From: Maribacter arenosus
GTDB taxonomy: Bacteria; Bacteroidota; Bacteroidia; Flavobacteriales; Flavobacteriaceae
DNA: 64,000 bases
Direction of reading: 5' to 3'
NCBI RefSeq assembly: GCF_014610845.1
Contig: NZ_JABTCG010000003.1
Coordinates: forward strand, 558,001 to 622,000
A program made the position numbers and the translations under genes. How positions within the stretch are numbered: position 1 is the first letter of the stretch; each line of letters starts with the position of its first letter. Below the pieces are notes generated by a model. That model made no database searches. It worked only from the letters and a program-made list of their open reading frames with translations, and was not told where the DNA came from. This document shows positions 1 to 64,000 of this stretch, piece by piece.

Positions 1-117
1 GAATTCTACAAAAAATTACCAGGTATTGATCACCCCCAAGACGTTGGTTTTATACTTACCAGTGAAGAATTAGGAATTATAAAAGCCTGGATAGATAGAG
101 GAGGCGAGAACAACTAA
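1..117 (+). CDS. C-terminal end of a cytochrome-c-domain protein (partial)
   Basis: An open frame runs from the window edge to a TAA at 115-117 and gives the last 38 residues of a protein. The tail (LTSEELGIIKAWIDRGGEN) resembles the end of planctomycete-type cytochrome c (PSCyt1) domains, where a helix of the form L-x-x-E-E-L-x-x-I-K-x-W-I-D-x-G-A closes the haem domain. The haem motif itself would lie outside the window. It sits 17 bp before a DUF5777 beta-barrel gene on the same strand, and c-type cytochrome and DUF5777 genes commonly neighbour each other in flavobacteria. The family call rests on a short tail only. Confidence 0.5.
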   Translation, partial: EFYKKLPGIDHPQDVGFILTSEELGIIKAWIDRGGENN

Positions 118-134
118 CCACTAAGATCTTTAAG

Positions 135-998
135 ATGAGAAAATATATATTATTATTTGTTGCTTTATTAAGTTCCCCCTTCTTTGTGCTTTCTCAGGAA
201 AAGGCCAAAGATTCAATAGTTGACAAACCAGAACGCCCTGCATTTGAGAGTACAACGCTAATTGATAACCAAACCAATGTGCTGTTCGATAAAAACACCT
301 TGGAGGTAATGATGCAGCATAGGTTTGGATTGGTCAATGGTGGCACCAATGATCTTGCCGGATTTTGGGCGCCTTCAAACATTCGTATGGCCCTTTCCTA
401 TGCCGTGCATGATAGGCTAACCGTTGGGTTTGGTACTACCAAGTTCGATCGTTTACAGGATTTCAATTGGAAAGCCGGCATACTTCGACAGACCCGTTCG
501 GGAAGAATACCGGTCAGTGTATCGTACTACGGTAATTTTGTTATCGATGCCCGTAAAAAGGGTAATGGTCTTTTTCCAACCAAACAATCCAGATATTCCT
601 ATTTTAACCAATTGATCATTGCGCGTAGATTTAGTCCTAAGCTATCCTTACAGATCGCCCCTAGTGTATCCCATTATAATCTTGTAGAGCATAGGATGCG
701 AAATGACGTTGTCGCCCTTTCTGCAGGCGGTCGCTATAAAATCAGCGAACAAACAGCGATAATGGTCGACTATAGCCATCCTTTTGTACATCACCTAAAT
801 GATGTCGAATTTGATATTGATCCCCAACCGGGATTTAGTTTAGGCTTTGAATTTTCAACCTCAGGTCATGCTTTCCAATTATTCATTAGCAATCTTAATG
901 GAATTGTACCACAAAAAAATTATGTAAAAAATCCAAATGATTTCTTTTATGGTGATTTTCTATTCGGATTCAACATAACCAGAAATTATAATTTTTAA
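135..998 (+). CDS. DUF5777-type outer-membrane beta-barrel protein
   Basis: This 287-residue protein has a clear Sec signal peptide (MRKYILLFVALLSSPFFVLSQ, cut near residue 21). The mature part is rich in alternating aromatic/polar strands typical of an outer-membrane barrel, for example around residues 60-110 and 200-287. It ends in an aromatic residue (NYNF), as expected for barrel insertion. The pattern fits the DUF5777 family, found in Bacteroidota next to cytochrome-c-domain and YceI-like genes. Its function is not established. It starts 17 bp after the cytochrome-like tail, so the two are probably cotranscribed. A 97-bp gap separates it from the FeS protein downstream. Confidence 0.7.
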   Translation: MRKYILLFVALLSSPFFVLSQEKAKDSIVDKPERPAFESTTLIDNQTNVLFDKNTLEVMMQHRFGLVNGGTNDLAGFWAPSNIRMALSYAVHDRLTVGFGTTKFDRLQDFNWKAGILRQTRSGRIPVSVSYYGNFVIDARKKGNGLFPTKQSRYSYFNQLIIARRFSPKLSLQIAPSVSHYNLVEHRMRNDVVALSAGGRYKISEQTAIMVDYSHPFVHHLNDVEFDIDPQPGFSLGFEFSTSGHAFQLFISNLNGIVPQKNYVKNPNDFFYGDFLFGFNITRNYNF

Positions 999-1095
999 AA
1001 AAGTAAAAAGTACTGGAAAAACTTAGAATTAACACATTGGATTTTTCTTTTTAAGGACTAAAGGCTTTAAATGATTCTATTTAATTGGGTGTATT

Positions 1096-2085
1096 ATGGA
1101 AAACGACATGACTAATAAGAAGGATAACAACAGACGGAAATTCTTGAAATTAGGATTGATGTCTAGCGTAACTGCAGTCACGGGCGCATCATTGTTGGCT
1201 AATTTGGCATCGGAGGAAGAACTGAAATCCTCAGGTGAAAAAATCAGGTTGTTGACCCCTGATGGTAAGGTAGTTGAAGTTGATGCCGACAACATCAATA
1301 ATTATCCGGAGGCCCATATAACACCCGCTGAATCTAGAAAGGGAATACCCAACAGAAGCTTTGTAATGGTGATAGATCTGGCCAAATGTAAAAATGCCAG
1401 AAACTGTGTTGAAAGTTGCCAAAAAGCCCATAAACTTGATCATCATGAAGAGTTTATGAAAGTGCAGCTCATTCAGGATAATGAAGAAGGATCACCCTAC
1501 TGGTTTCCAAAGCCATGTTTTCATTGCGACGAACCACCCTGTGTAACCGTCTGCCCTACAGGAGCCACTTTTAAACGTGATGATGGTATCGTTTTGATTG
1601 ACAATGATCGATGTATAGGGTGTAAATTCTGTATCACAAGTTGCCCCTATTCGGCTCGTCAATTCAATTGGGGACATAAAGCAAAGTATGATGACACCTC
1701 CCAACCTTATTCACCGGAAACCAGCGTTCCGGCTGCTGAGGGTACGGTTATGAAATGCGATTTTTGCCCCGATTTATTAAGGGAAGGTAAACTACCACAT
1801 TGTGCAAAAGCATGCCCAATGGGTGTTATTTACTTTGGGGACAAGAATGAGGATATAGTAACAAACGGTGAAGAGACCGTCCGTTTTTCCGAGCTTATAA
1901 AAGACCGTGCTGGTTATCGACATTTAGAACATCTGGGAACCAAACCCAATGTATACTACTTACCAGCGGTTAATAGACAGTTTCCATTGGAACGGGGATT
2001 TGATGTAGAGGAAGAAATCTTGGAACGATATAAGGATGTACCCGAAGTCCAAGAATTTAAAAATCAAAACAAAACTGAACTTTAA
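1096..2085 (+). CDS. Tat-exported multi-cluster ferredoxin (NrfC/HybA/PsrB-type electron-transfer subunit)
   Basis: The 329-residue protein begins with a twin-arginine signal (R13-R14-K-F-L-K), so it should be folded with its clusters in the cytoplasm and then exported. Four cysteine groups follow: C98/C104/C108, C131/C134/C139/C143, C163/C166/C169/C173 and C211/C214/C226/C230. That layout is typical of the four-cluster electron-transfer subunit of complex iron-sulfur molybdoenzymes. The first group reads C-x2-A-x2-C-x3-C, so Ala101 replaces the usual second cysteine and one site probably holds a [3Fe-4S] centre or has a non-Cys ligand. It is followed 11 bp later by its expected partner, an NrfD-type membrane subunit. 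No molybdopterin catalytic subunit is encoded nearby. A Met at position 5 is an alternative start. Confidence 0.88.
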   Translation: MENDMTNKKDNNRRKFLKLGLMSSVTAVTGASLLANLASEEELKSSGEKIRLLTPDGKVVEVDADNINNYPEAHITPAESRKGIPNRSFVMVIDLAKCKNARNCVESCQKAHKLDHHEEFMKVQLIQDNEEGSPYWFPKPCFHCDEPPCVTVCPTGATFKRDDGIVLIDNDRCIGCKFCITSCPYSARQFNWGHKAKYDDTSQPYSPETSVPAAEGTVMKCDFCPDLLREGKLPHCAKACPMGVIYFGDKNEDIVTNGEETVRFSELIKDRAGYRHLEHLGTKPNVYYLPAVNRQFPLERGFDVEEEILERYKDVPEVQEFKNQNKTEL

Positions 2086-2096
2086 TCACTTTTGAT

Positions 2097-3446
2097 ATGG
2101 ACGTGGATATAGTTAGTAGAAAAAGGGAATTGGTAAAAGAGTTTTCCCCAATGTTAGGGAAATCAACTCCTTTTTCAAAAATTTCGATCGGCCTTCTAGT
2201 TCTTATCATTTTAATAGGGCTCGTGGCATTTGTCCTTCAAGTGTTAAAAGGTCATGAGATTACTGGAATGAGGGATAATGTGGTATGGGGAATATACATT
2301 ATCAATTTTATATTCTTCGTTTGCCTAAGTTATTCTGGGGCGTTTATTTCGGGCATCCTTCATTTTTTCAAAACACCCTGGAAAAATTCGGTTTCAAGGA
2401 TCGTCGAGATAATAACCGTCCTTTCATTGATAATAGGCCCCATCTTCATTTTGTTGTGTATAGGAAGACTGGACAGATTACATTACTTGTTTATTTACCC
2501 AAGGATCCAATCGCCCATTACATGGGATATTATTGCCATAATTACCGATTTAATAGGTTGTTTTATCTACTTGTATTTAACATTTATCCCTGATTTGGCC
2601 ATGTTAAGGGATAATAGTGAAGGTGCTTCGAATTGGAGACGGAAGTTGTACAAATTTTTGGCCATTGGCTACCAAGATACACTCACCCAGCGGGAAACTT
2701 TGCATAAGATCACTCGAACCATGTCTGCTATGATCATTGTTCTTGCCATTGTTGCCTATACGGTTTTAGCATGGATATTTAGTTTAACCCTTCAGCCCGG
2801 TTGGAACAGTACGATATTTGCACCCTACTTTATTATTGCAGGTTTGTATTCAGGGGTAGGTGTCATCATCATCTCCATGTATATTATTCGTAAATATTTC
2901 AAGCTGGACCACTATATTCGAAAAATACATTTTATAGGTGCTGGCATCGTACTTTTGGTCATTTCCTTGCTATTTGGTTATTTCACTTTTAGTGAATATT
3001 TCTCAAGATGGTTCAGCCATAAAGTTCAGGACATCAATTTGTTGAATACCTTGTTCAACAAATATTTCTGGGAATTCATTTTCGCAAACTATATTGGGGT
3101 TTTGGTACCTATCGCCATTTTATTCTTTAAAAAATTCAGGACCATTAAATCGATTACGTTTGCTGCGGTCATTGCGGTTCTAGGTTTATGGTTGAACAGA
3201 TATTTGATCGTTGTCCCTACGTTGGAAACCCCCTATATACCCATTCAGGATACCAGACCTGAATTTATCCATTATTCAGCTACTTGGATCGAATGGGCAT
3301 TGAGTTTTGCAGGAATAGCCGCATTTATCCTATTCTTTATATTGATTATGAGACTGGTGCCCATCATACCCATGTCCGGGATAATCGATTATGAAAGGGA
3401 ACAGAAAAAACATCCAAAGGCATTAACCCAAAATCGAAAAAAATGA
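2097..3446 (+). CDS. NrfD/PsrC-type polytopic quinol-interacting membrane subunit
   Basis: This 449-residue, very hydrophobic protein has about nine to ten predicted membrane helices, the first at roughly residues 29-48. It matches the NrfD/PsrC family, which exchanges electrons between the menaquinone pool and a periplasmic FeS subunit. Motifs such as VVWGIYIINFIFFVCLSYSG (residues 61-80) are characteristic of the first part of the family. The gene starts 11 bp after the FeS subunit, and its stop overlaps the start of the next gene in an ATGA arrangement, which supports one transcription and translation unit. The direction of electron flow cannot be read from the sequence. Confidence 0.88.
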   Translation: MDVDIVSRKRELVKEFSPMLGKSTPFSKISIGLLVLIILIGLVAFVLQVLKGHEITGMRDNVVWGIYIINFIFFVCLSYSGAFISGILHFFKTPWKNSVSRIVEIITVLSLIIGPIFILLCIGRLDRLHYLFIYPRIQSPITWDIIAIITDLIGCFIYLYLTFIPDLAMLRDNSEGASNWRRKLYKFLAIGYQDTLTQRETLHKITRTMSAMIIVLAIVAYTVLAWIFSLTLQPGWNSTIFAPYFIIAGLYSGVGVIIISMYIIRKYFKLDHYIRKIHFIGAGIVLLVISLLFGYFTFSEYFSRWFSHKVQDINLLNTLFNKYFWEFIFANYIGVLVPIAILFFKKFRTIKSITFAAVIAVLGLWLNRYLIVVPTLETPYIPIQDTRPEFIHYSATWIEWALSFAGIAAFILFFILIMRLVPIIPMSGIIDYEREQKKHPKALTQNRKK

Positions 3447-4360
3447 AGACAACATTTTTAAGGTATTCAATATTCGTATTGGTAATCGGGTTACTTATGA
3501 CCACAGGGAGTATAGCCCAGGATCAAGAATTCGATGTCAAGGATTATAAGATGCTTTTTAATTTTAGTACAGTAAAAAACCCCGATAATACAAGGCTATT
3601 AGAGGCAAGCCTTATCGCTAGGAATAAAAAAGACCGTAAAGACAATATTCCATTATTCGAAGCCGAAATAGAATTTGTGAATACGCTTGATGATCAAGAG
3701 GTTTCACTCGGAAAATCAAAAACTTCAAAAGAGGGCATAGCAACATTAGTATTGCCAGAAAATCAATCTTATTTGTCGAACAGCGAAGGGAGTATTAACT
3801 TAATCGCCCGTTTTAATGGTTCGGAAGCATTGGATGAAGAGGAAGAGGAAATAAGTGTAAAGGATTTACATTTAGAAATGAATTTAACGGAAATCGACAG
3901 TGTAAGGACTGTAGTGGTCAACGCATTTGTCTTGGATAGTTTAGGTTCAAAGTTGCCTGTTGAGGAAACGGATATAGTAATAGCGGTAGGAGGGATGCTC
4001 TCGAAAATGCCAATCGGGGACGGTACCATAGAGGATGGGGAATTTATCCTTGAAATGCCCAATGATATTCCGGGTGATCGTAACGGCGATCTTACCGTGT
4101 ATTCGATAATCAAGGAAAATGATGAATTTGGTGATGTAATTCAAAAGAAAACCGCAAATTGGGGTATATTTAATGCGCAATCAAAAAAAGACACCAATAC
4201 ATTATGGTCAGAAGCCGCTCCTATTTGGATGTATGTGGTCTTGACCATTTTATTGGTAGGTGTTTGGGCCAATTATGTATATACGATTATCAATTTATTG
4301 AAAATTAAAAAAGAGGGAAAACAGTTGGAACTAGAGGCTTTGAAATCACAAGAAGTGTAA
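3443..4360 (+). CDS. Unknown membrane-anchored extracytoplasmic protein of the NrfD module
   Basis: I do not recognise this 305-residue protein. It has an N-terminal signal peptide (about residues 1-25), an extracytoplasmic middle part of about 220 residues with beta-rich, Ig-like character and many acidic residues, and one C-terminal membrane helix (about 262-285) followed by a short basic/acidic cytoplasmic tail. It contains no cysteine pairs or CxxCH motif, so it is unlikely to carry haem or FeS. The start overlaps the NrfD stop (ATGA), which implies translational coupling. A docking or assembly role for the FeS/NrfD/cytochrome complex is inferred from position only. Confidence 0.8.
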   Translation: MKTTFLRYSIFVLVIGLLMTTGSIAQDQEFDVKDYKMLFNFSTVKNPDNTRLLEASLIARNKKDRKDNIPLFEAEIEFVNTLDDQEVSLGKSKTSKEGIATLVLPENQSYLSNSEGSINLIARFNGSEALDEEEEEISVKDLHLEMNLTEIDSVRTVVVNAFVLDSLGSKLPVEETDIVIAVGGMLSKMPIGDGTIEDGEFILEMPNDIPGDRNGDLTVYSIIKENDEFGDVIQKKTANWGIFNAQSKKDTNTLWSEAAPIWMYVVLTILLVGVWANYVYTIINLLKIKKEGKQLELEALKSQEV

Positions 4361-4424
4361 ACGGCTTACCTAGTTTGGTATTGTTTTTGAGATTAATAAT
4401 TACAAATTAAAAACAACAAGAAAA

Positions 4425-4823
4425 ATGAAAACAATTAAATTAGTAATGATTATCGGAGTCATGTCTTTTGCATTGTACTCGTTCAATTCGTTTGATCAAG
4501 ATGAATGGATTGTACCTGCCAAATATGAAAAAATGCAGAACCCAACCGACCCTTCTGTAGATTTGGATATAGGTAAGTCCTTGTATTCTAAGCATTGTAA
4601 ATCCTGTCATGGCTCTAAAGGACTTGGCGACGGAACCAAAGCCGATGAAGTAGAAGGTGATTTAGGTGATTTTTCTTCAGCCGAATTCCAAGCACAATCC
4701 GATGGGGCGATATTTTATAAAAGCTATATAGGAAGAAATGACATGCCCAACTACGAAAAGAAGATTCCAGACGAAGAAGATGTTTGGCTGCTTGTTAACT
4801 ATATGAGAACATTAGGGGAATAA
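4425..4823 (+). CDS. Monohaem cytochrome c
   Basis: This 132-residue protein has an N-terminal hydrophobic export segment (residues 4-20) and one haem-binding motif C58-K-S-C61-H62. A candidate distal ligand is M107 in RNDMPNYEKK. Size and motif order match small class I cytochromes c. It lies 64 bp behind the anchored unknown protein and 42 bp ahead of hemA. It is the likely electron exchange partner of the FeS/NrfD pair in the periplasm, either as acceptor of quinol electrons or as donor. No lipobox is visible, so it may be soluble or held by an uncleaved signal anchor. Confidence 0.9.
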   Translation: MKTIKLVMIIGVMSFALYSFNSFDQDEWIVPAKYEKMQNPTDPSVDLDIGKSLYSKHCKSCHGSKGLGDGTKADEVEGDLGDFSSAEFQAQSDGAIFYKSYIGRNDMPNYEKKIPDEEDVWLLVNYMRTLGE

Positions 4824-4865
4824 ATTAATAAATTATCAGTTTAGTTTTACGGTCAATATCTAACA

Positions 4866-6086
4866 ATGGGCAAGGCACTACGGTTTATAAGTATTTCGCA
4901 TAGGAGAGCTTCTGTTACCCAACGGGAAGAATTCCATATTCCTGATGGGGAAAAGCATGCATTGTCAGTTCAGATCTGTGATACTTTTCCCGATATTTCA
5001 GGATTATTGTTATTGGTTACCTGTAACCGAACCGAAATTTATTTTGAATCGGAAAGTTCTGATACTACTGCCATTCTTGATTTTATAATTCATCTGAAAG
5101 CAAAGAATAACAAAACCGGAATACGAAAATTATTTGACACTTCCAATTCTACAGAGGACACCGTAGGGCATCTGCTTAAGGTGACCTCCGGTCTAGCCTC
5201 ATCGGTACTTGGTGACGCAGAAATAGTGCATCAAATAAAGAAGGCGTACCAATTTTCGATTGCACATAAAATGCAAGGTTCACTTTTGGAGCGTGCAATG
5301 CAAACGGTATTCAAAAGTCATAAACGGATAAGCAATGAGACCCATTTTAGGGATGGCACTACTTCGGTAGCCTACAAAGCCTTGAAAGTTATAAGTGATA
5401 CTTTTGAAAAAGATGCGAAATCGAAAAAAATCCTTTTTATAGGAGCTGGGGATATTGTTAAGCAGTTGTTCAAATATAATTCAAAGTTCGATTTTAGTTC
5501 TATTTACATTAGTAATCGTACGGAACAAACGGCAAAAACTTTGGCCAGAATAAACCATTGCAATTTTTTCGAGTGGAAGGAAGTGTTGATGAACAACCTG
5601 GATGGTTTTGATGTTATCGTCAGTGCCGCCAGCAATTGTCCACAACTCATTAAAAGTTTGCCATTGACGAATCATAAGGTATTGTTGATCGATTTGGCGC
5701 TGCCTAGTAATATCGATAAGGATTTGGCCGATCAGAATAATATTTTATTCTATGATTTGGATACGATTTCTGTTGATTTAGAGGAAACTAAGGAAAAAAG
5801 ATTTGCCGCCATTGGTGAAGTGGGTACGATCATTACAGAAGAACTTCAGGTTTACAATGAATGGTTACAGAGAGCTCCGTTACGGGCGTTTTTAGCGGAA
5901 CACAAGATACTTGTAGAAAAAGGGATTCAGGACTTATGCGATACTAGTTCTGAAGAGTTCGATACGCAAAAGATAAAATGTGTTACCGATCGCATCATGA
6001 GGAAATTAAGGAAACAAACGAACATTCCGATTCCTAAAGAAAAAATCGAAGCGGTGATCACCGAACAATTTTCATTGATGGAGTAA
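4866..6086 (+). CDS. hemA: Glutamyl-tRNA reductase
   Basis: The 406-residue protein reduces glutamyl-tRNA(Glu) to glutamate-1-semialdehyde, the first committed step of C5-pathway haem synthesis. The catalytic cysteine is C53 in the motif TCNRTEIY. The substrate-domain helix motif GLASSVLGDAEIVHQIKKAY is present, the NADPH-binding segment IGAGDIVKQL lies around residues 186-195, and a C-terminal dimerisation domain follows. All key parts are intact and the length is normal. The placement is odd: no hemC, hemD or hemB is adjacent and it directly follows a cytochrome c gene, which suggests it supplies haem to this respiratory module. Whether the genome has a second hemA cannot be seen here. A hairpin terminator follows at 6107. 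Confidence 0.95.
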   Translation: MGKALRFISISHRRASVTQREEFHIPDGEKHALSVQICDTFPDISGLLLLVTCNRTEIYFESESSDTTAILDFIIHLKAKNNKTGIRKLFDTSNSTEDTVGHLLKVTSGLASSVLGDAEIVHQIKKAYQFSIAHKMQGSLLERAMQTVFKSHKRISNETHFRDGTTSVAYKALKVISDTFEKDAKSKKILFIGAGDIVKQLFKYNSKFDFSSIYISNRTEQTAKTLARINHCNFFEWKEVLMNNLDGFDVIVSAASNCPQLIKSLPLTNHKVLLIDLALPSNIDKDLADQNNILFYDLDTISVDLEETKEKRFAAIGEVGTIITEELQVYNEWLQRAPLRAFLAEHKILVEKGIQDLCDTSSEEFDTQKIKCVTDRIMRKLRKQTNIPIPKEKIEAVITEQFSLME

Positions 6087-6106
6087 TCGTAGCTCAAGGT
6101 TTAAAA

Positions 6107-6143
6107 AAGGAGTCCCTAAACAACTTTTAAGGGCTCCTTTTTA
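6107..6143 (+). terminator. Rho-independent terminator after hemA
   Basis: The arm AAGGAGTCCCT is followed by an 11-nt loop and AGGGCTCCTT, then a run of T. One bulge interrupts the stem. It lies 21 bp after the hemA stop and would end the respiratory transcription unit. Confidence 0.75.
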
Positions 6144-6256
6144 TTTGTAGAATATTTCTGAAGGCTCGGGATCTCTCGTCGAAATGGATTTAAGGATAAA
6201 CTCTAGATAGTACAATTTGAATAATAGTTCATAAGCGCTATTGGTGTCGATTTTAA

Positions 6257-6625
6257 CTAGGACCTCCTCTTTTTTATAGTTTTATTACTTCGACCTCTGT
6301 TTACATTGTTTTCCTCATGGTACCTTCGTATATTCTCATCTTGGTAGTTTTTAACACGTTCATACCTATGGCGTCTTAAATCGATATGACTATATCGAGG
6401 AGGAAGTACCTTACGCCTTACCCAAACCCCACCATCCAGGTATACATAAGTTTGTGCCGTGAGGTCATAATAAATGCTGAATTCAGGAAAATAAACATAG
6501 CGCACTATCTCTAATCGGTTTGGATAGAACCAAGGAGGGGGCCTATGGTTTGGCCTTGACGATATAACAACGGGACCACAACTTCCAACAAGTAAAAGTC
6601 CCAATACTACGATCAACTTTTTCAT
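6257..6625 (-). CDS. Small basic lipoprotein of unknown function
   Basis: This 122-residue protein has a typical lipoprotein signal with lipobox LVGSC (Cys16). The mature part is rich in Tyr, Arg and Pro. It includes a segment (YFPEFSIYYDLTAQTYVYLDGG, read in two parts around residues 45-67) similar in style to small Bacteroidota envelope proteins that carry a Y-x-D-x-x-x-x-x-Y-x-Y pattern. The C-terminus is strongly basic (residues 80-122). The function is unknown. It stands alone and is divergent from the YtxH gene. A TGAC-N4-GTCA palindrome lies in the shared upstream region. Confidence 0.75.
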   Translation of the reverse strand: MKKLIVVLGLLLVGSCGPVVISSRPNHRPPPWFYPNRLEIVRYVYFPEFSIYYDLTAQTYVYLDGGVWVRRKVLPPRYSHIDLRRHRYERVKNYQDENIRRYHEENNVNRGRSNKTIKKRRS

Positions 6626-6674
6626 GACTAGATGCTTTTAGATCGTAAAATAAAAACATGGGCCATACGTATGA

Positions 6675-6690
6675 AATGACCCTCGTCATT
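6675..6690. promoter_or_regulatory. TGAC-N4-GTCA palindrome between divergent genes
   Basis: AATGAC, four bases, then GTCATT form a perfect 6-bp inverted repeat. It lies 50 bp before the lipoprotein start at 6625 and 109 bp before the YtxH gene. The half-site and N4 spacing fit Crp/Fnr-family operators. The site resembles those at 8932 and 52832. Confidence 0.45.
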
Positions 6691-6798
6691 CGAATATCCC
6701 AAGGAAAGTAGTTGCGAATGATTTAAATCATACCGTTTTGTTTATTAGAGTGCTACATTGGTCATAATAAATCAATATTCACCTTAATTAATTAGATC

Positions 6799-7128
6799 AT
6801 GACAAACAATAGTGGAAACATCATGTTGGCCTTATTGGCAGGAGCTGCAATAGGAGCTGGGTTTGGAATACTTTATGCACCTGATAAAGGTGAGAAAACC
6901 CGAAAGAAAATCAAAGAGAAAGCTTTGGAAACAAAACACGATATTACAGAACGTGTTTCCCATGCTAAAGATGAACTCACAAAAACTGCCAACGCAAAGA
7001 AAGTTGAGTTCGAACAAAAGTTAGAGGATACGCTTTCCCATATGAGCTACAAAGCAGACGATATTATCGCCACTTTGGAACGTAAGTTGGAAGAATTGAA
7101 AAAGAAAAACGCACAACTTCAGAAATAG
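6799..7128 (+). CDS. YtxH-domain protein
   Basis: The 109-residue protein has one N-terminal membrane segment with small residues (about 8-27, LALLAGAAIGAGFGILYAPD). This is followed by the K-G-E-K-T-R-K-K-I-K motif and a long charged amphipathic helix. That is the standard YtxH/gas-vesicle-like layout, a general-stress-associated family in Gram-positives and Bacteroidota. Its biochemical role is unknown. The gene is followed after 5 bp by a holin-superfamily protein, a pair common in flavobacteria. Confidence 0.85.
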   Translation: MTNNSGNIMLALLAGAAIGAGFGILYAPDKGEKTRKKIKEKALETKHDITERVSHAKDELTKTANAKKVEFEQKLEDTLSHMSYKADDIIATLERKLEELKKKNAQLQK

Positions 7129-7133
7129 GTCGT

Positions 7134-7484
7134 ATGGCATTTGATGAATTAAAGAGGGATCTAATGGAGGCCGATGTCGAAATTAGATCCTATCTCGAAA
7201 ATAGCGAGGAGTATTTTAAACTTAGAGTATTCAAAACCCTAATGGGCGCGGTGACCTCATTCACCCAACTTCTCGTTGTAGGGGCTATTGTTTTTTTGGC
7301 GTTGTTCTTTTTGTCATTGGCACTAGCCCAAGGTATTGGTACGGCCTTAGGAAATGACTATTATGGCTATATCGTCGTTGGGGGATTTTATGTGATTATT
7401 GCCATACTATGCTATCTGTTCCGTGAAAAATTAGATCGCCCATTATTACGAAAATTTTCCAAGTATTATTTTGATGAGGTATGA
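7134..7484 (+). CDS. Phage-holin-superfamily-III-like membrane protein (DUF1469 type)
   Basis: This 116-residue protein has two membrane helices (about 42-66 and 80-100) behind an amphipathic N-terminal helix. The layout matches the putative actinobacterial holin X / DUF1469 family, which in Bacteroidota accompanies YtxH genes and is not phage-derived. It starts 5 bp after the YtxH stop, so the pair is cotranscribed. A role in envelope stress is inferred from this pairing; no enzymatic motif is visible. Confidence 0.8.
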   Translation: MAFDELKRDLMEADVEIRSYLENSEEYFKLRVFKTLMGAVTSFTQLLVVGAIVFLALFFLSLALAQGIGTALGNDYYGYIVVGGFYVIIAILCYLFREKLDRPLLRKFSKYYFDEV

Positions 7485-7645
7485 AATGGGCTATGGTAAT
7501 TTGTGATACGCCATAGGGTTGTTCAGTGGCTGACCCAAATAACCCATAGGTGAATAATTGCGCCTACAAGAATGCCAGTCTGACAAAGTCATTTTGACGG
7601 GGAATGATTAGGTGCGGCAGCTTATAAAAAAATAAATTTGAACAG

Positions 7646-7873
7646 ATGAAACAATACGCTTCCTTTTCTGAGATTGATAAACAGCTGAAAATACTTAAAC
7701 TTCAAAGGGAGATAAATCTAGAGCGATTTAAATACAACCTGAATCGTGTAAAATCAGATTTGTACCCTACTCAGCTTTTAGGTGGTTTTAAGGGTGTGAT
7801 ACAACAAACTTTACTCTCCTTTGTTCTAAATAAACTTCTTAAAAAATGGCGGACAAAACAAATTGAGGAATAA
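7646..7873 (+). CDS. Small conserved protein (DUF6327-like)
   Basis: The 75-residue protein starts with an amphipathic helix of the type FSEIDKQLKILKLQREI. It continues with a basic helix and a short hydrophobic C-terminal part (about 50-66). The pattern resembles the small DUF6327 proteins that follow YtxH/holin-like genes in flavobacteria. It lies 161 bp after the holin-like gene on the same strand. The function is unknown and the family match is from pattern memory only. Confidence 0.6.
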   Translation: MKQYASFSEIDKQLKILKLQREINLERFKYNLNRVKSDLYPTQLLGGFKGVIQQTLLSFVLNKLLKKWRTKQIEE

Positions 7874-7980
7874 AACCACCATTGTTCGGCACTTTACGTT
7901 TTTTTTAGCAAAAACCTTTATGAAAAATTGACCTTGTGAAAATACGGCCGTAAATTTATTTTTGGTAAAAATGGAATGTT

Positions 7981-8769
7981 ATGCATATAGGTTTGGCGCT
8001 TTCTGGTGGAGGTTTTCGGGGAATTGCCCATATAGGGGTTATAAAAGCCCTGGAAGAGCACCAAATTTCCCCTGATTACATAGCAGGAACTAGTGCAGGT
8101 GCCATTGTAGGGGCATTGTATGCCCATGGTAAAAACGCTCAAGAGATTCTTGACTTTTTCAAGTCGGTCGATATTTTCAGTTTCAACAATTTTACAATGT
8201 ATAAACCCGGTTTTATCGATACCGAGAAACTCTATGATAGTTTCAAGGAAATCTTGGGGACCGATAATTTTAGCGTTCTCAAGAAACGGTTGTTTATAAC
8301 GGCAACAAATATTCTCGAGGGTACCTTGCAGATTTTCAGTGAAGGGGAGTTGATAAGACCCATTTTGGCTTCAGCTGCTTTTCCGGCAGTTTTCACGCCC
8401 ATTCAAATTGGGGAAGATCATTATATCGATGGGGGCACTTTGAATAATTTCCCGGTAGATTTAATTTCGGATTATTGTGAGAAGATTATTGGAGTTTACG
8501 TGAATCCATTCGAGAAAATGAGCATTCAGGACTTGAAACATTCATATAATGTGTTAGAACGGGCCTATAAGATAAGGTCGGCTTACGATTCCATATCAAA
8601 ATTTAAGGACTGTGATCTGATCATCTGTCCTAAGGAATTAAAGAAAGTAGGGACTTTTTCTGTTAAGGATATGGATGCTGTATTTGATTTAGGATATCAG
8701 GCAGCCCAAACACAATTGACCAAGTCGAACCTTTTTAACCTAACGTCTGGTCCGAGTTCCGGGAATTGA
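7981..8769 (+). CDS. Patatin-like phospholipase (RssA/YlbK type)
   Basis: The 262-residue protein is a serine lipid acyl hydrolase of the patatin family. The oxyanion-hole motif GGGFRG is at residues 9-14, the nucleophile elbow G-T-S38-A-G is followed by AIVGALYA, and the dyad aspartate is D150 in the D-G-G motif. No signal peptide is present, so it acts in the cytoplasm or at the inner membrane. The length is typical of bacterial RssA-like members. It is a single gene, 107 bp after the small protein. Confidence 0.9.
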   Translation: MHIGLALSGGGFRGIAHIGVIKALEEHQISPDYIAGTSAGAIVGALYAHGKNAQEILDFFKSVDIFSFNNFTMYKPGFIDTEKLYDSFKEILGTDNFSVLKKRLFITATNILEGTLQIFSEGELIRPILASAAFPAVFTPIQIGEDHYIDGGTLNNFPVDLISDYCEKIIGVYVNPFEKMSIQDLKHSYNVLERAYKIRSAYDSISKFKDCDLIICPKELKKVGTFSVKDMDAVFDLGYQAAQTQLTKSNLFNLTSGPSSGN

Positions 8770-8931
8770 GTTTTATAATGCAATGCCCCCAATCCCAACC
8801 CCTACAATACATGGACGCTTTTGGATCAGGAAAGAGGGCATTTAAGCACTAGCAATCACTAGGCTATTTCGTTAACTTTAGATAATACTTAGCTATAATC
8901 CAAAATTATTAGCTAGTAAGGGTTGATGAAA

Positions 8932-8943
8932 TGACGTAGGTCA
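8932..8943. promoter_or_regulatory. TGAC-N4-GTCA palindrome upstream of the sigma-like gene
   Basis: TGACGTAGGTCA lies 106 bp before the start codon at 9049. It differs by one base from the core TGACATAGGTCA found before the efflux operon at 52834. It is probably a distal Crp/Fnr-family site. Confidence 0.45.
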
Positions 8944-8965
8944 GTCAGGTCAGACTTTACATTAC

Positions 8966-9008
8966 TGATAATTATCATTTTAATCGGTAATAATTGATGG
9001 TAGATTTA
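8966..9008 (+). promoter_or_regulatory. Predicted promoter with an abutting TGATAATTATCA palindrome
   Basis: The perfect 12-bp palindrome TGATAATTATCA (8966-8977, an Fnr-box-like TGAT-N4-ATCA) directly precedes TTTT (8978-8981), a 19-bp spacer and TAGATTTA (9001-9008). The last two elements are one mismatch each from the Bacteroidota TTTG-N19-TAnnTTTG promoter. The palindrome centre would lie near -42 from the inferred start, the class II activator position. Confidence 0.5.
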
Positions 9009-9048
9009 AGTATATAAAAATGGACTGTTAATTAAAAAAATAAACACC

Positions 9049-9750
9049 ATGGTAATTAAACAATTAGCCCGACATAAGGAAGAGAACGATTTTGAACAAT
9101 TCTATAATAAAATATCGGCAATGGAGCCTGATTTACGGAAATTCATGACGAGGAGCCTCAAGGCTGCGGAGAATCAAGGGGCCATTGATCGGGGGTTTTA
9201 TAATGCCGATGAACTTTTAGATGAGATTTATTTGGAGATGTTCGAAGAGTTCGCGGATTATATGGATAAAGAAAAAATAAAAACGATTTTGTTTTCAAAG
9301 GCGGTACAAAAAATTGAGGAGAAAAAGATTATAGAGCAAGAAACCCCTGAATATATCAGTACAGAGGAGATGTTAAAGGAAGAGCTGAATGCCTTGGACG
9401 AACAATTCACAATGGATGCCGATGGTGATTTGATACTCAATACCGAGTTGGACGATATTTCCTATAAGCAAATTTCGGATAGGCCGAACAACGTGATATT
9501 GGATACAACCTTGGAACAGGAATTAATAAAGAAATTGGATTTGAACGATTCCCTTTTGCCTTCTTTGGAACGTCGTACAACTTTTGGCGCACTCTTTACT
9601 AATATACCGCCAAGAACTAAATCGGTTTTAGAACTCTATGCCTTTGGAAATCGCAGTCACTTTGAAATTTCCGAAATACTTGAAGTTCCAGAAACCGTAA
9701 TCGATAGAATAATGGAAAAGATGAACGAACGCTTTAGGCTTATAGAATAG
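9049..9750 (+). CDS. Protein with C-terminal sigma-70-region-4-like helix-turn-helix
   Basis: This 233-residue protein has an acidic, helical N-terminal two-thirds without a recognised domain. Its last 50 residues (from about 183) look like sigma region 4: a segment of the form P-P-R-T-K-S-V-L-E-L-Y, then F-E-I-S-E-I-L-E-V-P and V-I-D-R-I-M-E-K-M. No convincing region 2 (promoter melting and -10 recognition) is visible, although residues 50-85 could be a degenerate version. It may be a divergent ECF-like factor or a regulator using a sigma-4 fold. It stands alone, with palindromic sites and a promoter-like sequence in its unusually long upstream region (8770-9048). Confidence 0.65.
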   Translation: MVIKQLARHKEENDFEQFYNKISAMEPDLRKFMTRSLKAAENQGAIDRGFYNADELLDEIYLEMFEEFADYMDKEKIKTILFSKAVQKIEEKKIIEQETPEYISTEEMLKEELNALDEQFTMDADGDLILNTELDDISYKQISDRPNNVILDTTLEQELIKKLDLNDSLLPSLERRTTFGALFTNIPPRTKSVLELYAFGNRSHFEISEILEVPETVIDRIMEKMNERFRLIE

Positions 9751-9751
9751 G

Positions 9752-11389
9752 TCAGCGATTCCCGGAGTCTCTTAACCGTTTGAAAAGTTGATAGGCAGCA
9801 TCCACTTTTTCTTTTGGGGCTTTTTGAAACTCTATATCCGTTACTTGATAGACAGCTTGCATTGAATCCAACTTTTTGTGCATTGTCGTAACGATTTCAG
9901 TATAGGCTGCATCCGAATAGGCGTTGTAAAGCTCAAGAGAGTCTTTTTCAAGGTCGTATAACTCCCAAGTGTCTATGTCATCGTAGAAATGCATTAGTTT
10001 GTAACGTTTTGTACGAATACCATAATGTTTTTTTACCATATGGAAGGCCGGATAATCGTAGTAATGATAATACACTACATCCCTAAAATCGGATTCATTC
10101 ATACTTCCATCTAACAGTCCCTTAAAGGATTCTCCCTGCATGTCCTGACCTAATTCCGAAAGATTGGCAAAATCTAGGAATGTTTGGGCGAAATCCAAGT
10201 TTTGTACCATGGCATTTATTTTTGTACCAGGTTCAATAATGCCTGGTAATTGCATCAATAATGGAGTTCCGAAGGACTCCTCATACATGAACCTTTTGTC
10301 GAACCATCCTTTCTCCCCGAGATAAAAACCTTGGTCCGAAGTGTAAACGACCAAGGTGTTTTCATCCAATCCACTTTCTTCCAAATAATCCAAAATACTG
10401 CCTATACCCTCGTCCACTGCTTTGATTGTTGCTAGGTAATCCTGTAAATACCGTTGCCCTTTCCATGCAGCCAATTCATTACCGGTCAAATTCGCCTTGT
10501 GAAAGGCGTTGTTTTTTGGCAGATAGTTTTCGTCCCATTGTTTTCGTTGTTCCAAGGTCATCCGTTCAAAATCGGTTGTCCAAGGATTATGGGCCAATTC
10601 AGTACTACCATAGGCTTTGGTCATTTTGAGATCATGCCCTTCGTACATATCTTTATAGATGGTCTGTAATTGCTCTTGGGCCGCCTGTTGGTTTATAAAC
10701 GTGGGGAAATAGGTTTCAGGTAAAGGGAATTGTACAGAGTCATATTTGTTGGTATGGCGTAAGGCCGGCATCCAATTTCTATGCGGTGCTTTATGTTGAA
10801 CCATTAAAAAGAAGGGTATGGAATCCTTTCTTTTATGCTGTAACCAATCCAGGGCGTCATTCGTAATAATGTCCGTGGCATAGCCTTCAATGCGGGTAGT
10901 ATCACCGTTTACAATAAAATCCGGATTGTAATAGTTTCCCTGGTCAACAATGATTTTCCAATGGTCAAAGCCCTGGGGATGACCGTGTAAATGCCATTTA
11001 CCTACAATAGCCGTTTGATACCCTGAAGCATTCAACATTTTTGGAAGGGTAGGTTGATTACCATCAAAGTGGTCCCCATTTTGCCTAAAACCATTAATAT
11101 GGCTATATTTTCCGGTAAGGATTACGGCCCTACTAGGCCCACAAATGGAGTTGGTCACAAAACTATGGTTGAATAATGCCCCGTTTGCAGCCAAACGGTC
11201 AATATTGGGGGTAGGTGCCAATTTACCAATCGGGTGCCCATAGGCACTGATAGCCTGGCTGGCATGATCGTCGGACATGATAAAAATGATATTCGGGGTA
11301 GCGGTTTGTTTTATAGGCTTAGGTGACTTATCCCTACAACCTAAGGTAATAAGGCCTAAGAAAAGTATTGTCAGTGCTTTATTGATCAT
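9752..11389 (-). CDS. S1-family sulfatase (lipoprotein)
   Basis: This 545-residue formylglycine-dependent sulfatase removes sulfate esters from glycans. The maturation motif is C83-G-P-S-R, where Cys83 becomes formylglycine. The metal-binding aspartates D40-D41 lie in IMSDDHASQAISAYG, and a second metal-site motif is YTSDQGFYLGEKGWFDKRF. The signal peptide ends in a lipobox (LITLGC, Cys18), so it is probably anchored to a membrane. The QAISAYG and KAPHRNWMP segments recall subfamilies annotated as N-acetylglucosamine-6-sulfatase, but substrate cannot be assigned. It is the last gene of the PUL operon, starting 2 bp after the GH3 stop. It is clearly similar to the sulfatase at 28510. Confidence 0.93.
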   Translation of the reverse strand: MINKALTILFLGLITLGCRDKSPKPIKQTATPNIIFIMSDDHASQAISAYGHPIGKLAPTPNIDRLAANGALFNHSFVTNSICGPSRAVILTGKYSHINGFRQNGDHFDGNQPTLPKMLNASGYQTAIVGKWHLHGHPQGFDHWKIIVDQGNYYNPDFIVNGDTTRIEGYATDIITNDALDWLQHKRKDSIPFFLMVQHKAPHRNWMPALRHTNKYDSVQFPLPETYFPTFINQQAAQEQLQTIYKDMYEGHDLKMTKAYGSTELAHNPWTTDFERMTLEQRKQWDENYLPKNNAFHKANLTGNELAAWKGQRYLQDYLATIKAVDEGIGSILDYLEESGLDENTLVVYTSDQGFYLGEKGWFDKRFMYEESFGTPLLMQLPGIIEPGTKINAMVQNLDFAQTFLDFANLSELGQDMQGESFKGLLDGSMNESDFRDVVYYHYYDYPAFHMVKKHYGIRTKRYKLMHFYDDIDTWELYDLEKDSLELYNAYSDAAYTEIVTTMHKKLDSMQAVYQVTDIEFQKAPKEKVDAAYQLFKRLRDSGNR

Positions 11390-11391
11390 TC

Positions 11392-13674
11392 CTAGTTCAT
11401 TTCTAACCTGAAGGATGTTTTCAGAGTGTCATCCGAATTTGTACCTATAAAAATTTCAAATTCCCCGGGTTCCGCGACGTAATCTAAATCATAATTGTAA
11501 AACTTAAGATCTTCAATTGTAATGGAAAAGGTTACAGATTTGGTTTCACCCTTATTCAATGCTACCTTTTGAAACCCCTTCAATTCCTTAACAGGTCTCG
11601 TGACGGTGCCAATTACATCACGTATATATAATTGGACCACTTCCTTACCATCAAAATCACCCGTATTCGTTACATCAACCGTTACTTTGATAGTGTCGTT
11701 TTCAGTCATTTTATCCGAGCTTAACCTTAGATTATCATATGTAAAGTTGGTATAACTCAATCCAAATCCAAAGGGATACACGGGTTCATTTCGTTCATCG
11801 ATATAATTGGAGGTAAATTTTTCAAACTTACCTTCCTTATTTTGAAGGGGACGACCTGTGTTTTTATGATTATAAAAAAGTGGAATCTGTCCGATACTTC
11901 GTGGGAATGTTGCAGTTAATTTCCCTGACGGATTAACATCCCCAAAAAGCACATCTGAAATTGCCAAACCCGCTTCACTTCCTGGGAACCAAACATTTAG
12001 AATGGCAGGCACTGTTTTGCTTTCTTCCTTTAAAACTAGGGGCCTACCGGTAAATAATACCATAACCACAGGTTTCCCTGTTTTTAGTAAGGCTTTTAAC
12101 AAATCTTGTTGAACTTGAGGGATTTCAATATTGGTTCTGCTGCTACTTTCACCACTAAATTCAGCAGACTCTCCAAGTGCTGCAACAATCACGTCTGCCT
12201 TTGATGCGATTTCCAGGGCCTCGTTTAGTAACACTGCATCAGACCTATTATCCCTATTGAGTTCCTTTCCAAACATCGTTGCTCTTTGCTCCAATTCGGC
12301 ATCGTATGTAAGATTACTTCCTTTGGCATATACTATTTTCACCTTATCGCCAACAACGGTATTTAAGCCTTCCAACAAGGCGATTGACTTATTTTGAACA
12401 GTCGCCACACTCCACGTTCCTGCCATATTTTCCTTTGAATTGGCAAGCGGTCCTACTATAGCGATGGTTCCCGATTTTTTTAAGGGTAATAGTTGATTTT
12501 CATTTTTCAATAGAACCATTGATTGAGAGGCAACTTCCCTTGAAAAATGGCGATTATCCTCTGTGAATATTTCCGCTTGTGCCCTGTTTATATCGCAATA
12601 TTTATAGGGATCATCGAATAATCCTAAATCATATTTGGCCTTTAAGATCCTTCTGACGGCATTATCAATTTGTATCATATTTACACTGCCTTCCTCTACG
12701 GATTTCATCAACGTAGTCAGAAATCCTTCACCGATCATGTCCATATCCAAACCTGCATTTAACGCTAAAGCCGAACTGGTTTGCAAATCACCCATCCCAT
12801 GCTCGATCATTTCATTAACTCCGGTGTAATCACTCACCACAAATCCTTTAAATCCCCATTGCTTTCGTAAGAGATCTGTCAACAACCATTTATTTCCAGT
12901 GGCAGGTATTCCGTCTATTTCGTTAAAAGAAGCCATAACCGAACCTACGCCAGCGTCAATAGCCGCTTTATATGGGGGTAAATATTCATTATACATACGT
13001 ATTCTGCTCATATCAACTGTATTATAATCCCTTCCAGCCTCAGAAGCACCGTATAAAGCAAAATGTTTAACACAGGACATTATGGTGTTATTCTTGGTCA
13101 AATCATCACCTTGATATCCGCGAACCATTGCCTTTGCTATTTCGCTTCCTAAATAAGGGTCTTCCCCGGAACCTTCAGAAAATCTGCCCCAGCGCGGATC
13201 TCTTGATATGTCAACCATAGGGGAAAAGGTCCAGTTGATGCCATCCGCACTGGCTTCAGTCGCAGCCATTCGAGCGGTTTTTTCTATCAATCCCATATCC
13301 CAAGAAGTCGACAACCCCAAGGGTATCGGAAATGTTGTTCTATATCCATGAATAACATCCAAGCCAAACAATAAAGGGATCTTCAAACGGCTTTTTTCAA
13401 CCGCGATTTTTTGGACTTCCTTAATTTTTTCAACCGATGTGATGTTCAGCAACCCGCCTACCATTCCCGCCTCAATTTTCTTAGCGATATCCGAATTCTG
13501 TGCTTGACCGGTTACCACATCGCCGGACCCAGGTAAATTCAATTGCCCAATTTTTTCTTCCAAGGTCATTTTACCCAGGAGTTCTTCTACGAACGGATTG
13601 GTTTCCTGTGCTTGGAGAAGGATAGTGCAGCATAACATTAAGACCGGTAAAATAATCGATTTAAGGATTTTCAT
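11392..13674 (-). CDS. GH3 beta-glucosidase (BglX-like, secreted)
   Basis: The 760-residue glycoside hydrolase has a signal peptide (cut after about residue 23, LLQAQ). It carries the GH3 N-terminal barrel with nucleophile D282 in VVSDYTGV, the GH3 C-terminal domain with probable acid/base E509 in the S-G-E motif, and a fibronectin-III-like terminal domain (about 670-755). Substrate-site motifs KHFALYGASEAGRDYNTVD and RDPRWGR are intact. GH3 enzymes of this type release glucose from beta-glucooligosaccharides. In some Bacteroides loci they are paired with GH144 enzymes and act on beta-1,2-linked oligosaccharides. It lies in the PUL operon, 17 bp after the GH43-like gene. Confidence 0.93.
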   Translation of the reverse strand: MKILKSIILPVLMLCCTILLQAQETNPFVEELLGKMTLEEKIGQLNLPGSGDVVTGQAQNSDIAKKIEAGMVGGLLNITSVEKIKEVQKIAVEKSRLKIPLLFGLDVIHGYRTTFPIPLGLSTSWDMGLIEKTARMAATEASADGINWTFSPMVDISRDPRWGRFSEGSGEDPYLGSEIAKAMVRGYQGDDLTKNNTIMSCVKHFALYGASEAGRDYNTVDMSRIRMYNEYLPPYKAAIDAGVGSVMASFNEIDGIPATGNKWLLTDLLRKQWGFKGFVVSDYTGVNEMIEHGMGDLQTSSALALNAGLDMDMIGEGFLTTLMKSVEEGSVNMIQIDNAVRRILKAKYDLGLFDDPYKYCDINRAQAEIFTEDNRHFSREVASQSMVLLKNENQLLPLKKSGTIAIVGPLANSKENMAGTWSVATVQNKSIALLEGLNTVVGDKVKIVYAKGSNLTYDAELEQRATMFGKELNRDNRSDAVLLNEALEIASKADVIVAALGESAEFSGESSSRTNIEIPQVQQDLLKALLKTGKPVVMVLFTGRPLVLKEESKTVPAILNVWFPGSEAGLAISDVLFGDVNPSGKLTATFPRSIGQIPLFYNHKNTGRPLQNKEGKFEKFTSNYIDERNEPVYPFGFGLSYTNFTYDNLRLSSDKMTENDTIKVTVDVTNTGDFDGKEVVQLYIRDVIGTVTRPVKELKGFQKVALNKGETKSVTFSITIEDLKFYNYDLDYVAEPGEFEIFIGTNSDDTLKTSFRLEMN

Positions 13675-13691
13675 CGTTTGTTCTTTTTTGT

Positions 13692-15464
13692 TTATTCGAC
13701 TTCCATGACTTGGGATTTTTTGGAAATGCCATTGTTATTAAAAGCCTCGATCTGAAAATAATAGGTATCGGTTCTATCGGCACCCGTAAAGTAATACTCG
13801 TTTTTGCCATAGACCATTATACTACCATAGAGTTTGTCGGGCGATTTCCCCCAATAAATCACATAGCCATCGGCCAATTGGTTTTGTTGCCATTTAAACC
13901 AAATACTGCGTCGTTCACCAAATTTCTTAGGATTCGCCCTTAGAACAGTAAATTGCTGGACCTCCTCGGGTGGTTGTCCACCGCCTTTACCAAAAACCCG
14001 AAAGCCACTTAGGGCAAATTTTCCGGTTGGCATATGTAGATTTTCCATTTTGAGGTACCGCGCACGTAGGGGAGTGCCCATTTCGACATAATCATGGGGT
14101 ACATCCTTATCATTCTTACTTTTGTCAACTATAGTCTTCCATGTTTTACCGTCCTCGGAGGCATGAATTTTATATTGGTGGAATGTCCCTAATTTTTTTC
14201 CCATAAATTCAACATCCTGATCCGCGTAGTTGATCTGAATGGCATAAACAGATGATACTTCCCCTAAGTCGGTCTTAAACCATTCGCCTTTTTCCCCTGT
14301 TTGGGCGCACCAATAGGTCTTGATGTCTTCATCAACTGCAAAATTAGGTTGGTAACCTCCTAGGATCGAGGATACTTGAACCGGTTTTTGGTAATTCAGT
14401 AGCATCCATCCCGCAAAGAGTCCTTTTGAAAAATCCATTTCTTTTGCATGTTCGGGCAGCAGGGTTGGATAATCGCCATAAGCCGTATTGCAGAACATGA
14501 CATCGTCTTCATCAAAACCTGCAGGCCAAATACCTATACGGCGTTCGAAATTGTTTTTTACCGAAATTACCATTGTTGAGACGTGCCAGTAATTTTCATG
14601 GTTATCTTGGAAGGTGGCCCCATGGCCAGCACCACTTGCAAATCCGCCGGGTTTATATGAAAAAGGGTTGTGCTTCTGGTATTGAAACCGTCTAAGGGGG
14701 TCGTCACTGACATATACCCCGTCTGCATAACCACTGAACTCCGTACCAGGAGCCGCATATTGCATATAGTATTTACCATTGTGTTTTGTCATCCAGGCAC
14801 CTTCAATAAAAGGAGGTAAAAAAACATTGTCGTTATATTCCCCAAAGCGCTCCCACCCATGATCTTCGGGGTGCAAACCCATAAGTGCAACGGTATACCC
14901 TTCAGACTGCATGGTCTTGGTGTTAATTTCAGTGCCCAGTAGTGGATTTACATTGCTGGAACCCCAGTAGAGAAAGAGTCGGTTATCCTCTTCGTCATAG
15001 TGAAAAGCTGGGTCCCATGCACCTACTTTGAGGGTATCAACGGCAATTTGCCAATCATCCTCGGTCGGATTCGTGCTTTTATAAATAGGAAAATCGGATT
15101 CCCACGTAGATCCATATACATAAAGAGTGTCACACATGGCCCAGGCAGCAGGGGCATTTAAATCGTGTATATACTTATCATCACGAAGAAACTTACGATA
15201 GACGAATTGCCAGCTGAGCATATCATCACTCCACCAATAACCTTCTTGATTGGTCGAAAAAAGAAAGTACTTGTTTTTAAAGTTTACGATTACCGGATCG
15301 GCGGTAGTACGGTGTTTTCCTTTCTCGGAAAAACGCTCAAAGGGGGTGTACCCATAGTCAATATTTAAAGGATTGCAATAGGTGGTGTTTTTTCTTTTCT
15401 GAGCAACAAGGGAAAAAGAGCAGAGTAGCAGTAAAAAGAGAATATCTTTAAAGTCAGGTTTCAT
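13692..15464 (-). CDS. GH43-like glycosidase with F5/8-type-C and Fn3 domains
   Basis: This 590-residue secreted protein starts with a signal peptide (cut near residue 21). A five-bladed-propeller GH43-like domain covers about residues 25-340. Candidate catalytic acids are the Asp of R-T-T-A-D-P-V, the Asp of GAWDPAFHYDEEDNRLFLYWG and the Glu of PPFIEGAWMTKHNGKYYMQYA. A discoidin/F5-8C carbohydrate-binding domain follows (about 355-495) and an Fn3-like domain ends the protein (about 500-590). The acid triad needs structural confirmation, and specificity could be arabinosidase, xylosidase, galactosidase or other. It is the middle gene of the PUL operon, between the GH144 pair and GH3. Confidence 0.82.
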   Translation of the reverse strand: MKPDFKDILFLLLLCSFSLVAQKRKNTTYCNPLNIDYGYTPFERFSEKGKHRTTADPVIVNFKNKYFLFSTNQEGYWWSDDMLSWQFVYRKFLRDDKYIHDLNAPAAWAMCDTLYVYGSTWESDFPIYKSTNPTEDDWQIAVDTLKVGAWDPAFHYDEEDNRLFLYWGSSNVNPLLGTEINTKTMQSEGYTVALMGLHPEDHGWERFGEYNDNVFLPPFIEGAWMTKHNGKYYMQYAAPGTEFSGYADGVYVSDDPLRRFQYQKHNPFSYKPGGFASGAGHGATFQDNHENYWHVSTMVISVKNNFERRIGIWPAGFDEDDVMFCNTAYGDYPTLLPEHAKEMDFSKGLFAGWMLLNYQKPVQVSSILGGYQPNFAVDEDIKTYWCAQTGEKGEWFKTDLGEVSSVYAIQINYADQDVEFMGKKLGTFHQYKIHASEDGKTWKTIVDKSKNDKDVPHDYVEMGTPLRARYLKMENLHMPTGKFALSGFRVFGKGGGQPPEEVQQFTVLRANPKKFGERRSIWFKWQQNQLADGYVIYWGKSPDKLYGSIMVYGKNEYYFTGADRTDTYYFQIEAFNNNGISKKSQVMEVE

Positions 15465-15490
15465 CGGTTCATTTTTATGTCTTTAAAAAT

Positions 15491-16876
15491 TTACAAAAAT
15501 GAAAAGCCAAGTTTGGTAAGGCCATTTTGGACTTCTTCGTTTTGCATGAATAGGTTCCATAACAAACCTGACCTATAATTTTCAATCATAATAATTTGGG
15601 GTCCTTGATCTATGGCCAAATAGGCTTCTGCCACCCAAAAGTTGTTCTGAGGGCTGAAGGCATCATAGAAACCTGCAGGACCCAATAATTTATCCTTATT
15701 CTTATAAAAATAATGAAGTGCCCGCATCGATTCTTCAGGAGTGTAGGGCATGGAACTAATAGCGGCGGTAGGTGAAATTACCCCAGTATCATTAGAGGGA
15801 CTATGGGCGTTATATCCTAAACTACCATCGTTGTTTCGGGTATAACTTGCTGTAAGTCCCCAGCAATCCTCCCCGTAATCGGTATAATTCTTAGGGTTTT
15901 CTTCACAATACAGGTAATTTATTTTAGAATGGTTTACACTAACGTCCCAATAATCCACATACGCATCGGACAGTGATTTAGGGTTTAAGCCCAAATAGGA
16001 GTAATGGGCCCAAAATAGAGGCCCACCGTAAGGCGAATTGCCAGCATGGTCTACGAGTAAAGGCAGGTTGTATTTGGTTTCGGCCGAAGTGAAATTCCCG
16101 TTAGAGGCCCATCCGTTAGTATACACCTCCTTGGTTATCGAATAATCCGGAGATGCTGCTGCCATGATATAAGCAATAAGAACTTCATTGTATCCTTTCA
16201 ATTCAAAGTTTATTTCAAAATTGTGGTTGGGGCTCCAGTGCCAGTACAACGCATTTTTATTTTGGGTGTACCAGTCCCATTCAACGCCCTTCCAAAGTTC
16301 GTCAGCTTTGTCGGCCAGTGCTTTTTCATCAATAGATCCATTCTTAAAGTATTCCTTTATACAAATAAGTCCTTGGGCCAAAAATGCGGTTTCGACCAAG
16401 TCACCGCCATCATCCAAGGCGCTAAATGGTTTTACTTGACCGGAACTGCCATCGAGCCAATGTGGCCATGCCCCATGAAAACGATCTGCTGATTCTAAAA
16501 ACCCCAATATTTTTCCGAGTCTAACTACGGCTTGATCTTTAGTGATAAAACCTCTTTCAACACCTACCAAAATAGCCATAAGGCCAAATCCCGTACCACC
16601 TGTGGTAACCGTTAGGGGGTCGTTTGATGGATTGGAAGGATGATATCTTTCTCGGGCCGCACCCGAATTGGTTTCGGCAAAATCCCAAAAATACTTGAAC
16701 GTTTCTTCCTGGGTAAGATCTAATAAGTCTTCATCAGCAATCAGTGGTGTTTCATCAATCGGTTCCTCCTTGGAATCTTCAGGTAGTTCTGAAACACCAA
16801 TAGGGCCTGTACCGTCATTGGAAGAACATGACGACAGTAATAAAATGTAAAATAAATGTCCAAGTACCTTCTTCAT
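15491..16876 (-). CDS. GH144-type endo-beta-1,2-glucanase-like lipoprotein (second copy)
   Basis: The 461-residue lipoprotein (lipobox LLLSSC, Cys17) carries an alpha/alpha-barrel of the Pfam Glycoamylase family, the family on which CAZy GH144 endo-beta-1,2-glucanases are based. Recognisable blocks are TFKYFWDFAE, GGTGFGLMAILVGVERGFIT, RFHGAWPHWLDG, GGDLVETAFLAQGL, FWAHYSYLGLNPKSLSD and PTAAISSMPYTPEESMRALH. Its start overlaps the stop of the other copy by 4 bp (ATGA). The linker after the lipid anchor is acidic and low in complexity (residues 18-48). Surface location is likely. Activity on beta-1,2-glucan is inferred from the family. Confidence 0.88.
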   Translation of the reverse strand: MKKVLGHLFYILLLSSCSSNDGTGPIGVSELPEDSKEEPIDETPLIADEDLLDLTQEETFKYFWDFAETNSGAARERYHPSNPSNDPLTVTTGGTGFGLMAILVGVERGFITKDQAVVRLGKILGFLESADRFHGAWPHWLDGSSGQVKPFSALDDGGDLVETAFLAQGLICIKEYFKNGSIDEKALADKADELWKGVEWDWYTQNKNALYWHWSPNHNFEINFELKGYNEVLIAYIMAAASPDYSITKEVYTNGWASNGNFTSAETKYNLPLLVDHAGNSPYGGPLFWAHYSYLGLNPKSLSDAYVDYWDVSVNHSKINYLYCEENPKNYTDYGEDCWGLTASYTRNNDGSLGYNAHSPSNDTGVISPTAAISSMPYTPEESMRALHYFYKNKDKLLGPAGFYDAFSPQNNFWVAEAYLAIDQGPQIIMIENYRSGLLWNLFMQNEEVQNGLTKLGFSFL

Positions 16877-18237
16877 GATTCGGATTTCGTGGATTTAAAG
16901 CCTAATTTGTGTAATCCACGCTGAACATCGGAATTCTTCATAAAAAGTTTCCAGAACAACCCACTTCTATAATTTTCGATCATCACTGGGATAGGTCCTT
17001 GATCAATTGCCAAATATCGAGGTAAATACCATTTATGTTCAATGCTAAAGGCATCGTAAGGGCCATATTTACCGATTAACGAATCTTGCCCGGTATACAT
17101 AAACCGCAAAAACGCAATACTCTGTTCGGGGGTATACGGCATTGATGAAAGTGCTGCGGTAGGGGAAATTACCCCAAGGTCTCTGTCAGGGCGATGGCCG
17201 GCATATCCTTTTATGGAATAGCTAGAGGTCAATCCCCAGCATTGTTCCCCATAACCTTTAAAATGATTGGGATTTTCTACAGCATACTTGTAATGTATCA
17301 AGGCATGGTTTTGGTTCAATTTCCAATAATCCGCGTATTGATCGGATAATCCGTTGGGATCCAATCCCAAATAGGAGTAATGTGCCCAAAAAAGAGGCCC
17401 AACCGGGGAATTATCGTGCTCGTAATGGTCCAGTACGGTTGGTAGACCATAATACACCGTATCTTTTTTTATGGCGCCATTACGGGCCCAACCTTTTTCG
17501 TATACTTCCTTCTTAATCGGATGGGTAGGGGAGGCTGCCGCCAAAACGTACATAATGAGTGCTTCATTGTACCCGCCAACCGGAAAGTTCATTTCCCAGC
17601 CGAAGGTAGGTGACCAATGCCAAAACAATACATCTTCACCTTCTTGCGTATACCAATCCCATTCGACTTCTTCCCATAATTGTTGAATTGCATTTGCAAG
17701 GCGTTTTTCCCTTTCATTGCCGTCCTTAAAATACTCTTTTACGGTAAGTAACCCTTGGATAAGAAATGCGGTTTCGACCAAATCGCCACCATTGTCCTTG
17801 GTACTAAAAGGGGCAACCTTTCCTGTTGGCAACAGCCAATGGGGCCATGCTCCATGAAAACGATCAGCTTTGGTTAAAAAAGCTATTGCTTTTTCATAAC
17901 GTTCCAGAGCTTGTTCACGGGTTATGAAATCACGTTCCACTCCGACTAAAATCGCCATAAGTCCGAAGCCCGATCCACCGATGGTAATGATATCCTTATC
18001 ATGTGTAGGATAGATATTATCCAAGTGGATACGCTCCCGGGCCAGACCTGAAATAGGTTCGGCGCCTTCCCAAAAATATTCGAATGTCTGCTTTTGTACG
18101 GAGTCCAATAAGGCAATGTCGGTTACCTCTGCCATTTTCGAAGCAGGTGCAGATACGACAGATTTCTTTTTAGAAAAATGACCGTTACAACCAACTAACA
18201 AAGATGCAACGGCCATTGTAAACACTATTAACCTCAT
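16873..18237 (-). CDS. GH144-type endo-beta-1,2-glucanase-like lipoprotein (first copy)
   Basis: The 454-residue lipoprotein (lipobox LLVGC, Cys17) is homologous over its whole length to the next gene. It shows the same blocks: TFEYFWEGAE, GGSGFGLMAILVGVERDFIT, RFHGAWPHWLLPTG, GGDLVETAFLIQGL, WDWYTQ, FWAHYSYLGLDPNGLSD and PTAALSSMPYTPEQSI. It has clearly diverged from its partner, so the two copies may differ in subsite preference or product length. It is translationally coupled to the second copy through a 4-bp overlap. It probably cleaves beta-glucan at the cell surface before SusC/D uptake. The substrate is inferred from the family. Confidence 0.88.
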   Translation of the reverse strand: MRLIVFTMAVASLLVGCNGHFSKKKSVVSAPASKMAEVTDIALLDSVQKQTFEYFWEGAEPISGLARERIHLDNIYPTHDKDIITIGGSGFGLMAILVGVERDFITREQALERYEKAIAFLTKADRFHGAWPHWLLPTGKVAPFSTKDNGGDLVETAFLIQGLLTVKEYFKDGNEREKRLANAIQQLWEEVEWDWYTQEGEDVLFWHWSPTFGWEMNFPVGGYNEALIMYVLAAASPTHPIKKEVYEKGWARNGAIKKDTVYYGLPTVLDHYEHDNSPVGPLFWAHYSYLGLDPNGLSDQYADYWKLNQNHALIHYKYAVENPNHFKGYGEQCWGLTSSYSIKGYAGHRPDRDLGVISPTAALSSMPYTPEQSIAFLRFMYTGQDSLIGKYGPYDAFSIEHKWYLPRYLAIDQGPIPVMIENYRSGLFWKLFMKNSDVQRGLHKLGFKSTKSES

Positions 18238-18300
18238 AAATGATGTTAAAAAATTAAACTAACTCAAACAACTCAACTAAATTTTTTAAAATATGGTATA

Positions 18301-20673
18301 CTATTCAATTAGGGTTTGTATTTCTTCAGAAGTCAAAACCCTGTCGAACAAATAGAGCTCGTCAATAAAACTGATATCAGAAAGGTGGTTCCAGCCTATG
18401 AAATTAGGGGCGCCTGATCCAATGGACAAAATTTCACAATTTACCCAACTTATGGTTTTACCTGTCATATCACCGGAATTAGTCACTGGTTCCCCATTAA
18501 AATATATCTGGGTGGCAGTATCGGAAACCGTAAATGCGACATGCACCCATTCCCCAGCGGTAACATCGATGACATCGCCATCATTCCAAACATCGCCAGC
18601 GTCGGTTCCAACATGTAGTTTTATTCTTTGCTCATCGGCATTTCCTTCCCTGAACAATCTAAAGCCTGAAGATAGATCATTGTCCGCTCCGTTCATTGGG
18701 GGGCCAACAGTCAAAATACCTGCCCTATCAGGATCGGCATTCACCTTGTACCAGAAGGCACCACTGAATTGATTATTGAACAAACCATCTATTGGGAAGG
18801 TTAGATACGAGTCTGCTGCACCCGCATAGGCATCCGTGCCCACGCTACTTTCCCCAGCAAATCCTGGAGTCCCGACTACAGTCGGCTCTGTATTGTTGTT
18901 CACTTCGGTATTGGCACCATCAAAAGGCATATAAAGTGTTGAACCAAAGTTTTTTGGTGTAAATTCACCACCGGCAACTTCCGCTACTTCTTCGGGCGAC
19001 AATTCTTTATTATAAAACCGCAACTCGTCTATAATACTAGCGTCAGATAAATGATTCCAATAATCAAATGTCGGTCCACCAGAACCAATAGTGAATTCCT
19101 CACAGCCTGTCCAATCGACGGGAGCTGCCATATCGGAAGACCTTACTTCAACACCATTTAAATAAATTTTATTTTTGGTATCTGAAATGGTCATTGTAAT
19201 ATGGACCCATTCCCCGGCAGCAACATCAATGATGTCGCCATCGTTCCAACTCTCACCTGCTCCTGTACCCACATTCAATTTGATTCGTTGTTCATCCGCA
19301 TTTCCTTCCCTGAATAAACGGAACCCTTGGAAACGATCATCGGCATCATCACCAACAACCAAAATACCTGCCCTATCTGGGGTAGCATTTACTTTATACC
19401 AGAGCGAGGCGCTAAATTGATTGCTTAAATAGGGCACTGCAGGATGTGTAAGATATGCATCCATAGCCCCCAAATATGCACCATCTCCCTCTCGGGCATC
19501 GTCGGTTATTTGAGGTGACCCTACTTGTGTAGCGGCAGTGCTGCCTACTAAATTAATGTAGCCACCCTCGAATGGCATATAAAATGATTCTCCATCAAAT
19601 TGTGGTGTATATGGATTAAACGAATTCAACATAATCTGAATATCGGTTTGTGTCAATGCCTTGTCGAAAAAACGCAATTCATCTATATCACTGCCATCGG
19701 ATAAGTGATTCCAGTAACTAAATGTTTCCCCTCCCGAACCAATGGTGATTTCCTCACATCCCGTCCAATCAACGGGGGCCGCCATATCAGCTGTGTTTAT
19801 TTGATTTCCGTTGAAATAAATGACACTTTGGTTTTGTGAAATTGTAAATGCAACATGCACCCACTCACCAGCAGTAACATCAATTACACCCCCATCATTC
19901 CAACTTTCACCTGCGCCAGTTCCGACATTCAATTTGATTCGTTGTTCATCTGCATTTCCCTCCCTAAACAAACGGAAGCCTTGGAAGCGATCATCGGCAT
20001 CATCACCCACGACCAAAATACCAGCCCTATCTGGGTTTGCATTGACTTTATACCAAAACGCGCCACTGAATTCATTACTTAACAACCCATCTGATGGAAA
20101 GGTCAAGTAAGAATCTGTAGTTCCCTTATAGGCCCCTATTCCGGCATATCCAGAACTTGCAAATCCTGGAGCGCCAATTTCGGTAGCGGTTTTAAATCCT
20201 ATTTGGTCTCTATAATCACCATCAAATGGCATATAGAAAGACTCTCCATCGAGCATGGAAATATATGGTGGTTGTTTTGAAAAATTGACTTCAACGGTGG
20301 TTGTCTTACCTTCGATATCGGTAGCTGTTACGGTTAATGTATGATCCCCGTCAACCAAATCATCAAAAGTAAATTCCTCCAGGGCCCTACGATAATCCTT
20401 AAAGCTGCTGAATTTGGCAATTTGCGTTCCATTTAGAAGCACCGTTATACTTGCAATTTCTATGTCATCGGTCACCTCTATATCTATATCCAAAGTGGTT
20501 ACCTCTTCAAAAACCTTAATGGCCTGCCCTTCAGTCGGGGAATTGACCGTAATCTGAGGCGCTGAAGCATCGGTTCCCGGAGCTACCTGCGTAATGTCGT
20601 CTATGCCTTGGTCACAGCCATAGAAAAGCATTACGGCCAACCAACTTGCGAATATGTATCTTATTGTTTTCAT
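18301..20673 (-). CDS. Surface glycan-binding lipoprotein with Ig-like domain and three tandem LamG domains
   Basis: The 790-residue lipoprotein (lipobox ending in Cys20) has an Ig-like domain (about 38-132). Three concanavalin/LamG-type domains follow at about 141-350, 356-570 and 572-790. Each contains the identical stretch GFRLFREGNADEQRIKL and a closing motif of the type W-N-H-L-S-D-x-S-x-I-D-E-L. Copies 1 and 2 are the most alike and copy 3 carries a small insertion. It takes the place of SusE/SusF-type glycan-binding proteins after SusD, so it should capture polysaccharide on the cell surface. No catalytic residues were recognised. The binding partner is unknown. Confidence 0.85.
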   Translation of the reverse strand: MKTIRYIFASWLAVMLFYGCDQGIDDITQVAPGTDASAPQITVNSPTEGQAIKVFEEVTTLDIDIEVTDDIEIASITVLLNGTQIAKFSSFKDYRRALEEFTFDDLVDGDHTLTVTATDIEGKTTTVEVNFSKQPPYISMLDGESFYMPFDGDYRDQIGFKTATEIGAPGFASSGYAGIGAYKGTTDSYLTFPSDGLLSNEFSGAFWYKVNANPDRAGILVVGDDADDRFQGFRLFREGNADEQRIKLNVGTGAGESWNDGGVIDVTAGEWVHVAFTISQNQSVIYFNGNQINTADMAAPVDWTGCEEITIGSGGETFSYWNHLSDGSDIDELRFFDKALTQTDIQIMLNSFNPYTPQFDGESFYMPFEGGYINLVGSTAATQVGSPQITDDAREGDGAYLGAMDAYLTHPAVPYLSNQFSASLWYKVNATPDRAGILVVGDDADDRFQGFRLFREGNADEQRIKLNVGTGAGESWNDGDIIDVAAGEWVHITMTISDTKNKIYLNGVEVRSSDMAAPVDWTGCEEFTIGSGGPTFDYWNHLSDASIIDELRFYNKELSPEEVAEVAGGEFTPKNFGSTLYMPFDGANTEVNNNTEPTVVGTPGFAGESSVGTDAYAGAADSYLTFPIDGLFNNQFSGAFWYKVNADPDRAGILTVGPPMNGADNDLSSGFRLFREGNADEQRIKLHVGTDAGDVWNDGDVIDVTAGEWVHVAFTVSDTATQIYFNGEPVTNSGDMTGKTISWVNCEILSIGSGAPNFIGWNHLSDISFIDELYLFDRVLTSEEIQTLIE

Positions 20674-20698
20674 CTTTTCTCTGATATTAGTTGTTTGT

Positions 20699-22243
20699 TT
20701 AGTTGCCCAAAATAGGGAATTGATCTACTTGACTTTGTGGATAAGGCAAATAGCTTTTTGAAGGGCTGAATGTCCTACCGTCATAGTTTAACTCGTCATA
20801 CCTTTCCAACCTAAGAAGGTCAAAATATCGTTTGCCCCATTCCATTCCCAGTTCGGCAAATTTTTCATCAATAATCTGATCTAAGGTAACCCCACTCAAT
20901 GCCGGCATACCTGCCCTTGCTCGAACTAAATTGACGGCTTGGTCGGCAGTCATTCCAGATCCTGAAGCACCATGGGCAAGGGCTTCGGCATACATCAACA
21001 GGATTTCCCCATAACGAATGACATTATAATTTTTATTGCTTCCATAAGCGGTTCTTCCAGGAATCAATTGATTGGAAGGTAAATAGTGTTTACCACTTGC
21101 AAACAAAGCCCTGGCATAGTCATTAATAACATCACCATCCCTAGTAGTGTTTGAGACAAAACTTGGTAGTGTTGCATAATTCGCATCTGTTTGAAGTTCT
21201 GCTATACCGCGGTCGGTAAATAGAACACTGGTTTCCAATCGTACTGTTTCCCCACGATCCAGCATGAACTTAATGAACTTCATACTGGGCTCGTAAAAGC
21301 CCCAACCACTTGCAGCGCCTGCTACGGCGGGAGTCCAACCTTGTGGACCATAGGGAGCATATAAATGTCCCGAGCGATCACCTTCGCCTTGACCGAAATC
21401 GGAGTACTGGAAATCAAGGATACTTTCATCACTAAGTTTGCCAGGAGTTTTGAACAGTTCATAAAAATCAGGGAACAAGCTGAATTTCCCTGAACTGATA
21501 ATTTGTCCCGAGGCATCGGCAACGGCTTGATAGTTCTCCAGTTCCTGATTGGCCAATGCTTTGATGGCCAGAGCGGAATACCGAGTTACACCACCAGGAA
21601 AATCGGTACGTTCATTGGGGCGCATGTTTGGTAGTAATGGTATGGCCTCGTCCATCTGGTCGGAGATATGCTGCATTACTTCATCTTTGGTGGGCAATAC
21701 TTCAACATCCAAAAGTTCATCAGTATTTGAGGACATTGGTATGAATACATCGCCCCAAACTTCAGAAATTTGAAAGAGCATCATTGCACGTAGTACTTTG
21801 ATCTCCGCAATATACTGATCGCCTTTTGCAATATCGGTGGCATCCCCAAATTCTTGGAACCTTGCTATCTGTTCCATGGCGGTATGGGCCAAAATCACAT
21901 CTCTATATACATTTTCCCAGAGGGAGTTGTACATCCAATAGTCCTTATTATAATTGAATAGATCGGTCTCGGCAAAATCTTGTTGATCGCCCAAACCACC
22001 GGCATTGACATCATCGCCCCGTACGGAAATCAAGAGGGGTTGCTCCCATCCACGATTTTGAAACGCTGCGTATGCGCCAACTACGGATAATTGCATTCCA
22101 GAAGCATCTGTAAAGTCGGTGCCTCCAGCAAAATTATTGTTCAATTGAGGTTCATCCAATTGTTCCGAGCACCCTATAAAAACGACCAAGGCCGACAAGG
22201 TGTATAGGGCTCGTTTTATGTTAATTTTCTTAATTAGTTTCAT
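20699..22243 (-). CDS. SusD/RagB-family glycan-binding lipoprotein
   Basis: The 514-residue lipoprotein has a lipobox (VVFIGC, Cys25). The tetratricopeptide-rich SusD fold is indicated by motifs such as AEIKVLRAMMLFQISEVWGD and NVIRYGEILLMYAEALAHGA, and by the C-terminal segment ELGMEWGKRYFDLLRLERYD. SusD proteins form a lid over SusC and bind the target glycan on the outer surface. It lies 11 bp after susC and 25 bp before the LamG protein in the PUL operon. The length is normal for the family. Confidence 0.95.
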   Translation of the reverse strand: MKLIKKINIKRALYTLSALVVFIGCSEQLDEPQLNNNFAGGTDFTDASGMQLSVVGAYAAFQNRGWEQPLLISVRGDDVNAGGLGDQQDFAETDLFNYNKDYWMYNSLWENVYRDVILAHTAMEQIARFQEFGDATDIAKGDQYIAEIKVLRAMMLFQISEVWGDVFIPMSSNTDELLDVEVLPTKDEVMQHISDQMDEAIPLLPNMRPNERTDFPGGVTRYSALAIKALANQELENYQAVADASGQIISSGKFSLFPDFYELFKTPGKLSDESILDFQYSDFGQGEGDRSGHLYAPYGPQGWTPAVAGAASGWGFYEPSMKFIKFMLDRGETVRLETSVLFTDRGIAELQTDANYATLPSFVSNTTRDGDVINDYARALFASGKHYLPSNQLIPGRTAYGSNKNYNVIRYGEILLMYAEALAHGASGSGMTADQAVNLVRARAGMPALSGVTLDQIIDEKFAELGMEWGKRYFDLLRLERYDELNYDGRTFSPSKSYLPYPQSQVDQFPILGN

Positions 22244-22254
22244 AATAGCTTTTT

Positions 22255-25200
22255 TTATATTTTAATGTTTACACCAATCGTATATGTAGCGGGAATGGGA
22301 TAGGTCTCATTATCTACGCCATTTGACACCTCTGGATTGAAACCATTATAGCTGAACAGGGTCAGTGGTTTTTCCGCAGTCACATAAATGCGGGTACTTG
22401 GCACTCCTTTGAGTTTACCGTTTTTGTTTATGGTATATCCCAAGGTAAGATTTTGTATCCTAAAAAAGTCACCATCTTCTACCCAATAATCGCTCAATCT
22501 CTGGTTCCATCCTTTACGGGCTCCTGCCGAGGAGGGATAACTATTTGTGGTTCCTTCACCATGCCAGCGATTAACTGCAAAATCCCGGTCCCAGTTGGTG
22601 TCATTGGTAAAGATCACCTCCCCACGTTTACGATTAAGGATTTTATTCCCTCCCTGACCCGTACCGGCCGCCGAAAAGTCCCAATTCTTATAATTGACCC
22701 CTAAATTGATTCCAAAGGTATAAGAAGGTAAAAAAGAACCTAAAACGACCCTATCATCATCTGTGATGTCCCCATCGCCATTAATGTCCTTGTATTTGAA
22801 ATCACCAGGCTCTAAATTATTGGCCACGGCTACGGGATCTGCTTGGATTTCGGCATCATTTTGGTACACACCAGCTATTTCCCTGCCATAGAAGGCAAAA
22901 ATCGGTTCCCCAACGATGGATCGCTGTCTAAACTCCGCGGTACCTGCATCCAGGTGTGGTTGCCCACCAAGATCGAGCACTTCATTCTTTAAAGTAGAAA
23001 AGTTAGCACCGATATTATAGCTAAAGTCCTCTGATACTTTCTTATCCCAATTTAAAGCTATTTCCAGACCTGAATTACGGATTTCCCCAATGTTCTGTCT
23101 TGTAGATCCTGGAATCAATGCCCGTTCTACGGGTATGACTGCATCCTTGGTATCCCTGACATAATAATCCGCTTCCAAGGAAAGATTATTGTCCAATAGC
23201 CTGGCACTGATACCAGCGTTGATTTCTTCCGTGACCTCCCATTTCAAAGCGGTAAAATCACTGCTGGTGGTCACTCCACTGAACATGGTGTCGCCCAGTG
23301 CGGTCGTTACCACAGAAGAAGTTATAGATCCAGAACTTGCGGCCACCTTGTCATTACCCAATTTTCCCCAACTGGTACGTAATTTCAAGAAATCGAAAAT
23401 TCCATTGTCCTGCATAAAGGATTCGCCGGTAACGACCCAACCAGCACCAATGGTAGGAAAGTAGCCCCATTTTTCTTGATACTTATTCGTGCCATCGGCC
23501 CTAAAAGTACCGTATAGCAAATAACGATTATCGTAATTGTAGGAAACCCGGCTGAAATATGAAAATCCATATTCCCTTGCCCCCCCATCCTTAACATCTT
23601 CTACCACTATGGTCTGTGCTTGGTCTATAAAGTAAGCTTCTTCGCCGGACAAGGGGAAATTGAGGGCCCTGGCTTCGAGCATGTCATAGGCCTCATCCCT
23701 GAAGGAGGTTCCTGCCAATACGGTTAGATTATGTTTATTAAAACTATCGGTATAGGTAAGCGTATTATCCCAAATCTGATTGGAGAAGGTCTCACTTCGT
23801 TTAAATAAATTCGCATCTTCGCGTTGGAAGTTATTGCCAATAAAGTAGGGAAGCCTTACCTCTCTTCGATCTATGGTTTGAAAATTATGGTTATAAGCGG
23901 TCTTGAAAGTCAGTTTTTCAGGAACGATATTGATCTGGGCATAAAAATTGGCCAGCACATTTCTAATTTTAGACCTTTGTTCGCTATTGTCCATTGTGGG
24001 AAATGGGTTTTGTCCGCCCCTATACCCTAAATCCTGTGCGTTGGCATAGTTTGTTGGGAAGACGGCAGGGTCGTTGGCCAATATATCATCGTAAACGGGT
24101 AAGATCGGTACTGCATAATACGCCAATCGCCATGCGGAATTCTCTGCATCATATCTCGTAGCATTACTGATTACGGCATTACCGCCTATGGTAAGCCATT
24201 CCGAAGCCTTGAAATCGATCTTACTCCTTAAATTAAATCGTTCATATTCGTTCTTCATTTTAAGGATACCCTCTTGGCCAAAATAGTTGGCCCCAATGGC
24301 ATATGTGGCATCTTCACTTCCCCCTGTAACACCAATACTATGATTTCGAATCAATGCAGACCGTATTATTTGATCATACCAATCTGTATTAACATCAGGA
24401 ATGTTAGGGTTAACCCTACTACGGCCATAACGTTGCATGGCATTTAATATGAATTCCGCATCGGGTGCAGATCCCGATTCAAGGGCAAGCGTCGTGAATT
24501 GTTCGGCATTGGCCAATTTTAAAATATTCTGTGCTACCTGATATCCCGTATATCCATCATATGTAATCTGGGCCTTTTGGTTATAAGAACCTGATTTGGT
24601 TTCGATAAGTACGACCCCATTGGCTGCCCGAACACCATAAATGGCTGCTGCAGAGGCATCCTTTAAGACGGAAATAGAGGTAATATCAGCAGTATTCAGA
24701 AAATCTATATTATCAAAGAACATTCCGTCTACAACATACAAAGGGGCAGAGGTGTCAGTATCGTTCGTATCGGTACCGTAAGACCCAATACCCCGTACAC
24801 GTATCACAGGCGATTGTCCGGGTCCTCCACTATTTATCACTTGCAAACCGGCAACCTTACCTTGTAAGGCTTGCATGGCCTGACCTGTAGGGGTACCTGC
24901 CAACTCTTCCGACTTGATGGTGGTAATCGACGAAGTAAGATCTTTGGATTTCATTTCACCATAACCGATCACTACGACCTCATCCAGGGCTTGGGCGTCC
25001 TCTGCCAAAGACACTGAAATAGTACTTCTACCATCAACGGCTATATTTTGGGTGACAAACCCCAGGTAACTGATCGATAAAATCCCATCGGAGGCTACAT
25101 TGTCCAAAGTGAAATTACCATCAAAATCTGTTTGCGTTCCTGTAGTAGTTCCTTGAACCACAACACTGGCGCCCGGCAAGGGTTGCCCCTCAGTATCGGA

Positions 25201-25287
25201 TACCGTCCCAGATACCGTAATACCACCTTGCGCATAAATTGCCATTTGGGACAAAAAAAACAAGATTGTTAAAATTGTATTTCTCAT
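22255..25287 (-). CDS. SusC/RagA-family TonB-linked outer-membrane transporter
   Basis: This 1010-residue TonB-dependent transporter imports oligosaccharides across the outer membrane. It has a signal peptide (cut near residue 20) and a carboxypeptidase-regulatory-like N-terminal domain (about 22-100, GTVSDTEGQPLPGASVVVQG). The TonB-box/plug start is ALDEVVVIGYGEMKSKDLTS, the plug contains the SusC signature around VRGIGSYGTD and DASAAAIYGVRAANGVVLIETK, and a long barrel ends in TYTIGVNIKI. It is the first gene of the PUL operon and is preceded by a 239-bp non-coding region that must hold the operon promoter. Confidence 0.97.
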   Translation of the reverse strand: MRNTILTILFFLSQMAIYAQGGITVSGTVSDTEGQPLPGASVVVQGTTTGTQTDFDGNFTLDNVASDGILSISYLGFVTQNIAVDGRSTISVSLAEDAQALDEVVVIGYGEMKSKDLTSSITTIKSEELAGTPTGQAMQALQGKVAGLQVINSGGPGQSPVIRVRGIGSYGTDTNDTDTSAPLYVVDGMFFDNIDFLNTADITSISVLKDASAAAIYGVRAANGVVLIETKSGSYNQKAQITYDGYTGYQVAQNILKLANAEQFTTLALESGSAPDAEFILNAMQRYGRSRVNPNIPDVNTDWYDQIIRSALIRNHSIGVTGGSEDATYAIGANYFGQEGILKMKNEYERFNLRSKIDFKASEWLTIGGNAVISNATRYDAENSAWRLAYYAVPILPVYDDILANDPAVFPTNYANAQDLGYRGGQNPFPTMDNSEQRSKIRNVLANFYAQINIVPEKLTFKTAYNHNFQTIDRREVRLPYFIGNNFQREDANLFKRSETFSNQIWDNTLTYTDSFNKHNLTVLAGTSFRDEAYDMLEARALNFPLSGEEAYFIDQAQTIVVEDVKDGGAREYGFSYFSRVSYNYDNRYLLYGTFRADGTNKYQEKWGYFPTIGAGWVVTGESFMQDNGIFDFLKLRTSWGKLGNDKVAASSGSITSSVVTTALGDTMFSGVTTSSDFTALKWEVTEEINAGISARLLDNNLSLEADYYVRDTKDAVIPVERALIPGSTRQNIGEIRNSGLEIALNWDKKVSEDFSYNIGANFSTLKNEVLDLGGQPHLDAGTAEFRQRSIVGEPIFAFYGREIAGVYQNDAEIQADPVAVANNLEPGDFKYKDINGDGDITDDDRVVLGSFLPSYTFGINLGVNYKNWDFSAAGTGQGGNKILNRKRGEVIFTNDTNWDRDFAVNRWHGEGTTNSYPSSAGARKGWNQRLSDYWVEDGDFFRIQNLTLGYTINKNGKLKGVPSTRIYVTAEKPLTLFSYNGFNPEVSNGVDNETYPIPATYTIGVNIKI

Positions 25288-25526
25288 TTTAAAGATTGTT
25301 TAAGAATTAGTTTGAATATTTACTAAATTACTAACAATCAAAGGTTGAACCCACTCTGGCAGGTACATAAAAATTACATCATATGAATAGTGCTTCATAG
25401 ACCCTATAATAGGGGTGTTTGCAGTAGTGAATTTGATTAATTGATTCTTAAATTTAACATAATGATGTACTAATGATGTAGTTGGTGTGCAAGGAATAGA
25501 AGAGGAAACCTGTATAATCCTAAAGG
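25288..25526. promoter_or_regulatory. Upstream region of the PUL operon
   Basis: This 239-bp non-coding stretch lies between the regulator gene and susC. I see no clear TTTG/TAnnTTTG pair on the minus strand. The 9-mer GTACATAAA (25363-25371) is shared with the sulfatase promoter region at 28463. It is a plausible location for regulator binding but is unproven. Confidence 0.4.
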
Positions 25527-28283
25527 TCAGTTAAATTTGATCAAAAAGTTTGAAAGATTTTGTGAGCTATCGATTTTTAGCTTTTTCCGAAGTCGGTAAC
25601 GATGGATCTCAACCCCTCTATTGGTTATGGCCATTAAGGGAGCAATCTCTTTGGACGAAAGGTTCATTTTCAAATATGCGCATAACTTCAGGTCTTTTGG
25701 GGTCAGATTTGGGTACTTCTTTAGTAGGTTTTCAAAAAAGTCTTCATGGAGTTCTTTGAAATTGACTTCGAAATGCTTCCAATCACCATCATCATTAATC
25801 GAGTTGTCCAATTTTTTGATAAATGATCCATAGCGCTTTTGGTTGGTGAATTGGCTTTTATTCACCAATAGCATTTCCTTTAATTCAAGAATTACTTTGT
25901 TCTTTTCAGCCATATTCATCGTTGTCCTGGCCAGTTCTTTCTGTTTTTGTCTAATTTCCCTTTCCAATTTTTCTTTTTCCAATTTGGCCAATCTTTCCTC
26001 CTGTTCCCTATGAAACCTTTCTTTTAGTATACGATGTTTTTTATCCAACTTTTTTCTGTTGTACCAACGTATTAAGAAAACCATTCCAATTAGGGCAAGG
26101 AGATACATCGCCATACTCAACTTTGATAAATACCAGGGAGGGGCGATTTCAAATCGGATGGTTTTGGGGTCGGATCTTTCATTATCTATTCGGATCGTAG
26201 AAACGTCCAGTTCATAACTACCGAAAGGCAGGTTTTGAAGCTTAATGACACCGTTCTCAATATCATCAGCTTGGTCCATAGGACCCTTCAATTCAAAATG
26301 ATACTTGGGTTCTACCAAACTCGGCGATGATACATTCACTAGTATATCATGTGACATGTTATAGGGTACGTGGAATACTTCATTTTCCAATGGATATGTT
26401 TTTTGCCCATCTTCAAAGGAAACAAGTTTTGGTTTGGGTAATTCAAAATCTTCAAGACGTTCATTGAATTTATATAGGTCAAGTTGTCCAAAACCATCAT
26501 TTAAGGTGAAGTAATAAATGGAATCATTTAACTTAATAATATTTTCCGATTCTGGGGCCAAACGTTCTTGTAACTGAATATCATCTAACACTAAATCAGC
26601 GTCTTTTAAATCGGTATATAGGACTTCTTTTGAGCCCTCGTTATCTATAAACCAAAAAAATGTATCGTCGTGGTGAATGAGATTTTTATGGTTATAGCCC
26701 TGGAATTCCTCAAAAAGTTCAATTTTCTTTTCTATTGGGTTATATCTGTACCAAATACCCTCAATATAAAGCGCTATTTGATTTCTTATGTTATATACCT
26801 TTACGTTGTAATTGGTTGGTATTACTCCTGTGGTAAATTCGATCTTCTCAATTACCTCATCATAGGCGTCATTCAATACGATCCTGAACAAACCTTTATA
26901 AGGGTGTGCGGCCCAAAGGGTATGGGTATCCTCAAAACATAAGTATTTTACCGGTTTGTCCATGCCTACTATTGAGGTGACAATCCACGTGCCATTAATA
27001 TCTTTTTCATATTTGGCGAGGCCAATATAAGTTCCTTGGATAAAGGAAGTATTTGATTCGGGTACCTTTACGATCTGATAGCCCCCGGTAATGCTTGATA
27101 TTTTTTCAAATGAATTTTTGTTTACCCTATAAGTACCTGTGTTATGGCCGCAAAAAAGTTCACCATGGGTTACATTCAAATCCCAAACATGTCCTTGGGA
27201 ACCTTCAACAAATTCCAAAGTATCGTTATTAAAATAATAGATACCTGTATTGCTTCCCATATAGAGGACATTTTCATGAACCGCAAGATCATATACGGTT
27301 CCAACAGTCCCTGAATAATCGGTATAATAGGTTAACGGGTTGCTTAATTGAACACGGTCTATGCCATTGTCCAAACCTACCCACAATTGTTCTTTATACT
27401 GCATCATAGATAGAACGGTGTTGTTCTGTAGCCCAACCTGCCGGTTTAACCTTTGGCTGGTTTTACTATCATTATCGTATAAATAAATCCCATTCTTTAT
27501 GGTTCCAAAGGCTATCTTGTTCCTCGATAGGGATAGGATTTGATTCAATTGATATTGTTTTAATTGTGTATTAATACCTATTTCGAATGGGATTATTTTT
27601 TCTTCCGTCATTAAATAACAACCATTTCTTTTTGTACCAATAAGAAGACCTTCCTTAATATCGGTCATGGCAATGATTACCTTATTCGATAACATTTCGT
27701 GCTCTTCCAAGGGATCAAGACTATCGTTAATAAGCTCATAAAGTCTTTTATGTCCTCCTGCGACCAAAATCTTATTTTTATAAATTGAAACAAATGTTAC
27801 CACAAAAGGAGGGTCGATAACGGTGATTTCATCATTCTTTAAAATATAAATTCCGTTAAAAGATCTAAATATTATTGAGTCCCCGTATGGCAAAATTTGC
27901 CAGAATTCCTCACTTGTAAAAACATGGTCCTTTATTAAATGGGTCAGGGAAGTGTAAAGGAGCACACCGAATCTGTTTTTGGTCCAATAACCAAACTCTT
28001 CATATGATCCGGTATAGATTTTGCCATCAATATGTGCTACCGACCGTATGGTGGTTTTATTGGGAAGCTTGTAAAGTTTCCATTTTTCACCATTAAAGTG
28101 AAGTAATCCGCTATTGTTGGCGACAAATAATTCACCCTCACTATTTGTCGATAGTCCCCAATTCTTACTATCTGCCTGGTATTCAAAAATCTTATAGTTA
28201 TGAATGGGGGGCAACAATTCTTGGGCACTCATCCAAAGGGGTGCAGACCATATGGTAAGAATAAGGGCTAAGATTGGCTTCAT
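25527..28283 (-). CDS. SusR-like sensor regulator: beta-propeller, Y_Y_Y, membrane helix, LuxR-type HTH
   Basis: The ATG at 28283 gives 918 residues with a good signal peptide (MKPILALILTIWSAPLWMSAQ, read to residue 20). A GTG seven codons upstream is possible but less likely. Two-component-regulator-type propeller repeats fill about residues 30-620 (for example WGLSTNSEGELFVANNSGLL). A Y_Y_Y-like domain ends near residue 735, a membrane helix lies at about 743-762, a coiled coil follows, and a LuxR/GerE-like HTH closes the protein (LTPKDLKLCAYLKMNLSSKE). There is no histidine kinase or receiver domain. It probably senses an oligosaccharide in the periplasm and controls the adjoining SusCD operon and sulfatase directly from the membrane. 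Confidence 0.9.
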   Translation of the reverse strand: MKPILALILTIWSAPLWMSAQELLPPIHNYKIFEYQADSKNWGLSTNSEGELFVANNSGLLHFNGEKWKLYKLPNKTTIRSVAHIDGKIYTGSYEEFGYWTKNRFGVLLYTSLTHLIKDHVFTSEEFWQILPYGDSIIFRSFNGIYILKNDEITVIDPPFVVTFVSIYKNKILVAGGHKRLYELINDSLDPLEEHEMLSNKVIIAMTDIKEGLLIGTKRNGCYLMTEEKIIPFEIGINTQLKQYQLNQILSLSRNKIAFGTIKNGIYLYDNDSKTSQRLNRQVGLQNNTVLSMMQYKEQLWVGLDNGIDRVQLSNPLTYYTDYSGTVGTVYDLAVHENVLYMGSNTGIYYFNNDTLEFVEGSQGHVWDLNVTHGELFCGHNTGTYRVNKNSFEKISSITGGYQIVKVPESNTSFIQGTYIGLAKYEKDINGTWIVTSIVGMDKPVKYLCFEDTHTLWAAHPYKGLFRIVLNDAYDEVIEKIEFTTGVIPTNYNVKVYNIRNQIALYIEGIWYRYNPIEKKIELFEEFQGYNHKNLIHHDDTFFWFIDNEGSKEVLYTDLKDADLVLDDIQLQERLAPESENIIKLNDSIYYFTLNDGFGQLDLYKFNERLEDFELPKPKLVSFEDGQKTYPLENEVFHVPYNMSHDILVNVSSPSLVEPKYHFELKGPMDQADDIENGVIKLQNLPFGSYELDVSTIRIDNERSDPKTIRFEIAPPWYLSKLSMAMYLLALIGMVFLIRWYNRKKLDKKHRILKERFHREQEERLAKLEKEKLEREIRQKQKELARTTMNMAEKNKVILELKEMLLVNKSQFTNQKRYGSFIKKLDNSINDDGDWKHFEVNFKELHEDFFENLLKKYPNLTPKDLKLCAYLKMNLSSKEIAPLMAITNRGVEIHRYRLRKKLKIDSSQNLSNFLIKFN

Positions 28284-28460
28284 TTTATAGTACTTCTTCT
28301 TCACTATCAGGATAAAGATAAGCCAAAGTTATTTTAAAAAAGTATCAGGATTTCTTTAGAATAAGGGTTTGCCATCCAGATTGCTTCGCATTGGCACACT
28401 TTTTTATAGGAAGAGAAAACATTATTAGCTTCCATCGGGGAAATCCTGTAATTTTAAAAA

Positions 28461-28493
28461 ATGTACATAAATATTTATGCTATAGATGTACAT
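28461..28493. promoter_or_regulatory. Two ATGTACAT palindromes upstream of the divergent sulfatase
   Basis: The 8-bp palindrome ATGTACAT occurs at 28461-28468 and again at 28486-28493, 25 bp apart centre to centre, just before the start at 28510. The second copy is 16 bp from the start codon. It could be a dimer-of-dimers operator for the adjacent regulator. Confidence 0.4.
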
Positions 28494-28509
28494 CAAACTT
28501 TAAAATTCA

Positions 28510-30186
28510 ATGAGAAATTATTCATTTCTGTTAGCCCTTTTTATTGGCCCGCTTTTTTATAATTGCGAAATACCCGGAAAGGAAGCCCCAAAACGCCCTA
28601 ATATTATTTTCATCATGTCCGATGATCATGCCTACCAAGCGATTTCGGCTTATGATACCCGTCTAATTAAGACCCCGAACATTGACCGTATTGCCGAAAT
28701 GGGAATGCTCTTTACCAATGCCACGGTCACGAACTCCATTTGTGCACCTTCAAGGGCTACGATTCTTACGGGAAAACACTCCCATATCAATGGGAAAATC
28801 GATAATCACTTTCCTTTCGATACGACCAATGTCACTTTTCCGCAGTTACTACAAAAGTCTGGTTATGAAACCGCCATGTTCGGGAAACTGCATTTTGGCA
28901 ATAATCCAAAGGGCTTTGACCAGTTTAAGATTTTACCCGGACAAGGGGCTTATTACAATCCTGACTTTATCACGAAAAATGAAGGAAATATTAATGTAAA
29001 GGGATATGTTACCGATATTATTACGGATATGACTTTGGATTGGTTCGAAAAAGAACGTAATCCAAATAAACCTTTTATGCTGATGTACCTGCACAAAGCA
29101 CCCCACCGGTCCTGGGTCATGGCCGAACGACATATGGCGGAGTATACCCAAAAAACCTTCCCCGAACCAGCGACTCTTTTTGATGATTATGCAGGTAGAC
29201 CTGCTGCCAAAGCCGCCGAAATGAGCATTTTAAGACATATGAGCTGGATCGCGGATTCGAAGATTTTCCCCGAGGTTATGGATGAAATGGAACTTCCTCC
29301 GTTTGGTACCGACAAGATGAGAAATCAGTTTGGGGCGCAAAACCGAATGGACTCCGCACAACTATCAAATTTTAAAAATGCCTACCAAAATATAAATGAG
29401 AGGTTCAAAGCCAATTATCCGACTATGACTGAGGAGGAAAAAATGAAATGGCGTTATCAACGGTATATGCAGGATTATCTGGGAACCATAAAAGCGGTCG
29501 ATGAAAATGTGGGTCGGATGCTAGATTATTTGGAAACCAATGATTTGCTCGAGAATACGATAATCGTATATACTTCAGATCAAGGCTTTTATCTTGGTGA
29601 ACACGGTTGGTTCGATAAACGTTTCGTCTATGATGAATCCCTCAAAACGCCATTACTTATAGCTTGGCCGGGCCAGGTCGAAGCCGGTTCCAAATCTAAT
29701 GAAATGGTACAGAACCTGGATTTTGCCCAGACCTTCTTAGATGTGGCTGGTATCGACCAACCAGATGATATGCAGGGCGAAAGTTTACTTCCGATATTAA
29801 CGGGACGTATGGATGATTGGCATAGGGAAGCGGTTTATTACCATTATTACGAATACCCTGCCGAACATATGGTAAATAGGCACTATGCCATAATAACCAA
29901 AGAGTACAAGTTGATCCATTATTATTTTGATTTGGATTATTGGGAACTCATCGATCGTAAAAAAGACCCAAAGGAACTGCATAACGTTTATAATGATCCT
30001 GCCTATGCCGATATTAAAGAAATGCTACATAGGGAATTAAAGGAGATTCGCAGAAAGTATGGAGATAGTAATGAACTAAGCCAACAGTATTTAAACACTT
30101 TTCTTCGCGATATAGAAGAAAAAGGGATATTTGGGATACCGCAAGAAAAATTGGACGAAATATTGGATAAAAACACCAAGAATTAA
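28510..30186 (+). CDS. S1-family sulfatase (lipoprotein), divergent member of the PUL
   Basis: The 558-residue sulfatase has maturation motif C78-A-P-S-R, where Cys78 becomes formylglycine, followed by ATILTGK. Metal-site aspartates are in IMSDDHAYQAISAYD, and the second metal-site motif is YTSDQGFYLGEHGWFDKRF. Its signal peptide ends at a lipobox-like LFYNC (Cys19). It is similar along its length to the sulfatase at 9752 but differs in the substrate-facing insert (about residues 215-290), so the two may remove sulfate from different positions. It is transcribed away from the regulator gene, with palindromic sites in its upstream region. Confidence 0.93.
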   Translation: MRNYSFLLALFIGPLFYNCEIPGKEAPKRPNIIFIMSDDHAYQAISAYDTRLIKTPNIDRIAEMGMLFTNATVTNSICAPSRATILTGKHSHINGKIDNHFPFDTTNVTFPQLLQKSGYETAMFGKLHFGNNPKGFDQFKILPGQGAYYNPDFITKNEGNINVKGYVTDIITDMTLDWFEKERNPNKPFMLMYLHKAPHRSWVMAERHMAEYTQKTFPEPATLFDDYAGRPAAKAAEMSILRHMSWIADSKIFPEVMDEMELPPFGTDKMRNQFGAQNRMDSAQLSNFKNAYQNINERFKANYPTMTEEEKMKWRYQRYMQDYLGTIKAVDENVGRMLDYLETNDLLENTIIVYTSDQGFYLGEHGWFDKRFVYDESLKTPLLIAWPGQVEAGSKSNEMVQNLDFAQTFLDVAGIDQPDDMQGESLLPILTGRMDDWHREAVYYHYYEYPAEHMVNRHYAIITKEYKLIHYYFDLDYWELIDRKKDPKELHNVYNDPAYADIKEMLHRELKEIRRKYGDSNELSQQYLNTFLRDIEEKGIFGIPQEKLDEILDKNTKN

Positions 30187-30251
30187 TTTGATAGCTAAGA
30201 TGGGATTACTTGGTTTTTTATGTGTTGTAGATTTGTCTAAATCAAATAGGA

Positions 30252-30977
30252 TTATAGTCCCAAACTGCTAAAAAACTGTGCTTTATGGCTATCCCCAATA
30301 GGAATCCGAATATCATCGATTACTATGCGGTTTCTTTGAACGGTTCGTTTAAAATTAACGTTGACCACGAAAGATTTATGTACCCTGATAAATTGGTTTG
30401 GGGGTAATTTGTCCATCAGTTCCTTAAAACTCAACAATGTTAGGATGGTTTTATTGGAGTTTACAATATGTATTTTCAAATAATCTTTAAGTCCTTGAAT
30501 GTATTGAATGTCATCCAAGTTTATTTTTACACTTTCGTGTTCCGACTTTACAAAAATGAATTTTTGGAATTCATTGGCCTCCCCATTGGAAGGAAATACA
30601 TTGGCCAAGATCGGTTGATCCTTAAAAGCCAAAATTTCTTTTACCCTAGATATGGCCTTTATAAAACGATGATAGGGTATCGGCTTTACAAGATAATCAA
30701 TGGCGTTAAGTTCAAAACCTTCAACAGCATATTGTGAATAGGCTGTCGTGAAAATGAAAAGTGGGCGATTTTCCAAAGCGGCAATAAATTCCAGTCCGTT
30801 TATTTGTGGCATTTCGATGTCGCAAAAAATTAAATCTACTTTTTTTTCCTTAATCACCGAAATGGCATCCAATGGGTTGGTAAAAGCACCTACAACTTCT
30901 ATAAAACCCATTTTTTGGCAATAACTTTCCAATACTTCTATCGCCAAAGGTTCATCGTCAATAATAATACATTTCAT
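30252..30977 (-). CDS. LytTR-family response regulator
   Basis: The 241-residue regulator has an N-terminal receiver domain with acidic pocket D7-D8, phospho-acceptor D53 in FCDIEMPQINGLEF and the conserved Lys of YLVKPI. The C-terminal LytTR DNA-binding domain (about 135-240) contains FIRVHKSFVVN. It follows its cognate LytS-type kinase with a 3-bp gap and closes the Kelch-DUF4907-kinase operon. The target promoter is probably local, for example the 33459-33703 divergent region, but this is inferred. Confidence 0.94.
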   Translation of the reverse strand: MKCIIIDDEPLAIEVLESYCQKMGFIEVVGAFTNPLDAISVIKEKKVDLIFCDIEMPQINGLEFIAALENRPLFIFTTAYSQYAVEGFELNAIDYLVKPIPYHRFIKAISRVKEILAFKDQPILANVFPSNGEANEFQKFIFVKSEHESVKINLDDIQYIQGLKDYLKIHIVNSNKTILTLLSFKELMDKLPPNQFIRVHKSFVVNVNFKRTVQRNRIVIDDIRIPIGDSHKAQFFSSLGL

Positions 30978-30980
30978 AGT

Positions 30981-32015
30981 TTATAGATTTATGGTTAAAT
31001 CGACTTCATAGGTCTTCCCGTCGTCGTTAATTTGTAAGACATGTAATTCAGGATATAGGTATTTCAACCGGTTTTTTACATTTTCTAAGCCAAGTCCACT
31101 GCTTTTAGATTTTGCCTTATGATTACCGATTTTGTTCACTACCCTAAAATGAATGGACCCCTCATTGATTGAAAGGTTTATTTTAACCATGGTTTTTCCA
31201 TTATAATCCGTTCCATATTTAAAGGCATTTTCAATAAATGAAATGAACAACAGTGCGGGTATTCTTTTTTCATTATCATCCCCCGAAATTTTCAAGGTCA
31301 CATCTTCGCTATTGGCCAACCTTAAGCGCTGTAAAGCCACATAGTTTTTGATGTAATCTATCTCTTTATGAATGGGCACGAGGCCCTTATCCGCTTCATA
31401 CAACATATATCGCATTAATTCGGATAGATTTATGATGGCCTCTGAGGTATCGTCTGATCGCTTTACCGATAATGAGTATATGGTATTCAAAGAATTAAAA
31501 AGAAAATGGGGGTTTAATTGTGCTTTGAAAAACTGAAGTTCGGATTCGATTTTTTCTTTTTCTATCGATTTACGGAGGTTTTCGTTTTTTTGCCACCCGA
31601 CATATACCCGTAACATGGTTGAAAAGAGATAAGGTACACCAAAAGTAATAATGGGCATCATACGGAACCGTGGTGATAGCAAGTCGTTTTGATGTATTTG
31701 AAAAGGGTGCATCGGGTTTGGTAAAGCTCTCGGGACCAATGGGGGAAAAAATAAATACGTTCCATAAATAACAAGCCCCAAAAGCAGTACCGAGACGGTG
31801 ATATATTGTATTTTCCTTTCATTAAGTAAAAAGTATGGTACCAGGTAAAAATAATTAACATAAAACATGACCGTTGTTGCCAAGATCATTATCAATAAGT
31901 CTATGGGCACAGGTCTAGATAGGGTGTAAAAGGGGTACAGCAATAAACCGTAAAGCACACACCATATAAAAACGTGGACGAGTATTTGTGGTATATACTG
32001 CTTTTTAAGGTTCAT
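30981..32015 (-). CDS. LytS-type sensor histidine kinase
   Basis: The 344-residue kinase has four membrane helices in its first 140 residues and a His_kinase domain with phospho-acceptor H170 in L-N-P-H-F-L-F-N. The N box is FIENAFKYGTD and the G box is SSGLGLENVKNRL. There is no separate large sensor domain, so the signal is probably sensed within the membrane or through a partner. Its start codon overlaps the stop of the DUF4907 gene by 4 bp, which makes that protein a prime candidate partner. Confidence 0.94.
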   Translation of the reverse strand: MNLKKQYIPQILVHVFIWCVLYGLLLYPFYTLSRPVPIDLLIMILATTVMFYVNYFYLVPYFLLNERKIQYITVSVLLLGLVIYGTYLFFPPLVPRALPNPMHPFQIHQNDLLSPRFRMMPIITFGVPYLFSTMLRVYVGWQKNENLRKSIEKEKIESELQFFKAQLNPHFLFNSLNTIYSLSVKRSDDTSEAIINLSELMRYMLYEADKGLVPIHKEIDYIKNYVALQRLRLANSEDVTLKISGDDNEKRIPALLFISFIENAFKYGTDYNGKTMVKINLSINEGSIHFRVVNKIGNHKAKSKSSGLGLENVKNRLKYLYPELHVLQINDDGKTYEVDLTINL

Positions 32016-32371
32016 TCAGTATTATGTTCGACTTGGGGAATGTCAATTTTCATCGCTTCAAGATCAGCAATGGTAATCCTGGGATCTTCGGCTTTTAATA
32101 TCTTATCAATGATTAAACCAGCTGTTTTTTCAGCATCTTTTTTAGTAGAAAATGGGATGCTTCCTTGAACCGCGGGAATACTCACTTGTTTGATCAACAC
32201 CTTATTGTCATGCACAATATGGTACCCATAACCCTTGCCTACGGCTATTATCTCGGTTCTCAGGGTTGCTCTTTCTTCAAGATGGTACGTAAGGTATATG
32301 ATACCACATAAAAGTAGGGTCATGAGCCCAGGAATAATCAAAGTAGTTCTATTCATCAATGTAGAATTCAT
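32012..32371 (-). CDS. DUF4907-domain membrane-anchored protein
   Basis: The 119-residue protein has one N-terminal membrane helix (about 10-27). The DUF4907 domain follows with a G-Y-G-Y-x-I start (GKGYGYHIVHDNKVLIKQ), then IPAVQGSIPFSTKKDAEKTA and ITIADLEAMKI. The domain is extracytoplasmic if the helix is a signal anchor. The function is unknown. DUF4907 genes are often found beside Kelch-repeat genes in Bacteroidota, as here. The 4-bp ATGA overlap with the kinase gene implies translational coupling and suggests a sensory role. Confidence 0.85.
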   Translation of the reverse strand: MNSTLMNRTTLIIPGLMTLLLCGIIYLTYHLEERATLRTEIIAVGKGYGYHIVHDNKVLIKQVSIPAVQGSIPFSTKKDAEKTAGLIIDKILKAEDPRITIADLEAMKIDIPQVEHNTE

Positions 32372-32459
32372 AATTTTCTATCCAAGAAATGGGACGATAG
32401 TACCAACAAATATCGCCCCATTACCAAACTAGATTAAACAACTATCATATAAATTTTCG

Positions 32460-33458
32460 TTAATCTTCATCATCATATTCATCAAACGGGTAAAATTCGT
32501 ACAGGTCATCCAAGTAAAGGGTACTGGTACGTCCAAGGCCAATAAAGGCCTGGGTTCCGTTAGAGAAGGCGATTGGATCCTGTCGTGAAGTTCCCTCAAA
32601 ACTTGTTTTGGCCTCCCATGTATCGTCACTTTGGTCGTATTGCCATATCGTTGACAATGTACCCCCTACAGTACCACAAGCAATATAGCCGTAGCCGTTT
32701 AAGGTAAATGCCACTGCATTACTTCTAATGATACTATAATCGTCTTCTTCATCCAGGTCTAATTTTGCGGTCCAACTTTCTGTATTGGAATCGAATACCC
32801 AAAAATCATCCAAGTATATTCCGTTCGAAACACCTGTTCCCAAATAAACGTTATCGCCTATGGTAAAAGTCGTGGCAGATCTTCTTTTGTCGCCTCCAAA
32901 ACCGACCAATTCTGACCAGGTATCGGTACTGGGGTCGTATTTCCAAAAATCCTTACGATCGTTATCGCCGTCGTAACCGGTGCCGAAATACCCTTGACCG
33001 TTAATACCAAATGCTACGGCACTTCGCCTGGCCGTGGAAGGAAATGGGGCTATTTCCGTCCATGAATTCGACCCTGGGTTATACGCATAAAAATCGGCCA
33101 GTTCGTTCAAACCGTCGTATCCAGAACCTATGTAACCTATGCCATCGATTTCAAAACCTACGGCTGCATTCCGGGCACTTCCAGGAAAGTCTGCCTTTTG
33201 CGACCAATAATCCCCATCGATATCATATGACCAAAAAGAACTCAAATAATCATCACCGTCATAACCGGTACCCATATAGCCAGTATTGCCAATAGTAAAA
33301 CCTGATATGCCACTTCTGGCGCTGCCATCAAAAACGGATCTGTCTATCCAGTTGCCCAAATCCTCATCATCGTCATCGCTAGAACAACTGGATAACGTAC
33401 AGATCAATACGCCAATTAAGGTTGTTTGTTTAATGTAGTATTGCAGTCCTTTTATCAT
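32460..33458 (-). CDS. Kelch-repeat (galactose-oxidase-like propeller) lipoprotein
   Basis: The start at 33458 gives 332 residues with a proper lipoprotein signal (MIKGLQYYIKQTTLIGVLIC, lipobox near TLSSC, Cys24). The longer frame to 33560 lacks a signal at its start. About six Kelch-type repeats follow, each with a G-x-G-Y-x-G-x-G-Y-D-G-x-x-x-x-D-F-W pattern and spaced by roughly 48 residues, enough to close a beta-propeller. Several repeats contain the identical short motif GTGYDGD. It is the first gene of the operon with DUF4907, LytS and LytTR. It may bind a ligand or polymer at the cell surface, with no enzymatic residues identified. Confidence 0.88.
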   Translation of the reverse strand: MIKGLQYYIKQTTLIGVLICTLSSCSSDDDDEDLGNWIDRSVFDGSARSGISGFTIGNTGYMGTGYDGDDYLSSFWSYDIDGDYWSQKADFPGSARNAAVGFEIDGIGYIGSGYDGLNELADFYAYNPGSNSWTEIAPFPSTARRSAVAFGINGQGYFGTGYDGDNDRKDFWKYDPSTDTWSELVGFGGDKRRSATTFTIGDNVYLGTGVSNGIYLDDFWVFDSNTESWTAKLDLDEEDDYSIIRSNAVAFTLNGYGYIACGTVGGTLSTIWQYDQSDDTWEAKTSFEGTSRQDPIAFSNGTQAFIGLGRTSTLYLDDLYEFYPFDEYDDED

Positions 33459-33703
33459 GTCTTTTTTGATTAGCCGTTTAAACGGATTAATATTTTGGCC
33501 AAAACTAGTACTCGACGTATTGCCATAAAACTGAAATAGATGAAGTTGCCAATTTAACATATGAACCCTACGATTTCCTCTACCAATCAGATGTTAAGTT
33601 TGATCGTCTAAAAACCAGTATTCATCTGCTAACTATTGGGGTTTGTCTATTGTGGTTTTGGCCATTGGATACTGTATATACTTTTAGGCTCAAATTAAAA
33701 ATT
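33459..33703. promoter_or_regulatory. Divergent intergenic region between Kelch and DUF4270 genes
   Basis: This 245-bp non-coding stretch must contain promoters for both directions. I could not identify convincing promoter elements or inverted repeats in it. Confidence 0.4.
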
Positions 33704-34999
33704 ATGAAGACTATTTTGGGACTGCTCTGTTCCCTTTTATTGTTCACTTCCTGTAGCGACGATTCCTTAAACGACTCGGATTTTGAGGCTGGCGAAATAT
33801 TTACCGATAGTAATATCCGAGTATTGCAAATAGATACCCTGACCGCAAGAATTTCCACCATGAAATTTGATAGTATCATTACCTCTCAAGGTTCACGTAT
33901 GTTGGTTGGGGAATATAGCGACCCGGTCTTCGGGCATGTTAGAAGCTCAAGTTTCATTGAAATGATCCCTTCAAGTTTTACCATAGATTCGGATGCGGTA
34001 TACGATAGTATACTTTTTGTACTTAGATATGATGAGTATTATTACAATGACACCCTATCGCAAAATACGATCCATATTAAATCTTTGAATGAAAAATTAA
34101 ATCCTGCAGATGACAGTGATTTTTATAATAACAGTATCATAAGCTATAACGAAGAGGATTTGGGCACCGTTTCCTTTGCTCCGAGACCTTTGGGAGCGGA
34201 TTCCCTGAATGTTAGGATTAGTGATACTCTGGGATTGGAGCTGTTCGAAAATCTTCAGGATAAAAATTTAACCAACTATGATGAGTTCATAAATTACTTT
34301 TATGGACTTTCAATACAACCCGACAAAAACGATAACGGGACCGTCCTCGGTTTTTCCTTGACCTCGGGAATGCGGCTCTATTACAGTATTGCCGGAGAAA
34401 CCGAATCAGTACAGTATTATACCGATTTCACGATTAACACAAGTAGTTCCCCAATTCCTTTCTTTAATCAGATATCTGCCACTGAACCAAATGAACATCT
34501 TTCAAGTTTAATCCATAATGAGATAAGCTTATACAGTGAAGACGCTAATGATCAAAGTTTTATTCAATCGGGTATTGGTATTACCACTAGAATTGAATTT
34601 CCCTATATCAAATCTGTGTATGACATTCAGGGACAGGGGACTTTACTCGATGCGACATTACGGATAAAACCAAAAGAAACCACGTATAATGATGCTTTAA
34701 TGCTAAGGGATACCCTTTCGGTCTATATCGTTGACCAAAACAATGATCTTACGGGAGAAACCACAATGACGGCCATATTGAACAGGGACGATCAAGAATT
34801 CAACAATATCTTTTACGAAATTCCGATAAGCAGCTATTTGGAAGAGCTCTTGGTAACAGACCTGGAGGCGACCGATGCTCTTATTCTTTTGCCCTATGAT
34901 TACAATGCTACGGTCGACCGCTTTATACTAGATATCGACCCTAGCAGCCATGGTGCCCAACTAGAATTTATATATGCCATTTATGATGAAAATGATTAG
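33704..34999 (+). CDS. DUF4270 lipoprotein
   Basis: The ATG at 33704 gives 431 residues with a lipoprotein signal (LLLFTSC, Cys15). An upstream in-frame start gives no signal and is rejected. The protein matches DUF4270: it begins with a stretch of the form D-S-N-I-R-V-L-Q-I-D-T-L-T, followed by LVGEYSDPVFGHVRSSSFIE and paired beta-rich segments with D-S-I-L-F-V-L-R-Y. Such proteins are common in Bacteroidota and have no settled function; a surface-adhesion or carbohydrate-related role has been suggested by layout only. It overlaps the next gene by up to 26 bp. Confidence 0.85.
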   Translation: MKTILGLLCSLLLFTSCSDDSLNDSDFEAGEIFTDSNIRVLQIDTLTARISTMKFDSIITSQGSRMLVGEYSDPVFGHVRSSSFIEMIPSSFTIDSDAVYDSILFVLRYDEYYYNDTLSQNTIHIKSLNEKLNPADDSDFYNNSIISYNEEDLGTVSFAPRPLGADSLNVRISDTLGLELFENLQDKNLTNYDEFINYFYGLSIQPDKNDNGTVLGFSLTSGMRLYYSIAGETESVQYYTDFTINTSSSPIPFFNQISATEPNEHLSSLIHNEISLYSEDANDQSFIQSGIGITTRIEFPYIKSVYDIQGQGTLLDATLRIKPKETTYNDALMLRDTLSVYIVDQNNDLTGETTMTAILNRDDQEFNNIFYEIPISSYLEELLVTDLEATDALILLPYDYNATVDRFILDIDPSSHGAQLEFIYAIYDEND

Positions 35000-36239
35000 A
35001 AATCCCTTTTTTACGATTATTGTCATGCTATGTGCATTGAATAACTCCTGGGCACAATCGGAAGGATTGACTAGTTCTCCATATTCTTTATATGGATTGG
35101 GGGTCATTAACCAAACAAGTATAGGATTCACCAATGGTTTGGGATACTCCGGAATAGGAATTCGCACGGAAACCGAAATCAACAATTTGAATGCCGCAAA
35201 TTTTGGTCTAATACCAAAAAATGCCTTTTTCTATGATATAGGTTTAAAAGGGGATTACAACAGCTATAGCAACAAGGGAAGCAGCGAGTCGAAGACTACT
35301 TTGAATTTTTCAAATCTAGCCCTCGCTTTTCGTATCACCGAAGGTCTTGGAGCAGGAATAACCATGGTACCTTACAGCGACATGGGTTATTCTTTGGTGG
35401 GTATAAAAACCAATATTGAAGGTTCTACCGAAACTTTTGAAAGTAATATATCGGGCGTAGGTGGGCTAAGTGATCTTAAGTTGAACCTGGGATACGCCGT
35501 TACCGATAATTTACGATTTGGGGCCAGTGCTTCTTTTTTGTTTGGGAATATTGAAGAAGAAGAATCCTTTACCGTAAGCCAGAGCACTTTTAGTGCTACC
35601 GAAACCACAAATTACTCGGGGCTCCGAATGGGGTTAGGAATGCAATTTGATTTTTCGGATAATTTCACCATTGGTAGTACGGTACAATTCCCTACGAGCT
35701 TGGAAGGTAGCCTAAAACGTTCGGCAACCAAATTACTAGACGGCACCGAAATAACCGTTGAAGCCGATGAAAGTGATACTGCCGCTGATTTCGATATGCC
35801 CTTGGAACTTGGTTTTGGATTTAGCGCCAAATTCATTGAATCATTGACTTTAAGTGTCGATTACAAAAAGAACTTTTGGAGCGATACCGGACAGATTGAA
35901 AACTTGGGAACCTATGAAGATCAAGATATTTATGCTATGGGACTTGAATATGTAAAAAACCCAATAAGTTATAAATACGCCCAGCGCATAAGATACCGGG
36001 TGGGTTACAACTATGACAATGGTTACCTCGCCATAAACGGGGTAAAAGTAAATGGTTACAACATTACCGCAGGTATTGGGTTACCTATTGGTCAGGGTCA
36101 AAGATCCATGTTGAATATTGCATATAGTTATGGCTCTAAGGGGCAAATTCAAAATATACTGGTCAAGGAAAACTATCATATGCTTACCTTGAATTTGAGT
36201 CTGGCAGATTTATGGTTTCAAAAACGAAAGATCAATTAA
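34983..36239 (+). CDS. Outer-membrane beta-barrel protein (OmpP1/FadL-like)
   Basis: The protein of about 418 residues has a signal peptide ending near N-S-W-A-Q. Strands with alternating aromatics follow, starting with SSPYSLYGLGVINQ, a pattern typical of Bacteroidota OmpP1/FadL-like or similar 14-stranded barrels. Start candidates at 34974, 34983 and 34992 all overlap the end of the DUF4270 gene, so the two are translationally coupled. It ends with a strand ADLWFQKRKIN. The cargo is unknown. The DUF4270-barrel pair faces the Kelch-DUF4907-LytS-LytTR operon. Confidence 0.82.
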   Translation: MMKMIRNPFFTIIVMLCALNNSWAQSEGLTSSPYSLYGLGVINQTSIGFTNGLGYSGIGIRTETEINNLNAANFGLIPKNAFFYDIGLKGDYNSYSNKGSSESKTTLNFSNLALAFRITEGLGAGITMVPYSDMGYSLVGIKTNIEGSTETFESNISGVGGLSDLKLNLGYAVTDNLRFGASASFLFGNIEEEESFTVSQSTFSATETTNYSGLRMGLGMQFDFSDNFTIGSTVQFPTSLEGSLKRSATKLLDGTEITVEADESDTAADFDMPLELGFGFSAKFIESLTLSVDYKKNFWSDTGQIENLGTYEDQDIYAMGLEYVKNPISYKYAQRIRYRVGYNYDNGYLAINGVKVNGYNITAGIGLPIGQGQRSMLNIAYSYGSKGQIQNILVKENYHMLTLNLSLADLWFQKRKIN

Positions 36240-36360
36240 CGGTATGTCTTAACCCATCACCGTCTTTTAAATTAGTGTTAATTCAATGAACGGCACTAAA
36301 CCATTTAATAAATAAACCGTCAAAAGATAAAATATAGATATCAATTAAAATTCCATTAGT

Positions 36361-36945
36361 ATGAAAAAAGTAGTTATAATGATCTTAGGTATATTACTGA
36401 CAACCGGATTTGTAAATGAGGTAAACGCGCAAAGAAGGACAGCAACAAAGAAGGTAACCACCACAAATAGGGTTACAACTACCAAAAAAGTGGTACGCGT
36501 GCCAAGATCCAAGGTGGTATATAGAAAACCAAAGGCAAAAGTAGTCGCAACGAGGTCGATTCCCAATAAAAGGGTGGTTGTTTCCCCTAAGGGTGTGAAT
36601 TATTATTATGCGAACAATAGGTTTTATAGATCTTATAATGGTCGTTATATAGCTGTTGCACCTAGGGTTGGTCTTCGCATAGGATTTTTGCCCTCTGGTT
36701 TTAGAACCGTTGTGTTTGCCGGAAGAAGCTATTTTTATTTTGACGGTATTTATTACGACCAAATCGGTGATGAATATGAAGTGGTTTATCCTGAGATAGG
36801 AACCCTTATTTATGAGTTGCCCTACAATTATGAAAAAGTAGAGTATGATGGGCAATTGCTTTATGAAGCCAATGGCGTTTTATATGAAAGGGTACAAGTA
36901 GATGGTACCAGGGCCTATGAGGTCGTAGGTATTGTAGAGGACTAG
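36361..36945 (+). CDS. DUF6515-type secreted protein
   Basis: The 194-residue protein has a signal peptide (MKKVVIMILGILLTTGFVNE, cut near NVNAQ). A Lys/Arg/Thr/Val-rich linker follows (about 25-75). The Tyr-rich domain (about 76-145) reads G-V-N-Y-Y-Y-A-N-N-R-F-Y then VGLRIGFLPSGFRTVVFAGR and YFYFDGIYYDQ. This matches DUF6515, a family of unknown function in Bacteroidota. It is a single gene; the 121-bp upstream region shows no clear operator. Confidence 0.8.
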   Translation: MKKVVIMILGILLTTGFVNEVNAQRRTATKKVTTTNRVTTTKKVVRVPRSKVVYRKPKAKVVATRSIPNKRVVVSPKGVNYYYANNRFYRSYNGRYIAVAPRVGLRIGFLPSGFRTVVFAGRSYFYFDGIYYDQIGDEYEVVYPEIGTLIYELPYNYEKVEYDGQLLYEANGVLYERVQVDGTRAYEVVGIVED

Positions 36946-36976
36946 GATGTAGACAGAAATTGATCAGGACAAATAG

Positions 36977-37022
36977 TAGGGTAGTAGTTTAAACCATAAG
37001 GTCTTTATTGCTACCCTATTTT
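36977..37022 (+). terminator. Possible terminator between convergent genes
   Basis: TAGGGTAG (36977-36984) pairs with CTACCCTA (37011-37018) around a 26-nt loop and is followed by a short T-rich stretch. It is weak because of the large loop. Confidence 0.35.
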
Positions 37023-37054
37023 CATAGAGATTGTTAAGGTTTCTATGGATGGTT

Positions 37055-37786
37055 TTAATCAAGGCTGTTTTTAGAAATGTAGGCCAAAAATTCCGGTTTG
37101 TAGTTTTCCGAAACCGTGATGCGCTTGTCTCCGATAATGACCTGACTTCGTTCAATAACATCAACGGCCTCTAATGCGACGATAAATGAACGGTGAATAC
37201 GCATGAATTTATCAGCTGGTAGTACTTCTTGAAGACTTTTTAGGCTCATTAAGGTCAATACAGGTCTTGGTCGGTCTTTAAGCCATATTTTAATGTAGTC
37301 TTTAAGGCCTTCAAAATAGAGAACATTATCCAAATGTATCTTCAATTGTTTATAATCGGACTTAACGAAAAGGAATTTCTTTTCGCTGATAGTTGGTGTT
37401 TGTGCTTTGGCCTTTGTCAAAGAAAACCATTCTTTGGCCTTCGTAGCGGCAGATAAAAATTCGGCATAATCAAAAGGTTTCAACAAATAATCCAAAGCTT
37501 CTACCTTAAAACCTTCCAGTGCATATTCAGAAAAAGCGGTGGTAAAGATGACCCGAGTACTTTTTGGAATCAATTTGGAAAGCCCTATCCCAGTGAGATC
37601 GGGCATCTGTATATCAAGAAAAACCAAATCAACAGGTTCCTTTTCCATAAAGGTCAAAGCCTCTATGGCACTGTCACATTTTTTTTTAAGGACTAAAAAG
37701 GGTGTTTTCAATACATACCCTTCAATCAGTTGCAGTGCCATGGGTTCATCATCAACAACAATACAGCTAATTTGGAAAGGCTTCAT
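37055..37786 (-). CDS. LytTR-family response regulator of the efflux operon
   Basis: The 243-residue regulator has a receiver domain (D12-D13, phospho-acceptor D58 in LVFLDIQMPDLTGIGLS, Lys in YLLKPF). Its LytTR DNA-binding domain (about 135-240) contains FMRIHRSFIVALE. It lies 5 bp after its kinase at the end of the TolC-MacA-ABC operon. It is close in sequence to the regulator at 51246. Autoregulation of the efflux operon is the simplest reading. Confidence 0.94.
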   Translation of the reverse strand: MKPFQISCIVVDDEPMALQLIEGYVLKTPFLVLKKKCDSAIEALTFMEKEPVDLVFLDIQMPDLTGIGLSKLIPKSTRVIFTTAFSEYALEGFKVEALDYLLKPFDYAEFLSAATKAKEWFSLTKAKAQTPTISEKKFLFVKSDYKQLKIHLDNVLYFEGLKDYIKIWLKDRPRPVLTLMSLKSLQEVLPADKFMRIHRSFIVALEAVDVIERSQVIIGDKRITVSENYKPEFLAYISKNSLD

Positions 37787-37791
37787 CTATA

Positions 37792-38832
37792 TCAGATTTC
37801 TAAGGTTAGGATGGCTGTAAAGATACCATCTTCAACCTTATAATCGAAATGATGTTGATCTGGATATAATAATTGTAAACGTTTTTCTAAATTTTCCAGA
37901 CCAATACCGGAACCACTTTTATCACTGGTGTTTTTGGGGGTATTCGGATTCGAGGCGGTGAAGGTCAAATTGGTTCCCTCAACTTCTAACCCAAATGATA
38001 AATCGGACGATTTGCCTGCGGATACACCATGTTTAAAGGCATTCTCTACCAAAGTAATGAAAAGCAATGGTACAATTTCAATATTTGGTACCGACTTTGG
38101 GAAAGTGTACGATATTTTGATCTTATCGCTAAATCGGAGTTTCATAAGCTCAATGTATTGGGTCATGAAATCTATTTCTTTTTCTAAGGGGACCTTTTCG
38201 GTCTCGGTATCATATAAAAGGTAACGCATTAATTTACCCAAACTATGAATGGTTTTTTTTGCGGTTTCGGGCTGGTAATCTACCAACGAATAAATATTAT
38301 TGAGTGCATTGAAAAAGAAATGTGGCTGTAATTGGTACTTTAAATGTTGGATCTCGGACTGTAGTTTAACATTCTTTGCCTCTTTTTGTTCGGCCTCGTT
38401 CTTCAACCATCTTTCCGTTGTTTTTAAAGCGATCGAAAAAGCTAAAGGCACAAGGGAAGCAAAAAAATCAAGATACCAGAAAATCTTTCTGGGAGGCTTG
38501 TTTATGGGATTATGGTTTATTACGAATAATTCGGTAAGATACCCTTTGAGTACGTGGTTCGCCCACACAAATGAACCGATTAAAATCACATTGATAAGAA
38601 AAAAAAGCAAGGTTTTTTCCCTAAAGAGGAACTTATGTATTAAAAAGAAGTAGTTCACATAGAAAATGAAGGCATAGAAAAATAAGGGTACCCAAGTATG
38701 TACGAGTGTCCTGGTCACAACCTGCGAATCCTGGTTTTGCCCTTGTGACAATAAGTAGGGCATGCTGAACAAGATCAACCATGCCAGAACATGCAGTAGG
38801 GGGAATAAGTATTTTTTACGTTTCAATTCCAT
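37792..38832 (-). CDS. LytS-type sensor histidine kinase of the efflux operon
   Basis: The 346-residue kinase has four membrane helices (about 8-28, 46-66, 76-94 and 120-138). Its His_kinase domain has H171 in LQPHFFFNALNNI, N box LVENAFKHGVS and G box SGIGLENLEKRLQLL. There is no extended sensor domain. It lies 13 bp after the ABC permease gene and 5 bp before the regulator. It may sense the efflux pump or membrane state, as in bacterial kinase-transporter pairs; this is inference from the operon. Confidence 0.94.
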   Translation of the reverse strand: MELKRKKYLFPLLHVLAWLILFSMPYLLSQGQNQDSQVVTRTLVHTWVPLFFYAFIFYVNYFFLIHKFLFREKTLLFFLINVILIGSFVWANHVLKGYLTELFVINHNPINKPPRKIFWYLDFFASLVPLAFSIALKTTERWLKNEAEQKEAKNVKLQSEIQHLKYQLQPHFFFNALNNIYSLVDYQPETAKKTIHSLGKLMRYLLYDTETEKVPLEKEIDFMTQYIELMKLRFSDKIKISYTFPKSVPNIEIVPLLFITLVENAFKHGVSAGKSSDLSFGLEVEGTNLTFTASNPNTPKNTSDKSGSGIGLENLEKRLQLLYPDQHHFDYKVEDGIFTAILTLEI

Positions 38833-38845
38833 CTATCAATTTTTA

Positions 38846-40066
38846 TCACTCATATCGCAATGCCGTAATCGGATCTAAAGCCGATGCCTTTCTTGCTGGA
38901 TACCATCCAAAGAATATTCCTGTAATGGCACAGACTGCAAATGATATGATAATCGAGTATAAGGCAACACTTGTTGGCCAATGTAAGAATTTCTCAATAA
39001 ATATTGTAGAACCAAGGCCTAAGGTTACACCGATAATTCCACCAGTGATACTTATTAATATAGCTTCTATCAAAAATTGCATCAATATATCTGCTCCTTT
39101 ACCTCCTACCGCCATTCGTAAACCTATTTCCTTGGTACGTTCTTTTACGGAAACATACATGATATTCATGATGCCAATACCTCCAATTAAAAGCGAAATA
39201 CCTGCAACCGCCACTAATAGAATAGTTAACATTTCACTTGTGGAACTAAAGGTAGAAATCAATTCTTCCATAGACCGTACCGTAAAATCATCATCTTCAT
39301 TGTCCATTAATTTGTGTTGCTTACGTAAAATTTCGGTCACTTGCTCTACTGCTTCCGTGGCATCATCCTCACTTACAGCCGAAGCCATAATCTGATTTAA
39401 ATAATCGATAGCCAAAATACGTTTCTGAACAGTGGTAAAAGGCGCAATGACCACGTCATCTTGATCCTGTCCGAAAGTGTTTTCGCCTTTTTCCTCTAGT
39501 ACACCAATCACTTTAAACGGAATATTATTAAATCGAATCATTTGACCAACAGGGTCTTGACCATCTGGAAATACATTTTCTACAACCGTTTGCCCAATTA
39601 AAGCCACTTTTGAAGCCGATTTTACTTCGGCATCTGTAAACATGCTACCGCTTTGTAAACCAACGGCCTTTATTTCTAAATACTCCGGATTAACACCAAA
39701 TATGGTACTTGGCCAGTTATTCGAACCATTAATGACTTGTCCTCCACCATTAACAACAGGCGTAATATTGCTTAATAAAGAAGCTTGTTCTTTTATTTCT
39801 TCATAATCGGCTAATATTAGGGTTTGCACATCACCACCGCTTCCTCTTGCAGGCCCTCTGTCATCTGCTCCTGGTCTAATGGTTATCATATTAGAACCCA
39901 TACTTGAAATGGTAGCACGAATACTTTCTTTAGAACCCTCTCCAATAGCCAACATCGCAATAACAGAAGCCACACCGATGATGATGCCTAACATGGTAAG
40001 CAAGGTCCTGGTCTTGTTAAGTACAATGGCTTTAAATGCGATTTTTAATAAATTATAGAGTCTCAT
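38846..40066 (-). CDS. MacB-type ABC transporter permease (FtsX/MacB_PCD)
   Basis: The 406-residue permease has the MacB topology: a first helix (about 16-40, RTLLTMLGIIIGVASVIAML), a large periplasmic domain (about 45-275) and three C-terminal helices (about 280-400). The FtsX motif ERTKEIGLRMAVGGKG is present. Unlike E. coli MacB, the ATPase is a separate gene, 2 bp upstream. With MacA and TolC partners in the same operon it forms a mechanotransmission-type tripartite pump that exports compounds or peptides from the periplasm. Confidence 0.93.
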   Translation of the reverse strand: MRLYNLLKIAFKAIVLNKTRTLLTMLGIIIGVASVIAMLAIGEGSKESIRATISSMGSNMITIRPGADDRGPARGSGGDVQTLILADYEEIKEQASLLSNITPVVNGGGQVINGSNNWPSTIFGVNPEYLEIKAVGLQSGSMFTDAEVKSASKVALIGQTVVENVFPDGQDPVGQMIRFNNIPFKVIGVLEEKGENTFGQDQDDVVIAPFTTVQKRILAIDYLNQIMASAVSEDDATEAVEQVTEILRKQHKLMDNEDDDFTVRSMEELISTFSSTSEMLTILLVAVAGISLLIGGIGIMNIMYVSVKERTKEIGLRMAVGGKGADILMQFLIEAILISITGGIIGVTLGLGSTIFIEKFLHWPTSVALYSIIISFAVCAITGIFFGWYPARKASALDPITALRYE

Positions 40067-40068
40067 AA

Positions 40069-40812
40069 CTAGTGGTCTTGTTTTGGTAATTTGGCTAATT
40101 CGTATGCTGCAGATTGTACCTTGTCATTTTTTTGATCCCGTATAATATTGCCGTCCTTTAACACAATTGTTCTACTACTAAACGTTGCAATATCTGGTTC
40201 GTGGGTTACAAATACAATGGTGATGCCTTGTTCGTTCAACTCTTGGAAAATAGACATGATTTCGTAGGCTGTTCTCGTGTCCAGGTTACCTGTAGCTTCA
40301 TCCGCAAGTATCATGACAGGATTATTTACCAAAGATCGTGCTATGGCAACGCGTTGTTGTTGTCCACCGGAAAGTTGGGAGGGGGTGTGATCCATTCTTT
40401 CTTCCAAACCAACCATTTTCAAGGCTTTTAAGGCGCTTTCCCTGCGTACTTCCGAAGACACTTTGCTGTTATAGAATAAAGGCAACTCTACGTTTTCCAA
40501 CGCTGATGTTCTTGCCAATAAGTTATAGGATTGAAAAATAAAGCCTATTTTTTCGTTTCGTATGGTCGCCAATTGGTTTTTACTTAAATCCTTCATTTCT
40601 ACACCATCAATTTTGTAGGTTCCTGAAGTTGGGTTATCTAAACATCCTAAAATATTCAATAAGGTACTTTTCCCGGAACCACTCGATCCCATGATGGTCA
40701 CAAACTCTCCTTCCTTGACAGTAAAAGAGACACCTCGTAAAGCGCGTACTGTTTCGGCTCCCATAGTAAATTCACGAGTTAAATCTTCTATTTTTATGAT
40801 TTCTTTACTCAT
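40069..40812 (-). CDS. ABC transporter ATPase of the MacB/LolD type
   Basis: The 247-residue ATPase has Walker [10 protein letters not shown] (residues 42-50), the Q-loop in FIFQSYNLL, signature LSGGQQQR (147-154), Walker B ending in D171-E172 and the switch His in VFVTHEPD. It belongs to the MacB/LolD/FtsE subfamily and powers the adjacent permease. It lies 6 bp after the adaptor gene and 2 bp before the permease. Confidence 0.95.
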
Positions 40813-40818
40813 GTTGGG

Positions 40819-42027
40819 TTACTTTTTTTTGTTACTACCTGGTCGTTTAGGCATAAATGGACTTTCGTTTGAGCCCGCTGGACCAGCTTCGGATTTTGAC
40901 ACGCCTTTTAAACTATATACTAACTTTTCACCTTCTGAAACGCCCTCTAGAATTTGTACGTTTACGCCATCACTTGCCCCTATTTTTATCGCTTTTGGTG
41001 ATATGCTTCTATCCTTTCCTAAAACCCAAATCACAGTATCATCCTTAGCTGGCAGATCTGTGATTTCGGGTAAATTATGATGCAGGTTATAGGTTGTAAG
41101 TGTTGTGGTATCTGGACTAAAGTTGATGGCCTTGGCCTCTGCAGTCAATACATCATTCAATTCCAAGGTGTAAATGGAAACGGTTGCTGTTAATCCCGGT
41201 TTTAATTTTAAATCTTCATTTTCTGCTTTAATGACCACGGTATAGGTCACAACATTTGAAGTGGTCGTTGGGTCTAATCGAACTTGGGTAATAACCCCAT
41301 TAAAAGTTTCGCCTATGTACGCATCAACAGTAAATTCAACACGTTGGCCATCTTTTACATTCCCTATGTCCGCTTCATCCACATCGGCTTCTACTTGCAT
41401 TTCCTTTAAATCTTGGGCGATTGTAAATAGGGTCGGTGTACTATAACTTGCCGCTACGGTTTGCCCTTCGTCAATGTCTCTTGAGAGTACTACTCCGTTG
41501 ATAGGAGAATAAATATTGGCATATCCCAAATTTGTGATTGCTTCTTGTAAGTCTGAATAGCGCTGGGTTACCGTGCCTTTTGCAGTTTCGTAATTGTATA
41601 CTGCATCATCATAATCGGATTTGCTGATGACCTGATTTTCAAATAAGGTTTTTTGTCGATCGAAAATAGTTTGCATATAGTTTCTTTGACTTATAGCATT
41701 GTCATAGGAAGCTTGTGCCTGTGTAAGAGCAGCCCTTAGATTGGTTTTGTCCAATTCTGCAATAAGTTGTCCTTCCCTTACTTCGCTATTATAATCCACA
41801 TATATTTTTTCAACAACTCCGGATACTTGTGTACCGACATCTACTTGATTTATGGGTTCAATGGTTCCGGTTGCCGTAACCATCGTGGTTACATCTGCTT
41901 TTTTGGCAGGTACTGTTTTTGCTTCAACAATAATAGCCTCTCCACCTTTTAGGAAAGAGTAACCTGCAATTACAAGTATTGCCACGATAAGGCCTGTTAT
42001 TATTATTTTCTTTTTATTTTTTTTCAT
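40819..42027 (-). CDS. MacA/HlyD-type periplasmic adaptor
   Basis: The 402-residue membrane-fusion protein has an N-terminal membrane anchor (about 7-26) and a split lipoyl domain (VTATGTIEPINQVDVGTQVS and YSPINGVVLSRDI). It also has a helical hairpin (about 105-170) and beta-barrel and membrane-proximal domains. The C-terminus is basic and low in complexity. It links the MacB-type permease with the TolC-like channel, whose gene lies 11 bp upstream. Confidence 0.94.
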   Translation of the reverse strand: MKKNKKKIIITGLIVAILVIAGYSFLKGGEAIIVEAKTVPAKKADVTTMVTATGTIEPINQVDVGTQVSGVVEKIYVDYNSEVREGQLIAELDKTNLRAALTQAQASYDNAISQRNYMQTIFDRQKTLFENQVISKSDYDDAVYNYETAKGTVTQRYSDLQEAITNLGYANIYSPINGVVLSRDIDEGQTVAASYSTPTLFTIAQDLKEMQVEADVDEADIGNVKDGQRVEFTVDAYIGETFNGVITQVRLDPTTTSNVVTYTVVIKAENEDLKLKPGLTATVSIYTLELNDVLTAEAKAINFSPDTTTLTTYNLHHNLPEITDLPAKDDTVIWVLGKDRSISPKAIKIGASDGVNVQILEGVSEGEKLVYSLKGVSKSEAGPAGSNESPFMPKRPGSNKKK

Positions 42028-42038
42028 GATAGTATAAA

Positions 42039-43361
42039 TTAAAGTTTGATGTCGTTTCCTTGATAAAATTGAAGTAATTGGGTATACAAAAGGCTTAAAT
42101 ATTTTGCTTGAATGTAGTTTTGATGGGCATTGGTATATGTGTTTTGGCTTACTACAAGATCGGTGGTGCTCAAAGCACCCAGTTCATATTGTTTTTGAGC
42201 CAATCTGTACGATTCGTTTGCGGCATTTTTTGCAACATCGGCAGCTACCATTTGGCTCTGGGCCGCAGTGGCATTTTGCCAGGCGGTTTCTATTTTTTGA
42301 TATAAGTCTTTTTCTTCTTGCGCCAATTGCAGTTGGGCTATGTCAATATTTATCTTGGCATTTTCAACTTCAGTTTTCGTTTTGTTCCGGTTGAAAATAG
42401 GCACGTTCAAAGAGAGACCGACCCTTTGGTTGAAGTTCAAATCAAATTGGTCGGTAAAATTAAAATCCTGTGTTGAGGTATAACCCGAACCAAGACTTCC
42501 TGTTAATGAAAGTGTGGGTAGAAATCCTCCTTTGGCAATATCCAATTCCTTTTCTGAAACTGATATATTTATCTTACTTGCATTTATTTCGGGGAGTTTT
42601 TCCAAAGCCTGACTATAGACTTGATTTAAATCGGGAATCAATTCCTCACCTGTGCCGGTCGGAATGGCAATTTGAAACGAAGTGCCGTTCGGAAGCTCTA
42701 AAAGCTGTTTTAGGGTCAATAACTGTTGGGCGTAATCATTTTTAGCGGTTATCAGATTATAGGCATTCGTAGCCGTATTTGATTGCGCATCTGTATAATC
42801 CTTTAAGGCAATGGAGCCAGCTTCTAACCGAGCCTTAGCCTGTTCTTCTTCTTTTTGGGAAGCGACTAGATTGTTTTCGGCTATAGTGATATTTTCTTTA
42901 CTATAGAGTAGTTGAATATAGCTATCTGTTATACTCAAAATGATATTATTTTTGGCCTGCTCCTCATAAAAGGAATACTGGTCGACCAGAAGTTTGTTTT
43001 GTTTTATCTCATTATTGATTTGGTTACCCTGAAAAAGGGTTACTTGTGTGTTCAATCCTAAACTCGTAGAATTGATCTGTTGGGAAACAAAATCACTGGT
43101 TATAGGGTCGATCGAATTCCCATTCGTAAAGTTCTGTGAAGCCGAACCTGATAAATTGGGCAATCTTGATGATTTTGCGGCCTTATAGTTTTGAAGGGTA
43201 CTGTTTTTCTCCAAAACCGCCTGTTTTACGGTAATATTATTCTCCAAAGCATAGGAGATGCAATCCTCTAAGGACCAAATTTTATCGTTTGCACTAGCTG
43301 ATTGCTGTGCCTGTGCAAATTGCACGATTAGGGTAAGAATTAGTAGTATAGTCTTTCTCAT
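42039..43361 (-). CDS. TolC-family outer-membrane efflux channel
   Basis: The ATG at 43361 gives 440 residues with a signal peptide ending in FAQAQQ; a longer frame to 43415 adds a non-signal leader and is rejected. Two repeats of the outer-membrane-factor fold are visible, with helices such as LEDCISYALENNITVKQAV and, near the end, QYELGALSTTDLVVSQNTY. It is the first gene of the TolC-MacA-ATPase-permease-LytS-LytTR operon. Genes are spaced 2-13 bp apart, so one long transcript is likely. Confidence 0.94.
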   Translation of the reverse strand: MRKTILLILTLIVQFAQAQQSASANDKIWSLEDCISYALENNITVKQAVLEKNSTLQNYKAAKSSRLPNLSGSASQNFTNGNSIDPITSDFVSQQINSTSLGLNTQVTLFQGNQINNEIKQNKLLVDQYSFYEEQAKNNIILSITDSYIQLLYSKENITIAENNLVASQKEEEQAKARLEAGSIALKDYTDAQSNTATNAYNLITAKNDYAQQLLTLKQLLELPNGTSFQIAIPTGTGEELIPDLNQVYSQALEKLPEINASKINISVSEKELDIAKGGFLPTLSLTGSLGSGYTSTQDFNFTDQFDLNFNQRVGLSLNVPIFNRNKTKTEVENAKINIDIAQLQLAQEEKDLYQKIETAWQNATAAQSQMVAADVAKNAANESYRLAQKQYELGALSTTDLVVSQNTYTNAHQNYIQAKYLSLLYTQLLQFYQGNDIKL

Positions 43362-43777
43362 GGTGTATCCTATTAAATTGAAATACGGTTCAAATATCCA
43401 TCGCTTACCATACAATACATATTGAAATAGATAGATAGTGGAATTGACTAGACCAAAACGATTATTTTCTCGACGTGATTTTTTAGTGGGATTGCCTCTT
43501 TATGCTTTGAAATTTGGATGGAAATATCAAAATCCAAGACTGGCTAATTGCAATCCATAAACCAATAGGGCCTAGTAGAAAGCATAAAAAAGAGTTCCTA
43601 AAGTGGAGCCTTTAGCAAGGAAAACAAAATGAAACCTCTTGTTTATAGTCTTATAGTATTGCCTCCATTTACAAAACCATCCCATCTATAGATTAAAACC
43701 TATCATTGGTTGATTTGTTTTCTCCGTATTCATTCTCTTACGGTTCTTTGACCCCATAATCATAAAATAGAATCAAA
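43362..43777. other. Non-coding divergent region upstream of the efflux operon and the EF-hand gene
   Basis: No credible gene is present in these 416 bp. A bulged hairpin (AAAGAGTTCC pairing with GGAGCCTTT, about 43590-43614) lacks a following T run. Promoters for both directions must lie here but no full TTTG/TAnnTTTG match was found. Confidence 0.4.
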
Positions 43778-44053
43778 ATGAAAACAAAAGCAATTTTACT
43801 AAGTATTACGGCTAGCACATTATTTGCAGTTTCATGCAATGCTCAAAGTTCGAACAATCGACAAAATAAGCAAGAACCACCGACCGTCGACGAAATTTTT
43901 GAACAGATGGACAAGGACGAGGATGGAAAACTTTCCAAAAAGGAAATCAAAGGCCCCCTAAAAAACAATTTCGCAAAAATAGATACCGATGAAGATGGTT
44001 TCCTTTCTAAAGAGGAAGTGGAAAAGGCCCCAAAACCCAAAGGAAGAAAATAA
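43778..44053 (+). CDS. EF-hand calcium-binding lipoprotein
   Basis: The 91-residue protein has a lipoprotein-like signal (LFAVSC, Cys20). Two EF-hand loops follow: DKDEDGKLSKKE (about 48-59) and DTDEDGFLSKEE (about 70-81), each with acidic residues at positions 1, 3, 5 and 12. The tail is basic (PKPKGRK). It should bind calcium at the membrane surface. It precedes a DUF1566 lipoprotein by 43 bp on the same strand. Confidence 0.85.
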   Translation: MKTKAILLSITASTLFAVSCNAQSSNNRQNKQEPPTVDEIFEQMDKDEDGKLSKKEIKGPLKNNFAKIDTDEDGFLSKEEVEKAPKPKGRK

Positions 44054-44096
44054 CAACAAAAATTGGGCAGAGTTTAATCACACAAAATCGAATACC

Positions 44097-45335
44097 ATGA
44101 AAAATTTGGCAAGAAAGGAAACGTTTATTCAGTTTGGTATATATATATTCATCATCACGCTTCTGATATTTAATATTGGTTGTAGTGATGATAATGAGGA
44201 TATTACAGAGCAGGTTGCCGATGAAACTGCAGATGATTCTACCGATGACGATAGCACCGCCGATGATTTGACCGTCAACAACTATCTTATGATTGCTTCT
44301 GGGCAAACCAACTTGTACAATGCCGATGGGGATCAAGTTGCCAGCCTTAATGAAGGGGATGCTTTTTACGGTCAGGATGCGAATTATCTAAAAGGGGAAG
44401 CCATGTCGTACACCGACAATGGGGATGGTACCATCATCGATGATAATACAGGTTTAATGTGGCAACAAATACCGACATCGGAAGACTTTTCTTGGCAAGA
44501 CGCGGTTGATTATTGTGAAAGTCTGGAATTGGCCGGGTATGATGATTGGCGCATTCCAAGTTGCAAGGAACTGTATTCCATAAGCGACTTTGGATTAGGT
44601 TGGCCATATTTAAACACCACCTATTTTACACTGGCGAGTGGACAGGTGACCAAAGACGAACAATATTGGTCCAGTGATTATTATGTTGGTGTTACCGTGG
44701 AAGGGGGTTCTAATGCCGCTTTTGGGGTAAATCACGTAACTGGACATATCAAGGCCTATTCGGCGAATGCGAGTGGACCCGTAGGCGGTAAATATGTAAG
44801 GGCCGTTCGCGGTGGTGATTATGGGGTCAATGAATATATCGATAATGGTGATGGCACTATAATTGACAATGCCACTGATTTAATGTGGACACAAAGTGAC
44901 AATGGTGAAGGTTTGGATTGGGAAAGTGCATTGGCCTATGCCGAAAGCTCTGAAGAAGCAGGCTATACCGATTGGAGGTTGCCCAATGTAAAAGAACTTC
45001 AGGGAATTGTGGATTATTCCTATTCGCCAAGCGCTACCGATGCATCAAAAGTCGGACCCGCAATCGACCCCATATTTTCTTGCACACCAATAATCAATGA
45101 AGGTGGTGATGACGACTATGGGTATTATTGGACAAGTACCTCGGCCAATTTCACCAGTGGGCAACCGTACTATTATGCTTGGTATGTAGCTTTTGGAATG
45201 GCAGTAGACGGTAATGGTGACGATTTCCATGGGGCAGGCGGGGTACGTTTTGATACCAAAGCGGAAGGTGGGCCTTTAGGTGAAGGTGGTGAACGTTATT
45301 ACAATTATGTGCGATTGGTAAGGGACACAAATTAA
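44097..45335 (+). CDS. Lipoprotein with two DUF1566 (Lcl C-terminal-like) domains
   Basis: The ATG at 44097 gives 412 residues with a lipoprotein signal (Cys29 in FNIGC). A longer frame starting inside the EF-hand gene is rejected because it lacks a signal. After an Asp/Thr-rich linker (about 30-60), two DUF1566 domains follow at about 95-235 and 245-410. Each starts with D-N-G-D-G-T-I-x-D and contains an L-M-W-x-Q and a D-W-R-x-P motif. DUF1566 shares the C-type-lectin-like fold of Lcl collagen-binding protein, so binding of a surface ligand is likely. A strong terminator follows. Confidence 0.87.
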   Translation: MKNLARKETFIQFGIYIFIITLLIFNIGCSDDNEDITEQVADETADDSTDDDSTADDLTVNNYLMIASGQTNLYNADGDQVASLNEGDAFYGQDANYLKGEAMSYTDNGDGTIIDDNTGLMWQQIPTSEDFSWQDAVDYCESLELAGYDDWRIPSCKELYSISDFGLGWPYLNTTYFTLASGQVTKDEQYWSSDYYVGVTVEGGSNAAFGVNHVTGHIKAYSANASGPVGGKYVRAVRGGDYGVNEYIDNGDGTIIDNATDLMWTQSDNGEGLDWESALAYAESSEEAGYTDWRLPNVKELQGIVDYSYSPSATDASKVGPAIDPIFSCTPIINEGGDDDYGYYWTSTSANFTSGQPYYYAWYVAFGMAVDGNGDDFHGAGGVRFDTKAEGGPLGEGGERYYNYVRLVRDTN

Positions 45336-45391
45336 AATGATGAATATGGGTAAATAAAAATGATTGGTTGAGTTAGTTTGAGTTAGTTGTA

Positions 45392-45427
45392 GACCCGCTG
45401 GTTTTTTAAGATCAGCGGGTCTTTTTT
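45392..45427 (+). terminator. Rho-independent terminator after the DUF1566 gene
   Basis: GACCCGCTG (45392-45400) and CAGCGGGTC (45413-45421) form a perfect 9-bp stem followed by six T. Confidence 0.9.
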
Positions 45428-45490
45428 ATTTCTTTTATTGAGACTATTCCGCCTTTGGTAGACAAACTCCCTGAGCTCGTTGATTGCTTT

Positions 45491-45520
45491 TTTGAATCAA
45501 TACTATGTGCTTTTACTTTG
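45491..45520 (+). promoter_or_regulatory. Predicted promoter of the ferredoxin-flavoprotein operon
   Basis: TTTG (45491-45494), an 18-bp spacer and TTACTTTG (45513-45520) match the Bacteroidota TTTG/TAnnTTTG promoter with one mismatch. The inferred start is about 14 bp before the ferredoxin ATG at 45541. Confidence 0.4.
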
Positions 45521-45540
45521 TTCTTGAAAAACAATAGATC

Positions 45541-45756
45541 ATGGCCATTGAAAGTATAAACGGATGTATAGGATGTGAAGAGTGCATTAAAAGTTGTCCA
45601 ACAGATGTATTAAGGCTCAATCCTGATAGTAAGAAAGCGGAGATTTTGTATCCCGAAGATTGCCAGATCTGTCATTTGTGTAGAATGTATTGCCCGGTTG
45701 ATGCTATTACCATTTCACCGGAAAAAACCATACCTGTAATCGTATCATGGGGTTGA
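45541..45756 (+). CDS. Small 2[4Fe-4S] ferredoxin
   Basis: The 71-residue protein has two full cluster motifs, CIGCEECIKSCP and CQICHLCRMYCP, and no signal peptide, so it is cytoplasmic. Small ferredoxins of this form accompany flavoprotein reductases, including AprB-like partners of the fumarate-reductase superfamily. It overlaps or abuts the next gene, a ferric-reductase-like membrane protein, and a Tat-exported flavoprotein follows. It probably delivers electrons into that chain. Confidence 0.9.
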   Translation: MAIESINGCIGCEECIKSCPTDVLRLNPDSKKAEILYPEDCQICHLCRMYCPVDAITISPEKTIPVIVSWG

Positions 45757-45758
45757 TC

Positions 45759-46424
45759 ATGAAAAATGAAATCTACATAAAAAATTTAGTTCCATTGATG
45801 ATCGCTTTCATCGGTGTGCCTGTTCTGCTATATACCCTCGGGGATTTTCCCAGACGGAATTATCTAATGGAAACCTTATCGCTTACAACCATTCTAGGGT
45901 TTACAATTCTGATGTCCCAGTTCTTTTTGTCACGAATCAATAAAAAATTGGTCAAGGATATTCGTATGGTCAATGTTTTGAAAATACATAAGTTCATTGG
46001 CTACCTGTTTATATCGATTTTATTGTTTCATCCATTTTTTATTATCGTTCCCAAATTCTTTGATAATGGGGTAACCCCTTCCGATGCTTTTCTAAAATTG
46101 ATTACCACCTTTAGCGGCCTTGGCGTCATTTTAGGATTAATTGCCTATTCCTGTGTGCTTATTCTTATGATTTCTGCATTTTTCAGGTTTAAACTTCATT
46201 TAAAATATAGTACATGGAGAAGTTTACATGGGGTCTTAACCCTACTATTTGTGATTACTGCAACCTGGCATGTGATCGATATAGGTCGCCATAGTAATAC
46301 TTCATTCTCGGTTTATTATGTGTTGATTGTTGCAACTGGGGTTTATGCTTTACTCAGAACCTATCTTTTTAAAACAACTAAAAGTAGCAAGGAACATAGG
46401 AATACCCTTAAAATAATCAAATGA
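45759..46424 (+). CDS. Ferric-reductase-like transmembrane cytochrome b
   Basis: The protein of 221 residues (225 from the alternative ATG at 45747, which overlaps the ferredoxin gene) has about six membrane helices. Histidines that can bind two b haems are positioned as in ferric-reductase-like domains: KIHKFIGYL, LLFHPFF, SLHGVL and TWHVID. It has no NADH- or FAD-binding domain of its own. It should move electrons across the membrane, here probably from the ferredoxin side to the exported flavoprotein encoded 98 bp downstream. Confidence 0.87.
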   Translation: MKNEIYIKNLVPLMIAFIGVPVLLYTLGDFPRRNYLMETLSLTTILGFTILMSQFFLSRINKKLVKDIRMVNVLKIHKFIGYLFISILLFHPFFIIVPKFFDNGVTPSDAFLKLITTFSGLGVILGLIAYSCVLILMISAFFRFKLHLKYSTWRSLHGVLTLLFVITATWHVIDIGRHSNTSFSVYYVLIVATGVYALLRTYLFKTTKSSKEHRNTLKIIK

Positions 46425-46522
46425 AACCGGCAAGATTAAAATAATATGTAAACATACAAGACAATGCGTATTGAATCGTCAAAGGTTACCTATAACCCTT
46501 GAAAAGGAATAAAGATGAACAC

Positions 46523-48310
46523 ATGAAAAAGCAAGACAAAAAAGAGAACATTTCACGACGTAAGTTTATGGCCTTGGCAGGTGGAGCCGCTAGTTTTGCC
46601 GCAATTTCAGCGTTGGGAATGCCCATAGAATGGGCATCAAATGAACTTGAAGTTGATATAGATACATTGGGAGTTGACAAGTTGAGCACCGATGTTTTGG
46701 TGATAGGAAGCGGCATGGCAGGTTTGTTTGCAGCTGTAAAGGCCCATGATGCTGGGGCAAAGGTTTTAATGGTCTCTAAAGGTAGATTGGGCGCATCGGG
46801 ACAGACCCCTTTTGCAAAAGGGATATTTGCCTACGACCCTGAAAATGAAATAGTGGGTATTGACGAGTTTGTTGAAAAGGTTTCTTTCTCGGCTATTGGC
46901 ACCAACAATAAAGCTTATACCAGACAACTTGCCGAACATTCCCTTGCCCGTGTAAACGAATTAAGGGAATGGGGCTTTTTTAATTCTTCCTTGTACAACA
47001 AGAGTTTTAGCAAGCCCATTGAAGAGCGAAATATTCCCGTGCACGAACGTGTAACCATTACGCATTTAATAAAAGAAGACGAGAGCGTTGTAGGTGCAGC
47101 TGGATTTAGCATTGATGAGCAGAAAGTGCTGTTTTATGAGGCTAAAAGCGTAATTCTATGTACTGGCGCAGGGGGGGTTAAACCCAATGGATTCCCCATT
47201 TGTGACCTCACCCATGATGGTACGATCATGGCCTATAATATTGGGGCAAAGGTCACTGGAAAAGAGTGGAACGATGGGCACCCAGGCAAATCTGAAAACC
47301 CTGCAGCCTGTTATGATGGCTGGGGTGATATGTTCGAACAAAAACCAAGCACAACACGAATAGAAATTAGGCATGATCTAGGTGTGGAAGCGAATTATAT
47401 GGCCTATGCAAATGGAAATCCACTAAAAATGGGACCTCCGGGAGCTTCGAAAAATAGTGCGGGCAATAACGGTAAAAACGATGGCCCACAGAGACCAGAA
47501 GGCTTGGTTTTGTCAGATGATGGCCCTCCAGGAGGTGGCGAAAAAGATGGAAATAGACCGCCAAAAGGAGAAGGACGAAGACCTCCAAAAGGTGGGGATG
47601 GAGCACCTCCGGGAATGGGAGGTGGAATCGTTGGTGGTTCTTCCGCAGGTATGGCTATCCACAAATCTGAAGGTCTCGTTCCCATCAATGATAAATGCGA
47701 GTCGAACATACCGGGACTTTATGCGGCCGGGGATGCCTTGGGATCCTATATGTCGGGAGCTATCTATACGCAAATCGGTTCTTCACTGGCAGGTTCGGCC
47801 GTTCAGGGAGGCGTGGCAGGTGAGGCTGCTGCCGCGTATTGTAAAAACATAAAATCGATTTCTATTTCGAAATCTAAAATGAAGGAATTAAAAGCGGAAA
47901 TCCTAGCGCCTATGAAAAGGGAAGCGGGCTATAGTCCAGCTTGGGTAACACAGACCTTACAGGGCATCATGATTCCGAATTTTGTGCTGTACATCAAGAA
48001 AAAGTCCATGTTAAAAGGGGCACTGGCCTATATAGAGGAATTAAGGGACCATCATATGCCCATGTTAAAGGCGGCTAATTTTCATGAATTGCGATTGGCA
48101 CATGAAACGGCCAATATGATCATAAGTGCCGAGATGAAGCTAAAGGCCTCCCTAATGCGTACCGAGAGCCGATGCAGCCACTACAGGCTGGATTATCCCG
48201 ATATGGATAACGAAAATTGGCAGGCATGGATCAATATCCAAAAGGGCGAGGATGGAAGCATGCAATTTGAAAAACAGCCTTTTGGACAATGGCCCAATGA
48301 AGCCGTCTAA
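46523..48310 (+). CDS. Tat-exported FAD-dependent reductase of the fumarate reductase/succinate dehydrogenase flavoprotein family
   Basis: The ATG at 46523 gives 595 residues with a Tat signal (S-R12-R13-K-F-M-A-L). The FAD dinucleotide fold is VIGSGMAGLFAA (about 60-71). The C-terminal FAD/capping motif is IPGLYAAGDALGSYMSGA, and the tail has RTESRCSHYRLDYPDMDNEN, typical of the FrdA/NadB/AprA superfamily. A Gly/Pro-rich low-complexity insert (about 300-375) interrupts the protein just before the C-terminal FAD motif. The substrate is unknown: fumarate-like acids, other enoates or an extracellular acceptor are all possible. Electrons probably come from the cytochrome b encoded just upstream. 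A terminator follows at 48341. Confidence 0.88.
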   Translation: MKKQDKKENISRRKFMALAGGAASFAAISALGMPIEWASNELEVDIDTLGVDKLSTDVLVIGSGMAGLFAAVKAHDAGAKVLMVSKGRLGASGQTPFAKGIFAYDPENEIVGIDEFVEKVSFSAIGTNNKAYTRQLAEHSLARVNELREWGFFNSSLYNKSFSKPIEERNIPVHERVTITHLIKEDESVVGAAGFSIDEQKVLFYEAKSVILCTGAGGVKPNGFPICDLTHDGTIMAYNIGAKVTGKEWNDGHPGKSENPAACYDGWGDMFEQKPSTTRIEIRHDLGVEANYMAYANGNPLKMGPPGASKNSAGNNGKNDGPQRPEGLVLSDDGPPGGGEKDGNRPPKGEGRRPPKGGDGAPPGMGGGIVGGSSAGMAIHKSEGLVPINDKCESNIPGLYAAGDALGSYMSGAIYTQIGSSLAGSAVQGGVAGEAAAAYCKNIKSISISKSKMKELKAEILAPMKREAGYSPAWVTQTLQGIMIPNFVLYIKKKSMLKGALAYIEELRDHHMPMLKAANFHELRLAHETANMIISAEMKLKASLMRTESRCSHYRLDYPDMDNENWQAWINIQKGEDGSMQFEKQPFGQWPNEAV

Positions 48311-48340
48311 CAGAAAATATAGTTTGTCGAGTTAGTTATG

Positions 48341-48372
48341 AAATGGTCGGTCCAAAATTGGGCCGACCATTT
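48341..48372 (+). terminator. Hairpin terminator after the flavoprotein gene
   Basis: AAATGGTCGG (48341-48350) and CCGACCATTT (48363-48372) form a perfect 10-bp stem that ends in TTT. The T tract is short. Confidence 0.75.
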
Positions 48373-48399
48373 TGTGATATACTAATTGAACTTTAATCG

Positions 48400-48465
48400 A
48401 TCTATGGATTCAAAAACCCCTATTTGGCGAAAAATCTTGTTTAAAGAATCTATGAATCCATAGAT
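48400..48465. repeat. Long inverted repeat upstream of the CotH gene
   Basis: ATCTATGGATTCA (48400-48412) and its exact complement TGAATCCATAGAT (48453-48465) are separated by 40 bp. A second copy of ATCTATG at 48448-48454 can pair instead with CATAGAT (48459-48465). Two mutually exclusive hairpins are therefore possible. Confidence 0.6.
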
Positions 48466-48570
48466 AAATTAAGGGCAAACGTTGATTTCGATTTCTATTG
48501 GGTCAATCCTATCCTTTCTTTGGTTCATAATTTAATCAAAATGAGATCAATAACGTTAAACAATGTAATT

Positions 48571-50031
48571 ATGAAAAAGGTAGCATTAAAATTTTCGACC
48601 TTTCTAACTATTTTATTCCTGTCAACATTTTTATTTGTTGGGTGTTCGGATGATGACCCAATTGAAACCGATGACGATACATCCGTAGTCGATGATGATA
48701 CTTCGACAGACGATGATGACACAACAATTGAAGATGCCGATTTTGTAGCAACGGATTGGACCACAGAGACCCATAGTAAGGATGCTGATCCAAACTTTGA
48801 GGAAGTATTTGATAATACCACCGTAAAAAGATTTGATTTTGTGATCTCGGAAGATAACTGGGAAGCCATGTTGGACGATATGACCGATCTTTATGGCACT
48901 TTTGGTGCTTCATCCGGAGGCCCTGGTGGCGGAGGATTGATTGATGTTGATGAAGACCCGATATTCGTGCCAGGTGATGTATTCTATGAAGGAAAACAAT
49001 GGTATAAAGTGGGATTGCGTTTTAAAGGAAATTCTAGCTTACAAAGTGCTTGGCAAGCCGGTATCTTAAAACTGGCCTTTAAAATGGACTTTGATGAGTA
49101 TGAGGATGATTATCCACAAATTGATAACCAACGTTTTTATGGATTTAAAAAATTCAGCCTTAAGAATAACTATGCTGACCGATCTTTCTTAAGGGAAAAA
49201 GTGGCTGCGGACGTATTTGCAAATGCGGGTCTGGCAGTTTCCAATACCGCCTTTTATACGCTTTATGTAGATCATGGGGATGGGCCCGAGTACTTCGGAT
49301 TGTATACTTTAGTCGAGGAAGTGGATAACACCGTGATCGACACCCAATTCTCCAGTGATGATGGAAATCTTTACAAACCCGAAGATTACGGGGCAAGTTT
49401 TGCTGAAGGTACATTCAATGAGGATGGTTTTGAAAAGAAAACAAATGAGGACGATGCTGATTGGACGGATATACAGTCTGTGTTTACCGCTTTGCATAAT
49501 GATTCCCGAACCACAGATCCCGAGGCATGGAGAGCAGGTTTGGATGCTGTCCTTGATACCGATGTGTTCCTTCATTATTTGGCGGTGAACACGGTGATCC
49601 AAAACTGGGATACGTACGGCCGAATGGAACATAACTATTATCTTTATAATAACCCTGATAATAGCCTACTTACATGGATTCCCTGGGATAATAATGAGGC
49701 ATTGCAAACAGGTAATATGGGCGGTTCATTACCATTGGATTTTTCAGGATTGAACGCCTCTGAATGGCCATTGATCGGGTATTTATACAACGATGAGGTG
49801 TATAAGGCAATTTACGATAATTACGTACAGGAAACCATTAATGGTCCATTTGAAACTTCCTATATACAATCGGTCTATGATACCTATTCATCATTGGTTG
49901 AGCCTTATGCAACAACAGAGGTTTCAGGATATACATTTTTAAACAGCAGCAGTGATTTTTATCAGGCTATATCAACCCTAAATCAACATGCTGCGAGCAG
50001 GGCTTCGGCGGTCAGTCAGTATTTGGATTAA
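48571..50031 (+). CDS. CotH-kinase-family lipoprotein
   Basis: The ATG at 48571 gives 486 residues with a lipoprotein signal (LFVGC, Cys25); upstream in-frame starts give no signal. A poly-Asp/Thr linker (about 28-60) leads into the CotH kinase domain. Key segments are VGLRFKGNSSLQSAW, FSLKNNYADRSFLREKVAAD, YFGLYTLVEEVD, NLYKPEDYG and the metal-binding motif TWIPWDNNEAL. CotH proteins are secreted, kinase-like phosphotransferases; the target here is unknown. The gene lies between the flavoprotein and a LytS/LytTR pair and ends with a strong terminator. Confidence 0.9.
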   Translation: MKKVALKFSTFLTILFLSTFLFVGCSDDDPIETDDDTSVVDDDTSTDDDDTTIEDADFVATDWTTETHSKDADPNFEEVFDNTTVKRFDFVISEDNWEAMLDDMTDLYGTFGASSGGPGGGGLIDVDEDPIFVPGDVFYEGKQWYKVGLRFKGNSSLQSAWQAGILKLAFKMDFDEYEDDYPQIDNQRFYGFKKFSLKNNYADRSFLREKVAADVFANAGLAVSNTAFYTLYVDHGDGPEYFGLYTLVEEVDNTVIDTQFSSDDGNLYKPEDYGASFAEGTFNEDGFEKKTNEDDADWTDIQSVFTALHNDSRTTDPEAWRAGLDAVLDTDVFLHYLAVNTVIQNWDTYGRMEHNYYLYNNPDNSLLTWIPWDNNEALQTGNMGGSLPLDFSGLNASEWPLIGYLYNDEVYKAIYDNYVQETINGPFETSYIQSVYDTYSSLVEPYATTEVSGYTFLNSSSDFYQAISTLNQHAASRASAVSQYLD

Positions 50032-50055
50032 GCTGTTACAATATGCCCCAGTCTT

Positions 50056-50108
50056 AATATCTTTGCTTGTGGTAACATATCAAGTGCTATAAGCAAAGAT
50101 ATTTTTTT
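50056..50108 (+). terminator. Rho-independent terminator after the CotH gene
   Basis: AATATCTTTGCTT (50056-50068) and AAGCAAAGATATT (50091-50103) form a perfect 13-bp stem with a 22-nt loop and a following T run. Confidence 0.85.
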
Positions 50109-50142
50109 AATCATTTGATGATTTAATACGTAATTTTCATTC

Positions 50143-51249
50143 ATGAAAACCAGTATACAACGGTATAGTTTCAAATATTTTGAACCCTTGATCATTATCA
50201 CTTTTTGGATCATACTGTTTACAACACCCTTATTATTCGGTCAGTTTCAAGATGGTATCGACTGGACTCATGTTGTTGAAGTTTGGAAAAACAATTTACC
50301 GCTACTAGGCCTGTTTTTTGTCCATCGATTTTTATTAATGCCCTTGTTCTTTTTTAAAGATAAAAAACTCGCCTATTTTATCGTCACTTTGACAATAATT
50401 CTAGTAGCAGCATCCCTCATTTATAACATCGGAAATAGATCGGGGATGCACCCACCTCCACCAGAAAGGATGGAAAGGCCATTTGAAGGACCCCCTGAAG
50501 AAGTTTTGGGAGGGGAATTTCCGCCCCATACTCTGCCAAGACAAAGTAATCGAGGGCCAATTCCCGCCTATGCGAATTTTATTATTTTGGCGATACTTAT
50601 TGTAGGTTTCGATGCAGGCTTGCAAATCGCTATGCGTTGGTCAAATCTGGAACAGGAAAAATTCAAACTTCAAAAGGAAAATGTCGAAAATCAGTTGGCA
50701 TTTTTAAAAAATCAGGTGAGTCCCCATTTTTTCATGAATACGCTGAACAACATCCATGCCTTGGTCGATATCGATGCTGAGGAAGCGAAACAATCCATAA
50801 TAAAACTTTCCAGTTTAATGCGGCATTTGCTGTACGATTCCGAAGAAAATTTGACACCCATTAAAAAGGAAGTGGAATTCATACAAAGTTATATCGAACT
50901 CATGCGGCTTCGATTTACCGAAAAAGTCACCATCGATGTTGATATTCCCGACGCAATTCCCGAGGCATCGATCCCTCCCTTATTGTTCACTTCACTCCTT
51001 GAAAATGCCTTTAAACATGGGATTAGTTATAACAATGAATCGTTCATACATATCTCAATGTCTTTTCCCAAAAATCATTTGAACTTTACGATTGAAAATA
51101 GCAATCATTCTAAAAAAGCAGGGGCCTCCTCGGGTATTGGTATCGAGAATACAAGAAAACGATTGGATCTGTTGTATAAAAATGAGTATGAATTGGCCAT
51201 TTCCGATACTGTTGAAAAATATGCCGTAAACTTAAATATTCCGTTATGA
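50143..51249 (+). CDS. LytS-type sensor histidine kinase with Pro-rich loop
   Basis: The 368-residue kinase has membrane helices at about 15-33, 50-70, 76-96 and 142-162. Its His_kinase domain has H195 in VSPHFFMNTLNNI, N box LLENAFKHGISYN and G box SSGIGIENTRKRLDLL. A Pro/Glu-rich loop (about 103-141, starting MHPPPPERMERPF) between helices 3 and 4 is longer than in the two other LytS kinases of this window and should face the periplasm. Its stop overlaps the regulator start (ATGA). The upstream neighbour is the CotH gene, separated by a terminator, so the pair has its own promoter. Confidence 0.94.
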   Translation: MKTSIQRYSFKYFEPLIIITFWIILFTTPLLFGQFQDGIDWTHVVEVWKNNLPLLGLFFVHRFLLMPLFFFKDKKLAYFIVTLTIILVAASLIYNIGNRSGMHPPPPERMERPFEGPPEEVLGGEFPPHTLPRQSNRGPIPAYANFIILAILIVGFDAGLQIAMRWSNLEQEKFKLQKENVENQLAFLKNQVSPHFFMNTLNNIHALVDIDAEEAKQSIIKLSSLMRHLLYDSEENLTPIKKEVEFIQSYIELMRLRFTEKVTIDVDIPDAIPEASIPPLLFTSLLENAFKHGISYNNESFIHISMSFPKNHLNFTIENSNHSKKAGASSGIGIENTRKRLDLLYKNEYELAISDTVEKYAVNLNIPL

Positions 51250-51962
51250 TCCGATGTATCGCCATAGATGATGAACCCTTGGCATTAAAGCAAATTGCCG
51301 CCTACATTGGAAAAACGCCATTTCTTGCTTTAACAGGCCAATTTGAAAGTGCATTACAAGCGATTTCCTTTTTGCAGGAAAATGAGGTCGATTTGATGTT
51401 CGTCGATATCAATATGCCCGACCTAAGCGGAATGGATTTTGTTAAATCGCTTAGCAATCCACCCAGGGTGATCTTTACCACGGCCTACAGTGAATATGCC
51501 TTGGAAGGGTTTAAGGTCGATGCCGTTGATTATTTGTTAAAACCTATAGGGTATAGCGAATTTCTGAAAGCTGCTGAAAAGGCAAAGACAAGGATCCAAC
51601 CCAAAGAAGGGTCTATCACTGAAGTCCATAGCGATGATAAATTCCTCTTTATTAAATCGGAGTATAAAATATTGCGTATTAATTTGGCCGATATTAAATA
51701 TATTGAGGGTATGCGGGAGTATTTACGCATTCATTTGCAGTCAGAAAAACCAATTATGACCCTGATGAGCATGAAGAAGATGGAAGAATTTCTGGCGAAG
51801 ACTAACTTTATGCGTGTGCATCGATCCTATATTGTAAATCTGGATAAGATTACCACCATTGAACGCAATCGCATTGTTTTCGATAAGAACGTCTATATTC
51901 CTATAAGTGAGCAATATAAACCCATGTTCCAAAAATACTTGGACGACAATTTTTTGGTTTGA
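51246..51962 (+). CDS. LytTR-family response regulator
   Basis: The 238-residue regulator has acidic pocket D8-D9, phospho-acceptor D54 in LMFVDINMPDLSGMDF and the Lys of YLLKPI. Its LytTR domain (about 130-235) contains FMRVHRSYIVNLD. It is translationally coupled to its kinase by a 4-bp overlap. Its closest relative in the window is the efflux-operon regulator at 37055. Likely targets are nearby CotH, flavoprotein or DUF1566 genes, which is inference. Confidence 0.94.
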   Translation: MIRCIAIDDEPLALKQIAAYIGKTPFLALTGQFESALQAISFLQENEVDLMFVDINMPDLSGMDFVKSLSNPPRVIFTTAYSEYALEGFKVDAVDYLLKPIGYSEFLKAAEKAKTRIQPKEGSITEVHSDDKFLFIKSEYKILRINLADIKYIEGMREYLRIHLQSEKPIMTLMSMKKMEEFLAKTNFMRVHRSYIVNLDKITTIERNRIVFDKNVYIPISEQYKPMFQKYLDDNFLV

Positions 51963-52201
51963 AAACCGGAAACCGTACGCCACCGCGTTTAACTTAAAAT
52001 AATAAGCTTTTACAAACGAGGTAAAGACTGTCCCGCATTTAAAACGTTGAAAGGTCGCCACGAGGACATACGCTCTGGAAATGAAGTATATAACCTATGA
52101 ATGTTCCAGGAAACACCCATTTTGACAAACTCCATGGAATTTCATGTAGTGCCCGGCTGGTATAAACTTGATCTAGGTATTAAATATATGTCCTAAATTA
52201 G

Positions 52202-52234
52202 CGAATACCTATATTCGGTTTATAGTCCATTCGC
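52202..52234. promoter_or_regulatory. Inverted-repeat cluster upstream of the Crp/Fnr gene
   Basis: CGAATA-CCTA-TATTCG (52202-52217) is a perfect 6-4-6 inverted repeat. A third half-site, ATTCGC (52229-52234), mirrors GCGAAT at 52201. It lies 13-45 bp before the start codon and could be an autoregulatory operator. Confidence 0.4.
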
Positions 52235-52246
52235 AAAAAAAGATGT

Positions 52247-52807
52247 ATGCTTACTGATTTCTTGACATCCTTAGTACCCTTCTCCCACGATGAGCTCAAT
52301 GACATACTCTCCCATTTTGACAAGGAATACGTCGAAAAAAATCAGGTATTGATTAAAGAGGGTCAGATTTGCGATAAATTGTATTTCGTAGAACAGGGCA
52401 TTGGAAGAAGTTATTACCTAAAAGAAGACGGGAAGGAAATAACGCAATGGTTCTTCGGCGTAGGCAATTTCATGTCTAGTGCGGATAGCTTCTTTCAGCA
52501 AAGCCCTAGCTTTTACTATTTAGAGATTTTGGAGGATTCGATCCTATATAGTATTTCCAAAGAAAAAATGGACTTATTATTGGTGAAATACCACAAAATG
52601 GAAAAACTGGTTAGATTATTGTCCATAGAAATGCTTACCAAAATTGTGCATAAATTGAATGCCGTCCAATTTCAGACTGCGAGCGAGCGATATGATTATA
52701 TGCTCACCGAATTTCCGGATATCTCTCATCGCGTACCCTTAGGCCATATTGCTTCTTATCTCGGGATGACCCAGGAAACCTTGAGTCGCATAAGAAGAAA
52801 CGATTAA
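52247..52807 (+). CDS. Crp/Fnr-family transcriptional regulator
   Basis: The 186-residue regulator has an N-terminal cyclic-nucleotide-binding-like beta-barrel (about 18-110, KNQVLIKEGQICDKLYFVEQ). A dimerisation helix and a C-terminal winged HTH follow (VPLGHIASYLGMTQETLSRI). It has no cysteine cluster of the Fnr type, so it is not an FeS oxygen sensor. The C-terminus is short, ending right after the recognition helix. The gene precedes a TolC-HlyD-permease-hydrolase operon by 94 bp, and a perfect TTTGAC-N4-GTCAAA site in that gap suggests direct control of that operon. Confidence 0.92.
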   Translation: MLTDFLTSLVPFSHDELNDILSHFDKEYVEKNQVLIKEGQICDKLYFVEQGIGRSYYLKEDGKEITQWFFGVGNFMSSADSFFQQSPSFYYLEILEDSILYSISKEKMDLLLVKYHKMEKLVRLLSIEMLTKIVHKLNAVQFQTASERYDYMLTEFPDISHRVPLGHIASYLGMTQETLSRIRRND

Positions 52808-52831
52808 CTTAAATGAACTAGGGCCTTACTT

Positions 52832-52876
52832 TTTGACATAGGTCAAAGGAAAATTTTCATATCCTCAGCAACTTTG
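52832..52876 (+). promoter_or_regulatory. Crp/Fnr-type operator and -7 element of the efflux operon
   Basis: TTTGAC-ATAG-GTCAAA (52832-52847) is a perfect 6-4-6 inverted repeat, 25 bp after the regulator gene. CAACTTTG (52869-52876) is one mismatch from the TAnnTTTG -7 element. There is no TTTG -33 element at the right distance, as expected for an activator-dependent promoter. The operator centre would be near -42. Confidence 0.55.
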
Positions 52877-52906
52877 CATTGTAATTATAAAACCATTTAC
52901 AATGCA
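52875..52906. promoter_or_regulatory. Inverted repeat overlapping the TolC-family start codon
   Basis: TGCATTGTAA (52875-52884) and TTACAATGCA (52897-52906) are exact complements separated by 12 bp. The right arm contains the start codon at 52902, and the left arm overlaps the predicted transcription start. This fits a repressor operator, or a hairpin that hides the start. Confidence 0.5.
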
Positions 52907-54278
52907 GATAAACGTACCAAGGCTCATTATTCTATTGATTGCCTTTGCATGGTTGTGGCCATCAACAACCTTGGCACAGCAATTGGATCCCGTTCTCAGG
53001 GAACTTATAGGCAAAGGGCTCGATAATAGTCACAGCGTCAATATCGATAATTTTAATAAAGATCAAGCAATAGTCGATCAAAAATTGGCAAAGTCGGTTT
53101 TTTTGCCAAAAGTTACGCTTAATGGAAGTTTTACTAGGCTTGATGATGACATCTCCTTTGATGATGACACGCAAAGTCTATTGATCGCAACGCAGAAGCT
53201 TCTTATTAAAGAGTCGGTCGGTATTCCTTTTAATGACCCCTTTCCTGAAAGCATCCCCTTAACATCCATTTCCAATTTACAGAATAAAAACATCCTGAAA
53301 TCATCGATGGACGTAGATTGGGTCTTGTTCAGTGGACTGGAAGCCAGCAATGCCCTTAAAGCAAGCAAACACCAAGAGGCTTCATTGAACTTCGTCGGGT
53401 TGGCCGAAAAGGATAAAATAGCTTTGAAAATCATAGAGACCTATGATAAACTTGCCTTGGTATATGCCTCTAAACGCGTACTATCTTCCTCCGAAGAATA
53501 TTTGAACGAACAGATATATTATGTAAAGAAAGCTATTGAAAATGGGTTGGCAACCCCCATTGACCGTAAAAAAATCGAATTGGCCCAACAACAGTTGGCA
53601 ACAAAACAACTGGAGTTTGATCATAATAAAACCTTATTGATAGAGGTACTACACCAACTCACCAAAGAAAGTAAGGAACGTTTAAGTGCGCTCACCCCGT
53701 CATTAATACCTTTTACGACCGACGACTCCCTATCGGGCACAGAAAAGCGCAACGAAATTAAAGCTTTGGAAGAGGCTGAAAAAGCGACCCTATATAAATC
53801 CAAAATGGAAAAAAGCAATTTTATACCCAAGCTAGCCCTAAAAGCACATTATGAATTTATAGAAGATGATCTATCATTATTGGACCCCAAATGGTATGTT
53901 GGGATGGGCTTAAAATGGAATGTGTTCGATGGGAATCAGTCACGGTTAAAAAGTAAAAAATCTATAATTGAAAGCAAGAAATATAGGGAACAAATAGAAG
54001 ATGCCGATGAAATGATCGCCCTAAGCATTATCAAGGCGGAACTGGCTTATGAATCATCCCTTCAAAATACGAAAATGGTCCAAAAAGAAATTGAACTGGC
54101 GAGCGATACGTATGCAATGATCGATAAACAATACAAAAACGATCTAGCTTCAATAAACGACGTGCTCGATGCCTTAAACGATTTGGAAAAAGCCAATTTT
54201 AAATTGCAGGATTCTTTTTTCAATCAACGAAGGGCGGTCACGGAAAAACTTCATGCAAAAGGAATACTTACTTACTAA
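52902..54278 (+). CDS. TolC-family outer-membrane channel
   Basis: The 458-residue protein has a signal peptide ending in TTLAQQ (about residue 25). The outer-membrane-factor fold follows, with long helices, the duplicated motif VFLPKVTLNGSF / FIPKLALKAHYEF and the barrel segment WYVGMGLKWNVFDGNQSRLK. It is the first gene of an operon with an HlyD-type adaptor (20 bp downstream), an ABC-2 permease and a hydrolase. The operon is probably controlled by the Crp/Fnr regulator just upstream. Confidence 0.93.
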   Translation: MQINVPRLIILLIAFAWLWPSTTLAQQLDPVLRELIGKGLDNSHSVNIDNFNKDQAIVDQKLAKSVFLPKVTLNGSFTRLDDDISFDDDTQSLLIATQKLLIKESVGIPFNDPFPESIPLTSISNLQNKNILKSSMDVDWVLFSGLEASNALKASKHQEASLNFVGLAEKDKIALKIIETYDKLALVYASKRVLSSSEEYLNEQIYYVKKAIENGLATPIDRKKIELAQQQLATKQLEFDHNKTLLIEVLHQLTKESKERLSALTPSLIPFTTDDSLSGTEKRNEIKALEEAEKATLYKSKMEKSNFIPKLALKAHYEFIEDDLSLLDPKWYVGMGLKWNVFDGNQSRLKSKKSIIESKKYREQIEDADEMIALSIIKAELAYESSLQNTKMVQKEIELASDTYAMIDKQYKNDLASINDVLDALNDLEKANFKLQDSFFNQRRAVTEKLHAKGILTY

Positions 54279-54298
54279 CACAACAAAGAACTAAAAAA

Positions 54299-55258
54299 AT
54301 GAATGTTTATAGAAACCTATTTATTAGCTGCATCACGATCGTTGCTTTAAATTCTTGCGGAAACGATAAAATGATCACCCCCTACAGGGGCAGGGTAAAA
54401 TTTGAAACCATTTCAGTAGGTAGCAAGTTGGCCGGAAGAATCGGTAAAATTTATGTTGCAGAAGGCCAAGCCGTAAAAAAAGGGGACACACTAGCCTTGC
54501 TCGATATTCCGGAGGTAAATGCAAAAATGATGCAGGCAGAAGGGGCTGTCACAGCTGCGAAAGGTCAGTTAGACATGGCTTTTAACGGCGCAACTGCAGA
54601 GCAAGTAAACCAAATCAATGGGCAAATCGATGCTGGCAACGCACAATTGGAATTTGCACAACAATCCTATAATAGATTGTTGGCCATGTATACTGACTCC
54701 TTGATTAGTTTACAACAATTTGATGAAGTAAAAATGAAACGCGATATGGCAAAGGCACAAGTCGCAGCGCTTGAAGCCAAACGCGATGAGGTAAGCAAAA
54801 GTGCCAGAACTGAACAAATCGATCAAGCGAAAGGTCAATTAAACAGGGCAATTGGCGCCAAAGAAGAAGTGCTCACCGCGGCCGATGAAAAATATGTGAC
54901 CGCTCCTGCAGATATGTCTATTGAAACCATAAGCCTTCAAGAAGGGGAATTGCTTACTCCTGGGTATACATTGTTCAATGGGTATAAAAAAAACAGCCCT
55001 TATTTTCGATTTACCGTACCAGAATCGAAGGTGTACGATTTTGAGGTAAACGGACCACTTACGCTCATTAACCCTTATACCAAAGAAGAGATTAAAGTTA
55101 AAATCGTAGCTATAAAGCAACTCGCCGAGTATGCCGATATTACCAGCACAGCCCCTTTATTTGAACTATCGGAGTCGATTTATGAGTTGAAGGCAATTCC
55201 AACTTCAGATATATCAAAACAAAAATTTTATATCAATGCTACCATTCTTATTAAATAG
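54299..55258 (+). CDS. HlyD-type periplasmic adaptor (lipoprotein)
   Basis: The 319-residue adaptor has a lipoprotein signal (ALNSC, Cys20). The lipoyl half-motif VGSKLAGRIGKIYVAEGQAV leads into KKGDTLALLDIP. A helical hairpin (about 78-175, Ala/Gln-rich) precedes the second lipoyl half (VTAPADMSIETISLQEGELL). The size is close to YhiI/YbhG-type adaptors that pair with ABC-2 exporters. It lies between TolC and the ABC-2 permease, 7 bp before the latter. Confidence 0.92.
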   Translation: MNVYRNLFISCITIVALNSCGNDKMITPYRGRVKFETISVGSKLAGRIGKIYVAEGQAVKKGDTLALLDIPEVNAKMMQAEGAVTAAKGQLDMAFNGATAEQVNQINGQIDAGNAQLEFAQQSYNRLLAMYTDSLISLQQFDEVKMKRDMAKAQVAALEAKRDEVSKSARTEQIDQAKGQLNRAIGAKEEVLTAADEKYVTAPADMSIETISLQEGELLTPGYTLFNGYKKNSPYFRFTVPESKVYDFEVNGPLTLINPYTKEEIKVKIVAIKQLAEYADITSTAPLFELSESIYELKAIPTSDISKQKFYINATILIK

Positions 55259-55265
55259 CTAGCGC

Positions 55266-56450
55266 ATGAAAGACTTTTTGAAATTACTCCGAATAGAGTT
55301 TACCCGTATTTTTTCAAATGATGTACTGCTTGCCATTTTTATCGGAGCACCTATATTTTACGGCATTTTATTTGGCTATGTCTATCAGCAGGCAAAAGTG
55401 GTGGATCTGCCCATCGTAATCGTAGACCAGGACAACAGCCCTACTTCGGACAAAATCATCGATGCTTTTGTAGATAATGAAGTCTTGTTGGTGAACGATG
55501 TACGCTATACTCCTGGAAATATTTTGGCTGAAATGCCCACGGAGCAATATGTTGCAGTGGTTACTTTGCCAACAGATTTTGAAGCGGATATTCTCCAAAA
55601 AAGACATCCTGAAATAAGGGTTGACTTGAATATGGCGAATATATTGAATGCCAATACAGCTAGTAAGAACATTCAATCGGTTTTAATGACCCTAAATGCC
55701 GGAATTGAAATAGAAGGGCTCAAAAAACAGGGTCTGCATACAAGTCAGGCTATGGCTACCTATGAAAGCTTTAAAATCAATTTCAATAAACTCTACAATG
55801 CTACCGGAAACTATTTGACTTTTATGCTGCCGGGTTTACTGGCAACCATTATGCAACAGATTATATTTTTGGCCATGGCATTGGTTTTTGCCAGGGATTT
55901 TGAAGATGGCCATTTTGGAAAGCTTGTAAAGAAGAGCAGGTTTTCGCTATATCATATAGCACTTAAATCGACCCCATTTCTATTGATGTTACCCATAATG
56001 TGGGTCATTGTAAGCTTGTTTATTCCCTTTTTTAAAATTGATGCGGACATCTACAATTTCCCTATGTTGTTATTGGCAACACTATTAACATTGGCTTCTA
56101 TGTGTATCGGAATGCTGTTTTCCATCGCAATCCCTAGCCAATTGAAAGCTACGGAACTTTTAATGGTAATTTCGACCCCTGCTTTTGTACTTAGCGGATT
56201 TACATGGCCAACACTGTCATTCCCAGATGCAATAACGAATATGGCCCAATATATTCCATTGACCCAGTTTTTAAGTGGATTCAGGAAAATAGCTTTTTAC
56301 GGGGGGGATTCATCATCCATTAAAACTGAAATCAACATTTTACTACTCATAACCTTTGTTGCCTTTATCGCCGTGGTTGTATTACTCCAGGTAAAAATAT
56401 ACTTGTTCGGTAAAAAACAAAAAAGACTTTTGAACGCAATACAAAATTAA
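55266..56450 (+). CDS. ABC-2-type transporter permease (YhhJ/YbhR-like)
   Basis: The 394-residue permease has one N-terminal helix (about 22-42), a large extracytoplasmic domain (about 45-185) and five C-terminal helices. The motif PAFVLSGFTWPTLSFPDAI is characteristic of the ABC-2 family. Related pumps normally have an ATPase and often two permeases; here one permease and no ATPase are encoded in the operon. The ATPase must come from elsewhere or be absent. It lies 5 bp before the hydrolase gene. Confidence 0.9.
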   Translation: MKDFLKLLRIEFTRIFSNDVLLAIFIGAPIFYGILFGYVYQQAKVVDLPIVIVDQDNSPTSDKIIDAFVDNEVLLVNDVRYTPGNILAEMPTEQYVAVVTLPTDFEADILQKRHPEIRVDLNMANILNANTASKNIQSVLMTLNAGIEIEGLKKQGLHTSQAMATYESFKINFNKLYNATGNYLTFMLPGLLATIMQQIIFLAMALVFARDFEDGHFGKLVKKSRFSLYHIALKSTPFLLMLPIMWVIVSLFIPFFKIDADIYNFPMLLLATLLTLASMCIGMLFSIAIPSQLKATELLMVISTPAFVLSGFTWPTLSFPDAITNMAQYIPLTQFLSGFRKIAFYGGDSSSIKTEINILLLITFVAFIAVVVLLQVKIYLFGKKQKRLLNAIQN

Positions 56451-56455
56451 ATCAA

Positions 56456-57445
56456 ATGCAAGAAGGTACATTATTAGATAGGACCAACATTGATTATCTT
56501 CCCGATGTTCTTGGTGATGGGTTTAAAAAGTCGACCTTATCGCTTAAAGACGATTATGAGGGAAAAGTAGTTGCAACCTTGATTCGTCGAAAATCAGAAA
56601 CCACATCAAGTAAGGCCATTTTATATGTACACGGTTTCAATGATTATTTCTTTCAAGGACAAATGGCCAAAAGATTTAACTTAATAGGATATAATTTTTA
56701 TGCACTCGATCTGCGAAAATATGGGCGATCATACGGAAGCCATCAAAAACTGAATAATGTCCGGTCCCTATCGGAATACGATGAGGAATTAAATCTTGCT
56801 GTGCAAATCATCAAATCGGAAATGAACAATCAGGTAATTTTGATGGGGCATTCTACCGGAGGGCTTATTGTTGCCAATTATGCCGGGAATCATTTAAATA
56901 GTGACCTATTTCATGGTATAATCTGTAACAGTCCCTTTTTTGAATTTAATTTAGGGTACTTCAAGCGTAAAATAGGAATCCCTATACTATCTATTCTCGG
57001 TAGGTATTTTCCCAATAGAATGATTTCAAGTAGATTTTCAAAACTATATGGATATAGTTTACACATTGACAAATATGGTGAATGGAACTATTCGCTTGCT
57101 TGGAAACCCTTTGAAAAGCCGAAGGTGAATTTGGGCTTCATTCGAGCTATTCACAAGGCACAAAATAATATAAAAAACAGACTCGTAATCGATGTTCCAA
57201 TAGTGGTGTTGCATAGCAATTCATCTATTTATGGAAAGCATTGGTCAGAAAAATTCAAAGCAGGGGATGCGGTATTGAACGTTGACCACATTCGTACCTA
57301 TTCCCATAAAATTAAGGGCGCAGTAACGATATATGGGATTGAAAACGGCATTCATGATTTGTTCCTTTCAAGAGAACCAGTAAGGGAAAAGGTCTACCAA
57401 GAGGTATTTGATTGGATCGATAGGAATATCAAGTTATCGGTATAA
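56456..57445 (+). CDS. Alpha/beta hydrolase (serine aminopeptidase S33 / lysophospholipase-like)
   Basis: The 329-residue hydrolase has an oxyanion-side motif LYVHGFNDYFF, the nucleophile elbow G-H-S133-T-G-G and a candidate catalytic His in GIENGIHDLFLS (about 300-311). No signal peptide is present, so it is cytoplasmic. It resembles the Hydrolase_4/S33 monoacylglycerol-lipase-like group. It is the last gene of the efflux operon, so it may act on the exported compound or a membrane lipid; this is inferred from position. Confidence 0.88.
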   Translation: MQEGTLLDRTNIDYLPDVLGDGFKKSTLSLKDDYEGKVVATLIRRKSETTSSKAILYVHGFNDYFFQGQMAKRFNLIGYNFYALDLRKYGRSYGSHQKLNNVRSLSEYDEELNLAVQIIKSEMNNQVILMGHSTGGLIVANYAGNHLNSDLFHGIICNSPFFEFNLGYFKRKIGIPILSILGRYFPNRMISSRFSKLYGYSLHIDKYGEWNYSLAWKPFEKPKVNLGFIRAIHKAQNNIKNRLVIDVPIVVLHSNSSIYGKHWSEKFKAGDAVLNVDHIRTYSHKIKGAVTIYGIENGIHDLFLSREPVREKVYQEVFDWIDRNIKLSV

Positions 57446-57468
57446 ACTTCTAGCCCCGAATAATAAAC

Positions 57469-57486
57469 CCCGACACTAGGGTCGGG
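57469..57486. repeat. Short GC-rich hairpin between convergent genes
   Basis: CCCGAC, six bases and GTCGGG form a small hairpin 23 bp after the hydrolase stop. No T run follows on either strand, so a terminator role is doubtful; it may be a REP-like palindrome. Confidence 0.4.
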
Positions 57487-57585
57487 ATGCCATGGATCTT
57501 CATAACCTGATGAGTAGTAAAAGGTTAAAAACCCCTATTTTCAAAGCGTGAACCGAATCGCACCCATATTTAAATGAAGTTGTTT

Positions 57586-59658
57586 CTAATTCAACAATTC
57601 AGGAGTATTGAGGATCAATTCTATTTTTTTTATAATGACGGTAATTTGATTCATTTGTAGTTCTATATTTCTAAAAAAGAGGCTAATATCCCTATTGACC
57701 CAGCTTTCGGAAATAACCCGTGCACCCAAACTGATTCTTAAAACAGCACTTTCAATATCATTCCCATATTTGACATTCACTGCTTGTCCTATATGGCATT
57801 TTTGGGCAGCAAGCCTAATAATTTCTAAAGATGATTCATGAAAATGTTCCGATAAATCAGAGTTCAATAAGGTATAGAGCTTTTTCACTTGATCTATAGA
57901 TAATACTTTATTATTTTTAAGGATAAAGAAAGGGAAAATGGTACGGATATTCCGAATTCCGAATTCTTTACTGCTATAACTATTCGTTTTATTCTCATCC
58001 CCATAAATCGGTTCTAGGAAAGTAGCGTCTTTTATTGAGTCTTCAACAAAATTGCAAAACATCTCAATGCCCATATTTCTATATAGGATTGGTGTTCGGT
58101 AGTACCTGTCCATTTCAACTATGGCCGCGTTCCAACGCATATAAGAACCATAATTATAGCCATCGGATAAATCATTCGAACAGGACCAAGAAGTTGGCCA
58201 ATCGGAATGGTTGTAATATTGGGTCAAGCCTTCCGGCAGCTTATTTTTTAAGGCATGGATCAATTTGGTGACACTTTTGGGGAGTATCAATGCACCTGAA
58301 TAGGGAGGGCCAGTAAAGTATTTACTCCCCGTTATAGTCACGATATACCCTTTATCCAAATAATTTCTAATGTCTTTGGGATCTAGTCTAAGTTGTGAAC
58401 CATCTACAATGATCTGCATTGATAACTTTTCGAGTGAATTCAGTTTTCGAATTAATTCGTCGCTGGGTGACTGATAGCCTAATTTCGATTGATCCATGGT
58501 ATGCAATACCACATGCCTGCCCAATTCATTGGTTTTAGAAATGGCATTGAAAACTTCCCTGTCCAATTTACTGGACGATTTTAGGGCCCCATTTTCATCC
58601 CTAAAGGGAATTTTAATCAAATCGACAGCTCTAAAGCCCTTGATTTGATCGCCCTTTTTTACGGGATGGTTTAAGGCAGTCGTGTTTTCAAAATGACAAC
58701 CTTTCAATGCCTCAGGAACACCACTCCCGGTTTCATCGGAAGCTACCAGAACATGCGTAATATCATTCTTGGAAATAATTTGTGTAATGGCTGCGATTTG
58801 AAGTGCGGAATCGGTGCCAGAAGGTGAAAATATGATCTCACACCCATTAAATAATTTAAAGGCCTTTCTGAGGTTGTTTTTTAGAAGTTCAGAAAACTCA
58901 ATGGTCGCGTTTTTAAAACCATTTTTCAAGCTATTTCTGATCAAGATACTACGAACTTTGTCTGTTTTGTCAAAAGCAAAATTCGACACGCTGGTTGCGG
59001 TAGATGAGGCAAAAGTAAATGCTTCAGGTCTTGGGAATGGTCGGCAGCCATATTTGTTCAACAAATCGATTTCGTCAATATTCAACCTAAGATCTCCCCC
59101 TGCCATTAATAAATACTCCGTAGGTTTTGCCAGATTTTCAACAATAGGTTTCCAAGATTCCTTAAATACGTTGTTCCTGTTCTTTAATCCATGAAAAGCT
59201 TGTAACGCTTCATATTTCAATAATGATTCTGGATTTAAATCTTCCTCATTTTTAATCAAATCAATTAAAAAATAATCTAATGATTTTAATTTTTCCTTAT
59301 CATCCTTAGGCAATAATTCGTAGAATATGCGGGTCACTTGAAGCGCCGCCACATCACACAACACCGTATCCTGTTTTTCGCTACCCAAGGCTTTATACCA
59401 TAGCTGCCATTCAATTCCATATCTTAAATACACTAAGGCTAAAACTGGTTTGGTTAAAAATAATGAACCAATTATAATCGATTTGTTCGGTACAATTTTA
59501 AAACTATTAGGCTCACTATTGGAGGTAATAATATTTATGTTATTAATCTTGGGTACCGTATTGAATCTTTTTAAAACACGTACTAGATAGTTAACATTTT
59601 CTTTTTCAAATAAACTTGTTCTCCTATATTGATTTTCAATAAGTATATTATTTGACAT
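57586..59658 (-). CDS. Large PLP-dependent (fold type I) enzyme with unknown N-terminal domain
   Basis: I do not recognise the exact family of this 690-residue protein. Residues from about 205 carry a fold-type-I PLP enzyme: phosphate-binding loop S-P-S-G-T-D-S-A (278-285), the aspartate that pairs with the pyridine nitrogen (D419 in IIVDGSQLRLDP) and the Schiff-base lysine K446 in TITGSKYFTGPP. The arrangement resembles class V aminotransferases, cysteine desulfurases and kynureninases. The first 200 residues have no known match and are longer than in those families. There is no signal peptide. The gene stands alone, but a decayed coding remnant on the same strand ends 38 bp upstream. Confidence 0.75.
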   Translation of the reverse strand: MSNNILIENQYRRTSLFEKENVNYLVRVLKRFNTVPKINNINIITSNSEPNSFKIVPNKSIIIGSLFLTKPVLALVYLRYGIEWQLWYKALGSEKQDTVLCDVAALQVTRIFYELLPKDDKEKLKSLDYFLIDLIKNEEDLNPESLLKYEALQAFHGLKNRNNVFKESWKPIVENLAKPTEYLLMAGGDLRLNIDEIDLLNKYGCRPFPRPEAFTFASSTATSVSNFAFDKTDKVRSILIRNSLKNGFKNATIEFSELLKNNLRKAFKLFNGCEIIFSPSGTDSALQIAAITQIISKNDITHVLVASDETGSGVPEALKGCHFENTTALNHPVKKGDQIKGFRAVDLIKIPFRDENGALKSSSKLDREVFNAISKTNELGRHVVLHTMDQSKLGYQSPSDELIRKLNSLEKLSMQIIVDGSQLRLDPKDIRNYLDKGYIVTITGSKYFTGPPYSGALILPKSVTKLIHALKNKLPEGLTQYYNHSDWPTSWSCSNDLSDGYNYGSYMRWNAAIVEMDRYYRTPILYRNMGIEMFCNFVEDSIKDATFLEPIYGDENKTNSYSSKEFGIRNIRTIFPFFILKNNKVLSIDQVKKLYTLLNSDLSEHFHESSLEIIRLAAQKCHIGQAVNVKYGNDIESAVLRISLGARVISESWVNRDISLFFRNIELQMNQITVIIKKIELILNTPELLN

Positions 59659-59696
59659 AGGTGTATAAAATTAAAACGTTCATGGGAACGAAATTC

Positions 59697-59954
59697 TTAA
59701 ATGGGAATATTTCCCTGATAATCTAACCATCTAGATGTAGTGATTGTTCCATTTTCTAACGTTGAAAAGAACGGCTTTATGGCATCAAAGGGAGTTCCAT
59801 TCAACATTACAACCATTTCTATTGGAAAAGCATTGTTTTCAATTCCTGATCATTCAGCGGTTAATAGTCCTATTGCATTCGGATATTTAATTATTCTAGT
59901 GGCAAATATACCATGTTCCCAATTACCTATAAAAGGTTTTTCACATTACATGGT
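59697..59954 (-). pseudogene. Decayed C-terminal gene remnant upstream of the PLP enzyme
   Basis: On the minus strand one frame reads a protein-like sequence that starts near CEKPFIGNWEHGIFATR and continues to NAIGLLTAE. An in-frame TGA (59850-59852) interrupts it, and it resumes as SGIENNAFPIEMVVMLNGTP and ends NGTITTSRWLDYQGNIPI with a TAA at 59697-59699. The amino-acid pattern looks like the C-terminus of a genuine enzyme, but I cannot name the family. A second stop lies just before the start of the readable part. Its position suggests it was once cotranscribed with the PLP gene. The opposite-strand frame at 59740-59985 is probably its shadow. Confidence 0.5.
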
Positions 59955-60326
59955 AGCCAATTATGTTTTGCAAGTGATTCAGTAGTGAAATGTATGAAAA
60001 TTGTGGTAAAATCACCCTTAGAAAATAACTACATTGTAAAATCAACAACATTTCTGCCTTTTACCCTAAATTGGCTAGGCTAAAAGAAATTAAAAACACG
60101 ATTGGATTAGTTTTGACTAAATTTAATTTGGGTTAAGAATTAAGTTTGACCAGAACGTCATCGAAGTATAGGGGTCTCCATGTCGTTCGAAAGAATTGAC
60201 GATTAATAATCTAAAGACAAGGGTCAAAAAATAGGTGCTTTTTCAATAAATATTTGGTTTTATAATACCCTAGATGATTAAATTGACATGTATTTTATTT
60301 GCTTATATAAATCAAAATAAATCAGC
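59955..60326. other. Non-coding stretch
   Basis: These 372 bp hold no supportable gene. The minus-strand remnant could extend into the left part in another frame (a piece reading FTTESLAKHNWLP), which would imply frameshift decay. The promoter of the 60327 gene should be in the right part. Confidence 0.35.
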
Positions 60327-61439
60327 ATGAATGCAATTATTAAATTTTGTTCTCGATATATTTTACGCTATGCTACGCTTTGGCCCTTATTATTGATGTC
60401 CTGCGTCCAAAAATCCGCTGAAACTGTGGAAATAAGGGGAGTCTATGGGAACCCTAAACCCTTTTGGGATAAAGGATTAAATCTTGAAAAGCTTGGGGTT
60501 AATGCCATTTTTGTGCATAGCGGGTCGATCGACCATGATATGGTTGAGAGGGCCAGATCTGAGGGTGTAATGGTATATGCTGAATTTGCCACCTTGAACG
60601 GTAAAAATTATGTGGAAACACACCCTGAAGCCTGGGCAATAGATGAAAAAGGTGAAAAAGTGCAAGCTGCATCCTGGTTTATGGGGGTTTGTCCTACCGA
60701 ACCCGGTTTCCGTCAGTATCGCTTTGGTCAGTTGCGGGATTTACTTTTGGAGTACGATCTGGATGGTATTTGGATGGACTACGTGCATTGGCATGCCCAA
60801 TTTGAAGAACCTGAACCCATCTTGCCCGAAACCTGTTTTTGTGAGCATTGTCTTGCTGATTTTTCAAAAGCTTCAGGAATCGAAATCCCTGACGGTAGCA
60901 CCCAAGAGAAGGCAAACTGGATACTCAATACCCATAATGAAGCATGGCGTAATTGGCGATGCAAGGTGATATATGATTGGACCTATGAAATAAAAAACAT
61001 AATCAAGGAAATTAAACCCAAAGCGCTCCTGGGACTTTATCATTGCCCATGGGACGATCAGGAATTCAATGGTGCAAGACGTCGCATACTGGGCTTGGAC
61101 TATGATCTATTAAAAGAAACGATCGATGTGTTTTCCCCTATGGTATATCATAGGAGAATGGGAAGAGAGCCCGACTGGGTGGAAGGGAATATTCAATGGT
61201 TTAGTGATCGACTTGATATCAAAAAGGATTCTTATCCAAAAGTATGGCCTATTGTCCAAGCTTATAATAACCCAGGGGTCATTTCCAGTGGGGAATTTGA
61301 AATTGTCCTGAAAGGTGGACTGGCAGGTGAATCTAGCGGAGTGATGATGTTCACAACTACTGCCGTAGCTGAGGATGAAGGTAAAACAGAGGTGATGAAA
61401 AAAGTATATACCCACCTGAAGAAAAAATCAGATAAATAG
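60327..61439 (+). CDS. Lipoprotein with TIM-barrel glycosidase-like domain (GHL type)
   Basis: The 370-residue protein has an N-terminal hydrophobic segment ending in a lipobox (LLLMSC, Cys26). The rest resembles putative glycosidase families with a TIM barrel: VNAIFVHSGSIDHDMVERAR, MVYAEFATLNG, the strand DGIWMDYVHWHAQ with a catalytic-type Asp, and a loop with the cysteine pattern C-F-C-x-x-C-L-x-D-F. Later strands are LLGLYHCPWD, DVFSPMVYHRRMG and KVWPIVQAYN. The substrate is unknown. It stands alone, some distance from the PUL. Confidence 0.75.
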   Translation: MNAIIKFCSRYILRYATLWPLLLMSCVQKSAETVEIRGVYGNPKPFWDKGLNLEKLGVNAIFVHSGSIDHDMVERARSEGVMVYAEFATLNGKNYVETHPEAWAIDEKGEKVQAASWFMGVCPTEPGFRQYRFGQLRDLLLEYDLDGIWMDYVHWHAQFEEPEPILPETCFCEHCLADFSKASGIEIPDGSTQEKANWILNTHNEAWRNWRCKVIYDWTYEIKNIIKEIKPKALLGLYHCPWDDQEFNGARRRILGLDYDLLKETIDVFSPMVYHRRMGREPDWVEGNIQWFSDRLDIKKDSYPKVWPIVQAYNNPGVISSGEFEIVLKGGLAGESSGVMMFTTTAVAEDEGKTEVMKKVYTHLKKKSDK

Positions 61440-61930
61440 CTCATAAAAGTCGTTATTAAAACCAACACTGAATTTACAGCCTAATTTCTTGGTAAGCAGA
61501 AAAGGTGTCTATCTAGAAAGCCAACATAAACGTTTCTGTAGTTAGACAAAGAAAACTATAGTTAATGCCCAAACAACCCTGAATGTTCTTCAAAACAAAA
61601 AATCCTGACGATTCTGTCAGGATTTCTAATTCACTTTGAGACCTGTCTGGGGTTGGGTTACGAAGGTTGTCTTACCCATCCATTGCATTCATTTTTGACT
61701 TAATAATTTGAATTTGGGAAATTCAAAATAGATTCTAGATAAATTTATACCTGCTTTAGGACATAAAAACAGCAAGTTCGTCCTTAAAACAATTGGGTTG
61801 CCTAATAAATGCTATAACTTAGATACACTTCCCCGGATTCCCGGTTCCCTAGGCGTTTTCAATTTATTACTGGTATTTCTCGTTTGGAATAATCTATTTC
61901 TAGCATTGTAACCTTAATAATTTTCTAAAT
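61440..61930. other. Long non-coding stretch
   Basis: No gene is visible in these 491 bp apart from a hairpin at 61600-61625. The right part must hold the promoter of the small lipoprotein at 61931. Confidence 0.4.
61600..61625. terminator. Hairpin, possible bidirectional terminator
   Basis: AAATCCTGAC (61600-61609) and GTCAGGATTT (61616-61625) form a perfect 10-bp stem with a 6-nt loop. T-rich flanks exist on both sides, the stronger one reading leftwards. It is 160 bp after the 60327 gene. Confidence 0.6.
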
Positions 61931-62527
61931 ATGAAAACAATCAATCATTATCTGTCAAAAGTACTTTTGGGAACAAGCATGCTGGCCATGTTATTGTTCG
62001 CCTATTCCTGTAGCCAGGAAACAAGCCTGGACCCTACCGAAAGTCTGGAAGCTCATTCTGCTAAATCAAGTAAGGCTAAAAAAGCAACGAGAGCGATAAG
62101 AGGTAAAATCAACAATGATGCCGATCCCAGTGTTGCTCCTGTGCCTTGTGATGATCCATCGGGATTGGAGATTGGTCTTTCAACGAACTTTATTTATGGT
62201 AATATGACTCATTTGGGTAAAATTCAGCCAGGAAGTTTTGGGAGACCTATAGTATGTGAGACATTCCTTGCAGAAGGCAAAATCGTTTCTGTTTATGAAG
62301 TGAATTATATAGGGGCCCACGGCGATGAAATTCGTACTAGGGAAAACACCATAATTATTTTCAATCCTGAGGACCCCACTTTCAATACAGGGACATTTGA
62401 AGGCACCATAGAGATTATTGGAGGCACTGGAAGGTTTGAAGGTGCGACAGGGAATATGGTCTTTGTTGATGCATCTTTTATAGGTTCTAAATCTACCTGG
62501 GAAGTTGTGGGAGAAATAACCTATTAA
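61931..62527 (+). CDS. Small secreted lipoprotein with allene-oxide-cyclase/dirigent-like barrel
   Basis: The 198-residue protein has a lipoprotein-type signal (FAYSC, Cys27) and a Lys-rich linker. The C-terminal half carries the motif GTFEGTIEIIGGTGRFEGAT followed by GNMVFVDASF. This G-G-T-G-R-F-x-G-A-T-G signature is typical of small beta-barrel proteins of the allene-oxide-cyclase/dirigent-like fold in bacteria, often of unknown function. A clear terminator follows. It has no operon partner. Confidence 0.75.
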   Translation: MKTINHYLSKVLLGTSMLAMLLFAYSCSQETSLDPTESLEAHSAKSSKAKKATRAIRGKINNDADPSVAPVPCDDPSGLEIGLSTNFIYGNMTHLGKIQPGSFGRPIVCETFLAEGKIVSVYEVNYIGAHGDEIRTRENTIIIFNPEDPTFNTGTFEGTIEIIGGTGRFEGATGNMVFVDASFIGSKSTWEVVGEITY

Positions 62528-62552
62528 GAAAGTAGCATATCCTAGTAACATT

Positions 62553-62577
62553 AAAACCCACCGATTTGGTGGGTTTT
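62553..62577 (+). terminator. Rho-independent terminator after the small lipoprotein
   Basis: AAAACCCACC (62553-62562) and GGTGGGTTTT (62568-62577) form a perfect 10-bp stem with a 5-nt loop, 25 bp after the stop codon. Confidence 0.85.
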
Positions 62578-62901
62578 GCTTTCTCTGGTGACCTGGCTGG
62601 AATCTGAACCTATGGCTCTGAAGTCAGTCAGAATCGACTCTTTGCTAATTTTCAATATCGATGTTGACGATTTGTGAACTTGATATAGTTTGAATTATGT
62701 CAAAGTAACTTTCGTTCTGTAAATATAATTCTAAAAATCCAAGTAGTAAATAGTCACAGATTATTTCAAATAAAAGAAAGTAATGTAGGAAAAGGTTAAT
62801 GCCTCTTAAAAGGTTCGTTTTGCGGGACTTTTAAAATAACATCTCGTATATGAAAAGTAGCGTTTTAATAAATGCAACCTTACAGGTAGAAAGAATGTAT
62901 T
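62578..62901. other. Non-coding stretch
   Basis: These 324 bp contain no gene that I can support. A short piece near 62590 looks faintly like a tRNA T-arm on the minus strand but does not fold. Confidence 0.4.
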
Positions 62902-62933
62902 AAAAAAAGCGCAAGCTAAATTACTTGCGCTTT
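62902..62933 (-). terminator. Rho-independent terminator of the NTF2-like gene
   Basis: AAAGCGCAAG (62906-62915) and CTTGCGCTTT (62924-62933) form a perfect 10-bp stem. Read on the minus strand it is followed by a T run, 53 bp after the stop of the 62986 gene. Confidence 0.85.
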
Positions 62934-62985
62934 ATTGGCTATTTTTTATAAACGTTGTCGTACACAGACTATTTGTCCAGGGTCT

Positions 62986-63567
62986 TTACTCGGTTTCCCC
63001 CAAAACAACATTTGTTAATTCAATTATTCCGGTTCTGTCATAGTATAACAATGCATGGGTTATTTTTTTATCATCATTGAACATGAAGACAATATGTTGT
63101 CTAACCGAGGTTGATTTATCTTGAAGTGAAATAGTCAAATCCGCATAGGAAAGTACGCCCGTGCCAACCAACTTATAGTAATTTGAAGGTTTATTCACTT
63201 TAATAGGTAATAATGTAGTATTAGTAAATGTCATTTTTCCACCCGTCGTCTCTTGCCAGTTTTTCCACCAGGATATAAGTTCATTTTTCCCCTTAATAGT
63301 ATGACGCGTATTGGAATCACCATCTGGCCAATACCAAATAATGTCATCGGCCATATGCTCTCCATATGCATCATGTTCAAAGGTTGACATTAGTTCCAAT
63401 GTTTTCTGAACAATATTGGCATATTCTTGAGATGCTGCTTCCAGCAACGGAATCTCTTGTTCCTCTACAACGGTCTCTTCTTTTTTGGTTTCGGCACAAC
63501 TAATAATAAGCAGCGCACAAATGATTAATCCAGTTCTTAAGATTGGGTTGTTGTTTGGTGTTTTCAT
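62986..63567 (-). CDS. NTF2-like (SnoaL-type) lipoprotein
   Basis: The 193-residue protein has a lipoprotein signal (LLIISC, Cys24). The mature part has the SnoaL/NTF2-like cone fold: a first helix (NIVQKTLELMSTFEHDAYGE), the segment MADDIIWYWPDGDSNTRHTI, the motif GKNELISWWKNWQE and closing strands with VRQHIVFMF. Such proteins often bind small hydrophobic molecules or act as isomerase-like enzymes, but lipid-anchored flavobacterial members are not characterised. Its upstream region has several perfect palindromes, so it is likely under tight control. Confidence 0.85.
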   Translation of the reverse strand: MKTPNNNPILRTGLIICALLIISCAETKKEETVVEEQEIPLLEAASQEYANIVQKTLELMSTFEHDAYGEHMADDIIWYWPDGDSNTRHTIKGKNELISWWKNWQETTGGKMTFTNTTLLPIKVNKPSNYYKLVGTGVLSYADLTISLQDKSTSVRQHIVFMFNDDKKITHALLYYDRTGIIELTNVVLGETE

Positions 63568-63637
63568 ATTGTTGTTTTTAGTTGTTTACGAATTAGTTAA
63601 AGATAAACAAATAATCTTCTTGGTGATTGCTTCTAGT

Positions 63638-63676
63638 TTGTATACAACGTAGGCATAATGAACATATGTTCATTAT
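63638..63676. promoter_or_regulatory. Palindromes upstream of the NTF2-like gene
   Basis: TTGTATACAA (63638-63647) is a perfect 10-bp palindrome. The arm ATAATGAACAT followed directly by its exact complement makes a perfect 22-bp palindrome at 63655-63676. The core resembles TetR-family operators. It is 88 bp from the start codon at 63567. Confidence 0.6.
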
Positions 63677-63692
63677 ATACCAAATATACCGG

Positions 63693-63714
63693 ATAAAACA
63701 CATAAGTGTTTTAT
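63693..63714. repeat. Second perfect inverted repeat, 9-4-9
   Basis: ATAAAACAC, ATAA and GTGTTTTAT form a perfect inverted repeat 17 bp beyond the 22-bp palindrome. No T run follows, so an operator is more likely than a terminator. Confidence 0.55.
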
Positions 63715-64000
63715 ACAACTATGATGATTCAACATAACTTTCAAATAATTGGAAGTGGAAAAATATCCGTTCCCTAAAACGGTCGTTTTATAAGACAGTT
63801 TTAAATAGCCACAAAACTTTAACCCATAATATCAAATTTGTGGTCTTTTTTAGTATTCTCTTTAATTACCCTTTTATAGGAGACTATAACATGAAGATTT
63901 TTCGAAATCCTTAGAGGTCTGGATATTTAAGACCCACTCAGCACATTACCACTTCATTGCCTTGCTCTCCATTACTGGGAAGGAGCTTCACTACCAAAGG
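63715..64000. other. Right-edge stretch without a supportable gene
   Basis: CCACAAA (63809-63815) and TTTGTGG (63837-63843), followed by TCTTTTTT, could be a rightward terminator with a 21-nt loop, though no rightward gene precedes it. Short open frames at the edge on both strands are too short to call. Confidence 0.35.

Follow-up and report, generated by a model that had tools for sequence, protein, structure and literature searches.

Gene content and organization of the locus

The window (the whole 64,000-nucleotide stretch of Maribacter arenosus DNA that was analyzed) carries, on its reverse strand at 9752-25287, a single tight operon in the order susC, susD, LamG gene, GH144a, GH144b, GH43-like gene, GH3, and a sulfatase gene that we call SulfA. 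Upstream of susC lie a regulator gene and, divergent from it, a second sulfatase gene (SulfB). All ten ORFs were verified to be open at their coordinates, and according to these coordinates the intergenic spacing within the operon ranges from a 4-bp overlap to 63 bp, with one strand used throughout. Beyond the 3′ end of SulfA there is a convergent gene (9049-9750, forward strand).

Domains were called using Pfam and NCBIfam profile searches. The operon begins with a SusC-type TonB-dependent importer (22255-25287; TIGR04056, 812.8 bits against a cut-off of 368) and a SusD-type lipoprotein (20699-22243; PF07980, 80.1 bits), in which a Cys behind a hydrophobic leader is followed by acidic residues. 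Next is a LamG lipoprotein, a presumed surface glycan-binding protein (18301-20673; three Laminin_G_3 stretches, PF13385, 223.7 bits, plus Big_7). The two endo-β-1,2-glucanase-type proteins, GH144a (16873-18237; PF10091, 274 bits) and GH144b (15491-16876; PF10091, 271 bits), precede a GH43-like enzyme with an F5/8C domain (13692-15464; PF04616 at 53.9 bits and PF00754 at 61.2 bits, both above the cut-off), a GH3 β-glucosidase (11392-13674) and SulfA (9752-11389). The locus thus has what defines a SusCD PUL, namely a susC-susD pair, co-oriented glycan enzymes and an adjoining regulator.

The gene order of the operon is seen again in many of 80 named loci (the best 80 of at least 568), a recurrence that is well beyond chance. 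Because these loci were picked by GH144, shares within them should not be read as shares in nature. The ORF coordinates, the profile matches and the recurring gene order bear out the preliminary description of this DNA, which had proposed an eight-gene operon with a regulator and a second sulfatase upstream.

The GH144 pair and the GH3 enzyme

The nearest solved structure by sequence to both GH144 proteins is that of CpSGL, the founder of the family (5gzk/5gzh; 591 bits for GH144a and 534 bits for GH144b). Seven CpSGL residues, D135, D139, E142, E211, F268, Y330, and D400 (chain and paper numberings differ by 20, a shift derived by hand), correspond to D148, D152, E155, E225, F283, Y345, and D412 in GH144a and to D155, D159, E162, E231, F288, Y355, and D423 in GH144b. 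Both proteins therefore show the sequence features that mark GH144, that is, relatedness to CpSGL and conservation of E211, E142, D135, D139, F268, and Y330. The GH3 protein matches the structures 3u48 (1167 bits) and 5xxl (1083 bits), the latter of which we take to be the β-1,2-glucosidase BT3567. The GH144 pair shares sequence family and key residues with CpSGL as far as that enzyme is described in the available text of PMC12102758, and differs from it in consisting of two paralogous predicted glucanases within one PUL.

The retained CpSGL residues and the closeness of the GH3 protein to 5xxl support the earlier suggestion that the GH144 and GH3 enzymes serve β-1,2-glucan use. A new GH144 specificity, which had been offered as another option, is unlikely because the CpSGL key residues are kept in both proteins. 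It could be argued that the GH144 enzymes of marine bacteria have diverged to act on another linkage or sugar and that the polymer is not a β-1,2-glucan at all, given that the GH144 enzymes named in the accessible part of PMC12102758 are CpSGL and XcSGL, with no characterized member of the marine group found there. We consider this improbable, as catalytic and clan-defining residues are retained in both proteins and the CpSGL match (534-591 bits) extends over the whole domain.

The GH43-like enzyme

In the GH43-like protein, Asp56, Asp151, and Glu221, which we take to be the catalytic residues following the GH43 pattern, are the same in all 23 aligned rows; the profile match above cut-off and this invariant Asp, Asp, Glu set together place it with GH43. 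Its sequence matches in the PDB are weak, and a single-sequence model, in which a five-bladed propeller fold was looked for, was of low confidence (pLDDT 31). All genomes in which the gene was found also have GH144 (92 of 92). It occurs in sulfatase-free GH144 PULs as well, and in some other GH144 genomes it is distant from GH144. For these reasons it is no marker of a sulfated or side-chain-bearing glucan, as had been thought initially, and would instead belong to the accessory enzymes that go with GH144 in general.

SulfA and its likely specificity

SulfA is closest to the solved structure 9s03 (819 bits), followed by 7p24 (BT3177) and 5g2v (BT4656) at about 500 bits; BuS1_11 (7lha) gives 307 bits. 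The best-scoring titled structures for both SulfA and SulfB are the S1_11 enzymes BT4656 and BT3177, and the highest-scoring structure whose title names a different subfamily is 6hr5 (S1_25; 149 bits for SulfA and 172 bits for SulfB). Three structures that carry no subfamily name (7ebp, 9s8y, and 7snj) score between the S1_11 structures and 6hr5 for SulfA. The predicted SulfA model (pLDDT 87) has 5g2v and 7p24 as its top folds in Foldseek; 9s03 is absent among the 50 matches listed, and a literature search for this code returned no related paper. The structure may stem from unpublished work on this very system.

The FGly motif C-x-P-S-R is intact, with C83, P85, S86, and R87 invariant in 42 aligned rows. 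D364, R366, H442, and H450 are likewise invariant within this alignment (42/42). The FDKRF stretch presumably holds the Asp/Arg pair for O4. Four residues before the conserved Asp, 21 of 28 rows of the SulfA clade have Lys, whereas the residue is His in BT4656, in BT3177, and in each of the 14 SulfB-type rows; the SulfA pocket may therefore differ. SulfA shares fold, FGly motif, and FDKRF stretch with BT4656 and BT3177, to which it is 46-48% identical in the Foldseek alignment, but its genomic partner is a glucanase, whereas theirs are mucin or heparin enzymes (PMC10154612, in the text available). According to the same text, S1_11 enzymes are exo 6-O-sulfatases that read O3 and O4 via a His and an Asp/Arg pair, and about half of the members, aquatic ones especially, are missing the N-acetyl site. 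Taken together, SulfA is probably an S1_11-type, 6-O-acting sulfatase.

The S1_11 subfamily includes enzymes for GlcNAc-6S as well as L-galactose-6-sulfatases, which take L-Gal-6S (available text of PMC10154612; structure titles), so the sugar on which SulfA acts is not fixed by the assignment. This leaves room for a substrate that is a heteropolysaccharide or glycoconjugate with β-1,2-glucose as one part, from which SulfA would remove the 6-sulfate of GlcNAc or L-galactose, and a side chain would be taken off by the GH43-like enzyme. In some relatives, GH2, GH95, or GH97 genes do occur in the same gene run, although such extra genes are uncommon (clusters of 6, 2, and 4 among 94 loci, with one representative of each annotated). 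Moreover, the operon is without any hexosaminidase or galactosidase family in Pfam, and the GH43-like gene is not tied to the presence of a sulfatase. We regard such a substrate as a serious but unlikely candidate.

It is also conceivable that SulfA acts as an FGly hydrolase on decorated bacterial β-1,2-glucans, taking off a phosphodiester (e.g., phosphoglycerol) and not sulfate. Such glucans bear succinate, phosphoglycerol, and phosphoethanolamine, according to published text available in part, and esterase and phosphoesterase-type genes are often found in GH144 PULs. However, the nearest characterized relatives of SulfA are S1_11 sulfatases, and its scores against phosphonate monoester hydrolases are much lower (about 73-77 bits), which makes this the least probable of the readings considered.

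Linkage of the sulfatases to GH144

Orthologs of SulfA and SulfB were sought in an order-wide sample of 395 genomes at a threshold of at least 62% identity, with at most three candidates scored per genome. SulfA orthologs were found in 16 of the 395 genomes, and one further genome (G159) has a split match (61 and 66%), giving 17. A GH144 gene lies no more than 11 kb from SulfA in 15 of them; in the other two (G231 and G159) the two genes are on different contigs and not linked.

Among the 80 named loci, 11 were excluded because contig ends were too near. Linked S1_11-type sulfatases are present in 56 of the 69 assessable GH144 PULs; several of the 13 that are without one are draft or metagenome assemblies. 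The first flanks had left 19 GH144 genomes without a sulfatase, six of which have SulfA (64-66% identity) on the same contig, 9-17 kb away; the remaining 13 gave no SulfA at 62% identity or above. In five Draconibacterium, Maribellus, and Sunxiuqinia loci, SulfA is replaced by a second, SulfB-like sulfatase lineage (63-65%). The sulfatase label switches 12 times on the GH144a tree, a count that the six distant SulfA genes would alter, as the tree predates them. Sulfatase presence also differs between L022 and L025, whose GH144 sequences are near-identical.

In many GH144 PULs an Abhydrolase_2 esterase gene is located beside GH144 and GH3; it is missing from the operon in the window. A first count (25 loci with esterase and sulfatase, 15 with esterase only, 25 with sulfatase only, and three with neither; n = 68, Fisher p 0.024) suggested that esterase and sulfatase alternate. 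Independent pairs on the GH144a tree gave this no support (sign test p 1), and the idea was dropped when the six additional linked SulfA genes beyond the first flanks changed the count to 31/10/25/3 of 69 (p 0.21).

SulfB (28510-30186, forward strand; 7p24, 535 bits; 5g2v, 504 bits) is a second S1_11-type sulfatase whose membership in the locus is doubtful. It lies outside the operon, and its orthologs (at least 62% identity) are unlinked to GH144 at 10 of 11 places, as is a split twelfth match (G389:C8), leaving one linked place in 12. In three same-genus relatives (L108-L110), the DNA on the upstream side of the regulator gene holds no SulfB, and a pattern search did not find the susC operator before it. 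Copies of ATGTACAT before SulfB (28461 and 28486) do not exceed the chance expectation for the window (2 vs. 1.18). Elsewhere, the neighbors of SulfB (eight proteins; L112-L114, L116, L117, and L121) showed no common theme, the types being GH95, cytochrome, PHP, Wzz, GFO/IDH, peptidase S9, and DUFs. SulfB is thus probably not a core part of the locus, and the view of the two sulfatases as a single unit cannot be upheld, because SulfB orthologs are mostly unlinked, SulfB is missing upstream of the regulator in the three relatives, and the susC operator was not found before it.

One might go further and regard both sulfatases as passengers with no role in β-1,2-glucan use. This is likely in part for SulfB, and sulfatases are not rare in this genome (19 PF00884 matches, with certain genes split over several matches). 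For SulfA, which only 2 bp separate from GH3 and which is linked to GH144 in 15 of the 17 genomes that have it, the case is poor, and we give the passenger reading very little weight. Overall, the sequences support a locus that would serve β-1,2-glucan use with one functionally linked sulfatase, SulfA.

Regulator and predicted operator

The regulator gene (25527-28304, reverse strand) encodes a sensor-regulator with a C-terminal LuxR-type HTH, and its relatives precede susC in many loci. Its earlier designation as SusR-like is plausible but weakly shown: GerE (PF00196) is the only Pfam match, and the score against the NCBIfam BT3442 family is 25 bits, far below the cut-off of 940.

Between the regulator gene and susC there is a conserved inverted pair of elements, both exact matches in the window: P1 (TACATCA-N4-TACATCA; 25463-25480, reverse strand) and, 99 bp from it and inverted, P2 (TGATGTA-N4-TTATGTA; 25364-25381, reverse strand). 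The pair is conserved in 47 of 48 stretches, which represent fewer than 48 independent genomes because some were entered twice. Of 33 more distant loci, 5 have both halves and 27 have P1, with or without P2; the shuffles used in this comparison preserved single-base content only. P1 with one mismatch occurs genome-wide at three places, vs. two for a reversed control pattern, and P2 alone with two mismatches has three matches in the window, a number reached by 8 of 100 shuffles and not clearly above chance. We predict that P1/P2 is the operator of the regulator. A Bacteroidota-type promoter pattern gave two matches vs. 4.3 expected.

Proposed substrate and pathway

From gene content and order, orthology, residue conservation, linkage, and operator conservation, all of which were observed directly, we infer with a probability of about 0.5 that the locus is a PUL for a β-1,2-glucan in which glucose is partly 6-O-sulfated; substrate, sulfate position, cell locations, and operator function all belong to the inferred part. 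The LamG protein and SusD would bind the glucan at the cell surface, where a GH144 lipoprotein would cleave it, and SusC would import the resulting oligosaccharides. The other GH144 would then act with SulfA and GH3 in the periplasm to degrade these to glucose, with SulfA exo-acting on the 6-O-sulfate of a gluco-configured non-reducing end. The regulator may sense an oligosaccharide and act at P1/P2.

We know of no sulfated β-1,2-glucan, and none stood out in our literature searches. Glucose 6-sulfate (or its galactose isomer) has putatively been detected in seawater, with its catabolism unknown, in the portion of the source available. Tentatively, and with less assurance than for the locus itself, marine Bacteroidota may have in common a pathway devoted to a 6-O-sulfated β-1,2-glucan that has not been described, in which case the SulfA clade could link this polymer to the putative glucose 6-sulfate of ocean DOM, as source or as sink.

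Relation to earlier reports

The preliminary description took a sulfated β-1,2-glucan pathway to be undescribed. The idea was in print in 2019 and such a cluster in 2021, and the locus is of an already reported kind, a marine GH144 PUL with a sulfatase. Lapebie et al. 2019 (PMC6499787) reported GH144 PULs with an added sulfatase in genomes of marine Bacteroidetes and proposed a sulfated β-1,2-glucan; the present analysis goes beyond the available text of that paper with a sulfatase subfamily, a probable position of the sulfate, linkage statistics, a predicted operator, and the separation of the two sulfatases. Wolter et al. 2021 (PMC8072126) described a Maribacter cluster, that of Maribacter dokdonensis 62-1, with the same core set (GH3, two GH144, susCD, and sulfatase); the GH43-like gene and regulator present here are not mentioned for it in the part of the text available, where two GH144 genes are reported in all Maribacter and Zobellia.

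What is added is the GH144 key residues, the S1_11 type and linkage of SulfA, the separation of SulfB, the distribution of the GH43-like gene, and the operator pair. The existence of a widespread marine polymer of this kind has been proposed on the basis of genes since 2019. It may now be tied to a putative seawater metabolite without a known sink, glucose 6-sulfate, and it becomes testable by assay once the sulfatase clade, the exact gene cassette, the probable 6-O site of the sulfate, and the predicted operator are named.

Gene content and precedents

The preliminary description had placed ten genes of named families in this locus, and all ten were found open at those places, with the families confirmed. 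Eight form a tightly spaced operon on the - strand, which runs from susC at 25287 down to 9752 and ends with the sulfatase SulfA (9752-11389, -). Upstream of it lie a regulator gene (25527-28304) and, divergently oriented, the gene for a second sulfatase, SulfB (28510-30186, +). For both PF10091 proteins of the operon, the nearest solved structure is that of the GH144 founder enzyme CpSGL (591 and 534 bits), and both retain counterparts (by a numbering offset derived by hand) of its residues D135, D139, E142, E211, F268, Y330, and D400, which are among those discussed in PMC12102758. These are the only two PF10091 genes found in a profile search of the genome. Among 12 genomes of the same genus (G000-G011), some of them incomplete, only five gave a GH144 match; PMC8072126 describes its GH144 genes as present in all Maribacter.

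The earlier interpretation, that GH144 enzymes together with two sulfatases and a GH43-like enzyme point to a sulfated, side-chain-bearing glucan or to a new GH144 specificity, was right in part, and the kind of locus has already been described. Lapebie et al. 2019 (PMC6499787) state that marine organisms possess GH144 PULs plus sulfatase, and inferred a marine polysaccharide, itself unknown, that would match its terrestrial counterpart except for carrying sulfate. For Maribacter dokdonensis, Wolter et al. 2021 (PMC8072126) list GH3, two GH144, susCD, and sulfatase genes. In searches of open-access papers, we recognised neither a demonstrated sulfated beta-1,2-glucan nor an S1_11 assignment for GH144 PULs among the hits, and the passages of PMC9122927, PMC10405439, and PMC11748540 that mention GH144 draw no link to a sulfated glucan or to S1_11.

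Linkage and predicted regulation of the sulfatases

Both sulfatases had been tied to GH144; this is supported for SulfA and not for SulfB. In a sample of 395 Flavobacteriales genomes, 113 with GH144, SulfA orthologs (identity of at least 62%, at most three candidates scored per genome) were found in 16, and G159 has a further, split match (61 and 66%). The distance to GH144 is 4-11 kb in 15 of these 17, and the two genes are on different contigs in G231 and G159. By the same threshold and candidate limit, SulfB has orthologs at 11 places plus a split match in G389, and is near GH144 only in the window itself.

Among the 80 named GH144 loci (the best 80 of at least 568 GH144 matches), a linked sulfatase was present in 50 of the 68 assessable at first. 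For 19 loci lacking one in the fetched stretch (18 of the 68, plus L072), a genome-wide search located SulfA on the same contig, 9-17 kb away, in six; in the other 13, no SulfA of at least 62% identity was found in the genomes searched. The revised tally is 56 of 69. In five loci of Draconibacterium, Maribellus, and Sunxiuqinia, an enzyme of SulfB type takes SulfA's place, and a tree including three of these groups them as one clade within the SulfB group (support 100/99); thus, two S1_11-type lineages have joined GH144 PULs. In L125 (16675-18363) and L126 (16705-18393), SulfA is divergent from the regulator, the position that SulfB has in the window.

Upstream of susC are exact matches to P1, TACATCA-N4-TACATCA (25463-25480), and, 99 bp from it, to the inverted P2, TGATGTA-N4-TTATGTA (25364-25381), an inverted pair of direct repeats that is conserved in GH144 PULs and is likely the regulator's operator. 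Both halves recur within two mismatches in 47 of 48 intergenic stretches whose adjoining regulator is at least 49% identical (some genomes counted twice), but in only 5 of the 33 where the regulator is more distant; with single bases shuffled, the figures were 0.25 and 0.35 of 81. Genome-wide, allowing up to one mismatch, P1 is matched at three places, namely the P1 and P2 sites and a site on a different contig, and a reversed control pattern at two, so that the conserved pair stands out whereas a single site does not. Neither pattern was found before SulfB in searches of the window and genome. Because SulfA lies within the operon and SulfB has no such operator, SulfA is predicted to be co-regulated with the operon and SulfB is not. 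The value of the analysis is that an open proposal is narrowed down to one testable sulfatase. Two ATGTACAT palindromes, 25 bp apart, lie just upstream of SulfB (28461-28493); the count of ATGTACAT in the window is not above chance.

Likely specificity of SulfA

Besides 9s03 (the PDB entry closest to SulfA), the best matches of both sulfatases are BT3177 (7p24) and BT4656 (5g2v), at about 500 bits; the first match titled as another subfamily is 6hr5 (S1_25; 149 bits for SulfA, 172 for SulfB). A SulfA model (pLDDT 87, 42-row alignment) also fits 5g2v and 7p24 best, with a TM of 0.94 when normalized to the length of the target and 0.85 when normalized to that of the query. BT3177 and BT4656 are both called S1_11 in a review (PMC10154612), as is BT3177 in the structure title of 7p24. 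In its account, S1_11 members are exo-acting 6-O-sulfatases for GlcNAc that read O3 and O4, approximately half lack the N-acetyl site, and some accept L-galactose, so a 6-O-sulfated non-reducing glucose would suit SulfA. The chief rival is that SulfA acts on a different 6-sulfated sugar within a mixed glycan. The residue that distinguishes the SulfA clade is Lys in 21, Asn in five, and His in two of 28 rows, and His in all 14 SulfB-type rows. Sulfatase maturation is possible in this genome, with four matches to PF03781 (FGE-type), a family that extends beyond the maturing enzyme.

With glucose as the sulfated sugar, the most likely scheme is one in which the polymer would be captured and cut at the cell surface and SusC would import the fragments; periplasmic cleavage would follow, with SulfA taking off the 6-O-sulfate, and GH3 would free glucose. 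The cell locations are suggested by lipoprotein-like leaders only. In a seawater time series (PMC12911362, December 2025), a compound was putatively identified as glucose 6-sulfate or the galactose isomer, and its synthesis and catabolism are described there as unknown. A 6-O-sulfated glucan and this PUL could be its source and sink.

Other decorations and neighboring genes

The GH43-like enzyme had been taken as a pointer to a sulfated, side-chain-bearing glucan, a reading undercut by its presence inside GH144 PULs in stretches without a sulfatase (L123, L127, L141-L144). Its gene occurs in 92 of the 395 genomes, all 92 among the 113 with GH144, although, because the genomes are related, these are not independent events. 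No GH144 was seen in seven of 12 stretches fetched around it (L136-L140, L145, L146), of which L139 is truncated where its contig stops and L145 includes a susC relative at one edge. Overall, the enzyme seems to be part of general beta-1,2-glucan use.

The sulfatase may be one among several decoration removers. Bacterial beta-1,2-glucans are reported to bear succinyl, acetyl, phosphoglycerol, and phosphoethanolamine groups (PMC11842490). An Abhydrolase_2 esterase, absent from the window's PUL, is near GH144 and GH3 in 40 of the 68 assessable named loci (e.g., L016:12740-13534), and sister PULs have a BD-FAE esterase (23/68) or an Exo_endo_phos gene (25/68); one to three representatives were used to name each of these families. 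The Exo_endo_phos and calcineurin-like phosphoesterase genes seen in GH144 PULs (L024:19225-20055 and L065:12889-13863) are possible removers of phosphoglycerol groups. A strict swap of esterase for sulfatase was tested across loci and dropped.

Adjoining GH3 at L135:8238-9437 is a protein of approximately 400 aa that belongs to a protein cluster present in three loci and has no Pfam match. Elsewhere in the window, a 690 aa ORF (57586-59658, -) likewise has no Pfam match, and a CotH kinase-type protein (48520-50031, +) is encoded upstream of a paired histidine kinase and LytTR response regulator.
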